Shown: positions 1 through 64,000 of the stretch, piece by piece
How positions within the stretch are numbered: the stretch's first letter is position 1
Layout: the number at the start of each line of letters is the position of its first letter
Source: Streptomyces sp. YIM 98790
GTDB taxonomy: Bacteria; Actinomycetota; Actinomycetes; Streptomycetales; Streptomycetaceae
Direction: 5' to 3'
Length of the DNA stretch: 64,000 bases
Assembly: GCF_011421595.1 (NCBI RefSeq)
Contig: NZ_WTLH01000003.1
Location: forward strand, 1 to 64,000
Position numbers and translations under genes: made by a program
The notes under the pieces: generated by a model
The model's input: only the letters and a program-made list of their open reading frames with translations
Databases searched by the model: none
What the model was told of the DNA's origin: nothing

Positions 1-1
1 G

Positions 2-454
2 GCCTCGGTGGCGGCCGGGCTGGCGGCCGGCCTGGGTGCCGCCGTCGCGGTCGCCGCCATCGCCGCCGGAGCCTGGTGGCTGGTCGGCCCCCGCCCGGGG
101 GCGGGCCAGGCCTCGGCACCGCGAGCGGTCCAGCTGACGGTCTACAACGCGGAGCAGGCATGCCGGCCGCTGCGGGTCATCGAGTGCGGCCTGCACCTGG
201 CCGCCGACCCCTACGGGGTGTACGCCGATCCGGACAACCACGCCGGGCGGGTGTGGCACGGCGACCGGGTGGCGGCCCGCTGCGTGGTCCCGGACGGCAC
301 CCTGCTGACCGACGAAAGCGGCGTCTCCTCCCGGCGCTGGTATCTGGTCACCACCGGGGACGGCTCGGCCGGCTGGCTGCCCGGAGCCCGCACCCGCAAC
401 ACCGTCGAGGTGCGCACCTGCACCGAGAAGGAGATCGCGGCGGCCGTTCCCTGA
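2..454 (+). CDS. Membrane-anchored SH3-like protein, 3' part only
   Basis: The gene is cut by the window start; the frame open from base 2 gives 150 residues. The visible part begins with an Ala/Gly-rich hydrophobic segment (about residues 3-27, ending AAGAWWLVG), so it is probably a single membrane anchor. About 120 residues that should lie outside the membrane follow. They contain four cysteines (in EQACRP, VIECGL, AARCVV, VRTCTE), enough for two disulfides, and an SH3-like ending (WYLVTTGDGSAGWLPG). Such a C-terminal sensor-like domain occurs in streptomycete surface proteins and behind receptor-kinase membrane segments, so an N-terminal kinase or other cytoplasmic domain may lie upstream of the window. 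Function is unknown. It is followed by 119 bases before the leader ORF of the next gene. Confidence 0.6.
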   Translation, partial: ASVAAGLAAGLGAAVAVAAIAAGAWWLVGPRPGAGQASAPRAVQLTVYNAEQACRPLRVIECGLHLAADPYGVYADPDNHAGRVWHGDRVAARCVVPDGTLLTDESGVSSRRWYLVTTGDGSAGWLPGARTRNTVEVRTCTEKEIAAAVP

Positions 455-573
455 CTCCCGGGCCCCGGATATTCGCTTCCGCCCGCGCCCCCGCCCGGGG
501 TAGCTTCCCCGCGTCCGTCCGCACCGGGCGGGCCCCGCGGAGCGGGAGCCGGCGAGCATCAGGGAGGAACCCG

Positions 574-690
574 ATGGGGCGTCACCTCGGAGACATCGAG
601 TCGCTGTACGGCCACGAACCGACCTCTGAGGACCGCCTTGCCCCGAAGGACTCTGAATCTCGGCATCCTTGCCCACGTCGACGCCGGTAA
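574..690 (+). CDS. Possible 38-residue leader peptide overlapping the Otr(A)-like gene
   Basis: A short frame starts at ATG 574 behind a near-perfect Shine-Dalgarno sequence (AGGGAGGAA at 561-569, spacing suitable). It runs through the TTG start of the ribosomal-protection gene at 638 and stops at 690 in a different frame. The peptide ends in a basic stretch (PCPRRRR). The strong SD, and its position before a gene of a family known for translational attenuation, suggest a regulatory leader or translational coupling. The alternative is that the long gene really starts elsewhere and this ORF is accidental. Confidence 0.3.
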   Translation: MGRHLGDIESLYGHEPTSEDRLAPKDSESRHPCPRRRR

Positions 691-2734
691 GACCAGCCTC
701 ACCGAGCGGCTGCTGTTCCACAACGGTGCCATCGAGGAACTCGGCAGCGTCGACACCGGCAGCACCCGCACCGACACCGGTGAGCTGGAGCGCGAACGCG
801 GCATCACCATCCGCTCCGCGGTCGCGCCGTTCGTCACCGGGGATCTCCAGGTCAATCTGGTGGACACCCCGGGCCACCCGGACTTCATCGCCGAGGTGGA
901 GCGCGCGCTGTCCGTGCTGGACGCCGCCGTGCTGGTGCTGTCCGCGGTCGAGGGGGTGCAGGCGCAGACCCGCGTCCTGATGCGCTCGCTGCGCAGACTG
1001 CGCCTGCCGACCCTGCTGTTCGTCAACAAGATCGACCGCACCGGCGCGCGCTGCGCGGACCTGCCGGCGGAGATCCGCCGCAGGCTCTCCCCGCACATCG
1101 TCCCGCTGGCCGCCGTGACCGGCGCCGGCACCCCGGCCGCCCGCGCCGTCCCGGTCCCGCTCGGGGACCACGCCGCCGAGGTCCTCGCCGAGCACGACGA
1201 CACCCTGCTGGCCCGGCTGGTCGAGGGCGGACCCGCCCCCGCAGCCGCCGAGCTGCGCGGGCTGCTCGCCGACCGGACGGCCGCCGGCACGGTCCACCCG
1301 CTCCTCTTCGGTTCCGCGCTCACCGGCGAGGGCACCGGCGGCCTCACCACCGCCGTCCGCACGCTGCTGCACCCGCCGGTTCCCGAGCCGGACCGGCCGG
1401 CCTCCGGCAGGGTGTTCGCCGTCGAACGGGCAGCCGACGGGGGCAAGGTCGCCCTCCTGCGGCTGTTCTCCGGCCGGGTACGGGAGCGGCAGCGCCTCAC
1501 CTTCCACCGCCGCCCGCCCGGTGGCACCGCCCAGCGGTACACCGGGAGGATCACCCGCCTCGATTCCGTCTCCGCCCCGGCGCCCGCGCCCGCTCCCGGT
1601 ACGGGCCGGGGGCCGGAGGCGGGGCCGGCCGTCCGGGAGCTTGCCGCGGGCGGCATCGCCCGTCTGCACGGGCTGCACGGCATCCGGGTCGGCGACCGCC
1701 TGGGCCCGCCACCGGTCCGCGCCGGGGCCGGCGGCGGGGACGGCGGCGGGGACGGCGGCGGCGACGGTTTCGGGGACGGGGAGCAGCACTTTCCCCCGCC
1801 CGCCCTGGAAACCGTGGTCCGGCCGCGCCGCCCGGGCGAGGAGCCCCGGCTGCACACCGCGCTGACGGCCCTGGCCGACGAGGACCCGCTCATCCGCACC
1901 CGCGCCACGGCGGACGGCGGCCTCTCCGTCCAGCTCTACGGCGAGGTGCAGCGCGAGGTCGTCGCCGAACGGCTGCTGCGCGACTTCGGTGTCGAGGCGG
2001 ACTTCGCACCGGCCACCCCGGTCTGCTTCGAGCGGCCCGCCGGTACCGGCGAGGCGCTCACCGAGATGGACCGCCGCGGCAACCACGACTTCTGGGCCAC
2101 CGTCGGGCTCCGCGTGGCACCGGCCGAGCCCGGCTCCGGCGTCACCTTCGTGCACGCCGCCGAGTGGGGCATCATGCCGCGCGCCTTCCACCGGGCCGTC
2201 GAGGAATCGGCGCTGCGCACCCTGGAGCAGGGACTGTACGGCTGGGAGGTCACCGACTGCACGGTCACCCTGACCCGCGTCCGCCATCACGCGCCCAGCA
2301 GCACGGCCGCCGACTTCCGCGGGCTGACCCCGATGGTGCTGATGCGAGCCCTGCGCTCCGCCGGCACCCGGGTCCACGAACCCTGCCAGTCCGTGGAGAT
2401 CGAACTGCCGGACGACACCCTCGGCGCCGTCCTCCGCCTGCTCGGCGCGCTGGGCGCCGATCTGCTCCAGGACGTCGGCCAGGGCGCCGTCCGGCTGCTC
2501 ACCGCCGAGCTCCCCGGCCGCCTCGCCCAGCGCCTGACCAGGGAACTGCCCGCCCTGACCCGCGGTGAGGGGGTGCTGTGGTCACGGCCCGGCGGGGACC
2601 GTCCGGTACGCGGCCCGCTCCCCCGCCGCGCCCGCACCGACGGCAACCCCCTCCACCGGGAGGCGTATCTGCGCCACCTCGCCGCTCCCGGACTCGCGGA
2701 CAACCGCCGCTGTCAGTCCCCGCGGCTACCGTGA
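638..2734 (+). CDS. Otr(A)/TetM-family ribosomal protection GTPase
   Basis: An elongation-factor-G-like GTPase of the tetracycline ribosomal-protection family, 698 residues (usual size about 640-660). The P-loop AHVDAGKTSL is at residues 12-21, followed by the switch I motif RGITI (about 54), DTPGHPDF (about 80) and NKID (about 134). The last 250 residues match the domain IV/V region of EF-G paralogues. These proteins bind the ribosome and expel tetracycline; in Streptomyces the otr(A) type can also be an intrinsic translation factor. The TTG start at 638 has GAGGA five bases upstream and puts MPRRTLNLGILAHVDAGK at the N-terminus, as in OtrA. A low-complexity Gly/Asp insert (about residues 363-381, GGGDGGGDGGGDGFGDG) accounts for part of the extra length. 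Substrate and actual resistance cannot be read from sequence. Confidence 0.9.
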   Translation: MPRRTLNLGILAHVDAGKTSLTERLLFHNGAIEELGSVDTGSTRTDTGELERERGITIRSAVAPFVTGDLQVNLVDTPGHPDFIAEVERALSVLDAAVLVLSAVEGVQAQTRVLMRSLRRLRLPTLLFVNKIDRTGARCADLPAEIRRRLSPHIVPLAAVTGAGTPAARAVPVPLGDHAAEVLAEHDDTLLARLVEGGPAPAAAELRGLLADRTAAGTVHPLLFGSALTGEGTGGLTTAVRTLLHPPVPEPDRPASGRVFAVERAADGGKVALLRLFSGRVRERQRLTFHRRPPGGTAQRYTGRITRLDSVSAPAPAPAPGTGRGPEAGPAVRELAAGGIARLHGLHGIRVGDRLGPPPVRAGAGGGDGGGDGGGDGFGDGEQHFPPPALETVVRPRRPGEEPRLHTALTALADEDPLIRTRATADGGLSVQLYGEVQREVVAERLLRDFGVEADFAPATPVCFERPAGTGEALTEMDRRGNHDFWATVGLRVAPAEPGSGVTFVHAAEWGIMPRAFHRAVEESALRTLEQGLYGWEVTDCTVTLTRVRHHAPSSTAADFRGLTPMVLMRALRSAGTRVHEPCQSVEIELPDDTLGAVLRLLGALGADLLQDVGQGAVRLLTAELPGRLAQRLTRELPALTRGEGVLWSRPGGDRPVRGPLPRRARTDGNPLHREAYLRHLAAPGLADNRRCQSPRLP
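1729..1782 (+). repeat. GGCGGGGAC-type simple repeat inside the Otr(A)-like gene
   Basis: Imperfect tandem copies of GGCGGCGGGGAC encode a Gly-Asp linker between domains of the ribosomal-protection GTPase. The tract is in frame, and the repeat would allow length variation without a frameshift when units are lost or gained. Confidence 0.6.
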
Positions 2735-2739
2735 TCGTC

Positions 2740-3447
2740 ATGGCTTCCCTTCCCTACGACCGCTACTGCCACGAGGTCACGGCCCAGGCGGCGCTGCTGG
2801 ACGGCCTGCTGGCCGGTGCCCCTCCGCAGACGCCCGTGCCCACCTGCCCGGGCTGGACGCTGGCCGAGCTCTCCGTCCACATCCGGGGCAACCTCGCCAC
2901 CCTGGAGCAGGCCGTGCGCGGCTCCGCCCCCGGCGAGGTCCCGCCCCGGCTGGCCGACTGCGCCGAGCGCTTCGCCGCCGCTTTCCGTTCCGCCGGGGCG
3001 GAGGCCGTGGCCGAGGCCTGGGGTCTGAAGCAGCCGGCACGCTCCTGGGCCCGCCGTGCCGCCCACGATCTGGCCGTCCACCGCGCCGACGCCGCCCTCG
3101 CGCTCGGCGCCCCGTTCGAGCTCGCGGGCGATCTCGCGGCCGACGGCCTGGACGAGCTGCTGGACATGTTCGCCGGCCAGGATCTGCCCGGCCTGCGGGA
3201 GCTGGCCGGGCAGACCCTCCATCTGCACGCCACCGATGCCGATGACGCGGAGTGGCTGATCACCTTCACCCCGCCGGGCTTCACCTGGCGCCGCGCCCAC
3301 GAGAAGGCGGCCACCGCGGTCCGTGCTCCGCTGACCAGCCTCCTGCTGCTCTGCTACCGCCGCCGCCCGCCCGGCCACGAGTCCGTCCAGCTCCTCGGCG
3401 CCCCCGCCCCCCTGTCCGGCCTGCTCGACAGCATCGCCCTCACCTGA
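2740..3447 (+). CDS. Maleylpyruvate isomerase family mycothiol-dependent enzyme
   Basis: A 235-residue member of the MDMPI / DinB-like family. The N-terminal four-helix part carries the family signature (VPTCPGWTLAELSVHI at about residues 29-44). A second conserved stretch, ARRAAHDLAVHRADA (about 105-119), supplies the His residues expected for metal binding. The C-terminal part (about 150-235) corresponds to the second MDMPI domain. Family members use mycothiol in thiol transfer or isomerisation, but most actinobacterial paralogues have no assigned substrate. ATG 2740 is chosen because it sits just past the upstream stop (2734); GTG 2731 is an alternative that would overlap the upstream gene by four bases. 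Confidence 0.8.
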   Translation: MASLPYDRYCHEVTAQAALLDGLLAGAPPQTPVPTCPGWTLAELSVHIRGNLATLEQAVRGSAPGEVPPRLADCAERFAAAFRSAGAEAVAEAWGLKQPARSWARRAAHDLAVHRADAALALGAPFELAGDLAADGLDELLDMFAGQDLPGLRELAGQTLHLHATDADDAEWLITFTPPGFTWRRAHEKAATAVRAPLTSLLLLCYRRRPPGHESVQLLGAPAPLSGLLDSIALT

Positions 3448-3556
3448 CCCGAGACCTGCCCGCTATGCCCGGTTCACCACTTGACATCCAGATTTGTCGT
3501 ACTACCGTGGAAAGAGCCTACGGGGCGAGCGAGGGAGCTCGGCCGAAGCGGGCATC

Positions 3557-3668
3557 GACGGGGTCCGAACCCGGAGAGAACCGCGGAGACCGGGCTGAGA
3601 GGCCGGAAGGCCGAAAGGCCGGACGGCGACCTCCAGAACCTGATCCGGACAATGCCGGCGCAGGGAGC
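3557..3668 (+). promoter_or_regulatory. TPP riboswitch (THI element), orphaned
   Basis: The conserved parts of the thiamine pyrophosphate aptamer are readable on the plus strand: GACGGGG at the 5' side (3557-3563), the pyrimidine-sensor loop CTGAGAGG (3595-3602), a variable hairpin built from GGCCGGAAGGCC-type repeats, then GAACCTGATCCGG (3636-3648) and AATGCCGGCG-CAGGGAG (3651-3667). In actinobacteria this element controls thiC and other thiamine genes in cis. Here no thiamine gene follows. The next 190 bases are non-coding by eye, and beyond them lies the 3' end of a helicase gene on the other strand. A small GCGCC-N11-GGCGC hairpin (3699-3719) could be a remnant of the expression platform. 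Confidence 0.85.
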
Positions 3669-3860
3669 CCACCTCGTAGGCCCTTCGTCGTCCGCGCGGC
3701 GCCGAGAACGTTCCGGCGCGGATGCGTGCAGCAGAAGGCGGCGGCGTTCGCAGACGGCGGATGTTCCGGCGCAGCCCAGACGTGCGCGTTCCTGCTTACA
3801 TGCAGGCCGTCGTCGGTCCGGCCGTGCCCCCGCCAGCAACCACCATAAGTGCCGGGCCAG
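3669..3860. other. Non-coding stretch behind the TPP riboswitch (probable junction)
   Basis: No frame here looks like a real protein on either strand. On the minus strand the helicase frame stays open through this interval and the riboswitch, but its translation after GQPSSFL (about 3870) loses family resemblance and becomes Arg/Ser/Pro-rich. The native helicase 3' end and the native gene behind the riboswitch are therefore both missing, as expected at a recombination junction. No inverted repeats, target-site duplication or tRNA fragment was recognised. Confidence 0.45.
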
Positions 3861-5997
3861 TCCTGCCTTCACAAGGAAGGAACTGGGCTGTCCCGCCCAG
3901 GAGACATAAAGCTGCTCACGGGCACGAGTGCAGGCAACGAACAGCAGGCAGCGTTCGCTCATCGGATCCGTCTCGTACTGGATGCGATCGGTCTCCGCAG
4001 GGGTGACGGCTTTCGGGAATGGAAGGGCGCTGTCAAGCGCTCCGTGCACTGCGACGCAGCGGTACTCCAGCCCTTTGAATGCATGCATGGTGCCCACCGA
4101 GACGGTCTCAAGGTTCTTCGTGGATTCCGAGCGCAGCGTACGGACCGGGATGGTCTCCTCCTTCAGCCGCGAGACCACCGCGTCGACCCCCTTGTTGAAG
4201 CGCGTCGCGACACCGATCTCGCCCAGCGAGACTCCTGCGGCCCTCCATGCCCGGATCTGCTTCGCCAGGGCTTCGAGTTCCTCCTCGGCCGTGCGCGCCG
4301 CGAACCCCAGCGGGACAGAGCCGTGCAGCGCCGACTGGTAATCGAAGAGCGTTTCGTTCCGCTCCGCAGCGGACAGCTCCCCCACCGGCCGCCCGGCAAG
4401 CAGGGCCACGGACCAGCGCAGAATCTCCTGGGTGCTGCGGTAGTTCTTGCGCATCCTGGTGGAGCGGCCCGTGATCTTGATGCCCAGTGTCTTGAGAGAC
4501 ACGCGCGAGTCGTAGATCCGCTGGTGCGGGTCGCCGGCGATGAAGAGGTCGTCGGGACGCTCCGCCACGGCGGCTCGCAGCACCCGCCACTGGGCCGGGT
4601 GCAGGTCCTGCACCTCGTCGACCACCACATGGCGGTGGCAGGGACCGCCCGCCTCCAGGGCCCGGGCAGCATCGGCCGCCCGCTGCAGATAGGTGCAGCG
4701 CTGGTCTCGGGCCAGAGCGGCGCTGAACCTCTCCACCGCACGCCACAGCTCGGGCCGGCGCCGCTGCGGAACCTGGCTTCCCCTGCCCCGCCGCTGCGCG
4801 GCACGGTAGGTTCCTCGTCCCTGATGTCCTGGGCGAGAACGATGTGCCGGTACTCCTGCGCCAGAAACTCCGGTCTCCACGGCAGCCCGCAGTCCTGGGC
4901 GACCCGCCTCCAGTAGCGCAGTTCCTCACTGCCCCACAGCGGCTTCAGTTCCGGACGCCCGGCGGCGATGAGCACCCGGTGGGCGAAGGAGTCCACGGTG
5001 TGGATGTCCACCCGTTCCCGCAGCACCGGATCGTCCACCAACTGTGTCAGCCGCTGCGCAACGCCACCACCAGCGCGTTGGTGTAACTGGTGAGCAGTAT
5101 GCGTCCCCGTCGCGCAGGTGCCCGAGCAGATACCGGACCCGGTGCAGCGCAACGACGGTCTTGCCGGTTCCCGGACCGCCGGAGACCTGTGCGGGGCCCG
5201 AGTAGCTGGTGCGGTAGGCGACCGGGTGCTGTGTGGGATGGAGGAAGACGCGCCAGGCGGCGAATGGCTTCTCCAGGATGTCCCGCAGCTCCTCCGGGGC
5301 GTGACCAGTGCGATCCGGGATCGCGTGTGCCGGATCGCGGTCTCGTAGTCGGCCGGATCGACCGGCCCGGCCGCTGCCGCCGGAACCCGGTGGCCACGAT
5401 GTCCCGCCACACCTCCTCCACCGTGAATCCCTCGGCGAGGTATTGCAGCACCTCGCACTGATCGGGCGGAAGGTACGGGGCGGAGAGTTCCAGTTGTTCC
5501 TTGTCGGTGAGGGACATGGCACGGCGCAGGGTGTCCTCGTCGATGCCCAGGGAGGCCAGTGCCTTGTCCGGGAGGTGGTCGAAGAGGCGGTGTCCGGGCG
5601 GCCCGATGGCGAGGTGCTCGGTGGCCGGGGCGAGCGCGTCCAGCGTCCCGACGTCGCGGATCTCCACTGCCCGGGTCACGGTGTTGATGCTTGCCCGCTG
5701 CTTCTTCGCCCAGGCGATGGCATCGTCGTGCGGCAGAACCTTGAGCAGCACGAACAACTCTCCGGTCTCCGGTGCCAGCACCACACCGCGCCAGAAGCGG
5801 TCTATCCGGACGGTGCGGATGTGCGGATCACGTGCACTCTTCAGCTGTTCGAGCCGCACCCCGCTCCCCTCGGCCATCAGCTGGGGCAGGCTCAGCTCCT
5901 CGAACTTCTTCCAGAGATCGAACACTCCGTTCTTGGCCTTCTTCTCCAGCTTGTGCAGCTCCTGGCAGAAGCCGATGTCGAGGGCGAGTCGCGGCAC
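3861..5997 (-). pseudogene. UvrD/Rep-like superfamily I helicase, five frameshifts and lost 3' end
   Basis: Conserved helicase text runs over the interval but in successive frames. The N-terminus (LDIGFCQELHKLEKKAKNGV) and central part fit the actinobacterial UvrD-like family of about 700 residues. Walker A SGGPGTGKTVVALHRV lies near 5150-5185, the family motif RILLTSYTNALVVAL near 5070-5105, DEVQDLHPAQW near 4590-4625, GDPHQRIYDSR near 4510-4545, GTMHAFKGLEYRC near 4060-4100 and ACTRAREQLYVSWAGQ near 3885-3935. Frame changes fall near 5385, 5305, 5100, 5060 and 4810, and every one is equivalent to losing one base. No internal stop or other decay is seen, so local sequencing error must be considered. 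The likely start is GTG 5997 behind GGGAGG. The last residues are replaced by unrelated sequence. Confidence 0.7.
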
Positions 5998-6067
5998 AGG
6001 GCCTCCCGTTCTCCCGTTCCCGTAGGCCGGCCGCCTCCTGAGCCGGCGCGCGCTGGGCGGCACACGC

Positions 6068-7708
6068 TCATGCTCCGGCGGCACCCCTGCCTCCGCGGCC
6101 GTCCGGGCTGCCGATACTGCCTGTCCCGCCGGTGAGTTCGATACGGATCAGCAGGTCGCGGATCTCCCGGGCCTCCGGGTGCTCCGGTCCGTGGTCGGCG
6201 GTCAGTTCGGCCAGCAGGGCCCGGAAGACGTGGGCGGCCTCGCGGATGCGATGTGCGGCGAGCAGCAGGTCACCGATCCGGCGGCGCAGCTCGCCGACGC
6301 TGCCACCGCCGGGCGTCCCGCCGCGCTGCTCCGCGAGCGACAGCAGCGCCCGGTACTCGGCCAGCGCGTCCTCGGTCTCGCCGAGAGCGGCCAGGCAGAC
6401 CGCCGCCTGCTGCCGGTACTCCACAGCCCGCTCGCTCTCCGGACCGTCGATCCGCGACCAGGACGCGATCAGGGCCCGGAAGGCCACCAGTCCCCGGCGG
6501 TAGTCACGGCCGAGCACCAGGGCCGCGGCGTGGGTCTCCCGGATCTCGAGCATCCGAGGATGGTCCGGCCCGACCGGCGAGGCGGCGATGACCTCCTCCA
6601 GCACACCCACTGCCTGCGAGAAACGCTCCTCGTCGATCAGGGCGAACGCGTGCTCCTCGGCCTCCTTGAGCTCCGCCATCGCCACGGCGGGCGGCTGCTC
6701 GGGAGGCGTCGACGGCTCTGGCCCGGGCAGGGCCGACGCGGCGGGCCGCACGGGCTGCTGCCTGGGGGCGAGCGGGCGGCGGTAGGGCCGGGTGGGGTCC
6801 GGGACACCCGTCACAGCAGGCGCCACCGGCTCGGCGGCCTGTCCCGGTCCGGGCAGGTACGGGCTGAGCCGCCGGTGCACCTCCTCCGCCGAGGCCGGCC
6901 GGTCCTCCGGCGCCTTGGCCAGCAGATCGAGGACCAGGTCCTCCAGTTCCGGCGGCACCCCGGGGTTGAGGACGCGCAACGGCACGGGTTCCTCGTGCAC
7001 ATGCTGGAGGGCCGGGTCACTGGTGCCGTCGAAGACCTTGCCGCCGCTGAGCATCTCGTGCAGCAGGCAGCCGAGCGCGTACAGGTCGCTGCGCGGGCTG
7101 ACCCCCACGCCGTGGAACTGCTCGGGTGACATGTAGTCGCGGGTGCCGACCATCTGACCGGTATCGGTGATCTGCGTGACGTCCGTGCCCAGCACGGCGG
7201 CCACGCCGAAGTCGAGCACCTTCACATGGCCGGTGTCATCGATCATCACATTGCCCGGCTTGAGATCGCGGTGCACCACCGGCACCGCGTGGGCGAAGGA
7301 GAGCACCGAGCAGATCTGGGCGGCGATCGACACCGCCCACGCCAGCGGCAACGGCTCGCCGTGCTCTGCCAGGATGTCCCCGAGGGACCGGCCGCGGACC
7401 AGCTGCATCACCAGATAGAGCTCGTCCAGCGCGTTCTCGTCCGCCGGGTCGCGGTCGATGGCCGCGTCGTAGACGGCGGGCACACCGGGATGCTCGATCC
7501 TGGCGGTGACCCTCGCCTCCCGTTTGAACCGCTGGGCCAGCTCTGCCCGTTGACCAGGGGTCCGCGCCTTCTCCGCGCGGATCCGCTTGACCGCGACCGG
7601 ACGGTCCAGCACGGTGTCGTAGCCCTCCCAGACCACGCCCATCCCCCCGCCGTCCAGCGGCGCGCTCAGCTCATAACGGTTCGCGATCCGCCGCGACCGA
7701 TACTCCAT
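6068..7708 (-). CDS. Serine/threonine protein kinase with C-terminal TPR-like region
   Basis: A cytoplasmic Hanks-type kinase of 546 residues. Kinase signatures in order are the Gly-rich loop LDGGGMGVVWEGYD (about 18-31), VAVKRI with the ATP-binding Lys (about 38-43), VVHRDLKPGNVMI (about 152-164), VLDFGVA (about 170) and GTRDYMSPEQF (about 191). After a Pro-rich linker (about 275-345) comes an Ala/Leu/Glu-rich helical region with TPR-like periodicity (about 355-540). There is no transmembrane or PASTA segment, so it is not a PknB-type wall sensor. ATG 7708 is preferred (GGGGAAGGGCCGGCG before it) over an upstream in-frame codon. It is divergent from the AIPR gene across 160 bases that may hold both promoters (a TAGGAT hexamer is at 7821-7826). 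Substrates are unknown; a signalling role within the defence island is inference. Confidence 0.85.
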   Translation of the reverse strand: MEYRSRRIANRYELSAPLDGGGMGVVWEGYDTVLDRPVAVKRIRAEKARTPGQRAELAQRFKREARVTARIEHPGVPAVYDAAIDRDPADENALDELYLVMQLVRGRSLGDILAEHGEPLPLAWAVSIAAQICSVLSFAHAVPVVHRDLKPGNVMIDDTGHVKVLDFGVAAVLGTDVTQITDTGQMVGTRDYMSPEQFHGVGVSPRSDLYALGCLLHEMLSGGKVFDGTSDPALQHVHEEPVPLRVLNPGVPPELEDLVLDLLAKAPEDRPASAEEVHRRLSPYLPGPGQAAEPVAPAVTGVPDPTRPYRRPLAPRQQPVRPAASALPGPEPSTPPEQPPAVAMAELKEAEEHAFALIDEERFSQAVGVLEEVIAASPVGPDHPRMLEIRETHAAALVLGRDYRRGLVAFRALIASWSRIDGPESERAVEYRQQAAVCLAALGETEDALAEYRALLSLAEQRGGTPGGGSVGELRRRIGDLLLAAHRIREAAHVFRALLAELTADHGPEHPEAREIRDLLIRIELTGGTGSIGSPDGRGGRGAAGA

Positions 7709-7868
7709 CGCCGGCCCTTCCCCGAGATCGTCCGGCGGCCAGTCTGCCCCGGTCCGACCCACAGGTCCAGAAAGCGACAGCACCACATTTCACGCCGCGT
7801 GCACAACCGGGACCACGCCGTAGGATGTACGGCCACGCGGCACGCACGGCAAGGGGGCACGGCAGAGC

Positions 7869-10013
7869 ATGAACGGCGGCGCATCGGGAAACAGGCGGCC
7901 CCCGGTCCGGGTCGGGCACGTGCGTCAGGCACTGCTCCGTGACTACCGGGGGCTGATTCACGAGGACGATCTGAAGGGTTATGACCAGCACGGACGGGAG
8001 CAGCGATTCCTGTCCCGGGCCCTGACCGCGGCGGCGATCCGGCTGGTGACGGGCTGCGACCACGCCGCCGCCGGTCAGGCAGTGATCGACGGCGAGCTGG
8101 ACCAGGGCATCGATGGTGTCGCCGTCAGCGACAACTCCCGGGACGTGTGGCTCGTCCAGGCCAAGTGGAGCGACCGGGGCACCGGCAAGCTGGACCTGGA
8201 CGCGGCCCGGGCACTGACCAACGGGTTCCGGCTGATCGAGCAGCACAGCTTCGACCGCTTCAACGACCGGCTGGACGATGTGATCGCCGCCCGGGTGAAC
8301 GCGGCGCTCAGCGACCCCCGGCTGCGGGTGATCATGGTAATCGCGGTCATGGGCCCCGGTGTCCTGTCGGACGAGGTGACCGCCCACCTGGAGGACGTGC
8401 GCAAGGACTTCAACGACCTCGGCCCGCTCCTGGAGTACCGGGTGCTCGGCGCCGAGGACTTCCACCGCCAACTGCGCGAGGACTACGCGCCCGACCCCAT
8501 CGACGTCAGTCTCCGGATGTCCTCCTGGATCAAGCGGGACACCCCCTTCGAGGCGTGGCAGGGCACGGTCGCCGCCGATGAGATCGGCCAGTGGTATGCC
8601 GAGCACGAGGGCCGCCTGTACGGAGAGAACGTCCGTTCCTCGCTCGGTCTCACCCGCATCAACCGGGGCATCAAGCAGACGCTGCTGAAGGAGCCGGAGA
8701 ACTTCTGGTACTTCAACAACGGCATCACCGTCCTGTGCGACGAGATCAAACCGGAGTGGCTGGGACGGCGTCACCCCAACGAGCCCGTCAGGCTCCACTT
8801 GAAGGGCGTCAGCGTGGTCAACGGTGCCCAGACGGTGACGGCCATCCATGACGCCTTGCGGGAGAACCCCGACACGGTGATGGACGCGGACGTCACCGTC
8901 CGGGTGTTCTCGCTGGGCGACCGACGCGCGGACTACGCACCCAGGATCACCGAGACCACCAATACCCAGAACGACGTCTCGGAGCGGGACTTCATCGCTC
9001 TGGATCCGACGCAGGCACTGATCCAGGAGGAGTTCCGGCTCTTCCTGGACAAGCGGTACGTCTTCAAGCGCGGCGAAGCCGATCCGTCACCCGACACCGG
9101 GTGCTCCGTGGTGCAGGCAGCCACCGCGCTGGCCTGCGCCTACCGCTCCCCCGAGCTGGCCGCCCGCGCCAAGACGGACACCGATCTGCTCTGGGAACGC
9201 GGCCCCAAGGGCGCGTATCCCCGCCTGTTCGGCGAGAACCCGGGCGCCCTGCGGATCTGGCGGTCCGTACAGGTGTACCGGCAGGTCGGCGCCGCGCTGG
9301 AAGCAGAACGCAAGGGGCTGCACGGCCGGGCGGCCGACATGGCCCGGCGCGGCGACCTGCTGGTGACCCACCTGGTGTTCCAGCTCCTGGACCTGGAGGA
9401 GATCGACGACCCCGCGGCCGGCTGGGAACCCGTTCTGGCCCGGATTCCCGCACTGACCGCCCAGGTGCTGTCCTGGGTGATCCATCACGCGGACGCCGCA
9501 TTCGAGAACTCTTTCCTGACCAAGACCTTCGGCAGCGAGGAACGCTGCAAATACCTGGCCGGACTGGTGCTGGCCGATGTGCGCCGCGGCGGCACCGTGC
9601 CGGTACTGCCCGAGGACTACCGGCCGCCGGCCCGCCGGCCACGCAGGCCGCGCCGCCCGAACGCCGTGCCGACCCTGGTGAGCGCGGGCCGGCTGCCGAA
9701 CGGCTACCCGCTGCGCTACCAGCCCAAGTCGGAGGGCGAACGGGCCGCCATGGCGGCCTGGATCGCCCAGGACCCGCGCCGGGCACGGGCGACCTGGATC
9801 AACGACCGGATCAAGTGCCTGCTGTGGGAGTACGACGAGGAGGTCTACTCCGCCAGCGGCCTGGTCACCCGCATGTGGGAGCTGGCCCGCTACGAGAACG
9901 CGCCCGCCGCGGTACAGGGCCCGTCCCGTTGGAGCGACGGCGAGAAGACCCTCTGGGAGCTCGCACTCGACGTCCTCGCGGACGAGGACGATCCCGAGGT
10001 CGACGACGCCTGA
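7869..10013 (+). CDS. AIPR-family abortive infection protein with Mrr-like nuclease domain
   Basis: 714 residues. The middle of the protein has the AIPR (abortive infection phage resistance) hallmark stretches FWYFNNGITVLCD (about 279-291) and GVSVVNGAQTVTAIHDAL (about 312-329). The N-terminal 130 residues look like a PD-(D/E)XK restriction fold: GELDQGIDGVAV followed by VWLVQAKW gives D82 and the Q97-A-K99 element. The C-terminal 200 residues are basic (RRPRRPRRPN near 583-592) and could bind DNA. AIPR proteins are reported in phage-resistance loci, and nuclease activity is the natural prediction. The start is ATG 7869 behind AAGGGGGCACGG. It stands alone, convergent with the SpoIIAB-like gene. 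Partner and trigger are unknown. Confidence 0.85.
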   Translation: MNGGASGNRRPPVRVGHVRQALLRDYRGLIHEDDLKGYDQHGREQRFLSRALTAAAIRLVTGCDHAAAGQAVIDGELDQGIDGVAVSDNSRDVWLVQAKWSDRGTGKLDLDAARALTNGFRLIEQHSFDRFNDRLDDVIAARVNAALSDPRLRVIMVIAVMGPGVLSDEVTAHLEDVRKDFNDLGPLLEYRVLGAEDFHRQLREDYAPDPIDVSLRMSSWIKRDTPFEAWQGTVAADEIGQWYAEHEGRLYGENVRSSLGLTRINRGIKQTLLKEPENFWYFNNGITVLCDEIKPEWLGRRHPNEPVRLHLKGVSVVNGAQTVTAIHDALRENPDTVMDADVTVRVFSLGDRRADYAPRITETTNTQNDVSERDFIALDPTQALIQEEFRLFLDKRYVFKRGEADPSPDTGCSVVQAATALACAYRSPELAARAKTDTDLLWERGPKGAYPRLFGENPGALRIWRSVQVYRQVGAALEAERKGLHGRAADMARRGDLLVTHLVFQLLDLEEIDDPAAGWEPVLARIPALTAQVLSWVIHHADAAFENSFLTKTFGSEERCKYLAGLVLADVRRGGTVPVLPEDYRPPARRPRRPRRPNAVPTLVSAGRLPNGYPLRYQPKSEGERAAMAAWIAQDPRRARATWINDRIKCLLWEYDEEVYSASGLVTRMWELARYENAPAAVQGPSRWSDGEKTLWELALDVLADEDDPEVDDA

Positions 10014-10048
10014 GCCGGTCACCGGCGGCAGCCTGGGCAACGGGTTTG

Positions 10049-10585
10049 TCACCGGCCTCGTTCCCCGTTCCCGGCAGGGGGCGTTCTCCCCGTGCCCGGC
10101 GCTTCGGCGACGGCCCTCCCGTCCGGCTCCGGTTCCCGCCGGGAGACCTCCGCCCACACCGTCTTGCCCGGCACCGGGCCGGCCCAGCGCAGCACGCCCC
10201 AGCAGTCGGCCAGCGCCGTGACCAGCTTCAGCCCTCGGCCCGACTCGCAGTCCGACCCGGCTGCGCAAGGCGGGAGGAGCGGCAGCCGGTCACCGCGCCG
10301 GTCGCTGACCTCGATGCGAACCCGGGGAGCCGATGTGACGAGTATCCCGACTCGGAAGTCCCGCCCCGGCACGAAGCCATGAGTGACGGCATTGGCGGCC
10401 AGTTCCGCGACAATCGTGACAGCGGCCTGCGAGGTCTCACTGTCGTATGGAATGCCCCACTCGTGGAGCTGCTGCTCCACGAGGATGCGCGCCAGACGCG
10501 CACCCCGAGGTGTGGGGCTGAAGTGCTGAAGGAAGAGCCGCAGATCGAAGGCATGGTGGGCGGAGGGGGGCGGAGGGACGTGCAT
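10049..10585 (-). CDS. SpoIIAB/RsbW-like ATP-binding regulator
   Basis: A single HATPase_c domain protein of about 178 residues. It has the N box (VAELAANAVTHGF), the G1 box (VSDRRGDRLP) and the G2 box (GRGLKLVTALADCWGV), as in anti-sigma-factor kinases of the SpoIIAB/RsbW group. Streptomycetes carry dozens of such orphan proteins, often near XRE/DUF397 genes. No sigma or anti-anti-sigma partner lies adjacent. ATG 10585 gives a sensible N-terminus (MHVPPPPSAHH); GTG 10627 is an upstream alternative. Confidence 0.8.
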   Translation of the reverse strand: MHVPPPPSAHHAFDLRLFLQHFSPTPRGARLARILVEQQLHEWGIPYDSETSQAAVTIVAELAANAVTHGFVPGRDFRVGILVTSAPRVRIEVSDRRGDRLPLLPPCAAGSDCESGRGLKLVTALADCWGVLRWAGPVPGKTVWAEVSRREPEPDGRAVAEAPGTGRTPPAGNGERGR

Positions 10586-10710
10586 GAGACCTGAGGTTCC
10601 CGCGGCCGTGCGGCCCTCACCAGCCACCCGGACCGTACGCTCTGTTCAGGTACGCATACCCTGAGTGCCCAGTACGGGCCTCGTCGGACCCCGGCTCTCC
10701 TTACCGTACG

Positions 10711-10739
10711 TTGAGATACGCGAAGCGCTTGGTTACGTT
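10711..10739 (+). promoter_or_regulatory. Predicted promoter of the RHS toxin gene
   Basis: TTGAGA (10711-10716) and TACGTT (10734-10739) are separated by 17 bases, matching a vegetative-type -35/-10 pair. The predicted RNA start lies about 35 bases before the toxin gene, whose SD is GGGGGGAG (10771-10778). Confidence 0.45.
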
Positions 10740-10784
10740 GGGGCGACGCCACATGGCAAGGCACCGCTATGGGGGGAGAGCGTG

Positions 10785-13700
10785 ATGGGTCGTGCGTCGG
10801 ACTGGTCACCTGTGGATATGGACGGGGACCCGACTCCCGGAGATCCGTCCCGTATCGAGCAACTGGGCAACAAGTTCACCACCTTCGCCGATGACGTCTA
10901 CGACGCGCTTCAGAAGGTCCGCACCCTGGGCGAGGACGGCACCCTGGCCGCCTTCGTCGGAGAGTCGGCCGACGCTTACCGGGAGAAGTTCGACAAGGTC
11001 CCGCCGAATCTGGAGAAGCTGCACACGTCCTACGACCTGGCCGGGCAGGCGCTGCTGACCTACGCCCCCAAGCTGGAGGAGGCGCAGCGGGATGCGGACC
11101 GGGCGCTGACGGATGCGGAGGACGCGCGGGCCGAGCTGTCCACCGCCCAGTCGTGGCTGGAACGGGCGACCTCGACGCTGGAGGACGCCGAGGAGGAGGC
11201 GGAGCCGCCGGACGAGGGTGAGGTCTCCGCCGAGGTCCGCCGCGCCCTGTCCGACGCCCAGCTCGACGCCGGCAACGCCCAGACGGCCGTGGACGACGCC
11301 CGCGAGAAGCTCAACGCCGCGATCGCCCTGGCCCAGCAGGCGCGTGAGGCCCGTGAAGAGGCCGCGGAACGCTGCAAGCGTGACCTCGAAGAAGCCTCCG
11401 ACGCGGGGATGCAGAACAAGAAGTGGTGGCAGAAGGCCGTCGACTGGGTGGTGGACAACTGGGACACCATCGTCCAGGTGGCCAAGATCATCGCCGCCGT
11501 CGCCAGCATTGTCGCCCTGGTGCTCGGCGGGCCGGTGGTATGGGCTGTTCTCCTGGCCGCGTCTCTGGTCATCCTGGCCGATACATTGATCAAATACGCC
11601 AACGGCGAGGCCACGCTGTGGGATGTCGGCTTCGCCGTGCTGGACTGCATCCCCGGCGGAAGGATCATCGGCCGGGGAGCCTCAGCCGCCCGGACCGCCG
11701 CCCGCAACACAGCGCAGAGCGTGCGCCGCGAAGGGACCGACCTGGCCCAGAACAGCCGGCCGATGGCCAACCGATTCACCTCCACGGACCCGGTCGACTT
11801 CGCCACCGGAGAAGTGGTGCTGCCCGCCATGGATGTCGAACTCCCCGGTGTGCTTCCTCTCACGCTGGAACGGCACCACTTGTCCACCTACCGCCACGGC
11901 CGGTGGTTCGGCTCCTCCTGGGCCTCCACCCTCGACCAGCGGCTGGTCCTCGAGGAGTACGGCGTACGGTTCCTCTCCGCCGACGGCATGGATCTCCATT
12001 ACCCGGTGCCGCTGCCGGACCCGGAGACCCCGGTGATGCCGGTCATGGGCCCGCGCTGGGGCCTGGCCTGGGACGGCCGTGCGGGCTCGCCGCTCACCAT
12101 CCGGCAGGGCGCCGCAGGCCGCACCCTGCACTTCGCTCCGGTGCCGGGCCGACCGGGCAACGAACTTCCCCTGGTCGCCGTCACCGACCGCAATGGCAAC
12201 CGCATCGACTTCCGCTACACCGCGGCCGGGGACCCCGCCGAAGTCGCCCACTCCGGCGGCTACCGCATCGGCGTCGCCGTCTACGACGGCCGTGTCACCG
12301 CGCTGCGCCTGCTGTCCGACCCGGCCGAGCCCCTGCTCCTGGCGTACGACTACGACCACCTCGGCAACCTGGCCAAGGTCTACGACTCGACCGGCGTGCC
12401 TGTCCAGTTCGCGTACGACAACGAACACCGCCTGGTCCGGTGGGAGGACCGCGGCGGGTTCTGGTACCGCTACGAGTACGACGGAGCCGGCCGCTGCATC
12501 TTCGGCACCGGAACGGACCGGGCCCTGGAGTGCCGCTACACCTACGATCCGGACAACCACCGCACCACGGCGATCAACTCCCTCGGACACGCCACTGTTT
12601 ACCAGTTCAACGCCGGCTTCCAGCTCGTCGCCGAAACGGACCCGCTGGGCAACACGACCCGCCGGGAGTGGGACCCCTACGACCGTCCTCTGGCCGTCAC
12701 CGATCCTCTCGGCCGCACCACACACTACGAGTACGACGACGGCGGCCAGATCGCCGTCGTCACCCGGCCGGACGGCGCACAGACCCGCATCGAGTACAAC
12801 GAACTCGGCCTGCCCACCGAAATCGTCGAGCCCGGCGGGGCCGCCTGGCGGCAGGCGTACGACCGACGGGGCAATCTCGTCGCCGTCGTCGACCCTGCCG
12901 GACACCGCACCCGCTATACCTACGACAGCCACGGCGCCCCCGCCTCCGTCACCGACGTCACCGGCAACACCACCACCTTCCGCCACGACGCGGCAGGGCT
13001 GCCGTCCGCCATCACGGACCCGCTCGGGGAGACGACCCGCTACCGGCGGGACGCCTTCGGGCGCCCGGTGGAGATCACCGACCCCCTCGGCAACATCACA
13101 AGGCTCACCTGGTCGCCGGAAGGAAAGATCCTGCGCCGGGTGGACGCTCTCGGCTCCGCCGAAACCTGGGAATGGGACGCCAAGGGAACCTGCCGGGCAC
13201 ACACCGACGAGAACGGCGGAGTCACCCGCTTCACTTACGGTCCGTTCGGCATACTCACCGGCCGGACCGGCGCCGACGGGGCCCAGTACATCTTCGGCTA
13301 CGACACGGAACTCAATCTCCTCCGCGTCACCGGCCCGGAGGGCCGCTCCTGGGAGTACACCTACGACGCCGCGGACCGCCTGACCGCCGAGAGCGATCCT
13401 GACGGCCGCACCACCGCCTACCTCCTGGACAGCGCCGGCCGGCCGGTCACCGTCACCAACGCCGCCGGGCAGACCGTCACCCACACCTACGACGCCGCGG
13501 ACCGCCTGATCCGGAAGGAGACATCGGACGGCACCGCGGCAACCTACGACTACGACACGGCGGGGCGCATCGTCCACGCCACGGCACCGGGGGTGACGCT
13601 GACGCGGCGCTACGACGCCATGGGCAATCCGGTGTCCGAGACCATCAACGGCCGTACCCTCACCCTCGCCTACGACCCCCACGGCCGCCCGCTCTCCCGG

Positions 13701-15251
13701 ACGACCCCCACCGGCCACACCAGCACATGGACCTACGACGCCGCGGGCCAGCCGCTCAGCCTGGCCGCCGGCCGGACCGCCCTCACGTTCGCCTACGACC
13801 CCATGGGCCGCGAAACCACCAGAACCATGGGCGGTTCCCTCGCCCTCACCCAGCAGTGGGACCCCGTGGGCAGGCTGACTGGGCAGACGCTGACCGCTGC
13901 GGACGGCCCCGGCCGCAGCGACGGCCGCAACCGGCGGCTCCTGCACCACCGCTCCTACCGCTACCGTACCGACCACTACCTCACCGCCCTCACCGACGGC
14001 ACGGACACCACCCGCTTCACGCTGGACGGCAGCGGCCGGATCACCGAGGTCACCGGCCCGGACCGCACCGAGAAGTACCTCTACGACACCGCCGGCAATC
14101 AACTCCTGGCCCACTGCTCCGGGTCGGTGGGCCAGATGTCCGCCGAGGCGACGGGCGAGCGGGCCTATGCGGGCGGCCTCGTCACGCGGGCCGGCAGCAT
14201 CCGCTACCGGCATGACGAGGCAGGCCGTACCGTGCTGCGCCAGCAGGTCCGGATCTCCCGCAAACCCGACACCTGGCGGTACACCTGGGACGCGGAGAAC
14301 CGCCTCACGGCCGTCACCACGCCGGACGGCAGCCAGTGGCGGTACCTCTACGACCCCTTCGGACGCCGCATCGCAAAGCAGCGTCTCGGGACCGACGGTG
14401 CCACCGTTGTCGAACAGACCGATTTCACCTGGCACGACACCACCCTGGTGGAACAGACCACCACGGGCCCCGAGGCCGCCGGGCCGGTGACGCTGGCCTG
14501 GGACCACGCCGGGCTGCACCCGCTGGCCCAGAGCGAGTACGGCCCGGCGGAGCCGGATTCCCCGTCCGGCACCGATGCCCGCTTCTACGCCATCGTCACC
14601 GACCTGGTCGGCACCCCCACCCAACTGCTCGACGAGCACGGGGAAACGGTATGGCGCGCCCGTTCGACGGTGTGGGGCATCACCGAGGCCGCGTCCCGAT
14701 CAGGCGGCGCCGCCACTCCCCTGCGATTTCCCGGCCAGTACGCCGACGAGGAGACCGGCTGGCACTACAACTACAACCGCCACTACGACCCCCGCACCGG
14801 CCGCTATACAAGCCCGGACCCGCTGGGCCTCCTTGCCGGCCCCCAGCCCTACGCCTATCCCCACAACCCCCACACGTGGTGCGACCCACTGGGCCTCACA
14901 GGCAACGACCTGCGCCCCGGTTACACGTCCTCCCCCGCCCTCGTGGGAGACCCCTACCACCCCGATACGGTGGCGGAGCGCAGCGCACGGAACCAGGACT
15001 TCTACGGCCCGCTCGACAGCACGCCACAGCAGAGCACCGCGGACCGCGCGCGGGAGCTCGGCTATCCTCGGAGAATTCCGCCACAGCGGGCACCCTTCGA
15101 CTCCCACGGCCAGCCGGTCTTCACCAACGGGAAGAGATACATCACCCCGGACATCGACGGACACAACGTGTCGAATGGCTGGAAAGTCTTCGACCGCAAG
15201 GGCCGACGCATCGGGACTTACGACGCGAATCTCAACTATGTCAAAAAGTGA
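10785..15251 (+). CDS. RHS-repeat polymorphic toxin with Ntox21-like C-terminal toxin
   Basis: 1488 residues. Residues 1-205 are helical and charged, with a WXG/LXG-like start (IEQLGNKFTTFADDVYDAL) that suggests export by a type VII-like route. Residues about 226-270 are strongly hydrophobic (IVQVAKIIAAVASIVALV). A DUF6531-like stretch (TDPVDFATGEVVLPAMDVEL) opens the RHS shell, which has more than twenty YDxxGR-type repeats. The shell closes at the conserved RYTSPDPLGLLAG and DPLGL. The variable tip (about 1372-1488) contains SHGQPVFTNGKRYITPD, DGHNVSNGWKVFD and GTYDANLNY, which I recognise as Ntox21-like, the type found on some CdiA tips and predicted to be an RNase. ATG 10785 follows GGGGGGAG; GTG 10782 is equivalent. 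Confidence 0.8.
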   Translation: MGRASDWSPVDMDGDPTPGDPSRIEQLGNKFTTFADDVYDALQKVRTLGEDGTLAAFVGESADAYREKFDKVPPNLEKLHTSYDLAGQALLTYAPKLEEAQRDADRALTDAEDARAELSTAQSWLERATSTLEDAEEEAEPPDEGEVSAEVRRALSDAQLDAGNAQTAVDDAREKLNAAIALAQQAREAREEAAERCKRDLEEASDAGMQNKKWWQKAVDWVVDNWDTIVQVAKIIAAVASIVALVLGGPVVWAVLLAASLVILADTLIKYANGEATLWDVGFAVLDCIPGGRIIGRGASAARTAARNTAQSVRREGTDLAQNSRPMANRFTSTDPVDFATGEVVLPAMDVELPGVLPLTLERHHLSTYRHGRWFGSSWASTLDQRLVLEEYGVRFLSADGMDLHYPVPLPDPETPVMPVMGPRWGLAWDGRAGSPLTIRQGAAGRTLHFAPVPGRPGNELPLVAVTDRNGNRIDFRYTAAGDPAEVAHSGGYRIGVAVYDGRVTALRLLSDPAEPLLLAYDYDHLGNLAKVYDSTGVPVQFAYDNEHRLVRWEDRGGFWYRYEYDGAGRCIFGTGTDRALECRYTYDPDNHRTTAINSLGHATVYQFNAGFQLVAETDPLGNTTRREWDPYDRPLAVTDPLGRTTHYEYDDGGQIAVVTRPDGAQTRIEYNELGLPTEIVEPGGAAWRQAYDRRGNLVAVVDPAGHRTRYTYDSHGAPASVTDVTGNTTTFRHDAAGLPSAITDPLGETTRYRRDAFGRPVEITDPLGNITRLTWSPEGKILRRVDALGSAETWEWDAKGTCRAHTDENGGVTRFTYGPFGILTGRTGADGAQYIFGYDTELNLLRVTGPEGRSWEYTYDAADRLTAESDPDGRTTAYLLDSAGRPVTVTNAAGQTVTHTYDAADRLIRKETSDGTAATYDYDTAGRIVHATAPGVTLTRRYDAMGNPVSETINGRTLTLAYDPHGRPLSRTTPTGHTSTWTYDAAGQPLSLAAGRTALTFAYDPMGRETTRTMGGSLALTQQWDPVGRLTGQTLTAADGPGRSDGRNRRLLHHRSYRYRTDHYLTALTDGTDTTRFTLDGSGRITEVTGPDRTEKYLYDTAGNQLLAHCSGSVGQMSAEATGERAYAGGLVTRAGSIRYRHDEAGRTVLRQQVRISRKPDTWRYTWDAENRLTAVTTPDGSQWRYLYDPFGRRIAKQRLGTDGATVVEQTDFTWHDTTLVEQTTTGPEAAGPVTLAWDHAGLHPLAQSEYGPAEPDSPSGTDARFYAIVTDLVGTPTQLLDEHGETVWRARSTVWGITEAASRSGGAATPLRFPGQYADEETGWHYNYNRHYDPRTGRYTSPDPLGLLAGPQPYAYPHNPHTWCDPLGLTGNDLRPGYTSSPALVGDPYHPDTVAERSARNQDFYGPLDSTPQQSTADRARELGYPRRIPPQRAPFDSHGQPVFTNGKRYITPDIDGHNVSNGWKVFDRKGRRIGTYDANLNYVKK

Positions 15252-15708
15252 AGTGTTTTCCATCGAACTGGACGCCGACACTCTTTTCCGGGACCCCGAC
15301 TCCGAGGGACCCGAAGCCGTCGGGACGATCCGGATCGGTGAGTTCACCGAAGCGTTCCGCGCCAGCCTTGCCTACTGGTCGGCCGACGACTACCGCAGGA
15401 GCTGGCGGCTCGCCTACCACCGGCTGGAAAGCGCGGACGACGCGATCTCCTGTCTGATCACCTCCATCACCGATCCGGCGACCAGCAACTTCGTCTTCTG
15501 CTGGCCGCTGTACCGCGAGGGGGAACAGGTCTTCGTCCAGAACTCCGTCATCTTCCTCGACGAACTCACCGAAGCCTTCGACCCGGAGGCCCCCTGGGCC
15601 TCGGTCGGCCCCCGGGAGACCATCACGGAGGACGGCGACGAGATCTCCGAGTGGCACACCAGCATGGACGCACTGCGGGCCTTTTTCCGGCGTCCTGCTG
15701 TTCGCTGA
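15238..15708 (+). CDS. CdiI-like immunity protein for the RHS toxin
   Basis: A 156-residue acidic protein whose ATG (15238) lies inside the last codons of the toxin gene, overlapping it by 14 bases. This ensures co-expression, as expected for an immunity gene. The text (FSIELDADTLFRDP, IGEFTEAFRASLAYWSADDY, CLITSITDP, FCWPLYREGEQVFVQN, ITEDGDEISEWHTSM) resembles the CdiI N-terminal-domain immunity family that accompanies Ntox21/CdiA tips. It should bind the toxin tip in the cytoplasm and neutralise it. An 11-bp hairpin follows. The family assignment is from memory of the pattern; pairing by position is strong. Confidence 0.7.
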   Translation: MSKSEVFSIELDADTLFRDPDSEGPEAVGTIRIGEFTEAFRASLAYWSADDYRRSWRLAYHRLESADDAISCLITSITDPATSNFVFCWPLYREGEQVFVQNSVIFLDELTEAFDPEAPWASVGPRETITEDGDEISEWHTSMDALRAFFRRPAVR

Positions 15709-15770
15709 GGGATGGCACACCGCGCCGCCCCGGCGTCGATCGCGCTCGCCGGCCCGTCACCACCCACACC

Positions 15771-15797
15771 GCCCGTACGCCGGGTCGGCGTACGGGC
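15771..15797 (+). terminator. Hairpin after the toxin-immunity pair
   Basis: A perfect 11-bp inverted repeat, GCCCGTACGCC and GGCGTACGGGC, with a five-base loop (15782-15786). It lies 63 bases after the immunity stop. There is no U tract, which is usual for streptomycete terminators. Confidence 0.55.
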
Positions 15798-15885
15798 GCA
15801 GGCGGTGGACAGTATGGGCGACACTCCGCGATCATGTCAGCGCTCAGTGTTATCTCCCCGAACTGCACCGGAGGTGGTCCGGACC

Positions 15886-16707
15886 ATGGCGGGCAGCGGT
15901 GAACCGGAGACCTCGGACAGCCTCAAGGCGTTCGGAGCCCTCCTCAAGGTCTTCCGCGAACGTGCGGGGCTGACACAGGAACAACTCGCCCCGCTGGTCG
16001 GGTACTCCGTGCAGACCGTCGCCTCCATCGAACAGGGCCGTCGCTTCCCGCAGCGCGACTTCGTCGAGCGGGCGGAGGAGGTCCTGGACGCCTTCGGCGC
16101 CCTGCGCGCCGCCGCCCGCCACATCTCGCGCCGCCCCGGCATCGCCACCTGGTTCCGCGAATGGGCCAACCTGGAGGAAGAGGCCCTCAACCTGTGGACG
16201 TACGAATGCCGGGTGGTACCGGGACTGTTGCAGTCCGAGCCTTACGCGCGCGCGGTCTTTCGAAGCCGTGTTCCCGCACTCAGTGATGAGGAGATCGACA
16301 ACCGCGTGACAGCCCGGGTCGACCGCCAACGGCTCCTGCGCGAGCGGGCGAGCACGGGCTACAGCTTCATCCTCGAAGAAGGGCTGTTCCTTCGCCGGAC
16401 AGGCGGAGTGGAGGTGACCGGCGGGCTCCTCGACCACGTACTTGCGTGTGCGCAACTGCGCAACGTGCAGGTTCAGATCATGCCTCAGCAGCAGGAGGAT
16501 CACTCCGGGCTCGGCGGTCCGATGCAGCTCCTGGAAACGCCGGACAACCGGTGGCTGGCTTACACGGAGGGACAGTTCTTCGGGCACTTGAACACCGACG
16601 CAAAACAGATCAGCGCAATGATTCAGGGCTATGCCAAGATGCGCTCACAGGCTCTCAGCCTCAGGGACTCCATGAGCCTGCTGAAGCGACTGCGAGGAGA
16701 GCTATGA
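15886..16707 (+). CDS. XRE-family regulator with DUF5753 domain
   Basis: 273 residues. The N-terminal helix-turn-helix (FRERAGLTQEQLAPLVGYS and VQTVASIEQGRRFP, about 21-50) is followed by the C-terminal DUF5753 domain (from about 85, with ECRVVPGLLQSEPYARAVF and GPMQLLETPD). Such proteins are paired with small DUF397 proteins in streptomycetes; some pairs have been reported to act in development or as toxin-antitoxin-like modules. The stop overlaps the DUF397 start (ATGA), so the two are translationally coupled. ATG 15886 is chosen over upstream in-frame codons because homology begins there and GGAGG precedes it. Confidence 0.85.
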   Translation: MAGSGEPETSDSLKAFGALLKVFRERAGLTQEQLAPLVGYSVQTVASIEQGRRFPQRDFVERAEEVLDAFGALRAAARHISRRPGIATWFREWANLEEEALNLWTYECRVVPGLLQSEPYARAVFRSRVPALSDEEIDNRVTARVDRQRLLRERASTGYSFILEEGLFLRRTGGVEVTGGLLDHVLACAQLRNVQVQIMPQQQEDHSGLGGPMQLLETPDNRWLAYTEGQFFGHLNTDAKQISAMIQGYAKMRSQALSLRDSMSLLKRLRGEL

Positions 16708-16889
16708 GCACCGGTGAGCTGGTCTGGTTCAAGAGCAGCTACAGCGGCCCCGAGGGAGACAGTTGCGTCGAGGTTGCGACCTCCCGCCCCGGCATGGTCC
16801 ACGTCCGGGATTCGAAGGACGAGCACAGCCCGCACCTGACCCTCTCGCCCGCCGCCTGGCAGACATTCCTCACCTGCACGGTGCGTTGA
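16704..16889 (+). CDS. DUF397 small protein
   Basis: 61 residues with the full family pattern: LVWFKSSYSGPEGDSCVEVA, a middle VHVRDSKD and a closing LSPAAWQTFL. It overlaps the XRE gene by four bases and shares its transcript. DUF397 proteins partner the adjacent XRE/DUF5753 regulator; the biochemical role is not settled. Confidence 0.9.
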   Translation: MSTGELVWFKSSYSGPEGDSCVEVATSRPGMVHVRDSKDEHSPHLTLSPAAWQTFLTCTVR

Positions 16890-16895
16890 ACAGCC

Positions 16896-16928
16896 CGGTC
16901 CTCGCCCCTCATCGCGGTGCGAGGACCG
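16896..16928. terminator. Bidirectional hairpin between DUF397 and hsdR
   Basis: A perfect 10-bp inverted repeat (CGGTCCTCGC and GCGAGGACCG) with a 13-base loop sits between two converging genes, six bases from each stop. It can terminate both transcripts. Confidence 0.65.
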
Positions 16929-16933
16929 AACCG

Positions 16934-19900
16934 TCAGTTCGTGTCAGGCAGGTTGTGCCGGCGGCGGATGAGCCGGTACGCCGCTCGGCGGGCCTCCTGG
17001 TCGAGCTTGCCCTGGAACTCGGCGTCCGAGAAGTAGCGCTCGGTGAACTTGGTGTCCGCCTCGGCCCGTTCGATCATGATGTCCCGGAAGCGGCTCTGGA
17101 ACGGCAGTTCGAAGTCGCCCTCGTTGCGGCTCGCCACCGCCGCAGCCTCCAGGCCGGGGTCCTCTGCGGCGGCGACGATCCGTTCCTCGTACATCAGCCG
17201 GTCGGCTTCGCTGAGACCCAGACCGTGCCGCTCGTTGAAGTCCTCGATGATCTCCGAGAGCAGCGCCTTGCTCGGTTCCTTGTAGGTACCGGTGCTGCTG
17301 TCGAAGCCGGGAAGGGCCTGGGCGTCGTCCTCGTCGAGGCTGAGATCGTGCTTCCCGTCCTCGCTGACCCGCATGTGGGTGAGGTCCAGTTCCCCGATGT
17401 CCACGGACGGGTCGTACGGCGGCGGGGGCAGGATGTTGGCCAGGTGCTTGCCGTAGAGGTAGAGCCGTTCCAGTTCGGTGTCCGGCCGTGGCATGAGCTG
17501 GGAGAGGAAACCGTACTTGCGCAGGTAGTCGCGCAGGTCGGACCGGAAGTCCTCGGCGGCGTCCCGGTCCTGCTGCTGGAGCTGCTCGAAGCGGACCTTC
17601 GCCGCGTCGGTGTGCCGGTAGAGCGCCGCGTGCTGCTTCTCCCAGGCCCGGTTGCCCGCCACGCTGTCCGTCGCCCCGGCGTCGGTGGCCGGCTGTGAAC
17701 GTACATACGCCTCGATGAACGCCTTCAGTTCCTCCTCGCGCAGAAGCTGGTGGTTCATCACCGCGCGCTGTGCCGCATAGAGCAGGTTGGGGTCGGCCCG
17801 TTGGGTGCGGGCCTCGGTGAAGTAGGGCCGGAAGGCGTCCTGTATGGCGTCGGCCTTGTTGGCGAAGTCCAGGACGAACAGGTCGTCCTGGCTCTTGAGG
17901 GGGTGGGTGCGGTTGATCCGGGAGAGCGTCTGCACCGCCGCCACGTCCGTCAGCGGCTTCTCCACGTACATGCTGGTGAGCAGCGGCTGGTCGAACCCGG
18001 TCTGGTACTTCTCGGCGACGATCAGGATGCGGTACTCGGTGCGCGACGGGGCGCCGCCGGGCCGGCCGGTGCGCAGAGCGGCATGGCGGTCGTCCGCCCG
18101 GGTGTAGGCGAACGCCTCCGGGAGTTCCTTATCGGGGATGCCGTTGAGCTGTGCTTCGGTGACCCGTTCGTCGTCCAGCTCCAGCTCGCCGGAGAACGCG
18201 ACGAGCACGCCCAGGTCTTCGCAGCCGAGGTCCTTGGTCGCCTGCTGCACCGCGCGGTACATCCGTACGGCGTGTTCGCGGGAGCGGGTGACGACCATGG
18301 CCTTGGCCCGGCCGCCGAGGCGTGAGCGGCCGTGGCGCTGGAAGTGGTCGACGATGACCTCGGCGTGCTGGGCGAGGGTGGCGGGGTTGAGGTAGACGAA
18401 GCGTCCGAGTTCGGCCTTGGCCTTGTCGGGGTCCACCTCGATCTGCTCGGCGCCTTCCTTCTGCACCTTCCACTGGGTGGTGTAGGTGGTGTAGTTGCGC
18501 AGCGGGTCGAGGATGAAGCCCTCTTCGATGGCCTGCTTCATCGAGTAGATGTGGAAGGCCCGCATCTCGTCGGCCACGGGGTCGTGGATGCCGAAAAGGT
18601 TGAGCGTCTTCTGCTTCGGGGTGGCCGTGAAGGCGAAGTAGGTGAGGTTCGGGTGCATCTGGCGGGCGGCGGCCGAGGAGGTCAGGAAGTCCTCGTCGTC
18701 GCCGTCCTTGTCCTCGGCACCCAGGCCGCGCAGCACCTTGCGGAGTTTGCTGACGGAGTCGCCGGACTGGCCGGAGTGCGCCTCGTCGACGATGACGGCG
18801 ATCCGCTTGTCGGACAGTGACTGCACGCCTTCCAGCACATAGGGGAAGGTCTGCACGGTCACGATGACGATCTTGGTGGCCGTGTTGGCCAGCGCCTTCG
18901 CCACCTCCTGCGACTTGGACCCGCCTGAGCCGGTGATCCGCTCCACCACACCGGGCGTGTGGTCGAACTGGTAGATCGTGTCCTGAAGCTGCCGGTCCAG
19001 CACCGAGCGGTCGGTGATCACCACGATCTTGTGGAAGACCGGCTTGTTCGGCTCGATCCGCCCTGCGATGACGGCCTGCTCGTCCAGGGCACCGGGCTCA
19101 GCAGAGCCGTGCAGAGTCGACAGCCGGTGAGCGAGCCACGCGATGGTATTGGACTTCCCGGAGCCGGCCGAGTGCATGACCAGGTAGTTGTTCCCCGAGC
19201 CGTGCCGGGCCGCATCCTCGGTGAGCCGCCGGACGGCGTGCCACTGGTGGTAGCGGGGGAAGATCAGCGTCCGGTCGTGGACACTCGTCCGCCGTCCCCC
19301 GGCAGAGCCCTGGCCGCCCTTCTTCAGCTTCGGGTCCTCCACGTGCAGGAACCGCTTCAGCAGATCCAGCCAGGCATCCGGCTGCCAGACCTCCTCCCAC
19401 AGGTACGCGGTCCGGTATGCCGGGCCACCGGGGGCAAGCGGCGGATTACCGGCACCACCGGAGTTCCCCGGCCCCGCCGAACCCTGATTGAAGGGCAGAA
19501 AGCTGGTCTTCTGTCCTTTCAGCTTCGTCGTGAGGAACACCAGTTCCTCGTCCACGGCGAAGTGCACGAGCGCGCGCTTGGCAAACAGCAGGTCCTTGGG
19601 GTCCCGGTCCTGCCGGTACTGCCGGATGGCGTCCTTCACCGTCTGCGGGTGCGCACTGGCCGAGCTCTTCAGCTCGGCCGTGGCCACGGGGATGCCATTG
19701 ACGAAGAGGACGAGGTCGAGGGTGTTGCCGTGCTCGGCGGAATACCGGAGCTGCCGCGTGACGGACAGCCGGTTCCGCCGGTAGTTGTCCAGCGCGTCCT
19801 CGGCAACCGTGTGCGCGGGTCGGAAGTAGGCCATCTCCACCCGCAGGCCCCGGTCCTTCACCCCGTTGCGCAGCACATCGAGCGCACCGCGCGCATCGAT

Positions 19901-20146
19901 CTCCTGCGCCACCAACCGCTTGAACTCCCGCATCGCGGCATCGGGATCACCACCCGCGAGATCCTTCAGCGCCTCCAGCACATCCGGCTGCGTCGCCCCG
20001 ATGAACTCCCACAGATGCGCGGTGTCCAACCCGAGCTCGGGGTCATAGTCCCCCTGCTGCCCGGACTGCCACCCGATCCCCAGCAGCGCCCCGGTAACCG
20101 CATCCTCAAACGCCCCCTCCGAGCGAGCCCGCACCCCACCACTCAC
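16934..20146 (-). CDS. hsdR: Type I restriction enzyme, R subunit (nuclease-translocase)
   Basis: 1070 residues, normal length. The N-terminal nuclease domain shows TLDLVLFVNGIPVATAELKSS (about 141-161), the D...ExK set of HsdR. A superfamily II motor follows, with Walker A MHSAGSGKSNTIAWLAHRL (about 322-340), VIVDEAHSGQSG (about 437) and FAFTATPKQKTLNLFG (about 505). A conserved QTLSRINRTHPLK (about 735) and the helical C-terminal domain complete it. It cuts unmethylated DNA at a distance after ATP-driven translocation, in complex with HsdM and HsdS. It starts at GTG 20146, overlapping the hsdS stop (GTGA), and is last in the operon. Confidence 0.95.
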   Translation of the reverse strand: MSGGVRARSEGAFEDAVTGALLGIGWQSGQQGDYDPELGLDTAHLWEFIGATQPDVLEALKDLAGGDPDAAMREFKRLVAQEIDARGALDVLRNGVKDRGLRVEMAYFRPAHTVAEDALDNYRRNRLSVTRQLRYSAEHGNTLDLVLFVNGIPVATAELKSSASAHPQTVKDAIRQYRQDRDPKDLLFAKRALVHFAVDEELVFLTTKLKGQKTSFLPFNQGSAGPGNSGGAGNPPLAPGGPAYRTAYLWEEVWQPDAWLDLLKRFLHVEDPKLKKGGQGSAGGRRTSVHDRTLIFPRYHQWHAVRRLTEDAARHGSGNNYLVMHSAGSGKSNTIAWLAHRLSTLHGSAEPGALDEQAVIAGRIEPNKPVFHKIVVITDRSVLDRQLQDTIYQFDHTPGVVERITGSGGSKSQEVAKALANTATKIVIVTVQTFPYVLEGVQSLSDKRIAVIVDEAHSGQSGDSVSKLRKVLRGLGAEDKDGDDEDFLTSSAAARQMHPNLTYFAFTATPKQKTLNLFGIHDPVADEMRAFHIYSMKQAIEEGFILDPLRNYTTYTTQWKVQKEGAEQIEVDPDKAKAELGRFVYLNPATLAQHAEVIVDHFQRHGRSRLGGRAKAMVVTRSREHAVRMYRAVQQATKDLGCEDLGVLVAFSGELELDDERVTEAQLNGIPDKELPEAFAYTRADDRHAALRTGRPGGAPSRTEYRILIVAEKYQTGFDQPLLTSMYVEKPLTDVAAVQTLSRINRTHPLKSQDDLFVLDFANKADAIQDAFRPYFTEARTQRADPNLLYAAQRAVMNHQLLREEELKAFIEAYVRSQPATDAGATDSVAGNRAWEKQHAALYRHTDAAKVRFEQLQQQDRDAAEDFRSDLRDYLRKYGFLSQLMPRPDTELERLYLYGKHLANILPPPPYDPSVDIGELDLTHMRVSEDGKHDLSLDEDDAQALPGFDSSTGTYKEPSKALLSEIIEDFNERHGLGLSEADRLMYEERIVAAAEDPGLEAAAVASRNEGDFELPFQSRFRDIMIERAEADTKFTERYFSDAEFQGKLDQEARRAAYRLIRRRHNLPDTN

Positions 20147-21369
20147 GACACCTCAACCCCCCGCGCCGTCGTCACATCCATCTGCCCCGTGACCGCAGCA
20201 GTAATCAGCGCCTGCCGCCTCTCCGTCAAGAGCCGACGCTGTTCTTCAATCAACCGGACCATTTCTTTCATCTCCGACTCTACCGCCAGAGCCTCCCGGA
20301 CCATGTGATCTTGCTCGCGGGGGCCAAGAGGCCATCGAACTCGAAAATTCCCAAGGTCCTCCATCCCCAGCGTAGGCTGCGCCGTATCCGAGGCAGTGGC
20401 CCTAACCGCCTGCTCTTCAAAAGCAGATGACTTAATCCAAGCAGTCAGCAAACGAGAGCTCACGCCTTCGTGGACGCGCAGGGAAGCAACAGCCCTGGCA
20501 ATATTTGCACCAGCCACCTCTTCGGGAGCAATGGCCACCCGCCCCAGGGTACCTACCACGCTCATCAATACGTCTCCACGGCGTACAACCGTACGCGAGT
20601 ACTGCCGTGAAAGCTCGACAGGAATCTTGGGAACATCCTTGATTCGCCCAGGAAGGTCCAGTAGATCATTAACCCGAATAAAAGGAACACCCTCATCGGT
20701 AAAATGTGGCACCAAAACACCGTATCGCGGGCGCACTGAGAACAAGTACTTCAGGCGGGTCTCTTTCACGCAGCTGCTTGGCGCAAAGATCCCATCCAAT
20801 GCCGCACGGAGCCTTTCAGGAACAACAGCCGACTGCCGCGCACGCACCTCGTCCAATCTACCGATGTGTGCCAGTTCCAAGTCAAGGAAGTCAGCGATGC
20901 GGCACTGCTCCTCCAAATCAGGAACACGAACGGGAAGATTCCTAAGGAAACCGTCTGGCACCCTCTGCTGCCCAGCAACACCGTACATCTCAGCCTCGCC
21001 GAATTTCAGGAAGGAATGAGTATTCACAAGATAGAAAAGAAAGCGAGGGTCGATTCTCGGCCCAGCCCGCAGGACGTGCAACTCGGTCGTCCCTGCCCCA
21101 ACACCGTTATGGAGCCCATTAACCAGCACCGCCCGGCCAGCCTCGAACGTCGGAGTAATTTTCGGAACAAGAACGTCGCCATCCTGAAACCTGGTGAATC
21201 CGGCGGCTACTGCACTTTTCACCCTACGGTGCGTTAGATCAAGCCTCTGTCCTGGCCAGATGCATTCCATAGGCAAAAAGGTAAGTTCCGCATCGGCCGA
21301 CAGGCGATCAAAGCGCGGGCAAGGGGGATTAATTCTTGCCAGATGACGAAGGCGCACATTTTCAGTCAC
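20143..21369 (-). CDS. hsdS: Type I restriction-modification specificity subunit
   Basis: 408 residues with two target-recognition domains, each followed by a conserved helical spacer. TRD1 ends at NLPVRVPDLEEQCRIADFLD and TRD2 at FRVRWPLGPREQDHM. The closing coiled coil RRLLTERRQALITAAVTGQMD is standard. It determines the DNA sequence recognised by the M2S1 methylase and the R complex. GTG 21369 overlaps the hsdM stop (GTGA). The base composition is clearly more A/T-rich than the flanking hsdM and hsdR, with many AAA, ATT, CTA and AGA-type codons unusual here, which indicates exchange of the specificity gene. Confidence 0.92.
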   Translation of the reverse strand: MTENVRLRHLARINPPCPRFDRLSADAELTFLPMECIWPGQRLDLTHRRVKSAVAAGFTRFQDGDVLVPKITPTFEAGRAVLVNGLHNGVGAGTTELHVLRAGPRIDPRFLFYLVNTHSFLKFGEAEMYGVAGQQRVPDGFLRNLPVRVPDLEEQCRIADFLDLELAHIGRLDEVRARQSAVVPERLRAALDGIFAPSSCVKETRLKYLFSVRPRYGVLVPHFTDEGVPFIRVNDLLDLPGRIKDVPKIPVELSRQYSRTVVRRGDVLMSVVGTLGRVAIAPEEVAGANIARAVASLRVHEGVSSRLLTAWIKSSAFEEQAVRATASDTAQPTLGMEDLGNFRVRWPLGPREQDHMVREALAVESEMKEMVRLIEEQRRLLTERRQALITAAVTGQMDVTTARGVEVS

Positions 21370-23351
21370 TTTGCCACCTTACCGATGAGCTGCTGAATCT
21401 CTAGCTCGAGCAACTTTAGTTCTGCATCGATAGCAACCAGAGGCCTCGGGGGCTCGTATACGTAGAAGTGACGAGTGAAGGGAATTTCGTAGCCGATCTT
21501 GATCTTGTCGTGGTCCACCCAGGCATCGGGCACATGAGGAAGAACTTCCCGTTCCATGTAGGCGGCGATGTCCTCGTCGAGCGGAACGTTTTCGAAGTCA
21601 CGCAGGTCGGGGTCCGGCTCGGGTTCGCCCTTCTTCGTCTGGACCTCGCCCTCCGGGCAACGCACTCCGACCACGTCCCGCAGAGCCTTGGCAAAAGATG
21701 AACCTGACGGCCACAGCAGGCCAGACTTGACCAGGGCGCGGCGGATGGCGTCCCAGGCTTCGGCCTTGGTGGACCACTGCTGGCCCACCAGCGGCTTGAA
21801 GGCGCTCACGAACTGCTCGATGTCGCCGAAGGCCCTGGCGATGGGCTTGGACTCGCAAATCTCGTCCAGCGTCTCCTCGGTGACCTCGAAGCGCAGCTTC
21901 AGGGGGCGCTCCACGGTGATGCGCTGGTAGCCGAAGTCTCGATTGCGGAAGACCTTCACCTTGCCGTGCAACTCATGCTCGGGATCGGATGCGGCGGTCA
22001 GCGCCTCCCCGTACAGCCGGGTGATCTCGTCGATCTGCTCGTCGCTGATCTGCTTGCGCTTGTCGCCGAGGGACTTCCGCATCTTGACGCAGTAGTCGCG
22101 GGCGTCGATCAGCATGACCTTGCCCTTATGGGCCGGGTCCTTGCGGTTGGTGAGAATCCAGAAGTAGGTCGAGATACCGGTATTGTAGAAGAGCTGGTCG
22201 GGCAGGGCGACGATCGCCTCAAGCCAGTCGTTCTCCAGAATCCATCGCCGGATCTCCGACTCCCCGGAGCCGGCCGCGCCCGTGAACAGGGGCGAGCCGT
22301 TGAAGACGATGGCCAGGCGGCTGCCGCCCTCGTGAACCGGCTTCATCTTGGAGATCATGTGCTGGAGGAAGAGCAGTGAGCCGTCGTTGATACGCGGGGT
22401 ACCCGCACCGAAGCGGCCTCGGTATCCGAGGTTGTCCCGCTCGTCCTCGACGGCCTTCTTGACCTTCTTCCACTCCACGCCGAACGGCGGATTGGAGAGC
22501 ATGTAGTCGAACTTGCGATCGGCGAGCAGGTCCTCGCTGAAGGAGTTGCCGAGCTTGATGTTCTCCGCGTAGTGGTTCTTGATCATCATGTCGGAGCGGC
22601 AGATGGCCCAGGACTCGGGGTTCAGCTCCTGTCCGAAGACGTAGACGTTGCCCTGCGGGTTGTGCTGGAGGACAAACTCCTCAGCCGCCGACAGCATGCC
22701 GCCGGTCCCACAGGCCGGGTCGTAGACGGACCGGCTCATGTTGGGGACCTTGATCTCCTCCATGTCCGGCGCGAGGAGCAGGTTCACCATCAGCTTGATG
22801 ACCTCGCGCGGGGTGAAGTGCTCACCTGCTGTCTCGTTGGACTCCTCCGCGAACTTCCGGATCAGTTCCTCGAAGGCATAGCCCATCTCATGGTTGGAGA
22901 CGACGCTGGGGTGCAGGTCGAAGTCGGCGAACTTGGACAGCACCAGGTGCAGCAGCTTGACCTCGGCCAGATGGTCGATCTGCTCAGCGAAGCGGAACTT
23001 GTCGAAGACCAGCCGGGCGTTCTCCGAGAAGCCCCGCACATAACGGTGCAGGTCGGCCCGCGCGTCCTCGTGGGCGCCGGCGATCGAGGCCAGGGTGTGG
23101 GCGGTCCGGTTGTAGAAGGCGTATCCGGCCTCCTTGGGCAGGAACGGCTCCGGGCTGACGCCCTTGGCCTGCCAGCGTTCCTGTGCCTTGAGCACCGCCT
23201 CCCGTGTCGGCTCCAGCACGCACTCCAGGCGGCGCAGCACGGCGAACGGCAGGATGACCTTGCCGTAGTCGGCGCGTTTGTAGTCGCCCCGGAGGAGGTC
23301 GGCGACCTGCCAGATCTCGTTCGCCAGGTTCTTGGGCGTGGTATCGCTCAC
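21366..23351 (-). CDS. hsdM: Type I restriction-modification N6-adenine methylase subunit
   Basis: 661 residues. The N-terminal helical HsdM domain (NEIWQVADLLRGDYKRADYG and PFAVLRRLECVLEPT) is followed by the methylase. Motif I is DPACGTGGMLSAAEEF (about 211-226) and motif IV is SNPPFGVEW (about 283-291), so catalysis should be intact. A further 150 C-terminal residues make it longer than the short HsdM type; they include DIAAYMEREVLPHVPDAWVD and a terminal coiled coil (IDAELKLLELEIQQLIG). GTG 23351 is the start. The upstream gap of 92 bases carries six GACCACC motifs and may hold a promoter, or this gene may be read from the preceding methylase-like gene. Confidence 0.93.
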   Translation of the reverse strand: MSDTTPKNLANEIWQVADLLRGDYKRADYGKVILPFAVLRRLECVLEPTREAVLKAQERWQAKGVSPEPFLPKEAGYAFYNRTAHTLASIAGAHEDARADLHRYVRGFSENARLVFDKFRFAEQIDHLAEVKLLHLVLSKFADFDLHPSVVSNHEMGYAFEELIRKFAEESNETAGEHFTPREVIKLMVNLLLAPDMEEIKVPNMSRSVYDPACGTGGMLSAAEEFVLQHNPQGNVYVFGQELNPESWAICRSDMMIKNHYAENIKLGNSFSEDLLADRKFDYMLSNPPFGVEWKKVKKAVEDERDNLGYRGRFGAGTPRINDGSLLFLQHMISKMKPVHEGGSRLAIVFNGSPLFTGAAGSGESEIRRWILENDWLEAIVALPDQLFYNTGISTYFWILTNRKDPAHKGKVMLIDARDYCVKMRKSLGDKRKQISDEQIDEITRLYGEALTAASDPEHELHGKVKVFRNRDFGYQRITVERPLKLRFEVTEETLDEICESKPIARAFGDIEQFVSAFKPLVGQQWSTKAEAWDAIRRALVKSGLLWPSGSSFAKALRDVVGVRCPEGEVQTKKGEPEPDPDLRDFENVPLDEDIAAYMEREVLPHVPDAWVDHDKIKIGYEIPFTRHFYVYEPPRPLVAIDAELKLLELEIQQLIGKVAK

Positions 23352-23358
23352 GGTTTGG

Positions 23359-23445
23359 GGTGGTCCTTCGCGGTGGTCGGCTCTGCGGTCGGGTGGTCGT
23401 GTCGGTGGTCGGTCTTCGGTGGTCCGACGTCAGCGGTCGGTGGTC
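23359..23445 (-). repeat. Six GACCACC motifs between the methylase-like gene and hsdM
   Basis: Reading the plus strand, GGTGGTC occurs at 23359, 23372, 23392, 23404, 23418 and 23439, so the starts are 13, 20, 12, 14 and 21 bases apart. Most copies are extended to CGGTGGTCGG or a close variant. The array fills the gap before hsdM and ends in the stop codon of the upstream gene. It could be an operator array or a slippage product; spacing is too irregular and units too short for CRISPR. Confidence 0.55.
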
Positions 23446-25651
23446 ACGGTGTGGGTGACAGTTCGCCGGCCGCCGGAGTGAGGGCTGCGGCGATGCTGTC
23501 AGTGGAGTAACGGGCAAGAGCCTGCCCGAGGTCATGGGCTGTGCGCAGGATTCTGGCGAACTCCGCATACCGCCGGAAAGCTGCCCCGTACATCCGCTGC
23601 CGTTCGATGGGCAGCAGCGGGATGCGGATGCGGCGCGGGTCGGTGCGGCTGCTACTGCTGCCGCTGCTGGACGTCCCGGTGAGGCGGTGGTTGCCGCCGC
23701 TGCCGCCGGAGAGGCAGCCGGCCAGGTACCAGGGGTCGAGCAGTTCGGGCTCCAGAGTGCGCACCAGGTGAACTCCGGGGGTGAGGTACGCCCCGGCGTC
23801 CTCCTCGGTGGCGACCCGGGCGGCAAGCCGGCCAGCCAGCACCGGGATCAGCACGTCTCCCGCGCGCACCGGCGCGTTGCTCAGCGGATCGCCTGGCGGT
23901 GGGCCGGTGTCGGAGGCGGCGCGGGAGAGCAGGATGTCCTCCGCCGTGAGGTAGCGCGCCCGGTCGCCGGTCGCCGACCCGGCACCGGTACCCGACCCGG
24001 GCCCGGAACCCGAGTCCGTTTCGCTCGGGCGTCCCGCCACGGAGGTGGGACGGCGCCAGTGCACGGTTCCACGCTTGATCAGGTCGTTCAGAGAGACGAT
24101 GCGCCGTTCCTCCGGCTCTTCCGCTCCTACTGTGCCCCCGGCCTCCTCGGGAAGGTCGAGTGCGTCGGGTACCGCCCGGTTCAGTGCGTGCAGGGCGCGC
24201 TCGAAGTCCGCGCGGACGGCCTTCAGTTGCTCGGCCAGTGCGTCCGGTTGGGCGGGCAGCGGCAGATGCCGGGCCGGGGTGAGGTCGGCCTCGCCGTCCA
24301 GGAGGTCGATCAGCCGGACGGCACGGGCTACGCCGGGGCGCTCCGTGAAGCTCTCCGGACTGGCCGTGTACTCCGTCCACAGCTCGGCGATCCTCGCGCA
24401 GACCCGCTGCCCGTCCACGGTCTCGCCCGGTCCGTACTCGTGTGCGGAGTCGATCAGCAGCAGGTGCTCGGGAACCGCCTCGCCTTCCGCCGGGCGGCGC
24501 AGTACCCAGATCTGGAGGGCCAGCGCGTAGTGCGCGGCGAAGCCGGTGGGCAGGGAGATGACCGCGCGCAGCGCGCCGTGCCGGAGCAGGGCGGTGCGGA
24601 TGCGGCGGCCGGAGGGTCTGAACGCCACGCCGGGCGGCAGCATCATCACCACGGGTGCTCCGGGGGCAGCGTGGGCCAGGGCCCGCTGCACCCAGGCCAG
24701 TTCGGATTCGGCGCGCGGCGGTTGTCCGTAGATCCAGTCGGGGTCGTGCGCGAGTTCCTCGTGGCCCCAGTTGCGCTCCGCGAAGGGCGGGTAGCAGATG
24801 ACGGCGTCCGCGCGGCCGGGCCGGTAGGCGGAGCGGCGCAGGAAGTCCCCGGTGTGCACGTCGAAGGAGGTACGCCGGCTGCTGCCGTCCCCGGCCCGGC
24901 GGAAGGCGAGCCGCAGTGCCGCGAGCCGGGCGAGCGAGGGCTGGATCTCCTGTCCCTGGAGGCGGCGCGGGCCTCTTGCCGCCGCGGCCAGCAGGATGGT
25001 GCCGCTGCCGCAGGCCGGATCGAGTACCGTACCGGTGGCCTGTTCCCCGGCCAGGTGCACCATCAGGTCGGCCAGTTCGGGACGGGTGGCGGTGAAACCC
25101 GCCCGTGGGCCCTCGTCCAGGAAACGCTCACACAGCAAGCGGAACGTTTCTTCAGGGCCGTCCTCGGCCGCCGTCCGCTCCGCCTCGCCGAGCAGGGCGA
25201 GTTGCCTCGGCCCCAGTTCCGCATCGGGCAGACGGGCCACCAGATCGGTCACTCCGGCTCCGGTCGCCCGGTCCGACAGGAACTCGTGCTCGGCCTGCTC
25301 CAGCAGGCCGGCCACCGCGTCCCGTGCCGCGGGCAACCGGGTGCCTGGGTTCCGCCACTGGTGCAGGAGCAGAAGACCGACCAGGGCCAGGGCGTCCTCC
25401 GGCGCCATCTCCCCACGCACCGCATCGAACGCCTGCCAGAGCCGTTGCGCGGCCGGAACGGCGGTGGCCTTGCCCTGCCGTCTCAGCCATGCCTCGACCT
25501 CGGTGAGGTCGAAACGCGGGCTGCGGTCGGTACCTCCGACGGGCCCGGGGAAGTCCTCGTACCGCCGCCGCCAGTTGCTCACCGCGGTGGGCTGAACCCC
25601 GGCAATCCGGGCGATGTCGGCAGACGTCACCTCCAGCCGCTCCACGCTCAT
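23444..25651 (-). CDS. N6-methylase-like protein with N-terminal HTH and C-terminal recognition domain
   Basis: 735 residues. Residues 1-60 form a MerR/phage-like winged helix (SADIARIAGVQPTAVSNWRRR). A helical HsdM-like region follows, then the methylase core with motif I LDPACGSGTILLAAAARG (about 209-226). Motif IV reads VICYPPFAERNWG near residue 285, so the catalytic Asn/Asp of (N/D)PP(F/Y) is replaced by Tyr. The C-terminal 190 residues resemble an HsdS half (RAGDVLIPVLAGRLAARV; IPLLPIERQRMYGAAFRRYAE). Fused M+S proteins of this kind are found near actinobacterial restriction loci, usually with NPP(F/Y). It may bind or sense DNA rather than methylate it. ATG 25651 is supported by the HTH beginning directly after it. 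Confidence 0.8.
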   Translation of the reverse strand: MSVERLEVTSADIARIAGVQPTAVSNWRRRYEDFPGPVGGTDRSPRFDLTEVEAWLRRQGKATAVPAAQRLWQAFDAVRGEMAPEDALALVGLLLLHQWRNPGTRLPAARDAVAGLLEQAEHEFLSDRATGAGVTDLVARLPDAELGPRQLALLGEAERTAAEDGPEETFRLLCERFLDEGPRAGFTATRPELADLMVHLAGEQATGTVLDPACGSGTILLAAAARGPRRLQGQEIQPSLARLAALRLAFRRAGDGSSRRTSFDVHTGDFLRRSAYRPGRADAVICYPPFAERNWGHEELAHDPDWIYGQPPRAESELAWVQRALAHAAPGAPVVMMLPPGVAFRPSGRRIRTALLRHGALRAVISLPTGFAAHYALALQIWVLRRPAEGEAVPEHLLLIDSAHEYGPGETVDGQRVCARIAELWTEYTASPESFTERPGVARAVRLIDLLDGEADLTPARHLPLPAQPDALAEQLKAVRADFERALHALNRAVPDALDLPEEAGGTVGAEEPEERRIVSLNDLIKRGTVHWRRPTSVAGRPSETDSGSGPGSGTGAGSATGDRARYLTAEDILLSRAASDTGPPPGDPLSNAPVRAGDVLIPVLAGRLAARVATEEDAGAYLTPGVHLVRTLEPELLDPWYLAGCLSGGSGGNHRLTGTSSSGSSSSRTDPRRIRIPLLPIERQRMYGAAFRRYAEFARILRTAHDLGQALARYSTDSIAAALTPAAGELSPTP

Positions 25652-25697
25652 GACCTGCTTCCTTTCCCCGTGCCCCCCTTCGGTCACACCGCAGCCG

Positions 25698-25727
25698 ACT
25701 CTACGCGACAGCACTCCCGTCAGCCAA
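25698..25727 (-). promoter_or_regulatory. Possible promoter of the methylase-like gene
   Basis: On the minus strand TTGGCT (25727-25722) and TAGAGT (25703-25698) are 18 bases apart, about 45 bases before ATG 25651. The -35 is a partial match only. Confidence 0.35.
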
Positions 25728-25775
25728 GTACACGGGCGGGATTGCGGGTACTCACGAGATTTGGTTGACCCCCTT

Positions 25776-25797
25776 CACAAGATGTGCTCTCCTTGTG
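25776..25797. promoter_or_regulatory. Inverted repeat CACAAG-N10-CTTGTG in the divergent control region
   Basis: Perfect 6-bp half sites (25776-25781 and 25792-25797) lie between the divergent methylase-like gene and the seven-gene PIWI operon. TTGACC stands just upstream on the plus strand at 25765-25770, although no convincing -10 is found at the right distance. The site could be an operator shared by both transcripts; the HTH of the methylase-like protein is one candidate ligand. Confidence 0.3.
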
Positions 25798-25908
25798 TGC
25801 ACTCGCCGCCCGTGGGATCGGCGGACACCGAGGAACGTCCGGGGAGGGGTGTGACGGCTTCCGGCCGCGCACCGCGCCGAGCACGGCGATCACTGGGGAG
25901 GGAGCGGC

Positions 25909-27582
25909 GTGCCGCAGCAGTGGGAGATACCGCAGGGCATGACCGGCGATGCCCGGCTCATCCGCATCGGGGCATCCCTGGCCGGCGACGAGCAGTACGC
26001 CTGCCCGGCCCGCGATGCCGTCAAGGCCCGGCCGGGAGTCCGGCCGCTGCACTGGCCGGCCGGGGGCCGGGAGCGCTACGAGGATTTCCTCCTCGGCCCG
26101 GTCATGGCCGCCCTGGACCGGATCGAGTTCAACGGCGCGCTTCCCGAGGACGTGCTGCGCTCCCCGGCCCGCGAGGGGAAGCCGCTGCATGAGATGCAGC
26201 TCGCCTTCGTACGTCACGCCGTGCGCGCCTTCCACCGGCGCGACCGGCCGGCGCAGGCCCCGCCGGTGGGGCCCGTACGGCTGCCCTGGGTGGTCCAGCG
26301 GGAGCAGCACGGCACGACCTGGGAACACTGGGCCTGGGGCCGCCGGTACGAGAACCCCGAACAGGGGGTGCGGGAGTTCGTCTTCCTCCGCTACGGCCGG
26401 GCCGGGCAGCGGGAACGGGAGGACGCGCAGATCGCCATCGCCGCTTTCGCTGCCGCCTTCGGCAGCCCGGCCCGGATTCCGGTCCCCCGCTGGAAGCCCT
26501 ACCGGCTGGGCCCCGCCCCGGCACCGGTCCGCTGGGTAAGGGTGGCCGAGGTGGGGCTGCGGGACGGCTCGTACAAGCTGCTGTGGCAGGGCACGCCACA
26601 GGCCGCCCAGCAGCACTACGCCGAGCACGGACGTGCCGAGGCGGCGCGCCTGGCGCGCGGGACCGAGGCCGTCCCCGGTTCGGCCTGCGCCGACTGCAAA
26701 CGGCTGTCCGCCTGCCAGACGGTGCCGAGGATTCCCGGTGTGCTGGGCCTGGGCGGCTTCCGCGAGCCGCCGCCCCTGCGCGAGGTGTCGGTCAGCACTC
26801 TGCGGTACCACCGGGAATGCCCGGCGCGGGCGTTCGCCTCCGCCTGCAAGCTGCCCCGGGCCGAGGACGAGTACGACGAGCGGAACCGGCTGGGCAAGGC
26901 CGTGCACCGGGTGCTGGAGCTGGCGCACTCCGGGCGGCAGGGGACGCCGCCCGGTGGTCCGGCCGGCGACGCGTGCGGCCGGGACGGGGTGCCGCAACCG
27001 GACCAGCCCTGGGGCGAGGAGCCGAACCGGGTGACGGGCGAGGCGGCCCGGATCGGTGCCGCGATGCTCCGGCACCACCTGGACGTGTGCCCGTTCCACT
27101 CACGCGAGGTGACTCAGGTGCGGGCCGAGCGCCAGTTCGCCGTGCATGACACGGCGGCGAATGTCATCGTCATCGCCACGCCCGATCTGCTGTACCTGGA
27201 CGCCGGTTCCTGGGTGTGGCGGGAGATCAAGACCACTCAGCGGCGGATGCCCCGGAAGGAAGATCCGGTGCTCGCCTACCCACAGATCGCCCTGGCCACG
27301 GTGCTGCTGGCCGAGGGTGCCCTGGGCGGGGACCGGGACGGCTCGCGGGTGGAGCTGGAGACCCTGCACCCCGACTACGGGGATGTGGAGATCATCGAAC
27401 CCGCCCACGAGCCCGAACGTGTCGCCACCGCCCGCCGGGTGCTGCGGGAATGGGCGGGGCCCTGGCGCGCGGACGAGCTGTTCCCCGCCCGGCCCGCCCC
27501 TGAGACCTGCCGTAGCTGTCCGGTGTCCCAGTGGTGCCCGGCGTCCATGCGTACGGCGCCCGCGGACGGGGGTGCGGCATGA
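25909..27582 (+). CDS. Tandem-duplicated Cas4/RecB-type Fe-S nuclease, first gene of the PIWI operon
   Basis: 557 residues, starting at GTG 25909 behind GGGGAGGGAG. The C-terminal half is a complete RecB/Cas4-like nuclease: C304 in HRECPARAF, GKAVHRVLEL (about 326), D426 in ATPDLLYLD, the E439-I-K441 element in WREIKTTQR, and C534-xx-C537-x5-C543 for a 4Fe-4S cluster. The N-terminal half repeats the cysteine plan (C32 in QYACPARDA; C260-xx-C263-x5-C269) but has no recognisable D...ExK. The protein therefore looks like two nuclease units, one apparently inactive. Such nucleases process DNA ends in AddAB and CRISPR adaptation; no cas gene is nearby. The stop overlaps the next start (ATGA), tying it to the pPIWI-RE genes. 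Confidence 0.75.
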   Translation: MPQQWEIPQGMTGDARLIRIGASLAGDEQYACPARDAVKARPGVRPLHWPAGGRERYEDFLLGPVMAALDRIEFNGALPEDVLRSPAREGKPLHEMQLAFVRHAVRAFHRRDRPAQAPPVGPVRLPWVVQREQHGTTWEHWAWGRRYENPEQGVREFVFLRYGRAGQREREDAQIAIAAFAAAFGSPARIPVPRWKPYRLGPAPAPVRWVRVAEVGLRDGSYKLLWQGTPQAAQQHYAEHGRAEAARLARGTEAVPGSACADCKRLSACQTVPRIPGVLGLGGFREPPPLREVSVSTLRYHRECPARAFASACKLPRAEDEYDERNRLGKAVHRVLELAHSGRQGTPPGGPAGDACGRDGVPQPDQPWGEEPNRVTGEAARIGAAMLRHHLDVCPFHSREVTQVRAERQFAVHDTAANVIVIATPDLLYLDAGSWVWREIKTTQRRMPRKEDPVLAYPQIALATVLLAEGALGGDRDGSRVELETLHPDYGDVEIIEPAHEPERVATARRVLREWAGPWRADELFPARPAPETCRSCPVSQWCPASMRTAPADGGAA

Positions 27583-28817
27583 CGGCGAGGGCTCCGGGCA
27601 CGGCCACCGAGAACGGTGCCGGAGACGAAGACGCGGCCGGAACCGGAGCCGAGAACTTCTTCGCCGGTGAACCACTGCTGCGGCTGGTGGCCACCGCCAT
27701 GGTGCGGCTGTCCCAGCAGCGCACCGTCGGCGACCCGGTGTACGAAGACAGCGTCCAGCAGGCGTACAACCACATCGTGCTGCACTGCCTGCGGCGCGGC
27801 GCGGAACCGCCCGGCAGCGTGCCGGAGCTGGCCCGCTGGGCGGCGGAGAAGCCCCTGGGCGCGTGGGATTTCGGTCTGCCCGAGGAGCTGGCGCCCGAGG
27901 CCGGCACCCATCTGGTGGACGCCGCCACCGGCAGCCCCACCCAGAGCTGTCTGGAGTGGGCCGTCTCGGCCCGGGACCCGGCCGCCGAGCAGTTCGAGAA
28001 CCTGCTGATGAAGGAGGCGCTGGCGGAGAGCCGGGCGGCCGACGCACCCGAGGCGTACGTCGCTTTCCGGCGACTGCTGATCGAGAAGCCCGTGCTGACC
28101 GAGACGGAGCTGGCCGCCCTGAGCGCCAATCTGGACCTCGGCCTGCTGCACGAGACGGTGAAGCGCTGCTACGAGCGCGCACCCGCCTCCTGCCTGCGCG
28201 ACGGGCGGTACACCGCATGCGGCCGGTGCGGCTGCCTGCTGGTGCCGGTCCCCCACGGCGGATTCCGCTGTGAACTCGACGTGTGCCGCCGGTCGCCGGT
28301 GCGGCAGGGCATCTCGTGGACGCCGGCGGACGGCGGCGGGCTGCGCCATCTCAGCCGCCCGCTGCGGACCTTCATCACCGGTCCCGGGCTGGCCGAGACA
28401 GCGCTGGAGTCCGCCCTGGCCAGGGCCGGGCTGACCGCGGAGATGTGGCCGCGCTTCGACACCTACGACCTGCGCGTCACCTTTCCGGACGGCCAGGTGT
28501 GGGCGATCGACGTGAAGGACCGGGCCAACCCGGCGCTGCTGGGCAGGGACACCCGCCCGCTGCGCCAGGACCCGCCGTACGACCGCGGCCTGCTGGTCGT
28601 ACCGCAGTACCGGTTCACCGAGCGGGACGGCTACCGGGAGGTGTTCCGGCATCACGTGCCGGAGGAAGCGGCCGACCGGATCGAGCTGCTCTCCGACCGG
28701 GAGCTGCTCCGGCAGGTCCGCACCCGGCTGCGTGGCCGGAAACGCCCGGAGCGGACACGGAAGAACAGCACGACCGGCACAAGGGGAACCACGGGCAAGG
28801 GAGCGGAAGATGCGTGA
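27579..28817 (+). CDS. Restriction-endonuclease-like protein of the pPIWI-RE module
   Basis: 412 residues, ATG 27579 (four-base overlap with the preceding gene). A zinc-ribbon-like knot is formed by C214-xx-C217 and C231...C236 (ACGRCGCLLVPV; FRCELDVC). A C-terminal PD-(D/E)XK domain follows, with D297 in FDTYDLRVTF and D311-V-K313 in WAIDVKD. Position, architecture and wording match the REase-associated protein of the three-gene pPIWI-RE island described by Burroughs and colleagues. It should cut DNA, probably directed by the PIWI protein and helicase. The residues after 370 are basic (LRGRKRPERTRKN). The downstream start lies eight bases inside this gene. Confidence 0.75.
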   Translation: MTARAPGTATENGAGDEDAAGTGAENFFAGEPLLRLVATAMVRLSQQRTVGDPVYEDSVQQAYNHIVLHCLRRGAEPPGSVPELARWAAEKPLGAWDFGLPEELAPEAGTHLVDAATGSPTQSCLEWAVSARDPAAEQFENLLMKEALAESRAADAPEAYVAFRRLLIEKPVLTETELAALSANLDLGLLHETVKRCYERAPASCLRDGRYTACGRCGCLLVPVPHGGFRCELDVCRRSPVRQGISWTPADGGGLRHLSRPLRTFITGPGLAETALESALARAGLTAEMWPRFDTYDLRVTFPDGQVWAIDVKDRANPALLGRDTRPLRQDPPYDRGLLVVPQYRFTERDGYREVFRHHVPEEAADRIELLSDRELLRQVRTRLRGRKRPERTRKNSTTGTRGTTGKGAEDA

Positions 28818-31800
28818 CCGCAGCGGCTGGCACCGGCGCCTTGCCCGGGAGCTGCGCGACGTGTGGCCCGAGAGCAATGGCGGCTTCGACACCGGCGACC
28901 TGCTGGACGTGGAGCTGGGGCTGTACCTGCTGGAGACGGTGATGCCGGCCCGCACCGCCCTCGACGCCTGGACCCTGTTCGGCGGCTACCCGTACGGAGA
29001 GGTGTTCGGGGATGTGCGCACCGAGGAGCAGCGGCTCCGGATCCGGCGCGGCCGGCACTACCTGTGGGAGATGCGCAGGCCCCGCGAATGGGCACTGGCC
29101 CTGGACGCCTATCGGCGGATGCCGCAGGCCCTTCGCGGCTACGAGCTCGACGGCACGGACCGGGCACCGGTGCGCAGGTCACCGTCACGGGCGGCGGGTC
29201 GTTTCGCGGAGTTCGAGCGGCTGCTGACCCACCCGCCCGAGTTCCTGCGGGTCCCGATGCCGGTCGCCGGTGCCGGGGAGCACCGGTTCGCGGGGCGTGA
29301 CCGCAATCACTCGGTGGACATCACCCGGGATCTGCTGCCCGCGCCGGAGCCGGAGCCGCACCGGCTGGACGAACTGCCGCCGGGCGGGGGCAAACCGATC
29401 GAGGTGACGTGGGAGGAGCTGGCGGCCACGGCCCGCCGGATGGACGAGCTGGAAGCCGGACTGCCCGACGGGCGGCGCGGCGGCTGGGAACGGCGGCTGG
29501 ACCGGGTGCGGCTGCTGGTGCGCAATGAGGCGGAGGAAGCCTTCACCGCGAGCGATGCGCTCCGCGTCGACGGGCTGCTCCATCTGGTGGGCATGGTCGG
29601 CGCGGGCAAGAGCACCCTCCGCGACATCCTCACCTTCTGGGCCGCGACCGAACGCGGCCTGCGCATCACCGTCGTGGTGAGCGATGTGGCGGAGACTCTG
29701 GCCGTCGTGGGTCTGTTCCAGCGCCTTGGGGTGCGGGCGGCCCCGGTTCTGGGGCACTCGACCCGGGAGCGGCACATCCAGCGTCTGCACCGGCGGATCG
29801 CCACCTCGGGCGCGGAGACCGTGCTCACGCATCGCCATCCCGGGTTCGTGCATCTCAGCAGCGCCTGCCCGCTGGACGCGCTGCGCGGCCTGGAGGCCGA
29901 CCGGGCGCTGCGCATCGCCGACGCGCCGTGCACGGCCCTGTTTCCGGTGGTACGCCCGCGGCGGCCGGACTCCCGTGCGCTGGTGGCCACCGGATCCGGA
30001 GCAGAGCCCGGGCAGGGGGAGGAGGAGCCGGAGCCGTCCGGAAATCCCCCGCGGCGTCACGCCTGCCCGCTGTGGAGCCGCTGCCCGCGGCACCACGCCG
30101 CGCGGGAACTCGTCGATGCCCGGGTATGGGTGGCCACCCCAGCAAGCCTGGTGCACAGCACCGTGCCGCGGCCCCTCCAGGAGGAGCGGCTGCGCTACCT
30201 GGAGCTGGCCTGCCGGATGAGCGACCTGATCGTGGTCGACGAGGCCGACCGGGTGCAGATGCATCTGGACAACGCCTTCGCACCGACCGCGACGCTGGTG
30301 GGCAGGGCGTCGAACTCGTGGCTCGACCAGGTCGCGGGGCACAAGCTGACCGAACTCGCGCGCCGTGGGCGGCTCCAGCTCTCCGCCCGGGAAGTCGAGG
30401 ACTGGGTCGGTGCGGTCGACACGGTGATCGCTGCGACCGACCGGATCTACGCCCGGCTGGTCCAGGACGGTGCGCTGCGGACCTGGATCACCCAGGACTA
30501 CTTCAGCGCCCTCACCCTGCATCAGTGGCTGATCAACGCCTGGTTCCCGGATCTGCGGGCGCGCAACCCGGCACCCACGCCGGCGGGCACGACCGCCGAG
30601 GAGCGGATGCGGGCGCGGCAGCGCATCGACGGCGTCCTGGACCGGTTCCGGGACGACCCGTTGCAGCAGCACCCGGTCGAGGATCCGGAGGACGAGCAGA
30701 CCCGGCTGGTCAACGAACTGGTCAGGCTGACCCTTGAACTGCTGCACGCACCGCATGGTTCGGGCAGCCGGGAACGTGTGCGCACGGTGCTGGAGACCCT
30801 GGTGGCCGGCGACCCGGCGATCATGGAGGCCGCAGAGGAGCATGCCCCACGGCTGGAGTTCACCCTGCTGCTGGCGGCCCTGCACCACCGTCTGGACTTC
30901 ATGACGGTGCTGTGGCAGCGCGTCGAGGCCGCGCTCAATCTGGATGCGGCGTCCAACGCGCTCTCCCGCCGCCCCGCCCGGGACTACGAGCCACTGCTGC
31001 CCGAATCCCCCATGGGCAATGTGCTCGGATTCCAGTTCCAGCTCGACGAACGCCGCCAGGGCGGCGGGCAGAGCGGCGAACTGCGCTTCTTCCGGTGCAA
31101 CGGTGTGGGCCGGGAACTGCTGCTGGAACTGCCCCGGCTGCCGCGCGCCGACGGCCGCCCCGGGCCGCACGTCCTGCTGTTGTCCGCGACGAGCTGGGCG
31201 GGAGAGTCCAGCCGGTACCACGTCCACGCGCCGGTGGGGGCCGTGCTGCGGCCCCATCCGGACGAGGTGGCGGCCATCCTGCGCACGGAGTTCCGCAAGC
31301 ACTTCCTCTACTGGCCCGGGACAGGCACCGCCATCCGGCTGTCCGGCTGCGAGCCCGAGCAACGTCCCCAGGCGCTCCAGCAGATGCTGCACCAGCTCGC
31401 CGAGCCCGACCGCACCCTCGCCGGAGCCGTCAGTCCATTGCAGCAGGAACTGGACGACATTGACGACCCGGACCGCAAGCGGCTGCTGCTGCTGGTCGGC
31501 AGCTACGCGGAGGCGGAGCGGGCGGCGGAATACCTGGGCACGATCCCGGAATGGTCCGGACGGGTGATCCGGCTGGTCTCCGACGACGCCGACCTGGACA
31601 CCGCCTGGACCGGTCCCGGCCACGGCGGCCGGGCCGGAACCCTGCGCCGTGGGGATGTCGCCCGGTTCGCCCAGGGCGACGGAGATGTGCTGATCGCCCC
31701 GCTGCTGGCAGTGGAGCGGGGGCACAACATCGTGATCCCCGGCGGCAAGGCGGCCATCGGCACCGTCTGGTTTCTCGCCCGGCCCCACCCGCGCCCGGAT

Positions 31801-32280
31801 GACATCTCCCTGGCCGTACAGGCCATCAACGACTGGGCGGTGCGGCAGTTGCGGGATCCGGCGGGCGAGTTCCGCCAGGCCGCGCTGGCGGCCGGCACGC
31901 CTCACCTGGCCGGCCGGGACTTCCGCAGCCGCGCCCGGCACAAGTGGAACCGCTTCCTGACCCGGCGGCTGTCCTGGACCAGCTTGCCAGATCAGGAGAA
32001 GGCCGCCTTCACCTGGGACCAGCTCGTGGTGATGTGGCAGGTCATCGGCCGGCTCGTGCGCGGCGGAGTACCGGCGCGGGTGGTGTTCGTCGACGCGGCG
32101 TTCTCCCCCCGCGAGGCCGGACTCCAGGCCGAGGACACCCCGGCGACCAGCCTGCTGGCAGGCATGCGCCACCTGCTGGCCCCCTACTTCGACGACGACT
32201 CCGGCCCTCCCGCCATCGACAAGTCACTGGTCACCGCGCTTTACGAACCGCTGTACCGGGCGCTGGCCGACATGGACTGA
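28810..32280 (+). CDS. DinG/XPD-like Fe-S helicase of the pPIWI-RE module
   Basis: 1156 residues. The N-terminal 250 residues have no motor motifs and probably correspond to the pPIWI-RE island domains named Y/Z. The motor has Walker A GMVGAGKST (261-269), four cysteines placed as in XPD/DinG iron-sulfur helicases (C353, C374, C419, C425), VVDEADRVQ with DEAD at 477-480, a motif V element AVERGHNIVIPGGKA (about 972) and motif VI WQVIGRLVRGG (about 1076). Expected action is ATP-driven 5'-3' unwinding of DNA or DNA-RNA hybrids for the PIWI protein. ATG 28810 has AAGGGAG before it and overlaps the REase gene by eight bases. Confidence 0.75.
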   Translation: MRDRSGWHRRLARELRDVWPESNGGFDTGDLLDVELGLYLLETVMPARTALDAWTLFGGYPYGEVFGDVRTEEQRLRIRRGRHYLWEMRRPREWALALDAYRRMPQALRGYELDGTDRAPVRRSPSRAAGRFAEFERLLTHPPEFLRVPMPVAGAGEHRFAGRDRNHSVDITRDLLPAPEPEPHRLDELPPGGGKPIEVTWEELAATARRMDELEAGLPDGRRGGWERRLDRVRLLVRNEAEEAFTASDALRVDGLLHLVGMVGAGKSTLRDILTFWAATERGLRITVVVSDVAETLAVVGLFQRLGVRAAPVLGHSTRERHIQRLHRRIATSGAETVLTHRHPGFVHLSSACPLDALRGLEADRALRIADAPCTALFPVVRPRRPDSRALVATGSGAEPGQGEEEPEPSGNPPRRHACPLWSRCPRHHAARELVDARVWVATPASLVHSTVPRPLQEERLRYLELACRMSDLIVVDEADRVQMHLDNAFAPTATLVGRASNSWLDQVAGHKLTELARRGRLQLSAREVEDWVGAVDTVIAATDRIYARLVQDGALRTWITQDYFSALTLHQWLINAWFPDLRARNPAPTPAGTTAEERMRARQRIDGVLDRFRDDPLQQHPVEDPEDEQTRLVNELVRLTLELLHAPHGSGSRERVRTVLETLVAGDPAIMEAAEEHAPRLEFTLLLAALHHRLDFMTVLWQRVEAALNLDAASNALSRRPARDYEPLLPESPMGNVLGFQFQLDERRQGGGQSGELRFFRCNGVGRELLLELPRLPRADGRPGPHVLLLSATSWAGESSRYHVHAPVGAVLRPHPDEVAAILRTEFRKHFLYWPGTGTAIRLSGCEPEQRPQALQQMLHQLAEPDRTLAGAVSPLQQELDDIDDPDRKRLLLLVGSYAEAERAAEYLGTIPEWSGRVIRLVSDDADLDTAWTGPGHGGRAGTLRRGDVARFAQGDGDVLIAPLLAVERGHNIVIPGGKAAIGTVWFLARPHPRPDDISLAVQAINDWAVRQLRDPAGEFRQAALAAGTPHLAGRDFRSRARHKWNRFLTRRLSWTSLPDQEKAAFTWDQLVVMWQVIGRLVRGGVPARVVFVDAAFSPREAGLQAEDTPATSLLAGMRHLLAPYFDDDSGPPAIDKSLVTALYEPLYRALADMD

Positions 32281-32314
32281 CAGTCCGTCCGACGCTCTCC
32301 GAGGAAAACGCACC

Positions 32315-35185
32315 ATGACACACGACCGCATCCAGCCCGCCGCCTACGTTCCCGATCCGGAGGCCGGACCTCTTTTCGTCCCCTACCACGGGCTGGCCTT
32401 CCCCTCCGCATGGCGGGAGCCGCTGCTCCGCCTGTACCGGCACGGCAAGCCCGATAAGTCGGAAGGACGGCACCAGCAGGTGCCGGTCTCGCGGCTCAAC
32501 CGGCTGATCGCCGCCGTTGCCCCCGACCTGATCTCTGTCGCCTCCAAGGCGCCGCTGGACGACGGCAGGCCCTGGCTCTACACCACCGCGCCCTACCCGG
32601 CGTCGGTGATGAAGACCTTCCTGCACGCCTGGCTGCGAGACATGCAACCTGCACCCGAGGCTCACAGTCTGGTCAAGGAAACCGCACAAGCCCTGGACAT
32701 CGACTCCCTGAAGTGGGAGCTGTTCAGCGTGAACCTGCTGGAACAGGAGCTGTCCGAGGGGGGCCGCACCGCGCTGCCCGCGCCGCACCTGTTCCGCCTG
32801 CTCCCGGAGACCCTGGCGGCCCGCATCGCCCAGCACCCCCCGTACGAGCACTGCGGGAAGAAGCTGGAATTCCGGCAGGTGGCCGGGGTCCCCGGCGACA
32901 ACGGAGCAACCCTGGTCTCCTGGCCCCCGCTCAAGTACCCGGATCGGGGCAAGACCTGGAGGTACTCGGCATACCTGCGGGTCTCCCTGCGCACGGTGCC
33001 GTTCGACCCGGTGCCCCGCGTCCACCTCAGCACCGGCATCAGCCGCTGGGTACGGGAAAAGGTCTGGCTGCCGTTCCGCAGCAGCGCATCGGTGTACCTG
33101 CTCGCTGACGAGAGCATGCTCGCCGACGCCCCGGCTCCCACGCGCTTCGCTGTGGCCTCCCTCACCTGGCGGCCGGAGACCGGCCCTCAGTGGAAACAGG
33201 GTGGCCCGGAGGGGATGCTCAGGCGCATCTCCGTGGAGGAAGACTTTCCCCGGCCCGAACGGCTGGTCAAGGAACCCGAGCACTGGCTGAACCAGCCGGA
33301 CGGCATCACCGCGGCCGTGCTGCACCACACCCGGATGGGTGCGCACGGAGTGGGCGCGGGGCTGATGCCCACCGAGCGCAGGCGGCTGACCGAATGGGCG
33401 GCGGAGGCCCTGCAACCGGATTTCATGCCCGTCGGCGAACTGCGCCGGAGCACCTACCTGCGCAAGCATGACCCGCTGCCGCGACTGGAGGAGAAGCTCT
33501 CCGAGAGGAAGAGCAAGAAGGCCGACAAGGACGCCACAGAGGAGGAACGGGGGGAAATCGAGCGGCAGAACGCCGAGATCGCGGCATACAACGCCAAGGT
33601 GGGCGAGCAGAATGCCGTGATCGAGCAGCGGAACGGCGACCGCCGCCGCGAGCTGCTGGCCGGAGTCATGGGCAGTGAGCTCTCGGTCCTGGCCCTGCAC
33701 CAGACCGACACCATGCGCGGTCTTCTGCTGGTCAAGGCGGAGGCATACCTGGGGCTGGCCCCGTTCCGTACCCAATCGGGACCCGGGACCTGGGCATGGG
33801 AGGCGCCCGAGCTGACGCTACGGATGCACATCTTCCCGCTGGGCAGACTCGGTGCCCCCCTGGGGAACGGCACGGTTCCTCGCCGGGGCGCCGAGTGGGA
33901 CGCGGTTGTGGCGGGGCGGCGGCGTGAGGTGGCCGCGTTTCTCACCGCCCGGGTCAAGGAAACCGGCAGGGCACCGCAACTGGTCTTCGTGGAGCTGGAG
34001 GACTGGCGGAAGAAGCAGGTGGGAAAGAAGACTCCGCCGCCAACCACCGATCCGAAGTCCGCCATCCGCCTCGGCTGTGCGGATGCCGGACTGGTCAGCC
34101 AGTTCCTCGGCCTGCCCGATGATGTCGCCGCCCCCGGGAAAGACACCTCCGCACACCGGGCGAAGGCGGCCTGGGCGGACGGTATCCGGCAGCTCGGGGT
34201 GAGGGTCACCCGCCCTCACTCAGTGCCGTCCGGAATGATCCCCGAACAGCTCAACCAGCTTGCCTTCTGGCTGGTCAAGCGGCGCGTGAGCGGCCATAAC
34301 CCGCATGCTCAGTTCACTCCGATCGCCGTCCTGCTGCGGCCGGGCCAGCAGCAGGTGATGGGCCGAAGTCCACAGACCGGTGGCTGGGTTCCGTACCCGG
34401 AGCTACTCAAAGGGCTGGTGGGCCAGGTACGCGGGGACGACCTGAAGTACCGCGACCAGCAGGAGCGGCTCACCGCCATCTTTGTCAGGCAGATTCTGGG
34501 CTCCTTCCGGGGCGAGCCCACGCTGGTGCTCACTCATGCGCAGAACATCCGGGAGCGTTGGCCGTCATTGCAGAACGGCAAGGTACGGCCGGACACCGTG
34601 CAGTTCGGAGGGGACTCGCCCAAGCGACTGGCCTCGCTGGGCAAGAAGCTCCGGCTGGTGCGCGTGGCCGATGCCGCCCGGGACGAGACCGCCCAGTGGT
34701 GGTCACCGGTCAACCGGAAGAGGAACGGCATCACGGAGGAACTTGCCGGCTTCGCCCAGGGACTGTGGCTGCCCCACAATGCCGAGCCCGGCGGGCGGAT
34801 CTTCTACAGCGTCGGTGAGAAGCCGGGAACCAATACCCTGCACCGGGAGCTCAGCAAGCTGACCGAGCACCGTGATGCCAACGGCAAGTCCCTCCTCAGG
34901 CCCTCGGCCTCCGCCTCCCAGCCGGACCTGCTGGAAGTCGCGCTGGTAGGCCTCCAGGAGAACGACCGCCCCGAACCGTGGGCCATGTTCGTCCACCAGC
35001 AGCGCATCACCGACGACTACACCGATCCGCTGGCGCTCCCCCTGGTGCTGCACCTGGCCCGTCTCACGAGGGATTACGCCGAGCCGTACGAGGCGCCGGA
35101 GGCGCCGGGCGAAGCACAGCAGTCCGCGGACGAGGGCGAACAGCTCGCCTTCGATTTCGGCATCGAAGACTCCGACGGCGAATGA
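32315..35185 (+). CDS. Prokaryotic PIWI protein of the pPIWI-RE class
   Basis: 956 residues. The N-terminal half (about 1-400) contains FVPYHGLAFPSAWREPLL and SVASKAPLDDGRPWLYTTAP, which I recognise as the pPIWI-RE X module (formerly DUF3962). A charged coiled-coil segment (about 388-440, EEERGEIERQNAEIAAYNAK) leads to a MID-like region. The RNase H/PIWI domain starts near LVFVELEDW (acidic residues 560-563) and ends with LLEVALVGLQENDRPEPWAM and FVHQQRITDDY (about 870-900). The class was named for conserved Arg and Glu residues and is predicted to bind guide or hybrid nucleic acids. It sits 34 bases after the helicase with SD GAGG at 32301-32304. Whether it cleaves cannot be told from this reading. 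Confidence 0.8.
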   Translation: MTHDRIQPAAYVPDPEAGPLFVPYHGLAFPSAWREPLLRLYRHGKPDKSEGRHQQVPVSRLNRLIAAVAPDLISVASKAPLDDGRPWLYTTAPYPASVMKTFLHAWLRDMQPAPEAHSLVKETAQALDIDSLKWELFSVNLLEQELSEGGRTALPAPHLFRLLPETLAARIAQHPPYEHCGKKLEFRQVAGVPGDNGATLVSWPPLKYPDRGKTWRYSAYLRVSLRTVPFDPVPRVHLSTGISRWVREKVWLPFRSSASVYLLADESMLADAPAPTRFAVASLTWRPETGPQWKQGGPEGMLRRISVEEDFPRPERLVKEPEHWLNQPDGITAAVLHHTRMGAHGVGAGLMPTERRRLTEWAAEALQPDFMPVGELRRSTYLRKHDPLPRLEEKLSERKSKKADKDATEEERGEIERQNAEIAAYNAKVGEQNAVIEQRNGDRRRELLAGVMGSELSVLALHQTDTMRGLLLVKAEAYLGLAPFRTQSGPGTWAWEAPELTLRMHIFPLGRLGAPLGNGTVPRRGAEWDAVVAGRRREVAAFLTARVKETGRAPQLVFVELEDWRKKQVGKKTPPPTTDPKSAIRLGCADAGLVSQFLGLPDDVAAPGKDTSAHRAKAAWADGIRQLGVRVTRPHSVPSGMIPEQLNQLAFWLVKRRVSGHNPHAQFTPIAVLLRPGQQQVMGRSPQTGGWVPYPELLKGLVGQVRGDDLKYRDQQERLTAIFVRQILGSFRGEPTLVLTHAQNIRERWPSLQNGKVRPDTVQFGGDSPKRLASLGKKLRLVRVADAARDETAQWWSPVNRKRNGITEELAGFAQGLWLPHNAEPGGRIFYSVGEKPGTNTLHRELSKLTEHRDANGKSLLRPSASASQPDLLEVALVGLQENDRPEPWAMFVHQQRITDDYTDPLALPLVLHLARLTRDYAEPYEAPEAPGEAQQSADEGEQLAFDFGIEDSDGE

Positions 35186-35197
35186 GGAATCCCCTGC

Positions 35198-38100
35198 ATG
35201 GATGAACGGCAAGGCCCGCGGCGCGTCGCGGGAGCGGTGAGAGACGTGGCGGCTCTGGTCACCGGCCGGCCGGGCGGCATGACGGCGGGTGAGCTGACGC
35301 AGGCCGCGCAGGCGAGGTACCCCCGGCTCCCGGCCGCCCGGGTGGGCAGGCTGCTGGCCCAGGCGCTGGAGGCCGGTCTGCTGCGCGAGGACGCGGGCAG
35401 GCTGTATCCCGCCACGGTGGATTCCCGCGCCGACGAGCCGGCCGATGAGCCGGCGGCCGGGTCGGCCCCGGCCGCCGGTCCCGGGGCACGGCCGCCGGGG
35501 CTGCGGGGGGTCGCCGTGGACCTGGAGAGCGTGGTACGCACCACGGCGGTAGAGCCCTACACCGAGCGGCGCATCTTCCAGATCGGGGCGGTGCGGATCG
35601 GCACCGACGACACCTGGGCCCTCGGCTGTCCGTCGTTCGAGCGGTTCGTCGAACTGCCGGACGACTCCTGGGAGATCCGCAGCGACGCGCTGCGCGCCCG
35701 GCACGCCGAGGGCAGGGTGCCGGTGGAGCAAGCGCTGGCGGAACTGCGGGAATTCTGCGAGGGCACGGACCTGCTGGTGGCGCACAACGGGACGACTGCC
35801 GACTTCGCGCTGCTGGACGAGACCTGCGCGCGGGCGGAGGCACCCCCGCTTCCCGGGGAACGGGTGGACTCGCTCTATCTGGCGCACGCGCTGTGGCCGC
35901 TGGCCGGCAGCCATCGGCTCGGTGCGCTGGCCGACACCCACAGCCTGAACCGCTCCGATCTCACCTGGCACGACGCGGCCGATGATGCGCGGCTGCTGGC
36001 CCGATTGCTGGACCACGCCGCAGCGGAGTACGCGGCGTGGGACGAGGAGCAGCGGGATCTGGTCGCCTCGGTCTGTCCCGACTCCCCGGCCTGGCGGCTG
36101 CTCGGCCATCTCGCCGGCCGTCACGCGGGCCTGCCGCCCGGCACCCCGCTGGGCGCCCCCGCACGCGTCGGCCATGGCGAGGTGGCGGTCTTCCTGGCCC
36201 GGCGGATGGCTGGTCATCCGCGTCGCCGGATCACCGGCCGGCCCCGCCGGTCCCCCATCCCGGTCGGCGAGGAGTTGCGGACCAACGGCCGGGTGGACCC
36301 GACCCTGCTGGCCGGGGTGCTGCACGGCGGTACGGCCAGGCCGCGCCCGCCGCAGCAGCAGATGGCCGACGCACTGCACACCTGGATCGGGAGCGGTGTG
36401 CCGGCCATGGTGGAGGCACCCACCGGGACCGGAAAGAGCCTCGCCGTCCTGGCCGCCGCACTGGACTGGCTGGCGGGCGACCCTTCCCGCACCGCGGTGG
36501 TCGCCACCTACACCAAGCAGCTCCAGAACCAGCTGGCCCGGGACCTGACGATGCTGGAGAAGGCGGTCCCGGGCCTGCTGGACAGTGCCGATGTGGTGAA
36601 GGGCAGCGCCAACCGGCTCTCGCTGCGCGCCCTGACACGGGTACTGGCCGATGCCACGGCCGCCACCGCCGTTGCGGCGGCCGGCCGTCCCGGGGCCGGG
36701 GGCGGACGCGGTGGCCGGCTGCGCTTCCTGCATCGGACCGCCTTCCGCGAGCTGGCGGTGTACCTGCTGCTGCGGCTGATCGCCGCGCCCGGCCCTCCCG
36801 AGTCCTGGACGGCCCGGTCGGTGGACCCGGCGGACCTGCCCGCGCCCTTCTCCGCCTGGTGCGGGCGGGTGCTTCCGCTGTGGCTGGATGCCCTGTCACA
36901 GAGCGGCGGGGACTTTCCCGCCTCGGGCGCCACCCAGCTCAGCGCCCATACCGACACCGTGCGGGAGGCGCTGGCCGCCCGCCGGCTGGTGCTGGCCAAC
37001 CATGCGGTGCTGCTGTCCCATCTGGAGGATCTGCGCGCGCTGTCCGGTGACGTCCTGCTGGTGGCCGACGAGGCCCATCTGCTGGAGGACGCGGCCACCT
37101 CGGCACTCACCACGGAGCTGGACTACGGCACGGTCGAAAGCCTCCTCGCCGAGTTCGACGCCTGGCTCCGGGAGGCCAGGGCAGGCGAGGCCCGGGACCG
37201 CGTACGCGCGGCGGTGGAGGAGCTGGCGACCCTGCTCGACCTGGAAATCCTGCCCCGCACCGCCGGAGAGGCGTTCGACGCGCTGGGCGGAACGGACGCA
37301 TCCGCCGTGGGCTCCCGGGCGGTCACGCTGACCAGCCCGTACGGGGGCACGGCCGGGCTGGCACAGGTGCGCAGGCTGCTGTACCAGGTGCGGCGGCTGG
37401 CGGATGTCCTCGGCGGTACCGTCCGGGCGCTGGCGGGCTACGCCCAGGCCCACGCGCGCACGCTGGACTTCTTCGCTCTGGAACGGCTGCACGCGTTGCG
37501 GGCCCTGGCGGACGAGCTGGAGGACGCGGCCCGACGACTGATCACCGATGCCGATGAGGTGCTGGCCCCCGTGGTCGTGGCCGGCCCCGCCACGAGCCCT
37601 GACCGAAGCCGGGTGGACGATGCCGGAGGCGACCGGGAGGAGGAGAGCGAGCCGGCGGCGTCCGCAGGAGTCCTGCTGCCCAACCGGGTGGTGCATGCCG
37701 AAGAACTGGAGGTACCGCAGCCCGGCATGCGCCGCTACCGGTTCCGGCTCGGCTCCAGCCCTGTCGAACTGCCGGCCGACCCGCTCTGGCAGCGGTTTCT
37801 CACCGCGTTCCCCAGGACCTACTACGTATCGGCCACCCTGCGCGTCTCCGGGCAGTGGACCTTTGTCAAGGAGCGGCTCGGTCTGCCGGACCGGCTGACC
37901 ACGCTGGACCTGCCCACCCCGTTCCGCCTGGCCGACCATGCCGAGCTGGTCTGCTTCTCGGACTTCCCGTCCTGGACCGAGCAGACCGAGGGCGCCATGC
38001 GCACCACTGCGCATCAACTCGCCGGGCTCGCGACTCAGCTGACCTCCCGGCGGGCGGACGGCCATGGCTGGGAGGGCGGTGCCCTGGTGCTGACCACGGC

Positions 38101-41100
38101 ACGTGCCACGGCCGGCGGGATCACGGAACGGCTGACGCAGGAGCTGCGGCACCGGGACCACGAAGCCCCGGTGCTGGGCGCCCTCACCCTGGGGAACGCC
38201 CGGGCGTTCCGGGAGTTCGCCGACCCGGAGGACGGCGGTGGCTTCCTGGTCGGCACCAAGGGCCTGTGGCAGGGGGTGGACGTCTCCGACGAGCGGCGGC
38301 TGCGGCTGGTCTGGATCAACAAGCTGCCGTTCGCGCCGTTCGCCGCCCCGGTGGTGGAGGCCCGCCGGGCGGCCGTGCGTGCCCGGGCGGAGGCGGCGGA
38401 GGCCGAGGATCCGGACGCCTACGCCACCGAGCACTACTATCTGCCGCTGGCGGCCCTGCAGCTGCGCCAGGCGGTCGGACGGCTGATCCGCTCGGAGCGG
38501 CACCGTGGCGTGGTGGTGATCAGCGACCGCAAGCTCGCCGGGCACACGGCCCTGCGCCGTGCCTACCGCCGGGCGTTCCTGGGCAGCCTGGACGACGGGC
38601 TGCTTCGTCCGGATCCTGTCACCGGGGAGACCGGTGGCGGCAATGTGGTGTCCATGCACGAGGGCTGGGCACGGATCTGGGACTTCTACGCCCGGCACGG
38701 CCTGCTCACAGCCGGGAAGGCCGCGGAACTGTGCTCTCCCCAAGCCCTTCAGGAACAGACCCTGCTGCCGCAGACCCGGCAGATCAGGGAACTGGAGCTC
38801 ACGCCGCAGGAGATGGACCGGCTTCGGGCCGAGGGAGGCCAGGAGCCGGCAGCGGAGGTGCTGCGCCGCTGTGCCCTGGTGGGCGGCCTGCTGCGGTTCG
38901 CGGACGATCCGTCCGCCTTCCGGCTCAAGGACGCCCAGCGGGCGGTGATCTCGGCCGTGGCGGAGGGCCGCAATGTCCTCGGCCTGCTGCCCACGGGCTT
39001 CGGCAAGAGCTTCACCTTCCAGTTGCCGGCGCTGGTGCTGCCCGGCGTGACGCTGGTGGTCAGCCCGCTGGTCGCCCTCATGCAGGACCAGGCGCTGGAG
39101 CTGAACCGGTCGATCGGCGGTGCCGTCCGTGCCCTGATCGCGCCCCTGCGCGAGTCCAGCAGCCGCGCCGGGAAGACGGAGGTCGCCGAGCAGTTGACGG
39201 GGGTGCGGGACCACGGCATCAAACTGCTGTATGTGAGCCCGGAGCGGCTGTGCCAGCGGCGTTTCCGGGAGCTGGTGCGGGAGGCCGTCAAAACTGGGCG
39301 GATCAGCCGGATCGCCCTGGACGAGGCACATACCGTTGTACAGTGGGACGATTTCCGGCCAAGTATGCGACGGGTCGAGCGTCTCCTCGCCGAACTGCGG
39401 CACGAGGCCGGGCTTCCGGTCACCGCCCTGACGGCCACCGCCAATCGCACCGTGCACGCCGGGCTGCGGCAGGGAGTCTTCGGGCTGCCTCCCGATCCGC
39501 CTGCCGGGAACAGCCCCGCCGCGCACCGGGAGGCGACGCGACCGGGAGTGGCGGGCTCACTGGTCACCGTGCGGGAGAACCCCATCCGGCCGGAGCTCGC
39601 CGTCTTCCGCCGCAGCATGAAACGCAGCGGACCGGCCACTGTCGCCGGCCTGGTGGAGGAGGTGGCCGACGCCGTCACCGGGCACGCGGTGTTCTACTGC
39701 CTCACCGTCAAAGAGGCGGTGACACTGCACGCCCGCCTGCGCGAGTACCTGGGCGAGACACGGGTGCGGGTCCGCCGCTTCCACGGACGGCTCACCGCGG
39801 CGGAGAAGGGGGCGGTGCTGACCGAGTTCCGCGAGGCCCCACGGGAGGGCGAGGAGGGCTTCGCGCCCCTGCTCGTGGTGGCCACCTCCGCCTTCGGGCT
39901 GGGCATCGACCGGGAGGACATCCGCACGGTCTTCTGTGTCTCGGCGCCGACCGATCTGGCCGCGCTCTACCAGCAACTGGGACGGGCGGGGCGGGACGTC
40001 GCCGGCACCGGAGCCGCCGTGGGGCCCCGGGCACCCGCCAACACGGCGCTGTCCCTGCTGACCACCCGCGGGCTGCGCACTGTCTCCTTCCTGACGGGCC
40101 AGGATCTGCCGCCCTCGCTGCTGATGCGCATGGGACGTGCGGTGCTGCGGTGCGGAACGGTGCTGGACGCCGTCGGCCTGGCGGACGGTCTCATCGGCCA
40201 AGACCTGGCCGAGGGCAGGATCGGCGAAGCGCAGGCCAGGTCGTCCCGGACCGCGGAGTCCTACGCCACCGGCGTGATGCGGGTCCTGGCGGCCCTGGCC
40301 GACACCGAGGCCCTCTCCGACCTGGGGGATTTCCCGCCGGAGTGCGCCGTCCGGCCGGGTGAGCTGCCGGCCCGAGAACCGGATGCGGAGGAGGGGAGCG
40401 GGCGGGAGGAGGAGGACGCCGTGGTGCACCAGGTCGTCGCCTCGGTGCTGGACCTGCCGGCGCGCCGCCCGGCGGGCGGAGGCGACCTGCACCGCGGCAG
40501 GCTTGACGTGGCCGCACTGGACCGCCGGCTTGCCGCCCGGGTCGCGGGCTACCGGGACCTCGCCGACAGCCCGGCGGGCACCTGGCAGCTCCTGGCCGAC
40601 TTGCACGACCGCGGACTGCTCGATGTCTCGGCCGCCCCCAGCCGGCACTGGGTGACCGGCATCGAGATCCACCGCCGTGACCTGCCGCCGGGCTTCCTCG
40701 CCCGCCTGTCCGGCAGGAGAGCACGCGCGGCCGAGGAGATCGCCCTGCTCGAGGACTTCCACACCGACACCTCCACCTGCGCCCACCGCAAGTTCGCCGA
40801 CTACTTCGGTGTGGCGGAGCTGCCCGAAGGCTGCTGCACCACGGCTGCCAACCGCTGCTCCGCGTGCTGGGATTCCGGGCAGTGGCCGCCCGGGGAGAGC
40901 GAGCCCGCCACCGGATGCGCGCTGCGGACCGCACGGCCCCGCCCGGCCTCCGGCGGCCTCGACACCGCCCACGGACAGCAGCGGCTCGACGACCAGGTCC
41001 TCCGGCTGGTGTGGGCCATGCGGCGAGGGGTCCACGCCAACGACGTGTGCCGGACGCTGCGCGGCGAGGACAGCTACTACCTGCCGGACCGAGGCGGCCG

Positions 41101-41323
41101 GGGCAGACGGATCCCGGTGCCCAGGCCGTTGGTCACCAGCCGGTTCTTCGGCGCCCGGGCGGATGTCTCGGCCGGGGATGTGCAGGCAAGCCTGGAACGG
41201 CTGGCCGCAAGAGGACAGGTGGCGCTGGAGGGGGCACGCTGGTCCGTCCGCCGCGGCAACGGCAGCAGACCGACGGCGGGTTCCGTCGTCCCCGCTCCCG
41301 CCCGGAGAGGAGCCCAGGCATGA
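35198..41323 (+). CDS. DEDDh exonuclease-DinG helicase-RecQ helicase triple fusion
   Basis: 2041 residues in one uninterrupted frame. A wHTH-like start (about 5-65) leads to a DnaQ-type 3'-5' exonuclease with D108-L-E110, AHNGTTADF (about 192) and H258xxxxD263. Next is a DinG-like helicase: T409GTGKS414, DEAH 624-627, TKGLWQGVDVSD (about 1022) and QLRQAVGRLIRSERHRG (about 1088). KGSANRLSLRAL replaces the usual Cys-containing motif, so this motor lacks the Fe-S cluster. The RecQ helicase follows: LPTGFGKSFTFQLPAL (K1270), DEAH 1375-1378, LTATAN (about 1410), FGLGIDREDIRTV and YQQLGRAGRD (about 1590). RecQ zinc cysteines are C1861, C1879/C1880, C1887 and C1890, with a wHTH at the end. It should combine 5'-3' and 3'-5' unwinding with exonuclease digestion. 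It starts 12 bases after the PIWI gene. Confidence 0.85.
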   Translation: MDERQGPRRVAGAVRDVAALVTGRPGGMTAGELTQAAQARYPRLPAARVGRLLAQALEAGLLREDAGRLYPATVDSRADEPADEPAAGSAPAAGPGARPPGLRGVAVDLESVVRTTAVEPYTERRIFQIGAVRIGTDDTWALGCPSFERFVELPDDSWEIRSDALRARHAEGRVPVEQALAELREFCEGTDLLVAHNGTTADFALLDETCARAEAPPLPGERVDSLYLAHALWPLAGSHRLGALADTHSLNRSDLTWHDAADDARLLARLLDHAAAEYAAWDEEQRDLVASVCPDSPAWRLLGHLAGRHAGLPPGTPLGAPARVGHGEVAVFLARRMAGHPRRRITGRPRRSPIPVGEELRTNGRVDPTLLAGVLHGGTARPRPPQQQMADALHTWIGSGVPAMVEAPTGTGKSLAVLAAALDWLAGDPSRTAVVATYTKQLQNQLARDLTMLEKAVPGLLDSADVVKGSANRLSLRALTRVLADATAATAVAAAGRPGAGGGRGGRLRFLHRTAFRELAVYLLLRLIAAPGPPESWTARSVDPADLPAPFSAWCGRVLPLWLDALSQSGGDFPASGATQLSAHTDTVREALAARRLVLANHAVLLSHLEDLRALSGDVLLVADEAHLLEDAATSALTTELDYGTVESLLAEFDAWLREARAGEARDRVRAAVEELATLLDLEILPRTAGEAFDALGGTDASAVGSRAVTLTSPYGGTAGLAQVRRLLYQVRRLADVLGGTVRALAGYAQAHARTLDFFALERLHALRALADELEDAARRLITDADEVLAPVVVAGPATSPDRSRVDDAGGDREEESEPAASAGVLLPNRVVHAEELEVPQPGMRRYRFRLGSSPVELPADPLWQRFLTAFPRTYYVSATLRVSGQWTFVKERLGLPDRLTTLDLPTPFRLADHAELVCFSDFPSWTEQTEGAMRTTAHQLAGLATQLTSRRADGHGWEGGALVLTTARATAGGITERLTQELRHRDHEAPVLGALTLGNARAFREFADPEDGGGFLVGTKGLWQGVDVSDERRLRLVWINKLPFAPFAAPVVEARRAAVRARAEAAEAEDPDAYATEHYYLPLAALQLRQAVGRLIRSERHRGVVVISDRKLAGHTALRRAYRRAFLGSLDDGLLRPDPVTGETGGGNVVSMHEGWARIWDFYARHGLLTAGKAAELCSPQALQEQTLLPQTRQIRELELTPQEMDRLRAEGGQEPAAEVLRRCALVGGLLRFADDPSAFRLKDAQRAVISAVAEGRNVLGLLPTGFGKSFTFQLPALVLPGVTLVVSPLVALMQDQALELNRSIGGAVRALIAPLRESSSRAGKTEVAEQLTGVRDHGIKLLYVSPERLCQRRFRELVREAVKTGRISRIALDEAHTVVQWDDFRPSMRRVERLLAELRHEAGLPVTALTATANRTVHAGLRQGVFGLPPDPPAGNSPAAHREATRPGVAGSLVTVRENPIRPELAVFRRSMKRSGPATVAGLVEEVADAVTGHAVFYCLTVKEAVTLHARLREYLGETRVRVRRFHGRLTAAEKGAVLTEFREAPREGEEGFAPLLVVATSAFGLGIDREDIRTVFCVSAPTDLAALYQQLGRAGRDVAGTGAAVGPRAPANTALSLLTTRGLRTVSFLTGQDLPPSLLMRMGRAVLRCGTVLDAVGLADGLIGQDLAEGRIGEAQARSSRTAESYATGVMRVLAALADTEALSDLGDFPPECAVRPGELPAREPDAEEGSGREEEDAVVHQVVASVLDLPARRPAGGGDLHRGRLDVAALDRRLAARVAGYRDLADSPAGTWQLLADLHDRGLLDVSAAPSRHWVTGIEIHRRDLPPGFLARLSGRRARAAEEIALLEDFHTDTSTCAHRKFADYFGVAELPEGCCTTAANRCSACWDSGQWPPGESEPATGCALRTARPRPASGGLDTAHGQQRLDDQVLRLVWAMRRGVHANDVCRTLRGEDSYYLPDRGGRGRRIPVPRPLVTSRFFGARADVSAGDVQASLERLAARGQVALEGARWSVRRGNGSRPTAGSVVPAPARRGAQA

Positions 41324-43776
41324 ACGAGCACCGGTCCGGGGAGACCTCGCCCGTGCCGCCGGACGGGGTGTGGCGGCCCTACGACGATCCGCCGCTGCTG
41401 ACCCCCGAACTGGCGCAAGGACTGGCGGACGACAGGCGCGTCGCCGCGCTGCGCCGCTACCTGCTGTCCCTGGTGACCGCCCGGGCGGCCCCGGTGCACG
41501 TCGCGGTGGCGTTCAACGGAGCCTTCTTCGGCTTCGACACGCTGGCCGGAGGCTATCCGGGCGGGCCGCTGGAGTTCGACCGCTTCCCCGAGGTGGCACA
41601 CGGTTCCGTGACCGGAGCCCTCCCGGTCGGCGCCATGGTGCGGGTGGGAACCGGCGCCGCCCTCGTTCCTGGGGAAGTGATGTACAAGGAGGGGGCTCAT
41701 CCCGACTGCGGCCCGGAGGGCGATGTTCCCGCCTGGCTGTCCGGCGCACCCGCCGATGCGGTGGGTCCGGGCCGCCGGGACCGGACGGAGGCGGCCGGGC
41801 CCGTCGAGTCCCGCGAGCGTCTGGTGGTCGACACCGACGCCTTTGGTGCCGGGCTGGTCCGACCTGCACAGGTGAACCGCCTCCGCCGCAAGAACCGGCT
41901 GGACGAATTCGGGCACCTGACCGTCACGGCCCGCCATCCGCGGGAGCGGGCCGACGGCTCGGAGCTGGAGCACTACATGCATCACATGCTGACCACGGGC
42001 CGGGAGCTCCTGCTCAGCGAGCTGGCCCCGATGCCGCTGACCGCGTTCCTGCCGCCCGGCAGCCACGACGGCGAGGCGCTGGAGATGGCCCTCCGGGGCC
42101 TGCTCACCACCGTGAGCCAGGTGCTGCGCTCCCTCGAGAGCGAAACCCGCATGTGGGGCTACTACGCCTTCACCAGGAAGTCCTTCACCGCACGCATGCA
42201 GGACGGCGGGCCGATGGGCGGCCAGGTGCTCGAATCCGTGGTGATCTCGGCGGCCAAGGCCGCCGTGCCCCGGGACCGGAACAGCACCGCCCCTGCCGTC
42301 TACACCGCGCTCGGCACCGCACTCCGCTCCCGGCAGGACGGAGCGCCGCTTCTCCAGGGTGTGGCGTATCCGCTGGCGGTCTGCCATGCCCATGCCCTTG
42401 CGGCGGATCTGGTGACTCGGGAGACCGATGAGACGACCGGGCTGCTGCACAGTCCGGAAGGTGTGCGGCTACGCCTGGACGACCGCTGGCAGGGTGGTGG
42501 TGTCTGGCGTGCCGAGTACCGGCCCCCGGACAGCCGGGAGCCGGTGCACGACGACGCCGGGCTTCCGGTGGATGTGCCCCTGGGCCAGGGATGGTGGGAC
42601 AGTCTGCCACGCACGGCCGAACGTCCGAAGGAGACCCCCGCGGTCGTCCCGCACCCGGAATCGGGACCGGAGCTTCCACCGACCGGCCAGGACGAGCCGG
42701 CCAACGGCGCGCTGCCGTCACCGTCCGGTGCCATGACGGACGCCACTCCCCGACGCCAACTGCCGGGACCGGACCAGCAGCGTGCTTACGAGTGGCCGGA
42801 GGACGAAGACCTGGACGACTGCCGTCTGGTGTCCGTGGCCGACAGTCAGATCTCCTGGAGCCAGTCACTGCGTCTGAGCCACACGGTGGAGGGCTTCCTG
42901 CCCATCCCCGCCAGAATCCTGGAGAAGGCGCCGGGCCTCCCTGGGGAAACATCGCTGCGTCTGGTCCTGCGGCACGAGGGCCACCGGCTCGACCCCGATG
43001 ACGCCGACCATGACACCACGCTGGAGAGCCACCGGGGGCAGTACCGGCTGACCGGGTTCGAGTGGCCGCTGATGTTCTACCCGGGTCTGTGCCTGCGAAT
43101 GACCCACCGTCATGGCAGCCGTGTCATCAACGCAGAGACCATGCTGCTGTCGGCCCCGGAGATGGTGGACGGAGAACTGATCGAGCACTGCTACGACCGC
43201 CGCGTGCTCACCCGGGACGGAGCCTGCCACAGCCGTCGCTCGTCGCTGCATACGGCTGACCTGTCTCCCGAAAGACTCTTGCTGGGGACCGTGCGGCGGC
43301 TGGGCCTCCTGGACAACTACGGCCGGGCCATGCTCCCCGGCGACCGGCTGCTGAACGCCGTCCGCCAGGTCTTCCCCGGGACACGAGGGGAGCAGGGAGC
43401 ACTGAACTCAGCCCTCGACCGGATGCTGGCGGACGGAATCCTCGTCACGGAGCACGGCAGCGAGGACGGCTGTGGCCGCCTCCACTATCCGCCGCGGCCA
43501 CGGGAGAAGCTGGTGCCGCTGGTGTGCTACGTACCGGAACGGAGACCCGTGTCCTCGTCCGTCACAGCCGGACGCCACGGAGGCGCCGGAGACCGGTCAA
43601 CCGGCAGGAGAAGCGGCCACCAGGTCACCGGACACCTCAGGAAGCTTCCGCCGGGTCAGCGAGCCAGTGACGGACAGCGTGCCGCATACCGCAGGGACCG
43701 TGAGCTTCTGGGCATGACCGACGCCGAATTGCCTCCCCGCCACACCTACGTTCCGCCCCACCAGCGCAGTGGCTGA
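41320..43776 (+). CDS. Unrecognised 818-residue component of the PIWI operon
   Basis: I do not recognise the family. ATG 41320 overlaps the stop of the triple-fusion gene (ATGA), so the two are translated together. Two folded regions flank a Pro/Ser/Thr-rich linker (about 425-475). The first (about 1-420) contains VHVAVAFNGAFFGFDTLAGG, YMHHMLTTGRELLLSEL and MWGYYAFTRKSFTARMQ, with no P-loop or nuclease motif. The second (about 480-730) ends in a helical stretch that may be a winged helix (LLGTVRRLGLLDNYGRAM through LNSALDRMLADGIL). The last 80 residues are basic and disordered-looking (TYVPPHQRSG end). It may be an adaptor or nucleic-acid binder of the complex. Confidence 0.6.
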   Translation: MNEHRSGETSPVPPDGVWRPYDDPPLLTPELAQGLADDRRVAALRRYLLSLVTARAAPVHVAVAFNGAFFGFDTLAGGYPGGPLEFDRFPEVAHGSVTGALPVGAMVRVGTGAALVPGEVMYKEGAHPDCGPEGDVPAWLSGAPADAVGPGRRDRTEAAGPVESRERLVVDTDAFGAGLVRPAQVNRLRRKNRLDEFGHLTVTARHPRERADGSELEHYMHHMLTTGRELLLSELAPMPLTAFLPPGSHDGEALEMALRGLLTTVSQVLRSLESETRMWGYYAFTRKSFTARMQDGGPMGGQVLESVVISAAKAAVPRDRNSTAPAVYTALGTALRSRQDGAPLLQGVAYPLAVCHAHALAADLVTRETDETTGLLHSPEGVRLRLDDRWQGGGVWRAEYRPPDSREPVHDDAGLPVDVPLGQGWWDSLPRTAERPKETPAVVPHPESGPELPPTGQDEPANGALPSPSGAMTDATPRRQLPGPDQQRAYEWPEDEDLDDCRLVSVADSQISWSQSLRLSHTVEGFLPIPARILEKAPGLPGETSLRLVLRHEGHRLDPDDADHDTTLESHRGQYRLTGFEWPLMFYPGLCLRMTHRHGSRVINAETMLLSAPEMVDGELIEHCYDRRVLTRDGACHSRRSSLHTADLSPERLLLGTVRRLGLLDNYGRAMLPGDRLLNAVRQVFPGTRGEQGALNSALDRMLADGILVTEHGSEDGCGRLHYPPRPREKLVPLVCYVPERRPVSSSVTAGRHGGAGDRSTGRRSGHQVTGHLRKLPPGQRASDGQRAAYRRDRELLGMTDAELPPRHTYVPPHQRSG

Positions 43777-43850
43777 CCCACAGCCAGTCGTCACCTCGTT
43801 TTCCTCGCACCACCGTCCGACCCGCACCACCGCACACGCACGGAGCTCAT

Positions 43851-46800
43851 GTGACAGCACGCCCCCGGCCAACGCCGTCCGGACCGGATTCCGGCCCCGC
43901 CCGCAAGTCCCCTCCCGCCCCTGAGGTCACCGCCGCACGCGAAGCTCTCACCCAGGCCGTGACGGCCATCCCGCGGCAGCTGCCCACGGCTGCCGGGGAG
44001 ATCTCCCCGGAGGATGTCGAGCACGCTCTCCATTCCGCCTCGGCGCACCATCGTCGCCACACCCTCGCCTCCATGGGGATCCGGGTCAACGCGACGAGGG
44101 TGAGCCCGGCGCTCTGCCGTGACTTCCTCGCCAGACTGCAACGCGCCCCCTTGGAAACCCGTCTCATCCCCGCCGCCCGGCACCTGACGCATCCCCTGGT
44201 GGGCGACCTCGTCGAAACGGCCTACGCAAGTCCGCACCTGCGCTCCCGGATACTGCGTCCGGTGACGGACTTCTGGAGCCCCGCCCTGCTCCGTCTCGCG
44301 CTGCTGGCACACGCCTCGCTGTACAGCACCCAGGCGGAGATCTGGCTCTGGGCCTGCGACCAGCAGTGGTTCACGAACTCCTGCGAACGCCAGGAAGAGC
44401 TGCAGAACCTGCGCCGGGCCGCACTTCGGGTGCACAACCTCGACGGCTCCGCGGAATTCCGGGAGGACGGACGGAAGGAAGTCCGCGACGAGGAAACCCC
44501 CGCCGCCTCCGAGGACCTGCCGGATGCCGGAAACCTCGGCAGCCTTGCCGACGCCCTGGAACGGCTGGACGCCTGCCTGGCCCAGGCCAGGAAAGCCGCG
44601 GACCGCACGGCGGATGCGCTGGAGCGCGAGAACTGCCCGGATCCCGGCGATGTCCACGCCGTGCAGCAGCTCGTCAACGCGTTCGACCACGCCAGGCGGC
44701 TGGTGAGCACCATGGCCGCTGCGGATGCCGACCAGGACGAGGACGTCCCCGCACAGCAGGAGAACCGGAGCTTGTCGGCACTACGCCAGCAGGCCCGGTC
44801 CGTGCAACACCACCACGCCGATGAGTCCCTCCGGGAGGAACTTGGTGCCCTGGCCGGTCTGGAAGCCACCGCGGAGGACGCGGGCCTGAAGCCGGCCGTG
44901 GAGGCAGCCCGTGACTCGGCCGCCGAGCTGCGCGCCAGGCGTACCTGGGACGACGCGGAACGACAGGCAGCACGCTCGCTGCGGGCACTGATCACCATGA
45001 TCGGACTTGAACCTTCCGCCCCGGACTACTCCGATCGGCTCGTGGAGCTTCAGCCGCAGTTCGTCCAGGGATCCAGTCCTGCATGGATGAGGCTGGGCTA
45101 CGACTGCCGTCGACTGGCCCTCAACCGGCCCGGCGAGAGCACGGCCGACGGTCCAGTGGAAGAGCTGCTGGACACCGAGGAGCCTGGGGAGAAGGAAGCC
45201 CGCACCCACGAGTCGCCCACTGTGGCCGTCCGGCCTCCGGCCGCTCCGGAGAAACTGACAAAGCGCGTCGAGACCGCCGCCGTCACCACCGCCGAGCGCG
45301 CACACGACGGCCACGACGACGACAACCCGGCCGCCCGGCCGCCTGAGCCACCCCGCAGCAGCGATATACCCGCCCCGGCCGGTCCCCCTGCCCCGGCGTC
45401 CCCGGCCGGCGCCGCGGACCGGGGCGCCACCCAGGTCTCCGGCTCGGGCGGCGCCGCCTCTTCTCCCCCGGCCCACACCCCTCTCGCGGCATTCATCGCC
45501 GCGGAACGCTACAGCCTGGCTTCGGCGTTGGCCGAGGCAACCGCGGAGTCCACCACTCGCATCGCCGTACTGCGGATCTGCGCATGGTCCATGGGACTGG
45601 CCTCGGACACCGGGAGCTGCGCCGGACAGCTGCGGGCCGCGGTACAGGAGCTGGACGTGCCGACTGTCGCCGCAGATCCGGTGGACCGGTTGCTCGCCGC
45701 CACCGCACTGCTGCACACGGCTGTCCTCACCGGCGATCCCGGGGCGGGCGGGCTGCTGGACGCCCTTGCCGACCGGCTACCGCCGCGCCTCGGCGATGCG
45801 GCACGCGCCGTGGGGCGGCGGGCGCAGCGCGGCATCCTCACCGACTGTCCCGTGCTGTCGGTCGCGGCCGACACCGCGGGGCTGGAGACAGAACTCGCCG
45901 AAGCCCGGACCGAGTGCCGTCTTCTCCTCACTGGCATCCCCAAGTTCGGATTCCGGCCGGCCAGCGCCATCGCCAGGAATCTGCTGGCGCCCGAGGGACG
46001 CGTGGGCAGGCTGCTCTCCCTCGTCGCCGAGGACCGGCGAGAACAGCACCAGGAGATCGGAGAGGAGGTCCGCACCTTCACCGATCCCGCCCTGGTCCGC
46101 GGTCTCGTCGACGAGGTCTACTGGCAGGTCGTGAAGTCGGGCAACCGGCCCCTGGAAGGCAGGAACCGCAATGACCTGGTGCGCGCGGTGCTGGAACGGA
46201 TGCGCCCAGTGCAGGCGTGGGTGTCCTGCGTGCGCCAGCTCCAGGCCAAGGGCAGCTGGGCGGCCCAGGAGGCCCGCGCCATGCTGGACGAAGTGCTGTC
46301 CGCCAAGGACGAGACGTTGGCACAGCTTGCCGAGGGGGAGGCCGAGAGCGACCCGCTGCGGCGGGCTGCGGCGCAGGCAGCGGGGGCGAGGCTGCGGCAC
46401 GTCTGCTCGCTGCTGGAAGGCAGGCGCGAGGCTCCTGCCCAGGAGTTGCCCGCCGGCCTGGCCCGCGCCGGGGAGCTTCTGAAGATCCCCGGCTTCCACT
46501 ACGACGAGTCGTCGGGCGAGGTACTCGGGAAACCGACCATGCAGGCCGTGTGCGATGCCGCGGACCGAACCTGGGAGCAGGCCGCGCGGGCCCACGTGGC
46601 CGCGGAACGCTTCGACACCGCGCATCAGCTGCTGGAGCTTGCCGGACGGGGACTGCTGCCCGGTATCGCCGACGACGTTCTGCCCGACAACCTGGACACG
46701 GTGATCCGCAACAGCGGCAAGCTGGTGGCCGAGGAACTGGCACGAGCGGCCGAGGTCCTCGAGAGGCGGCTTCGGACATCCCGCGTGCACAATGTCGTCG

Positions 46801-49800
46801 ACGAGACTACGGAACGAGCGCTCGAACATCGTCTGCGCGATGCCGAGCCCACCCCCGACCGCAACCTCGCCGCGGTGAGGTCGGAGCAGGCGGCACTCAA
46901 TGCGGAGCTGAACCGGGCCTGGGAACGTGAGAGGGCCCGGTTCCGGGCCCGGCTGGAGGAGCTTCCCGATGCCGCCGAGGCCGACCGGGAACGGGTGCGG
47001 AAGCTGCTGCGGGACGGAGATCTGCTCACCGCGGAGCAGATCCTGAACTCGCTGGCCAAGGGCGAGGGCATTCCGGCACTCCCCGACCGCGGGGAGTTCT
47101 TCCACCGGTTCTTTCCCGCTGTCCCCGATGCGCTGGTGGACGGCATCACTCAGAAGCTGGTCGAGACCGTCCGTGCCCGTGGGGCGTTCGCGGGGCTGCC
47201 GCAGTTGTCCTTCTCCCGGCTGTCCCGGGAGAACGCGATGACGACCGCCGACGCCTTGGAAGCCTGGCGGCAGATGGCCCTGCGGGAGGGCAAGGAGCGC
47301 AGGGAAGGGCTCAAGGAAAGCGAACTGCTTGCCCCCGCCCTGCGGCTGCTGGGTCTGCGCAATCCCCGTCCGGTGCGACAGGACCGCCTGCCGTTCGGCA
47401 AGGACCACCGCTTCCTCGTCCTGCCGGGCCCGGAGCCCCTGGGGGATGCCCCGGTTCCGGAGTTCGGCTCCGCCCGTGGGCACCGCCTGCACATTCTGCT
47501 GGTCTGGGGCGAGCCCGAACCCAAACGGCTGCAGAGCTGGATCGAGGACGACAAGGGGGGAGCCGGTCTGATCGTGGCGCACTTCGGCACCCTCGCCGTC
47601 GGGCGGCGCGCCGAACTCGCCGCCCTCGCCGTCGGCAATCCGAGACCCGTCATCGTGCTCGACGATGCCGCCCTGGCGTATCTGGCGGCACATGGTGACG
47701 GCCAGTGGGACTCCACGCTCCGGGTGCTGCTTCCCTTCTCGGCGGTCAACCCCTACCTGAGCAAGAAGCGCGCCCAGGTGCCGAGGGAGATGTTCTTCGG
47801 GCGCCGCACCGAACTGGAGGAGATCAGCTCGCCCAGGGGCTCCCAGGTTGTCTACGGCGGCCGCGGGCTGGGCAAGTCGGCGCTGCTCCAGGAAGCCGGA
47901 AACCGCTTCCTGGAGCAGAACCCCCGCGCTCGCTGCCGCATCTCGCTGAGTCTGGACAGCGCCGGTTTCGGCACCCTGTCACCCGCCGAGCAGATCTGGG
48001 GGCTGATCGGCCAGGAGCTGGAACGGGCCGAGGTGCTGTCGGTTTCCAAGAAGGCCCGTCGGCTCGCCGGTTCCGACCACGCGCAGGTGGAGGCCTGCAT
48101 CGTGGACTGGCTGGAGGGTGACAGCGACCGGGAACTGCTCGTCCTGCTCGACGAGGCGGACAAGTTCTTCGACAGCGATGCCCCGGAGTTCCTGCAAACC
48201 CGCAGGCTGCGCGACCTCGGCCGGTCGACCAGGGACCGGGTCAAGGTGGTCTTCGCCGGCCTGCGCTCGGTGCAGCGTTTCACCGCGGCCGCCAACTCGC
48301 CGTTCAGCCACCTGGCGCAGGAGCCGGTGGTGGTGGGCCCGCTGAAGCCCGCGGATGCCGCCGAACTGCTCGTGCAGCCCTTGGCGGCGCTGGGCTACCG
48401 GTTCGAGGACGACGATGTGGTCCACTCGGTCCTCGGCCACTGTTCGTACCAGCCCTACCTGATCCAGATGTTCGCTCATCGTCTGGTCCGGGACCTCCAC
48501 CGGCGGCGGCGCATGGCGTCCGATTCCGGGCTGTCTCTCCGGCCTCCGTACACCATCCTGCGCAGCGATGTCAGCTCCGTGCAGTCCGACGAGCGGCTCC
48601 GGGAGTCGATCACCGATACCTTCCGGGACACCCTCCGTCTCGACCCCCGGTACACGGTCATCGCCAATGCCACCGCCTACCACGCGTATCAGCACACCCT
48701 CGAGGCGACGATGAGGGAGTCCGAACTCCGGGCCGCTTGCCTCGACTGGTGGCCGAACGGCTTCCGCAATCTCAACCCGGACGAGTTCCGTGCCTATTTG
48801 ATCGAACTGGAAGGGCTGGGAGTACTGGCCCGGGACCGGGATCGCCGGGGCTGGCATCTGAGCAGCACCAACGCCCTGGGCATGATCGGCGGACTGAGCA
48901 GCGTGGAGAACGAACTCATGTCCGCCGCCGACCAGCCGGAACCGGAGCGGTTCGCCGCCGCCGAACCACGGCACCGGCTGACGGACGGCACCTTCCTGCC
49001 CCTGACCGCCGAGCAGGTGACGGATCTCCTGCGACGCAAGACGACGCAGGCGCGGGTCGTGCTCGGAACGCCTGCCACGGGAGTGGATGTGGTGGCGGAC
49101 CGGCTGCGCCGATGTGCGGCGGACAACGGCTGGCATGCACCGACAGTCGCGGGTCGCGGGGCCTTCCGGCAGGCCCTCGTCGAAGGCAGGCCGGGCGAGC
49201 GTCGGGTGATCATCGACGATCTGACGGGCAAGTCACCGGCTGCCGATTCCTGCCAGGAGGCGGTGGAGTGGGCGCTGACGCGGCTGCCGACGGGGCCGGA
49301 TGTCCACCGGTCTGCGGTGGTGGTCGCCGGTCCCGGTCAGTGGCCTCTCTGGACCGCGGTACTCGGCCCGGACTGCCCCGAGAGTCTGGGCGTGGTGCTG
49401 CTACGGCGCTACACCGAGCACGGCCTTCGGGCCAGGGCGGTGGAGCAGCAGCAGTTCACTTCCGAATCCGCTTTTCCCCGCCTGCTGGAATTGACCGGCG
49501 GCTGGCCGCTGCTGGTGGACAGGGCCATGGCGACCGGGAAGGAGAGCCAAGGACTGGAAGAATTCCAGGAGTGGCTGGACTCCCGCCAGGGAGCGGAGGA
49601 GTTCCTCACCGCCTGCGGAGTCGGAGGCGGTTCGGTGCTGCGCCCTGCGTTCGCCACTCTGGCCGGGTTCTTCCAGCAAGGTGAAGGCAACCTGCCGTTC
49701 GTCGACCTCGCCGAACTCGTCGAGGAGTACGGAACGGCTCCGGAAGCGACAACGGCACCACAGACCGTGCAGATGTTGCACTCCATGGGTCTTTTCCGGC

Positions 49801-49883
49801 GGGACGGTACCGACAGCCACGGTGTGGACCAGTACATCGTCGATCCTGTCGTGCTGCGCTGCTGGCGGAACTCCACGCTCTGA
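43851..49883 (+). CDS. Giant STAND-like ATPase, last gene of the PIWI operon
   Basis: 2010 residues from GTG 43851 (CGGAG at 43841-43845). Residues 1-450 are helical; a Pro/Ala-rich linker (about 480-540) follows. Residues 540-1130 are long, charged and coiled-coil-like (ERARFRARLEELPDAAEADR). A globular region (about 1200-1300) leads into the STAND ATPase, announced by VNPYLSKKRAQVPREMFFGR. Walker A is G1336GRGLGKS1343, Walker B is LLVLLDEADKFF (D1434/E1435), and the lid region is KPADAAELLVQPLAALGYRF (about 1500). Residues about 1715-1960 look like a second, decayed P-loop domain (VVLGTPATGVDV; RRVIIDDLTGK; VVVAGPGQWPLW). STAND proteins commonly sense a ligand and oligomerise on ATP binding, so a phage-sensor or scaffold role is inferred. 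A hairpin terminator follows. Confidence 0.7.
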   Translation: MTARPRPTPSGPDSGPARKSPPAPEVTAAREALTQAVTAIPRQLPTAAGEISPEDVEHALHSASAHHRRHTLASMGIRVNATRVSPALCRDFLARLQRAPLETRLIPAARHLTHPLVGDLVETAYASPHLRSRILRPVTDFWSPALLRLALLAHASLYSTQAEIWLWACDQQWFTNSCERQEELQNLRRAALRVHNLDGSAEFREDGRKEVRDEETPAASEDLPDAGNLGSLADALERLDACLAQARKAADRTADALERENCPDPGDVHAVQQLVNAFDHARRLVSTMAAADADQDEDVPAQQENRSLSALRQQARSVQHHHADESLREELGALAGLEATAEDAGLKPAVEAARDSAAELRARRTWDDAERQAARSLRALITMIGLEPSAPDYSDRLVELQPQFVQGSSPAWMRLGYDCRRLALNRPGESTADGPVEELLDTEEPGEKEARTHESPTVAVRPPAAPEKLTKRVETAAVTTAERAHDGHDDDNPAARPPEPPRSSDIPAPAGPPAPASPAGAADRGATQVSGSGGAASSPPAHTPLAAFIAAERYSLASALAEATAESTTRIAVLRICAWSMGLASDTGSCAGQLRAAVQELDVPTVAADPVDRLLAATALLHTAVLTGDPGAGGLLDALADRLPPRLGDAARAVGRRAQRGILTDCPVLSVAADTAGLETELAEARTECRLLLTGIPKFGFRPASAIARNLLAPEGRVGRLLSLVAEDRREQHQEIGEEVRTFTDPALVRGLVDEVYWQVVKSGNRPLEGRNRNDLVRAVLERMRPVQAWVSCVRQLQAKGSWAAQEARAMLDEVLSAKDETLAQLAEGEAESDPLRRAAAQAAGARLRHVCSLLEGRREAPAQELPAGLARAGELLKIPGFHYDESSGEVLGKPTMQAVCDAADRTWEQAARAHVAAERFDTAHQLLELAGRGLLPGIADDVLPDNLDTVIRNSGKLVAEELARAAEVLERRLRTSRVHNVVDETTERALEHRLRDAEPTPDRNLAAVRSEQAALNAELNRAWERERARFRARLEELPDAAEADRERVRKLLRDGDLLTAEQILNSLAKGEGIPALPDRGEFFHRFFPAVPDALVDGITQKLVETVRARGAFAGLPQLSFSRLSRENAMTTADALEAWRQMALREGKERREGLKESELLAPALRLLGLRNPRPVRQDRLPFGKDHRFLVLPGPEPLGDAPVPEFGSARGHRLHILLVWGEPEPKRLQSWIEDDKGGAGLIVAHFGTLAVGRRAELAALAVGNPRPVIVLDDAALAYLAAHGDGQWDSTLRVLLPFSAVNPYLSKKRAQVPREMFFGRRTELEEISSPRGSQVVYGGRGLGKSALLQEAGNRFLEQNPRARCRISLSLDSAGFGTLSPAEQIWGLIGQELERAEVLSVSKKARRLAGSDHAQVEACIVDWLEGDSDRELLVLLDEADKFFDSDAPEFLQTRRLRDLGRSTRDRVKVVFAGLRSVQRFTAAANSPFSHLAQEPVVVGPLKPADAAELLVQPLAALGYRFEDDDVVHSVLGHCSYQPYLIQMFAHRLVRDLHRRRRMASDSGLSLRPPYTILRSDVSSVQSDERLRESITDTFRDTLRLDPRYTVIANATAYHAYQHTLEATMRESELRAACLDWWPNGFRNLNPDEFRAYLIELEGLGVLARDRDRRGWHLSSTNALGMIGGLSSVENELMSAADQPEPERFAAAEPRHRLTDGTFLPLTAEQVTDLLRRKTTQARVVLGTPATGVDVVADRLRRCAADNGWHAPTVAGRGAFRQALVEGRPGERRVIIDDLTGKSPAADSCQEAVEWALTRLPTGPDVHRSAVVVAGPGQWPLWTAVLGPDCPESLGVVLLRRYTEHGLRARAVEQQQFTSESAFPRLLELTGGWPLLVDRAMATGKESQGLEEFQEWLDSRQGAEEFLTACGVGGGSVLRPAFATLAGFFQQGEGNLPFVDLAELVEEYGTAPEATTAPQTVQMLHSMGLFRRDGTDSHGVDQYIVDPVVLRCWRNSTL

Positions 49884-49898
49884 CCAGGCTCAGCAAAC

Positions 49899-49937
49899 GC
49901 CCGGGCCGACTGCCGCCGAACCTTCTTCGGCCCGGGC
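49899..49937 (+). terminator. Hairpin ending the PIWI operon
   Basis: A perfect 10-bp inverted repeat (GCCCGGGCCG and CGGCCCGGGC) with a 19-base loop starts 16 bases after the STAND gene stop. It marks the end of the seven-gene transcription unit. The remaining bases up to 50053 show nothing recognisable. Confidence 0.6.
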
Positions 49938-50053
49938 ACGGCGACTCCGGCCGGCCCTGATCGCAGAGACCATCTGTGCTCTGTTGTCACAGCATTGCCC
50001 TCAGGGCCGGCAGTCCCGGCTTCCAGGTTGTCCTGCCCGTGCCCGGCCGGAGC

Positions 50054-51196
50054 TCAGGCGGCGAGGGTGGGCTTGAGGAGGACCTTGGTCCAGCCGGATT
50101 CGCGGCGGTCGAACTTCTCGTAGGCGCTGGGGGCTTCGGCCAGGGGGAGGCGGTGGGAGACGACGAAGGAGGGTTCTGCGCGCCCGGCGACGATCAGGTC
50201 CCGCAGCTGGCGGTTGTACGCCTTGACGTCGGCCTGGCCGGTGCCCATGCGCAGGCCCTTCTCGAAGAACCGGCCCATGGCGAGGAGGAGCCGGCCGTGC
50301 TCGGCGGCGTCCGTGGGGGCACCCGGGTCGGAGGTGACGTACAGGCCGACGACGCCCAGCATGCCGGTGGGGCGGACGGCCTCGATCAGGGTGTTGAGCA
50401 CGACCGCGGGCTGTTCCTCGCCCTCGCTCACCGTGGCCTGGTAGCCGACGGCGTCGATGCCCTTGTCGGTGCCCTCGCCGCCGGTGTGCTCCTTGATCTG
50501 CTCGGCAGGGTCGCCCTCGGCCAGGCTGACCGGGACGGCGCCGATGCGTTCGGCGAGGCGCAGCCGGTCGGGCCGGCGGTCGACCACGAAGACCCGTGAG
50601 GCACCGCGCAGCATCGCCGAGTAGGCGGCCATCAGGCCGACCGGTCCGGCGCCGGAGACGCAGACCGTCTCGCCCGGGGAGACCTGGGCCAGCTCGGTGG
50701 CGTGGTAGCCGGTGGGGAAGATGTCGGCCAGCAGCGCGAAATCGTCCTCGTGTTCCTCCCCCGGCGGCAGTTTGAGGCAGTTGAAGTCGGCGAACGGTAC
50801 CCGCAGGTACTCGGCCTGCCCGCCCCGGTAGGGCCCCATGGAGACATAGCCGTAGGCGCCGCCGGCGAACCCCTCGTTCACGGTGAGGCAGAAGCCGGTG
50901 CGGTCGGCCAGGCAGTTCTTGCAGAATCCGCAGGCCACATTGAAGGGCAGGACGACCCGGTCCCCCTTCTTGATCCGGGCGACCCCGGACCCGGTCTCCA
51001 CCACGACGCCCATGTTCTCGTGGCCGAAGACGATGCCCGGCTCGGCGCCGGTGCGGCCCTCGTACATGTGCAGGTCCGAGCCGCAGATCGCCGTGGTGGT
51101 GATCTTGATGATCACATCGGTGGGGGCTTCGAGCCGGGGGTCGGGCACCTCTTCCACGGCCACCTGGTGCGGTTCCTTGTAGACCACCGCTTTCAT
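50054..51196 (-). CDS. Zinc-dependent alcohol/formaldehyde-type dehydrogenase
   Basis: 380 residues, MDR superfamily. Catalytic zinc ligands are C38 in AICGSDLHMYEG and the GHENMG motif (about 60-65). Structural zinc cysteines are in ACGFCKNCLADRTGFC (about 91-106). The Rossmann fold is at SGAGPVGLMAAY (about 188). Length and the IFPTGYHATEL wording place it with glutathione-independent formaldehyde dehydrogenase-like enzymes rather than simple ADHs. It oxidises an alcohol or aldehyde hydrate with NAD(P); the true substrate is unknown. ATG 51196 gives the standard start MKAVVYKEP. It stands alone between the defence island and the chromosomal genes. Confidence 0.85.
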   Translation of the reverse strand: MKAVVYKEPHQVAVEEVPDPRLEAPTDVIIKITTTAICGSDLHMYEGRTGAEPGIVFGHENMGVVVETGSGVARIKKGDRVVLPFNVACGFCKNCLADRTGFCLTVNEGFAGGAYGYVSMGPYRGGQAEYLRVPFADFNCLKLPPGEEHEDDFALLADIFPTGYHATELAQVSPGETVCVSGAGPVGLMAAYSAMLRGASRVFVVDRRPDRLRLAERIGAVPVSLAEGDPAEQIKEHTGGEGTDKGIDAVGYQATVSEGEEQPAVVLNTLIEAVRPTGMLGVVGLYVTSDPGAPTDAAEHGRLLLAMGRFFEKGLRMGTGQADVKAYNRQLRDLIVAGRAEPSFVVSHRLPLAEAPSAYEKFDRRESGWTKVLLKPTLAA

Positions 51197-51314
51197 GCCG
51201 CGCTCCTCGTCGTCCGGATTGATCACTGCTGCCTTCCGGCACGCCGGGTAACCGGTGGGACGGGCCGCAAACGGCGGGGGTGACGGGGTGGCCGGGGTCG
51301 CCTTGAATGGGCGG

Positions 51315-51839
51315 GTGGACAGGAACAACATTCAGGGGCAGTGGGTGGAACTGCGGCCGGCGGGCACGGGGGACGCACCCGCCTTCCGGGCGGCGCTGGG
51401 GACCCCGGAGGTGGCGCGCTGGTGGCGCTGGCCGGACATGGAGAAGGAGGTCGCCGCCCAGCGCGGGCCGGACGAGGACATACTGGCGGTGACGGTCGGC
51501 GGCGAGGTCGCGGGCATGATCCAGTGGTACGAGGAGACCGAGCCGGAGTACCACCACGCCGGGATGGATCTCTTCCTCCACCCGGCCTGGCACGGGCGCG
51601 GCCTGGGCACCGACACCGTGCGGACCATGGCACGGTGGCTGATCGGGGAGCGCGGACACCACCGGCTGGTCATCGACCCGGACGCCCGGAACGAGCAGGC
51701 CATCCGCTGCTACGAACGAGTGGGCTTCCGGCGGGTCGGGCTGCTGCGCAAGTACTGGCTGGACCACACGACCGGCGAGTGGAGCGACGGCCTGCTGCTG
51801 GACCTGCTGGCCGAGGAGCTGACCGGCCCCGGTCGCTAG
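51315..51839 (+). CDS. GNAT acetyltransferase, aminoglycoside 6'-type-like
   Basis: 174 residues from GTG 51315 (VDRNNIQGQWVELRPAG). The acetyl-CoA loop is HPAWHGRGLGTDTVRTMARWL (about 95-115), followed by NEQAIRCYERVGFRRVG (about 132-148), as in AAC(6')-Ib-related and RimJ-like enzymes. MIQWYEETEPEYHHAGMDLFL also resembles the aminoglycoside group. Resistance is possible but not provable by reading. It is followed closely (9 bases) by the VOC gene. Confidence 0.75.
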   Translation: MDRNNIQGQWVELRPAGTGDAPAFRAALGTPEVARWWRWPDMEKEVAAQRGPDEDILAVTVGGEVAGMIQWYEETEPEYHHAGMDLFLHPAWHGRGLGTDTVRTMARWLIGERGHHRLVIDPDARNEQAIRCYERVGFRRVGLLRKYWLDHTTGEWSDGLLLDLLAEELTGPGR

Positions 51840-51848
51840 GGTGGGGTG

Positions 51849-52292
51849 ATGGAGCAGCGAATCAGCCTGGTCACGCTCGGCGTGACGGATCTGGCCCGGG
51901 CGCGGGACTTCTACCTGGCCCTGGGATGGCAGGGTCAGGAAGTGCAGGAGACGGTGTTCTTCCAGGCCGGTGGCCTGGCCCTGGTGCTGTGGGACCGGGA
52001 GAAGCTGGCCCGCGACTGCGGACTGGCGACGGACGAGCCCGGTGAGACCAGCGCCTTCGGCGGTATCGCCCTGGCGCACAACGTGCGCTCGCCGGAGGAG
52101 GTCGACGCCCTGCTCGCCACCGCCGGGCGGGCCGGGGCGCTGATCACCCGGCCCGCCGCAGAGACCTTCTACGGCGGCTACGCGGGCGTCTTCCTCGACC
52201 CGGACGGCCACGCCTGGGAGATCGCCCACAACCCCGGCTTCCCGCTCGCCGAGGACGGCTCGCTGACCGTCCCCGACCTGGGCGCGTCATGA
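51849..52292 (+). CDS. VOC-superfamily (glyoxalase-like) protein
   Basis: 147 residues with a single vicinal-oxygen-chelate fold: an opening ISLVTLGVTDLARARDFYLA, a middle GGLALVLWDRE and a closing GVFLDPDGHAWEIAHNPGF. The family includes glyoxalases, dioxygenases and drug-binding resistance proteins; the pattern here is the general glyoxalase-like group common in streptomycetes. It is co-transcribed with the GNAT gene by spacing. Confidence 0.8.
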   Translation: MEQRISLVTLGVTDLARARDFYLALGWQGQEVQETVFFQAGGLALVLWDREKLARDCGLATDEPGETSAFGGIALAHNVRSPEEVDALLATAGRAGALITRPAAETFYGGYAGVFLDPDGHAWEIAHNPGFPLAEDGSLTVPDLGAS

Positions 52293-52302
52293 CGCGGAGG
52301 CG

Positions 52303-52334
52303 GGGTGGCCCCCGGTGTCCGGCGGGGGCCACCC
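52303..52334. terminator. Strong hairpin between VOC gene and VWA partner gene
   Basis: A perfect 12-bp stem (GGGTGGCCCCCG and CGGGGGCCACCC) with an eight-base loop sits between two converging genes, so it probably serves both. Confidence 0.7.
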
Positions 52335-52341
52335 GGGTGCG

Positions 52342-53280
52342 TCAGGAGGGGCGGCGGCGGATCAGGCGGTAGCCGCCGATGGCGGCCGCGGCGGCGAGGA
52401 GGCCGCCCGCGGCGGTCCAGGCCCAGCGGTCGGTCCACCAGCCGCCGAACCAGCCGCCGTCCGGCTCCGGCACGGTGGCCGGGGCGGAGTCCGCGTCCTC
52501 CTCGCGGGTGCTCTCCGATCCCGCCTCGGGGTCGGTGGCGGTGTCGGCGGAGTCGGTGTCCAGGGAGCCGGCCCGGGAGGTCAGGACCAGCGGGGCGCCC
52601 AGCCTGCCGCCCCCGTCGGCGGAGCCGCCCACGGCCTCCGTGCCGACGCTCACCTCGGCCTGGAAGGGCAGACCGAGGTCCTCCTCCGGCAGGTCGGTGG
52701 CGGTGAGCCGGATGGAGTAGGCGCCGGGCAGCGGGTCATCCGCCCAGGACTCGGCCCAGGGGCGGACGACCGGCAGGGTGCAGCTCAGCTCCAGGGTCTC
52801 GGCGGAGGTGTCGGCGCCGGCGGTGGGCCGGCCGCCGACGCAGGGCTGGAGGCGGCGCAGGCCGTCGTAGAGGTCCACCTGCCAGGTCGCGGGGCCGCTG
52901 CGCAGCGCCGGGTCGGGAAGGGTGACCGTGGCGTCCACGGTGATCCGCTGCCCGGCCCCGGCGGGGAAGGTCCAGTACAGGTAGTCGCCGGAGACGGCGG
53001 TGGCCGTGCCGGGCCGGTCCTCACCGATGACGCCGGCACTGCGGAAGTCGCCTCCGGCCGCGGCCGGTGCGGTGTCCGTCCCGGTTTCCGGCTCGTGGCT
53101 GTCGGCCAGGGCAGGGCCGGCGGTGGGCAGGAGCAGGGCGGCCGTCAGCAGGGCGAGGGCGGCGGGCCGGTGGCCGCGGCGGCCGGGGCCGGTGGGCGTG
53201 CCGGTGCCGGTGTCCGTGCCGGTGCCGGTGCCGGTGCCGGCGCGGGGGGCGTGGGCGGGAAGGGGAAGGGAAATCGGCAT
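52342..53280 (-). CDS. Exported membrane-anchored protein coupled to the VWA gene
   Basis: 312 residues; ATG 53280 overlaps the stop of the VWA gene (ATGA). It has an unusually long N-terminal region of Gly-Thr repeats (GTGTGTGTDTGTGTPTG) before the signal-peptide core (PAALALLTAALLLPTAGPALA, cleaved near residue 60). About 170 extracytoplasmic residues follow, with a jellyroll-like flavour (YLYWTFPAGAGQRITVDATV) and two cysteines (in LQPCVGG and LELSCTLP). A disordered Asp/Glu-rich linker leads to a C-terminal membrane helix (TAAGGLLAAAAAIGGYRLI) with a basic tail. The function is unknown; it probably works with the adjacent VWA protein at the cell surface. Confidence 0.75.
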   Translation of the reverse strand: MPISLPLPAHAPRAGTGTGTGTDTGTGTPTGPGRRGHRPAALALLTAALLLPTAGPALADSHEPETGTDTAPAAAGGDFRSAGVIGEDRPGTATAVSGDYLYWTFPAGAGQRITVDATVTLPDPALRSGPATWQVDLYDGLRRLQPCVGGRPTAGADTSAETLELSCTLPVVRPWAESWADDPLPGAYSIRLTATDLPEEDLGLPFQAEVSVGTEAVGGSADGGGRLGAPLVLTSRAGSLDTDSADTATDPEAGSESTREEDADSAPATVPEPDGGWFGGWWTDRWAWTAAGGLLAAAAAIGGYRLIRRRPS

Positions 53281-54527
53281 CAGAAGATCCTCCGGAGGGC
53301 GCCCCAGAGCAGACCGGCGAGCAGGCCGGTGACGGTCAGCACCACCAGCGGTACCCAGCCGCGGGCCAGCCCGTGGGAGGCCACGTCGGAGGGGGCGTCC
53401 GGTGCTGCGGTGAGGTCGACGGTCAGTTCCACCGGGAGGCCGGGGGTGCGCTGTACGGATTCGGGAGCGGAGAAGGAGGTGGAGAGTTCGAGGCAGATGG
53501 TGGCCTCGGCCTCCTCGGCGGCGGGGTACCGCAGGCCGGTGGAGACGACATCGATGCGGCCGTGGCCCGCTTCGCTGCCGCGGGCCAGTTCGCGGCCGTT
53601 CTCGTCCAGGGCGCGCAGCAGCACGCCGTAGTCGCGATCGACCGGCCGGTCGGCGGACACGCTGACCGCGGCGCGCAGTTCGCGCCCGGGGGCGAGCTGG
53701 ACCCGGTACCAGCGGTGCTCCCCGAACTCCTCGCGGTCGCGGTAGACGCCGGCGGTCAGGAGCGGGGCGTCGGCACAGTCGGCGGAGCCCTCGATGACGG
53801 TGGGGTTCTCGATGACGATGTTGTCGGCGGTCTGGTCGACGATCTGTTTCAGGCGCTCGGTCAGCTGGTCGGTGTCCTGGACCGCGGTGTAGGTGCCGCC
53901 GGTGGCTTCGGCGATGCAGCTCAGCTGTTCGCGCACCTTGGCGTCGGCCGGGGTCAGGCCGAGTGTGTCCACGGTCAGGTGGGTTCCGGAGGCGGCGAGT
54001 TCGCGTGCCACGTCGCAGGGGTCCGGCTCCCCGCAGGAGTCCTCGCCGTCGGTGATGAGGACGATGCGGCGGGTGCCCTCGTGGTCGCCGAAGTCCTCCA
54101 CCGCGCCGCGCAGCGCGTAGCCGATGGGGGTCCATCCGGTGGGGCGCAGGGTGGCCACCGCGGTCTTGGCCTCGGTGCGGTCCACCGGGCCGATGGGGTA
54201 GAGCTGGGCGCTGTCCACGCAGCCCTTGGCGATGTCGTCGCCGGGGTAGTCGGCGCCCAGGGTGCGGATGCCGAGGTGCACCTCTTCCGGGACGGCGTCG
54301 ATGACCTCGTTGAACGCCTGCTGGGCTGCGGCCATCCGGGTGCCGCCGTCGATGTCCTTCTCCCGCATGGAGCCGCTGACGTCCAGCACCAGATTCACCT
54401 GGGGCGGGGGTGTGGCGGCCTCGCCGGTGCCGCCGGCGTGTTCGTCCGCATGGGCGGGAAAGGCCCAGGTCAGTACGGCCGCGAACGCCGCGAGAAGGGC
54501 GGTCGCGAGCCTTCTTCCTATGATCAT
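53280..54527 (-). CDS. Secreted VWA-domain membrane protein
   Basis: 415 residues. A signal peptide (RRLATALLAAFAAVLTWAFPAHA) precedes a von Willebrand A domain with an intact metal-ion site D49-x-S51-x-S53 (VLDVSGSM). Thr and Asp of the site fit RPTGWTPIGYAL and VLITDGEDSCGEPD. After the VWA fold (to about 235) comes a beta-rich domain (YRDREEFGEHRWYRVQL) and one C-terminal membrane helix (GWVPLVVLTVTGLLAGLLWGAL). The family binds protein or wall ligands outside the membrane. It is probably read from a promoter that leaves almost no 5' leader, and it is translationally coupled to its downstream neighbour. Confidence 0.8.
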   Translation of the reverse strand: MIIGRRLATALLAAFAAVLTWAFPAHADEHAGGTGEAATPPPQVNLVLDVSGSMREKDIDGGTRMAAAQQAFNEVIDAVPEEVHLGIRTLGADYPGDDIAKGCVDSAQLYPIGPVDRTEAKTAVATLRPTGWTPIGYALRGAVEDFGDHEGTRRIVLITDGEDSCGEPDPCDVARELAASGTHLTVDTLGLTPADAKVREQLSCIAEATGGTYTAVQDTDQLTERLKQIVDQTADNIVIENPTVIEGSADCADAPLLTAGVYRDREEFGEHRWYRVQLAPGRELRAAVSVSADRPVDRDYGVLLRALDENGRELARGSEAGHGRIDVVSTGLRYPAAEEAEATICLELSTSFSAPESVQRTPGLPVELTVDLTAAPDAPSDVASHGLARGWVPLVVLTVTGLLAGLLWGALRRIF

Positions 54528-54534
54528 TGGGCGG

Positions 54535-54563
54535 ATGATAGGCCCCAGCGGCGGCAGCGCCAA
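54535..54563 (-). promoter_or_regulatory. Predicted promoter of the VWA gene giving a leaderless mRNA
   Basis: On the minus strand TTGGCG (54563-54558) and TATCAT (54540-54535) are 17 bases apart. RNA should start one or two bases before ATG 54527, and no Shine-Dalgarno is present between the -10 and the start codon, so a leaderless transcript is predicted. Confidence 0.45.
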
Positions 54564-54648
54564 AACGGCGTTCCTTTGGGGTGGTTGGTACCGTTGACAG
54601 CCGCCGTCGAGGCTTGCGGATGCCGTTGACGGCCCGCCCAGGGAGAGA

Positions 54649-54740
54649 TTGACGGCGCGTCAACGCCGGTCGTCACCACGGCTGCCGCCACGGCGGTACG
54701 GCGTCGCGGCCGGCGGGTGTCAGAGGCCGGCGGGTGTCAG
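54649..54740. repeat. Inverted and direct repeats between coaE and the VWA gene
   Basis: TTGACG-GCG-CGTCAA (54649-54663) is a perfect palindrome with a three-base centre, and TTGAC recurs nearby at 54594 and 54626. A 16-bp direct repeat, GGCCGGCGGGTGTCAG, occurs at 54708-54723 and 54725-54740, where it runs into the coaE stop. The palindrome may be a regulator site; the direct repeat looks like slippage. No gene is seen in the rest of this gap. Confidence 0.4.
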
Positions 54741-55339
54741 CGGCCGGCGGCGCGAGCGCAGAGCCGCTCCCAGAGCTTCTCCACCCGGACGTCCAGCTCC
54801 TCCAGGGTGCCGCTGTTGTCGACGGTGAAGTCGGCCGCGGCCAGCCGCTGCTCCCTGGTGGCCTGGGCCGCCATCCGGGCCCGGGCGTCCTCCTCGGTCA
54901 TGCCCCTCACCCGGGTCAGCCGCTCCATCCGCACCTCGTCCGGCGCGTCCACCACCACGACCACGTCGAAGTGGCGGCCCAGCCCGTTCTCCACCAGCAG
55001 TGGCACGTCGTGCACCACCACGGCGTCCGTCGGGGCGGCGGCCTGCAGTTCGGCCGAGCGGCGCCGCACCAGCGGATGCACGATGCCGTTGAGCGCCTTG
55101 AGCCGGTCCGGGTCGGCGAACACCACGGAGGCCAGCCGCTGCCGGTCGAGCGCGCCGTCCTCGGTCAGGATGCCCGGGCCGAACTCCGCGGCAACGGCGG
55201 CCAGGCCCTCGGTACCCGGTGCGACCACCTCACGGGCGATCCGGTCGGAGTCGATGATCACGGCGCCGCGCCGGGCCAGCAGCCGCACCACCTCGCTCTT
55301 GCCGGCGCCGATGCCGCCGGTCAGTCCCACGTTCAGCAT
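54737..55339 (-). CDS. coaE: Dephospho-CoA kinase
   Basis: 200 residues, the normal bacterial size. The P-loop [21 protein letters not shown] is at 5-25, [10 protein letters not shown] at about 30-39 and [11 protein letters not shown] with the following DVVVVVDAP at about 109-133; all are CoaE signatures. It phosphorylates the ribose of dephospho-CoA with ATP, the last step of coenzyme A synthesis, in the cytoplasm. ATG 55339 is followed directly by the P-loop. It lies 64 bases behind the PAC2 gene on the same strand. Confidence 0.95.
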
Positions 55340-55403
55340 GGCGGCAGGCTACCGGTCCGTAGCATGCCGGCCGCGGCCGGTCCGGTCCCGGTTCCGGCCC
55401 CGG

Positions 55404-56351
55404 TCAGCCGTCCTCGCGGTCGGCGAGAAAGCGTTCGAAGACCTCGCCCAGTTCGTCGGCGGACGGCAGGTCCTGCGACTCCGCCATGAGATTGCCCCGG
55501 GTGGCGGCCCCGGCCACCGCGTCGTACTGCTGCTCCAGGCCCCGCACCACCGCGACCAGCTCCGAGTCCCCCTCGGCCAGCTCCCGCTCGATTTCGTTCT
55601 GGGTCTTCAGCGCCCGGCTGCGCAGCACATGCGCGGCCTCCGGCAGCACCAGGCCGGTGGCACCGGTGATCGCCTCCAGCACGGCGAGCGTGGCGTCCGG
55701 GTAACGGGAGCGGGCCACATAGTGCGGCACATGCGCGGCCATGCCGACCACGTCGTGCCCGGCCTCGATCAGCCGCATCTCCACCAGGGCCGCGGCGCTT
55801 CCCGGCACCTGGGCCTCGTCGAACAGGCCACGCTGCCCGGGCACCAGTTCGGCGCGGTTGCCGTGCGGCGTCAGCCCCACCGGACGGGTGTGCGGCACGC
55901 CCATCGGAATGCCGTGGAAGTTCACCGCGAGCCGGACCTTGAGCCGCTCCACGATCTGCAGCACGGCGGCCGCGAAGCGGTCCCATTCCACATCCGGTTC
56001 CGGCCCGGAGAGCAGCAGGAACGGCTGCCGGGTGGCGTCGTGCAGCAGCCGCAGTTCCAGCCGCGGCGTCTCGTAGGCCGTCCACCGGTCCTTGCGGAAG
56101 ATCATGGTGGGGCGCCGCGCCCGGTAGTCGACCAGCCGGTCATGGTCGAAGCGGGCGACCGGCGTGCCCGGCCGGGCTCCCTCCAGCAGCCGCTCGACAA
56201 GCTGCGCGCCGGTCTCGCCCGCATCGATGAAGCCCTCGAAGTGGTAGAGCAGCACCGGCCCGGCGTTGTCCGAATCGGCGGCGAGCGCCTCGGCCCGCCG
56301 CAGGCCCTGGGGGTCCCACGTGTACAAGTCCTGCGGATCGTGCACTGTCAC
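55404..56351 (-). CDS. PAC2-family protein (proteasome-assembly-chaperone-like)
   Basis: 315 residues. The family pattern is clear: [20 protein letters not shown] near the start, [53 protein letters not shown] and [20 protein letters not shown]2 proteins of actinobacteria resemble eukaryotic proteasome assembly chaperones and members of the ATP-grasp-associated group; the role in Streptomyces is not settled. It starts at GTG 56351 and is separated from rpsA by a strong terminator. Confidence 0.88.
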
Positions 56352-56462
56352 CGCACCCCTTCTGGTCTGCTTCTGGCATCCGGATCAACACGCCGCCTGG
56401 CGTGAGCATTCCCTGCCGTCACAGTACGAGGCACGACGACACCAAGGCGTTATGCAATGCGG

Positions 56463-56499
56463 AAGGACCCGCCCCCCGGAAGAAGGGGGGCGGGTCCTT
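56463..56499 (-). terminator. rpsA terminator
   Basis: A perfect 15-bp stem (AAGGACCCGCCCCCC and its complement) with a seven-base loop is located 53 bases after the rpsA stop and before the PAC2 gene. It is one of the strongest hairpins in the window. Confidence 0.85.
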
Positions 56500-56551
56500 G
56501 CGAGCCGTTCGGATCAGCGGTCCGCGGCCGGCGCGCGCCGGAGCCGGATGC

Positions 56552-58045
56552 TCAGCTCTGGCCGCCGGCCAGCTTCTCGCGGAGCGCCGCCAGCGCCTCG
56601 TCGGAGGCCAGCGCACCGGAGTCGTCGCCCGACTCGGAGGAGTACGAGCCGCCGCCGGACGGGACGTCCGCCGTGCCGCCGCCCGTTTCGGCCGCGGCCT
56701 GGGCCTCGGCCTCGCGGGACTTGATCACCTGGGCCTGGTGCTGCTCGAAGCGCGCCTGGGCCTCGGCGTACTGCCGCTCCCACTCCTCGCGCTGCTTCTC
56801 GTAGCCGGGCAGCCACTCGTTGGTCTCCGGGTCGAAGCCCTCGGGGTAGATGTAGTTGCCCTGGTCGTCGTAGGACGCGGCCATGCCGTAGAGCGTCGGG
56901 TCGAACTCGACCGTCATCGGGTCGGGGCCGAAGACCTCGTTAGCCTGCTTCAGCGACAGGCTGATCCGGCGGCGCTCCAGATCGATGTCGATGACCTTGA
57001 CGAAGATCTCGTCGTTGACCTGGACGACCTGCTCCGGGATCTCCACGTGGCGCTCGGCCAGCTCGGAGATGTGGACCAGCCCCTCGATGCCCTCGTCCAC
57101 CCGGACGAACGCGCCGAACGGCACCAGCTTGGTGACCTTGCCCGGGACCACCTGGCCGATCTGGTGCGTACGGGCGAACTGCTGCCACGGGTCTTCCTGG
57201 GTCGCCTTCAGCGACAGGGAGACACGCTCGCGGTCCATGTCGACGTCCAGCACCTCGACCGTGACCTCCTGGCCGACCTCGACGACCTCGGAGGGGTGGT
57301 CGATGTGCTTCCAGGACAGCTCGGAGACGTGCACCAGGCCGTCCACACCGCCGAGGTCGACGAAGGCGCCGAAGTTGACGATGGAGGACACGACACCCGA
57401 CCGCACCTGGCCCTTCTGCAGGGTGGTGAGGAAGGTCTGGCGGACCTCGCTCTGGGTCTGCTCCAGCCAGGCACGGCGGGAGAGGACCACGTTGTTCCGG
57501 TTCTTGTCGAGCTCGATGATCTTGGCTTCGAGCTCCTTGCCCACGTAGGGCTGGAGGTCGCGGACCCGGCGCATCTCGACCAGGGAGGCGGGAAGGAAGC
57601 CGCGGAGGCCGATGTCGAGGATCAGACCGCCCTTGACCACCTCGATGACGGTACCGGTGACGATGCCGTCCTCTTCCTTGATCTTCTCGATCGTGCCCCA
57701 GGCGCGCTCGTACTGGGCGCGCTTCTTCGACAGGATGAGGCGGCCTTCCTTGTCCTCCTTCTGGAGGACCAGGGCCTCGATCTCATCGCCGACGGCCACG
57801 ACCTCGTGCGGGTCGACATCGTGCTTGATCGACAGCTCGCGAGAGGGAATCACACCCTCGGTCTTGTAACCGATGTCGAGCAGGACCTCGTCCCGGTCGA
57901 CCTTCACGATGACGCCGTCGACGATGTCGCCGTCGTTGAAGTACTTGATGGTCTCGTCGACCGCGGCGAGGAAGGCTTCCTCGGAGCCGATGTCGTTGAC
58001 CGCAACCTGCGGGGTAGCTACGGCGCTCTCGGTGCTGCTCGTCAT
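56552..58045 (-). CDS. rpsA: 30S ribosomal protein S1
   Basis: 497 residues with four S1 (OB-fold) domains, the actinobacterial arrangement. Domain starts are near GDIVDGVIVKVDRDEVLLDI (about 38), DGIVTGTVIEVVKGGLILDI (about 126), GQVRSGVVSSIVNFGAFVDLGG (about 212) and GQVVPGKVTKLVPFGAFVRVDEG (about 297). The acidic, Gly/Ser-rich tail ends DEALAALREKLAGG. It binds mRNA on the small ribosomal subunit during initiation. ATG 58045 is used. The long 5' leader of about 210 bases back to the promoter could carry regulation, but no known element was recognised in it. Confidence 0.97.
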   Translation of the reverse strand: MTSSTESAVATPQVAVNDIGSEEAFLAAVDETIKYFNDGDIVDGVIVKVDRDEVLLDIGYKTEGVIPSRELSIKHDVDPHEVVAVGDEIEALVLQKEDKEGRLILSKKRAQYERAWGTIEKIKEEDGIVTGTVIEVVKGGLILDIGLRGFLPASLVEMRRVRDLQPYVGKELEAKIIELDKNRNNVVLSRRAWLEQTQSEVRQTFLTTLQKGQVRSGVVSSIVNFGAFVDLGGVDGLVHVSELSWKHIDHPSEVVEVGQEVTVEVLDVDMDRERVSLSLKATQEDPWQQFARTHQIGQVVPGKVTKLVPFGAFVRVDEGIEGLVHISELAERHVEIPEQVVQVNDEIFVKVIDIDLERRRISLSLKQANEVFGPDPMTVEFDPTLYGMAASYDDQGNYIYPEGFDPETNEWLPGYEKQREEWERQYAEAQARFEQHQAQVIKSREAEAQAAAETGGGTADVPSGGGSYSSESGDDSGALASDEALAALREKLAGGQS

Positions 58046-58262
58046 GTGGTAAAGGGCTCCGGTACGGACATAAGTCGTAGGTACTGCTTACGCCGAAGGC
58101 CCTTGTTCGCACCGCCGAAGCCGGACAGCCTGAGAGACGCTCCTCCGCAGATCTTCCATGAACATCTGAGAATCCCGAGCGCCTCGACAACCGAGGGGAC
58201 ATACAACAGATGCGAGCGCGACCTGCTCCGTCCGAGGCGCGCAAGCCCGCAGCGCGTCTTAT

Positions 58263-58291
58263 AGCATACGGGGGCATTCGGACCTGGTCAA
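58263..58291 (-). promoter_or_regulatory. Predicted strong promoter of rpsA
   Basis: On the minus strand TTGACC (58291-58286) and TATGCT (58268-58263) are exactly 17 bases apart, a near-consensus vegetative promoter. The leader to ATG 58045 is about 210 bases. The remainder of the gap to hrpB (58292-58433) holds no gene. Confidence 0.6.
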
Positions 58292-58433
58292 CGCGACCAT
58301 GCCGGGGCGCACCCATGGGACACGATGCCACCGGGGGGCGCACCGCTCCGACCATGCGCCGGTGAGATGCTCCGCCCCGACCGGCGTGGACTCCGGCGTG
58401 AGCCCGTCCCCGTCGAGACGACAGACTACTCCC

Positions 58434-61067
58434 GTGACTCCTGAGCAGGCATTGCGGCAGCTCCCGGTGCGTGCGGCCCTGCCCGCGCTGCGTGACGCCC
58501 TGGACCGGCACGGGGCCGCGGTCCTGGCCGCCCCGCCCGGCACCGGCAAGACCACACTGGTCCCGCTGGACCTCGCCGGACTCACCCGTCCGGGGCGGCC
58601 GCCCCGGCGTGTCCTGGTCGCCGAGCCGCGCCGGATCGCGGCCCGGGCGGCGGCCCGGCGGATGGCCTGGCTGCTCGGCGAGCGGGCCGGCGGCAGCGGC
58701 GGGCACGGCGGCCGGGTCGGCTACACGGTGCGCGGCGACCGCCGGGCCGGCCCGGAGACGGTGGTGGAGGTCGTCACCACCGGCGTGCTGCTCCAGCGGC
58801 TCCAGCGCGACCCGGAACTGCCCGGCGTGGACGTGGTGCTGCTCGACGAATGCCACGAGCGGCACCTGGACGCGGACACCGCCGCCGCGTTCCTGCTGGA
58901 CGTGCGGGCCGCGCTGCGGCCGGAGCTCCGGCTGGTGGCCGCCTCCGCGACCACCGACACCGCGGCCTGGGCGGCGCTGCTGGGCGACGCCCCGGTGGTC
59001 ACGGCGCAGGGCGCCGCGCATCCGGTGGAGACGGTCTGGGCGCCGCCGCCGCGCCCGGTGCGGCCGCCGCACGGCATGGCCGTGGACCCGGCCCTGCTGG
59101 CCCATACGGCCCAGGTGGTGCGGCGGGCGCTGGCCGAGCGGCAGGGCGACGTGCTGTGCTTCCTGCCCGGCGCCGGGGAGATCTCCAAGGTGGCAGCGCT
59201 GCTGGCGGACGTGCGGCCGCCGGAGGGCGGCGGCACGGTGCAGGTGCTCGGCGTGCACGGCCGGGCCCCGGCCGAGGTGCAGGACGCGGTGCTGGCGGGC
59301 GGTGCGGGCGGTGCGGGCGGCGACCGCCGGCGGGTGGTGCTGGCCACCGCCGTGGCCGAGTCCAGCCTGACCGTGCCGGGGGTGCGGGTGGTGGTGGACT
59401 CCGGCCTGGCCCGGGAGCCGCGCACCGACCATGCGCGCGGGCTGGGCGCGCTCACCACCGTCCGGGCGTCCCGCGCCACGGCCGGGCAGCGCGCCGGGCG
59501 GGCCGGTCGGGAGGGGCCGGGCACGGTCTACCGTTGCTGGGCCGAGGGCGAGCACGCCCGGCTGCCCCGCTTCCCGTCCCCGGAGATCGCGGTGGCGGAC
59601 CTGACCGCGTTCGCACTCCACGCCGCCTGCTGGGGCGCGCCGCCCGAGGGCGACCCGGGCCTGGCCCTGCTGGACCCGCCGCCGGCCGGCGCGCTGACCG
59701 CGGCACGGGAGGTGCTGCGGGCGGCCGGCGCGCTGGACGGGGACGGACGGCCGACCGGGCGGGGCCGGCGGATGGCCCGGATGGGCCTGCACCCCCGGCT
59801 GGCCCGTGCCCTGCTGGACGGCGCGGCCCGGGTGGGTGTCCGGCGGGCGGCCGAGGTGGTGGCGCTGCTGAGCGAGGAACCGCCGCGCTCCTGGGGCGAC
59901 GACCTGCCGGCCGTGTGGCGCACCGCCCGCCGCTCCGGCACTCACCCCTACGCCGCCCGCTGGCGCCAGGAGACCCGGCGGCTGCGGGCGGCCGTGACCG
60001 GGGCCGGTGCCGGGGCCGGGGACGATGCCGGGGACGGAGCCGCGGGCGGTGCCGGGGACGAGACGGGCGGCGCGGGGCCGGACGACGACGGGACGGCGGC
60101 CGGGATCGTGGCGGCGCTGGCGTATCCCGAGCGGGTGGCGCGCGAGCGCGCTCCGGGCTCGTATCTGATGGCGTCCGGGACCAGGGCCGAGGTGGCCGGG
60201 GGATCGCCGTTGCGGGCCGCCCGCTGGCTGGCGGTGGCCGCCGCCGACCGGCCGGTGGGCGCGGCCGGCGCCCGGGTGCTGCTGGCCGCCCCGGTGGACG
60301 GGCAGACCGCCCGGGAGGCGGCCGGCGCCCTGCTCCGGTCCGCCGAAGAGGTCCTCTGGGACCCAGGACGGCGCGATGTGACGGCCCGGCGGGCGGAATG
60401 GCTGGGTGCCATCCTGCTGCGCGAGCAGCGCCTCGACGCCCCGGACCCGGAACGGGTGCGGGCCGCGCTGCTGGACGGGCTGCGCCGGGAGGGCGTGGAG
60501 GACCTGCTGGAGTGGACACCGGCCGCCCGCGGGCTGCGGCAGCGGATGGCGTTCCTCCACCGCGAGCTGGGCGCGCCGTGGCCGGACGTCTCGGAGGAGG
60601 CGCTGGCCGCCGCGCTGGAGGACCACCTGCCGGGCGGTGCGCGCGGCCGTGCCGACCTGCGACGGCTGGATGTGCACCGGCTGCTGACCGCGCTGCTGCC
60701 CTGGGCGGACGGCTCGGCGGCACAGCTCGACGAGTGGGCCCCGGAACGGATCGAGGTGCCCTGCGGCTCCCGCGTCCGGGTGGACTACGGCGGGGAACGG
60801 CCGGTACTGGCCGTCAAGCTCCAGGAACTGTTCGGCTGGCAGGAGGCGCCGCGGATTGCCGGCGGCCGGGTGCCGCTGCTGGTGCACCTGCTCTCCCCCG
60901 CCGGGCGGCCGGTGGCGGTCACCTCGGATCTGGCGTCCTTCTGGCGGGACGGCTACCGCTCGGTGCGGGCCGAGCTGCGCGGCCGGTATCCCCGGCATCC
61001 CTGGCCGGAGGACCCGGCCACGGCCCAGGCCACCCGGCGCGCCAGGCCGCGCCGCCCCGCGCCCTGA
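58434..61067 (+). CDS. hrpB: ATP-dependent helicase HrpB
   Basis: 877 residues, DEAH/RHA superfamily II helicase. Motif I is AAPPGTGKTTLVPLDL (about 32-47), motif Ia VAEPRRIAARAAARRM, motif II LLDECHERHLDADT (about 139-152), motif III SATTDT and motif VI QRAGRAGREGPGTVYR (about 352-367). The C-terminal HrpB domain is present (WAPERIEVPCGSRVRVDYG; LVHLLSPAGRPVAVTSDLASFW). The cellular RNA or DNA substrate is not established. GTG 58434 places the motor at the usual distance. A Gly/Asp-rich insert (GAGAGAGDDAGDGAAGGAGD, about 523-542) is local expansion. Its stop codon lies inside a hairpin. Confidence 0.93.
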   Translation: MTPEQALRQLPVRAALPALRDALDRHGAAVLAAPPGTGKTTLVPLDLAGLTRPGRPPRRVLVAEPRRIAARAAARRMAWLLGERAGGSGGHGGRVGYTVRGDRRAGPETVVEVVTTGVLLQRLQRDPELPGVDVVLLDECHERHLDADTAAAFLLDVRAALRPELRLVAASATTDTAAWAALLGDAPVVTAQGAAHPVETVWAPPPRPVRPPHGMAVDPALLAHTAQVVRRALAERQGDVLCFLPGAGEISKVAALLADVRPPEGGGTVQVLGVHGRAPAEVQDAVLAGGAGGAGGDRRRVVLATAVAESSLTVPGVRVVVDSGLAREPRTDHARGLGALTTVRASRATAGQRAGRAGREGPGTVYRCWAEGEHARLPRFPSPEIAVADLTAFALHAACWGAPPEGDPGLALLDPPPAGALTAAREVLRAAGALDGDGRPTGRGRRMARMGLHPRLARALLDGAARVGVRRAAEVVALLSEEPPRSWGDDLPAVWRTARRSGTHPYAARWRQETRRLRAAVTGAGAGAGDDAGDGAAGGAGDETGGAGPDDDGTAAGIVAALAYPERVARERAPGSYLMASGTRAEVAGGSPLRAARWLAVAAADRPVGAAGARVLLAAPVDGQTAREAAGALLRSAEEVLWDPGRRDVTARRAEWLGAILLREQRLDAPDPERVRAALLDGLRREGVEDLLEWTPAARGLRQRMAFLHRELGAPWPDVSEEALAAALEDHLPGGARGRADLRRLDVHRLLTALLPWADGSAAQLDEWAPERIEVPCGSRVRVDYGGERPVLAVKLQELFGWQEAPRIAGGRVPLLVHLLSPAGRPVAVTSDLASFWRDGYRSVRAELRGRYPRHPWPEDPATAQATRRARPRRPAP

Positions 61068-61078
61068 GCGCGGGGCGG
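61052..61078. terminator. Hairpin overlapping the hrpB stop codon
   Basis: A perfect 11-bp stem (CCGCCCCGCGC and GCGCGGGGCGG) with a five-base loop that contains part of the TGA of hrpB. It lies between converging genes and can serve both. Confidence 0.6.
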
Positions 61079-61124
61079 CGGCGGGGGCCGGGGGACGTTG
61101 CGCGGGGGACGGGACGCCCGCGGC

Positions 61125-62795
61125 TCAGACGGCGGTGCGGGTGACGGCGGCCTCCTCGCCGGGGGCGGCGGTGTCCTCCCCGTCGCCCTGCCCGGTCCCG
61201 GAGGTCTCCCCCTCCTCCCCGGCGGGGTCGTCCTGGCCGCCGTCCGCCCCGTCCGCCCCGTCCTCGGGGCCGCAGTCCTCGGACGGGTCGGGCTCGCCCT
61301 CCTCGCCCTCTTCTCCCTCGCCCTCTTCTTGCTCTGCGTCTTCGTCCTTGTCGTCGCCGCTCTCGCCGCCGGCCGGGGCGCCGGGCTCCGGGTCGGTGGG
61401 TTCGGGCTGCTCGGGGGCGGGGTCGGCCGGCTCCGGCTCCTCGGGGGCGGGCTCGGTGGGCCCGGGCTCGCCGGGCTCCGGCTCCTCGGGCCCGGGATCG
61501 GCGGGGCACTCGCCGGGGCCTCCCGGGCCGGGAGCGTCCGGGTCGGTCCCGTCCGGGTCCTCGGGATTCACCGGGTCCTCGGGATTCACCGGGTCCTCGG
61601 GGCCCGCCGGGTCCTCGGGATTCACCGGCTCCTCCGGGTCCTTCGGTTCGGCCGGTCCGGCCGGGTCCTCCGGGTCGGCCGGCGGCAGCCCCGGGTCCGG
61701 CTCGGGCTCCGGCCCGGGCCGTTCTCCGGTGCTCGGTGCGGGCTCCGGCTCCGGCTCGGTCTGCGTGCCGCCGCCAGGCCGGGGCTTCGGCTTGCTGCCG
61801 GATGTGCCGGAGCCGCCGGGCTTCTTGGCGGCGGAGCCGGTCTTCTTGCCGCCGCTTCCGCCGCTGCCCTTGCCGCCGGTGCTCCCGTTGCCGGAAGCGG
61901 GGACGGAGCTGCCCGGGCCGGGGCTGGCGGGCAGCGCGCCGGTGCCGTCCGGCACCTCGTGACCGCCCTTGCGGTAGTAGTAGTCCAGCCAGGACAGCAC
62001 GGTGTTCACATAGTGGCGCGAGTAGTTGTAGCTGAGGATGGCCCGGTCCAGGTCGCCCGCGTCGGACAGGTCCCGGTTGTTCGCGCACAGGTAGCGCCCG
62101 GCGGCCAGAGCGGCGTCGTAGACGTTGTTGGGGTCCTTGAACCCGTCGCCGTTGCCGTCGGCTCCCCAGCCTGCCCAGGTGGAGGGGATGAACTGCATGG
62201 GGCCCACCGCCCGGTCGTAGACCGTGTCGGCGTCCCAGAGCCCGCCGTCGGTGTCGCCGATGTGGGCGAAGCCGTTGCCGTTGAGCACCGGGCCCAGGAT
62301 GGCCGGGGTGGCGGTTCCCGCCCCGTCCACCGAGCCGCCGCGGGCGTGGCCGGACTCCACCTTGCCGATGGCGGCGAGGAGTTCCCAGTCCAGATGGCAC
62401 TGGGCGCGGGTCTCGGCCAGGACGGCCTCCGCCTTGCGGTAGGCGTCCAGCACCGTGGCCGGGATACCCGCTTCGGCCGGGCCGGTCACCACCGGGCCGG
62501 AGTCCGCGTCCGCCGCGGGGTCGTTCCCCGCCGCGTCGTCCTCCTGGTGCTGCCGCTCCTCCTCCGCCGGGTCCTCCTCGTCCGGCGGAAGGTCGGTGTG
62601 GTAGGGGCGCTCGAATATCTCCTGCGCCGCCTCCTCGCCCGGCGGTTCCTCCGCCTCACGCAGGGAACCGCTCAGTTCCTCCGCGAGATCCCCCGCCTGA
62701 GAGGTGGTCAGTGCCGCCATGGCTGCGGCGGCCACCGCCGAACCGGAAATGCCCCTGCGGATGCCCCGCATGCCCCGGATGCCTCGCCGTGCCAC
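61125..62795 (-). CDS. Secreted lytic transglycosylase with long Pro/Glu-rich tail
   Basis: 556 residues from GTG 62795 behind GGAGGAA. The N-terminus is basic (MARRGIRGMRGIRRG), followed by a weak export signal (SAVAAAAMAALTTS). The catalytic SLT-type domain (about 108-285) has the family motifs LLAAIGKVESGHARGG (catalytic Glu in VESG), AVGPMQFIPSTWAGWG, NNVYDAALAAGRYLC and ILSYNYSRHYVNTVLSWLDYY. It cleaves peptidoglycan glycan strands, forming 1,6-anhydro ends. The last 270 residues are low-complexity Pro/Glu/Asp/Gly, with an 18-bp DNA repeat encoding NPEDPx units; the tail is probably extended and wall-spanning. Neighbouring polA is read in the same direction from upstream. Confidence 0.88.
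   Translation of the reverse strand: MARRGIRGMRGIRRGISGSAVAAAAMAALTTSQAGDLAEELSGSLREAEEPPGEEAAQEIFERPYHTDLPPDEEDPAEEERQHQEDDAAGNDPAADADSGPVVTGPAEAGIPATVLDAYRKAEAVLAETRAQCHLDWELLAAIGKVESGHARGGSVDGAGTATPAILGPVLNGNGFAHIGDTDGGLWDADTVYDRAVGPMQFIPSTWAGWGADGNGDGFKDPNNVYDAALAAGRYLCANNRDLSDAGDLDRAILSYNYSRHYVNTVLSWLDYYYRKGGHEVPDGTGALPASPGPGSSVPASGNGSTGGKGSGGSGGKKTGSAAKKPGGSGTSGSKPKPRPGGGTQTEPEPEPAPSTGERPGPEPEPDPGLPPADPEDPAGPAEPKDPEEPVNPEDPAGPEDPVNPEDPVNPEDPDGTDPDAPGPGGPGECPADPGPEEPEPGEPGPTEPAPEEPEPADPAPEQPEPTDPEPGAPAGGESGDDKDEDAEQEEGEGEEGEEGEPDPSEDCGPEDGADGADGGQDDPAGEEGETSGTGQGDGEDTAAPGEEAAVTRTAV
61553..61626 (-). repeat. 18-bp repeats encoding NPEDP units
   Basis: About four copies of CCGGGTCCTCGGGATTCA (plus strand), one of them diverged, lie head to tail inside the transglycosylase tail, giving PVNPED repeats. 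Being in-frame multiples of three, copy changes only alter tail length. Confidence 0.75.
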
Positions 62796-62962
62796 CCTGT
62801 TTCCTCCGTCATGCTGCCGAGCTGGGCCCGAACCGGCCGGAAAATCCGATCGTTTCCGACGGCTCGGACGACACTACGGCACCACGCGGTTCCGGACCAG
62901 GACAGGCCGCACAGGTGTCGTGACCGAGGGGCGAACGTCCGGTGAGCACACGGCCCGGCGCA

Positions 62963-64000
62963 TCAGTGCGCGGCCTCCTCCCAGTTGGGCCCGGAGCCCA
63001 CGGACACGGCCAGCGGGGCGCGCAGTTCGACCGCCCCGGCCATCTCCCGCCGCACCAGCTCCTCCACGGTCTGCCGCTCGCCGGGCGCCACCTCCAGCAC
63101 GACTTCGTCGTGGACCTGGAGCAGCATCCGGCTGCGCAGGCTCTCCTTGCGCAGGGCCTCGTCCACCCGCAGCATGGCGATCTTCACGATGTCGGCCGCG
63201 GTGCCCTGGATCGGGGCGTTGAGCGCCATCCGCTCGGCCATCTCCCGCCGCTGCCGGTTGGAGCTGTTGAGGTCCGGCAGGTAGCGGCGGCGGCCGAGCA
63301 TGGTCTCGGTGTACCCGGTGACACGGGCCTCGGTCACCACGCGCTGGAGGTAGTCCCGCACGCCGCCGAACCGCTCGAAGTAGGTGTCCATCAGGCCGCG
63401 GGCCTCCTCGGGAGTGATGGACAGCTGCTGCGAGAGGCCGAAGGCGGACAGGCCGTAGGCAAGGCCGTAGCTCATGGCCTTGATCTTGCGCCGCATCTCC
63501 GGGTCCACCTGCTCCCGGGCGACGCCGAAGACCTGGGAGGCGACCGTGTCGTGCAGGTCCTCGCCGGAGGTGAACGCCTCGATCAGGCCCTCGTCCTGGG
63601 ACAGATGGGCCATCACGCGCAGCTCGATCTGGCTGTAGTCCGCGGTCAGCAGCGCCTCGTACCCCTCCCCCACCACGAAGGCGCGGCGGATGGCGCGGCC
63701 CTCGTCGGTGCGGACCGGGACGTTCTGCAGGTTGGGGTCGGTGGAGGCGAGCCGGCCGGTGGCGGCCACGGTCTGCTGGAAGGTGGTGTGGATGCGCCCG
63801 CCCGGGGCGACCGTCTTGATCAGGCCCTCCACCGTGGAACGCAGCCGGGCCTGCTCACGGTGGCGGAGCATCAGCACCGGCAGCTCGTGCTCGGTCTGCG
63901 TGGCCAGCCAGGCCAGGGCGTCGGCGTCCGTGGTGTAGCCGGTCTTGGTCTTCTTGGTCCTGGGCAGGGCCAGCTCGCCGAACAGCACCTCCTGGAGCTG
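62963..64000 (-). CDS. polA: DNA polymerase I, C-terminal part (runs off the window)
   Basis: 346 residues of the polymerase domain are visible; the 5' part lies beyond base 64000. Motif A is LLTADYSQIELRVMAHL, the O-helix/motif B region is RRKIKAMSYGLAYGLSAFG and motif C is LLQVHDEVVLEV. VAATGRLASTDPNLQNVPVR and ALNAPIQGTAADIVKIAMLR are further family signatures, and all catalytic acids are present. Pol I fills gaps in lagging-strand synthesis and excision repair. The 167-base gap to the transglycosylase start shows no convincing terminator. Confidence 0.96.
   Translation of the reverse strand, partial: QLQEVLFGELALPRTKKTKTGYTTDADALAWLATQTEHELPVLMLRHREQARLRSTVEGLIKTVAPGGRIHTTFQQTVAATGRLASTDPNLQNVPVRTDEGRAIRRAFVVGEGYEALLTADYSQIELRVMAHLSQDEGLIEAFTSGEDLHDTVASQVFGVAREQVDPEMRRKIKAMSYGLAYGLSAFGLSQQLSITPEEARGLMDTYFERFGGVRDYLQRVVTEARVTGYTETMLGRRRYLPDLNSSNRQRREMAERMALNAPIQGTAADIVKIAMLRVDEALRKESLRSRMLLQVHDEVVLEVAPGERQTVEELVRREMAGAVELRAPLAVSVGSGPNWEEAAH

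Follow-up and report, generated by a model that had tools for sequence, protein, structure and literature searches.

Organization of the seven-gene run

The window, a 64,000-nucleotide stretch of the Streptomyces sp. YIM 98790 genome, carries seven consecutive genes on the plus strand (g1 to g7; positions 25909 to 49883 by open reading frame listing and translation), whose junctions, in order, are overlaps of 4 and 8 bases, gaps of 34 and 12 bases, an overlap of 4 bases and a gap of 74 bases (Table 1). Profile matches far above chance in Pfam, PADLOC and NCBIfam were obtained for five of the seven genes (g1 to g5). Downstream of the g7 hairpin no T-run was seen, and a search of the g4/g5 junction (35000 to 35400) found neither a sigma-70-like promoter nor a terminator, a result of little weight in a high-GC actinomycete. 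The sequence-only reading had described this arrangement, including the overlaps and gaps, the divergent region and the hairpin, and the coordinates agree with it throughout; its calls of a pPIWI-RE core (g2 to g4: REase, DinG helicase and pPIWI), an Fe-S-type nuclease (g1), an exonuclease-DinG-RecQ fusion (g5) and a P-loop ATPase (g7) likewise agree with the assignments made here.

Table 1. Features of the seven-gene run and its borders in the window.
Feature	Coordinates	Strand	Assignment	Evidence
N6 DNA methyltransferase	23444-25714	-	756 aa; divergent from g1	PF02384 2.7e-25
Divergent intergenic region	25715-25908		Between N6-MTase and g1	ORF coordinates
g1	25909-27582	+	PD-(D/E)XK nuclease, RecB/Cas4-like	PF12705 4.7e-25, PprPDDEXK 1.8e-91, Cys positions
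g2	27579-28817	+	pPIWI-RE island Y domain + REase	PF18156 2e-41, PF18154 1.7e-38
g3	28810-32280	+	DinG-type helicase + Z domain	PF18155 8.6e-41, PprDinG 2.1e-255
g4	32315-35185	+	pPIWI-RE: X, MID, RNaseH	PF13111 1e-105, PF13032 1.1e-60, PF18157 1.5e-24
g5	35198-41323	+	DEDDh exonuclease-DinG-RecQ fusion, 2041 aa	RNase_T, DinG and RecQ profile matches
g6	41320-43776	+	818 aa, fold unknown	Recurs elsewhere, without family match
g7	43851-49883	+	STAND-like P-loop ATPase, 2010 aa	Motifs, AAA_22 below cut-off, family comparison
Hairpin 3' of g7	49899-49937		Perfect inverted repeat, 11-bp arms, 17-nt loop	

A block of about 31 kb, from window position 6123 to about 37500, is 96 to 100% identical to S. 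aidingensis; its right edge falls inside g5, and g6-g7 are 92% identical. The 12-bp spacing of g4 and g5 and their shared strand are conserved in S. aidingensis; this spacing, and the lack of any terminator found there, count against a division of the run into two separate modules.

The N6-MTase that diverges from g1 also heads an hsd operon. Comparable MTases lie near g1 in 3 of 6 class-sample loci, 10 of 16 genus-sample loci and one of two further g1-g4 loci. Certain membership of this gene in the pPIWI-RE unit was dropped as an assignment, since it heads the hsd operon, the same MTase-HsdM pair occurs in a genome without a PF13032 match (G518), and the MTase tree resolves neither hsd nor pPIWI-RE membership; the gene may belong to either.

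The pPIWI-RE unit, g1 to g4

The first four genes (module A) encode the components of a pPIWI-RE island. In PADLOC, g1 matches PprPDDEXK, and its residues C304, C534, C537 and C543 fit the Fe-S cluster pattern of AddB-type proteins. The following three genes keep the order REase, DinG, pPIWI, joined by the 8-base overlap and then the 34-base gap: g2 matches PADLOC PprRE (2.6e-80), g3 carries cysteines 353, 374, 419 and 425 between Walker A and DEAD, and g4 matches PprPIWI (1.3e-181), with all three of its Pfam domains passing the cut-off, so that X, MID and RNaseH domains are present. A PDB sequence search and PHROGs gave no match to g4. Of the conserved Arg and Glu that define the family, the g4 alignment offers a candidate for the Arg, the one within 'LRLVRV', which is common to most rows. 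In the same alignment g4 has R and H at two RNaseH places where the fused protein of Azospirillum has D at both and some other aligned members have D at one, a comparison within the family that is not mapped onto PsPIWI-RE. With no Asp at these places, g4 does not show the two catalytic RNaseH aspartates expected of an active RNA-guided PIWI nuclease and is predicted to be probably nuclease-dead.

Islands of this kind are frequent in the genus, with PF13032 present in 70 of 246 genomes. The complete g1-g4 set was found in 6 of 17 class-sample pPIWI-RE loci. In the genus sample, 16 of the 17 loci read have it, these being the best-scoring matches and thus a biased subset (G422 left out), and it is also present in genomes G582 and G429. 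Given this regular company of g2 to g4 in both samples, g1 is a core gene, and g1-g4 is the usual streptomycete form of the pPIWI-RE island.

Genes g5 to g7

The DinG part of g5 has a single Cys between Walker A and DEAH, and therefore no Fe-S set, while its RecQ part carries a Cys cluster. In PADLOC, the RecQ-like part matches DpdF (2.4e-58) and the DinG part matches the type IV CRISPR-associated DinG (1.6e-64); against the NCBIfam DpdF model g5 scores 146.5 bits and does not reach the cut-off of 550.

Pfam, PADLOC, NCBIfam and PHROGs gave no match to g6. The Walker A (GGRGLGKS at 1336) and Walker B (LLDEADKF at 1432) motifs of g7 are accompanied by two profile matches only, AAA_22 (9.9e-6; 26.3 bits where 27 are required) and AAA_16, both under the Pfam cut-off. 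PDB sequence searches matched neither protein, PHROGs had no match to g7, scans of viral_contigs with g6 found no relative, and phage records searched with the C-terminal half of g7 gave no match. Predicted structures were too poor for use (mean pLDDT 33 for g6, from a 3-row alignment, and 44 for the g7 core). Both genes are nonetheless conserved in other genomes: g6 is found in 24 of 246 genus genomes (4 candidates scored per genome; G153 holds only a fragment) and 3 of 148 class genomes, and each of the 19 full-length genus loci that were retrieved has g7 after it.

Distribution of g5-g7 relative to pPIWI-RE

The genes g5, g6 and g7 (module B) occur together in the window, S. aidingensis, S. 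zagrosensis, G131, G398, G402 (g7 split in two frames), G429, G440, G498 and G582. Counting the window and S. aidingensis once, nine such loci were read (g5 having been sought beside g6 or beside pPIWI-RE, and a weak, stop-bearing match in G215 being left out), and six of them have no pPIWI-RE nearby. G402 and G440 lack pPIWI-RE altogether, in G398, G131 and S. zagrosensis the nearest one is on a different contig (the S. zagrosensis contigs are small, and adjacency was covered up to their ends), and in G498 it is 0.9 Mb away. Modules A and B lie near each other in the remaining three (window, G429 and G582), each with a different layout. A further 13 genus loci have g6-g7 without g5, among them G426, where the contig ends upstream. 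Most g6 loci were read to about 3.5 kb past g7, and genus pPIWI-RE coordinates were taken from whole genomes. Thus g5-g7 is a separate, recurrent three-gene module with g6-g7 as its minimal unit.

Viewed from the pPIWI-RE side, g5-g7 was adjacent in none of the 17 class-sample loci and none of the 17 high-scoring genus loci. Three of the 70 genus genomes that carry pPIWI-RE have g6 no more than 30 kb from it, in three layouts, compared with 0.06 such pairs expected from random placement. Per genome, g6 and PF13032 are not associated (7 of 24 genomes with g6 against 63 of 222 without; Fisher p 1.0). For g5, PF13032 is present in 5 of 7 bearing genus genomes against 65 of 239 others (p 0.02; p 0.055 with the window excluded), where G420, G544 and G580 (loci unfetched) and G426 (cut upstream) are set as g5-negative. 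The earlier proposal that all four genes added to the core belong to the same machine therefore divides: g1 is indeed a nuclease and part of the unit, as a regular streptomycete partner with its own PADLOC model and not an addition, whereas g5-g7 is mostly found apart from pPIWI-RE. For these three genes the refuting condition named in that reading, rare adjacency to pPIWI-RE cores in other genomes, holds, and the few adjacent cases show three layouts instead of one order.

Relatives of g6 and g7 also occur on large plasmids, where the call of no PIWI is based on the g2, g3 and g4 profiles and is limited because the g4 profile misses divergent pPIWI-RE proteins, including the Microvirga and Bradyrhizobium fusions described below. 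A plasmid of S. xanthophaeus carries distant g2 and g3 relatives a few kb ahead of its g6-g7 pair; a third gene there was considered as a divergent pPIWI-RE and dropped, as it has no Pfam match.

Fusions of pPIWI-RE with g7-type ATPases

In three alphaproteobacterial genera (Azospirillum, Microvirga and Bradyrhizobium, on plasmids), a g7-type ATPase is fused to pPIWI-RE. As in the window, a region like the C-terminal part of g7 and pPIWI-RE modules occur with REase and DinG-Z genes; they form, however, one polypeptide of 3100 to 3394 aa (RefSeq 'RNaseH domain-containing protein') instead of separate genes, and the g5 and g6 profiles have no match in the stretch. Downstream lies a gene whose product combines an Rx4H motif with an AAA_33 domain, and upstream a divergent WYL gene. 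Other g7-type ATPases have partners with the Rx4H motif; a relationship of g6 to these was considered and dropped, there being no similarity. Of all the indications that pPIWI-RE and the g7 ATPase family are functionally linked, the fusions are the strongest. In the ATPase tree, where long branches call for caution, the fused ATPases fall outside the Streptomyces g7 clade, and that of Bradyrhizobium groups with an unfused one from Agrobacterium. The fusions, the g5/PF13032 association, the clustering above random and the S. xanthophaeus g2 and g3 relatives each count against two separate modules.

Interpretation

Because g1-g4 recurs as a set, module B is mostly apart from module A, their layouts vary, g6 has no genome-level association with pPIWI-RE and the block nearly identical to S. 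aidingensis ends inside g5, the run is likely to consist of two abutting defence-type modules, A (g1-g4) and B (g5-g7), in a defence island, possibly cotranscribed in this lineage. We infer both the defensive purpose and all of the biochemical steps. In module A, marking an invader RNA:DNA hybrid or R-loop would fall to the guide-binding, probably nuclease-dead pPIWI-RE, opening or translocating it to DinG-Z, and cutting to the Y-REase, while the g1 nuclease may trim or make guides. In module B, the substrate would be abnormal DNA undergoing replication or recombination, which the exonuclease-DinG-RecQ fusion would unwind and resect; g7, the giant STAND-like ATPase, is the putative switch and g6, its usual partner, a candidate adaptor or effector.

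The seven genes could instead form one PIWI-centred machine here, in which recognition by pPIWI-RE would activate g7 and g6, g5 would be the processing enzyme, and the alphaproteobacterial fusion would be a rearranged version. The tight same-strand junctions maintained in S. aidingensis, the plasmid fusions accompanied by REase and DinG-Z genes and the physical clustering beyond random placement are consistent with this, but the six of nine g5-g7 loci without nearby pPIWI-RE, the differing layouts of the other three, the absence of g5-g7 from the 17 class-sample pPIWI-RE loci, the g6 statistics and the position of the fused ATPases in the tree make it unlikely. That g5-g7 serves DNA repair or plasmid or element maintenance, and not defence, and adjoins pPIWI-RE by happenstance is improbable, since its patchy g6 presence and its above-random proximity to pPIWI-RE better fit conflict systems than housekeeping, despite the repair-type RecQ, DinG and DEDDh exonuclease domains and the relatives on large plasmids.

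It is conceivable, if on balance doubtful, that giant g7-type ATPases serve bacteria as a common signalling hub coupled to different invader-sensing machines (to pPIWI-RE by fusion in alphaproteobacteria, to an exonuclease-DinG-RecQ enzyme and g6 in streptomycetes), and that A and B are joined here in one operon as a PIWI-gated, abortive-type defence. These results set the streptomycete pPIWI-RE core at four genes and add a recurrent, apparently undescribed exonuclease-DinG-RecQ / g6 / ATPase module whose ATPase family has members fused to pPIWI-RE in other bacteria.

Comparison with known systems

Among the matches listed in the open-licence literature, no description of the g5-g7 module was found, nor of the seven-gene composition, in keeping with the earlier claim that the latter is undescribed; PMC7641849 was set aside as a word match only ('Piwi-related'). 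Within the module, g5 shares RecQ-like and DinG helicase parts with DpdF and the type IV CRISPR-associated DinG, with a score far under the NCBI cut-off, and the other window proteins scanned gave no Dpd match (g1 has a weak Cas4 match, 0.009).

The pPIWI-RE three-gene island has a strict gene order with ends overlapping or close (PMC3702460; Burroughs, Iyer, Aravind 2013), and g2-g3-g4 match its Y-REase, Z-DinG, X-MID-RNaseH order and tight spacing. Compared with the published island, the window has an extra PD-(D/E)XK gene, g1, directly upstream, for which a PADLOC model exists. Passages of that paper mention that the REase has no methylase associated with it, whereas in many relatives an N6-MTase and a Ser/Thr kinase are encoded close by. 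The one experimental paper on the family found among the matches listed in the open-licence literature describes PsPIWI-RE of Pseudomonas stutzeri as an active RNA-guided DNA nuclease that requires D525 and D610 (PMC10991935). In contrast to that active protein, g4 has no Asp at two RNaseH places where some aligned family members have it; the two proteins belong to one protein family, and each has a DinG and a nuclease gene alongside.

Gene content of the cluster and its surroundings

An open reading frame listing and translation of the window bore out the seven plus-strand genes (g1 to g7) and six junctions of the sequence-only reading, and the hairpin after g7 was found with 11-bp arms. Profile matches identify g1 as a PD-(D/E)XK nuclease, g2 as Y+REase, g3 as Z+DinG and g4 as pPIWI-RE; the cysteines of g1 fit the pattern of AddB/Cas4-like Fe-S nucleases. 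The exonuclease-DinG-RecQ fusion proposed for g5 was recognised in all three parts by profile matches and motifs: DEDDh exonuclease residues read as D108, E110, D202, H258 and D263, a DinG part that has only one Cys from Walker A to DEAH and thus no Fe-S set, and a RecQ part with a Cys cluster near the protein's end. The 818-aa g6 has no match in Pfam, PADLOC, NCBIfam or PHROGs, and g7 carries Walker A and Walker B motifs and a below-threshold AAA_22 match in Pfam.

Features of the window, with its defence-island neighbours at 6068-25714, and of relatives' loci (L numbers)
Sequence	Feature	Position	Strand
Window	Ser/Thr kinase with TPR	6068-7786	-
Window	AIPR	7869-10013	+
Window	RHS protein, T7SS-signal and Ntox21 matches	10665-15251	+
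Window	type I RM hsdR/S/M	16934-23351	-
Window	hsdS/hsdM segment, GC 0.59 (0.67 either side)	20001-22000	
Window	extra N6-MTase	23444-25714	-
Window	ORF after hairpin, 742 aa, no Pfam or PHROGs match; only pieces align to S. aidingensis	50001-52229	-
L165	Ser/Thr kinase	1669-3156	-
L166	Ser/Thr kinase	1631-3118	-
L176	NB-ARC-TPR gene	17680-19998	
L180	NB-ARC-TPR gene	17950-19998	
L064	Rx4H and AAA_33-type gene	17054-18631	
L065	Rx4H and AAA_33-type gene	16931-18547	
L066	Rx4H and AAA_33-type gene	16443-18092	
L078	Rx4H and AAA_33-type gene	16274-17863	
L070	shorter Rx4H partner	15024-16157	
L075	shorter Rx4H partner	16400-17554	
L076	shorter Rx4H partner	18178-19710	
L069	REase, DinG and third gene	834-7944	

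The window is 99.6% identical to S. aidingensis over 6123-14338 and 96-100% identical per kilobase up to ~37500, inside g5, versus 86-97% for the rest of g5, g6 and g7 and 78-96% for the aligned flank parts. On these identity values, the two lineages probably exchanged this ~31-kb block independently of g6-g7; it holds the kinase gene, AIPR, RHS gene, type I RM system, MTase, g1-g4 and the beginning of g5. Lying between more diverged flanks, it is likely a recent exchange with its right edge within g5.

Two probably separate units

The genes g1-g4 are one known unit. PF13032, the Pfam domain used to find pPIWI-RE, occurs in 17 of 394 class genomes, the window's included, and in none of 14 control genomes. 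Besides the window, 17 class loci were compared (16 of at least 15 kb, one of 3 kb; a weak match in G215 was excluded); g1, g2, g3 and g4 are together in six, the remainder being without a g1 match, divergent or cut. All four are present in 16 of 17 high-scoring genus loci and are complete in genomes G582 and G429, and a PADLOC model, PprPDDEXK, already exists for g1. The sequence-only reading had counted g1 among four additions to the pPIWI-RE core; this did not hold for g1. The genes g5-g7 were found in none of the 17 class loci and, within the stretch read, none of the 17 genus loci. G131, G309, G132 and S. zagrosensis (C24, L163) show a second type of actinobacterial pPIWI-RE locus, divergent, with weak similarity to g2/g3 and without a g1 match.

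The genes g5-g7 are another unit, distinct from g1-g4. A g7 search of genome contigs confirmed g5-g6-g7 in S. aidingensis (91%) and S. zagrosensis (38%), the latter with no pPIWI-RE core gene within ~9 kb upstream. Counting the window's genome in both samples, 24 of 246 genus genomes and 3 of 148 class genomes carry g6. The window and 20 of the 24 genus loci were read, three being left out: G402, G440, G429, G398, G582 and G498 have g5-g6-g7, the g7 of G402 being in two frames; another 13 show g6-g7 without g5, among them G426, which is truncated upstream, and G467, whose g7 is in two frames; and G153 has only a g6 fragment. In G131, from another family, g5-g6-g7 and pPIWI-RE lie on different contigs. 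Plasmids of Streptantibioticus cattleyicolor, Streptomyces AD2-2 (broken frames), S. xanthophaeus and NBC_01546 carry g6-g7 and no g5; that of S. hirsutus has a C-terminal g6 relative only, and that of NBC_01724 a g7 relative without g6.

Meeting of the two units

PF13032 is found in 70 of the same 246 genus genomes, and at the same rate in g6-bearing genomes (7/24) as in the rest (Fisher p 1.0); it is present in 5 of the 7 genomes in which g5 was seen versus 65 of 239 others (p 0.02, or 0.055 with the window left out; no correction for kinship). Within the genus, g6 and pPIWI-RE lie no more than 30 kb apart in only three genomes: in the window g5-g7 follow g1-g4 after 12 bp, in G429 the modules lie tail to tail, and in G582 g1-g4 follow g5-g7 ~7 kb further on. 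Random placement would give 0.06 such pairs, so g6 and pPIWI-RE cluster, as defence-island genes do, with no fixed order. With the window and S. aidingensis counted as one, pPIWI-RE is near three of nine g5-g7 loci. On the S. xanthophaeus plasmid, g6-g7 are preceded at a few kb by distant relatives of g2 and g3, together with an 848-aa third gene without a Pfam match.

The sequence-only reading of all seven genes as one machine was to fall if the added genes were rarely adjacent to pPIWI-RE cores; with g5-g7 absent from both sets of 17 loci, and in three layouts elsewhere, it fails on that test. The seven genes are most likely two modules side by side in a defence island, both probably anti-invader. 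The modules may still be cotranscribed in the window, and the g7 ATPase family may link them functionally.

Relatives of the g7 ATPase

A tblastn search with g7 found matches in 28 of 72,556 plasmid records. The match in Azospirillum oryzae, Microvirga VF16 and Bradyrhizobium elkanii makes up the C-terminal part of a single protein of 3100-3394 aa that carries the pPIWI-RE X, MID and RNaseH domains in its N-terminal part; REase and DinG-Z genes precede these fused genes, and in A. ramasamyi this protein is split between two frames. A relative of the Microvirga pPIWI-RE is found in 14 plasmid records, seven of which (three genera) also have the ATPase. Near four g7-type ATPases (Salinibacter, Thiodictyon, Agrobacterium, S. 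fungicidicus) the g2, g3 and g4 profiles gave no match. The ATPase tree places the actinobacterial g7 proteins linked to g6 in a clade of their own, and the fused proteins apart among proteobacterial relatives, that of Bradyrhizobium pairing with the unfused Agrobacterium one. This pairing suggests that pPIWI-RE and the ATPase were joined more than once, long branches making the tree unsure.

An aligned R-x4-H region is common to the gene after the fused loci and the partners of the four unfused ATPases (seven proteins). In four loci this HEPN-like region is joined to an AAA_33-type P-loop domain, in genes immediately following g7-type ATPases with or without pPIWI-RE; of the three loci in which the domain was compared with Pfam (L064, L065 and L078), it is below the cut-off in L078. 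Three shorter partners with the motif follow giant ATPases of the g7 type near which no pPIWI-RE gene was seen. These shorter partners and their ATPases look like a widespread two-gene system.

Comparison with known systems

Among the matches listed in open-licence PMC texts, no description was found of g5-g7 or of an ATPase/pPIWI-RE fusion. R-x4-H is given as the signature of HEPN RNases in PMC3710099. PsPIWI-RE is an RNA-guided DNA nuclease dependent on D525 and D610, as reported in PMC10991935. On alignment, g4 has R and H at places in two RNaseH strands that are D in the Azospirillum fused protein, and by comparison with that protein we predict a nuclease-dead binder.

In streptomycete pPIWI-RE loci a Ser/Thr kinase gene recurs between g1 and the N6-MTase, on the opposite strand (Pfam in two loci, similarity in others); the window has none there. 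An NB-ARC-TPR gene lies upstream of g1 in two pPIWI-RE loci, neither showing an N6-MTase there. The pPIWI, REase and DinG island that had been taken as known is described by Burroughs et al. (PMC3702460) as a REase-DinG-pPIWI triad with no associated methylase, whereas many g1-g4 relatives have an N6-MTase nearby (3/6 class, 10/16 genus and 1/2 further loci).
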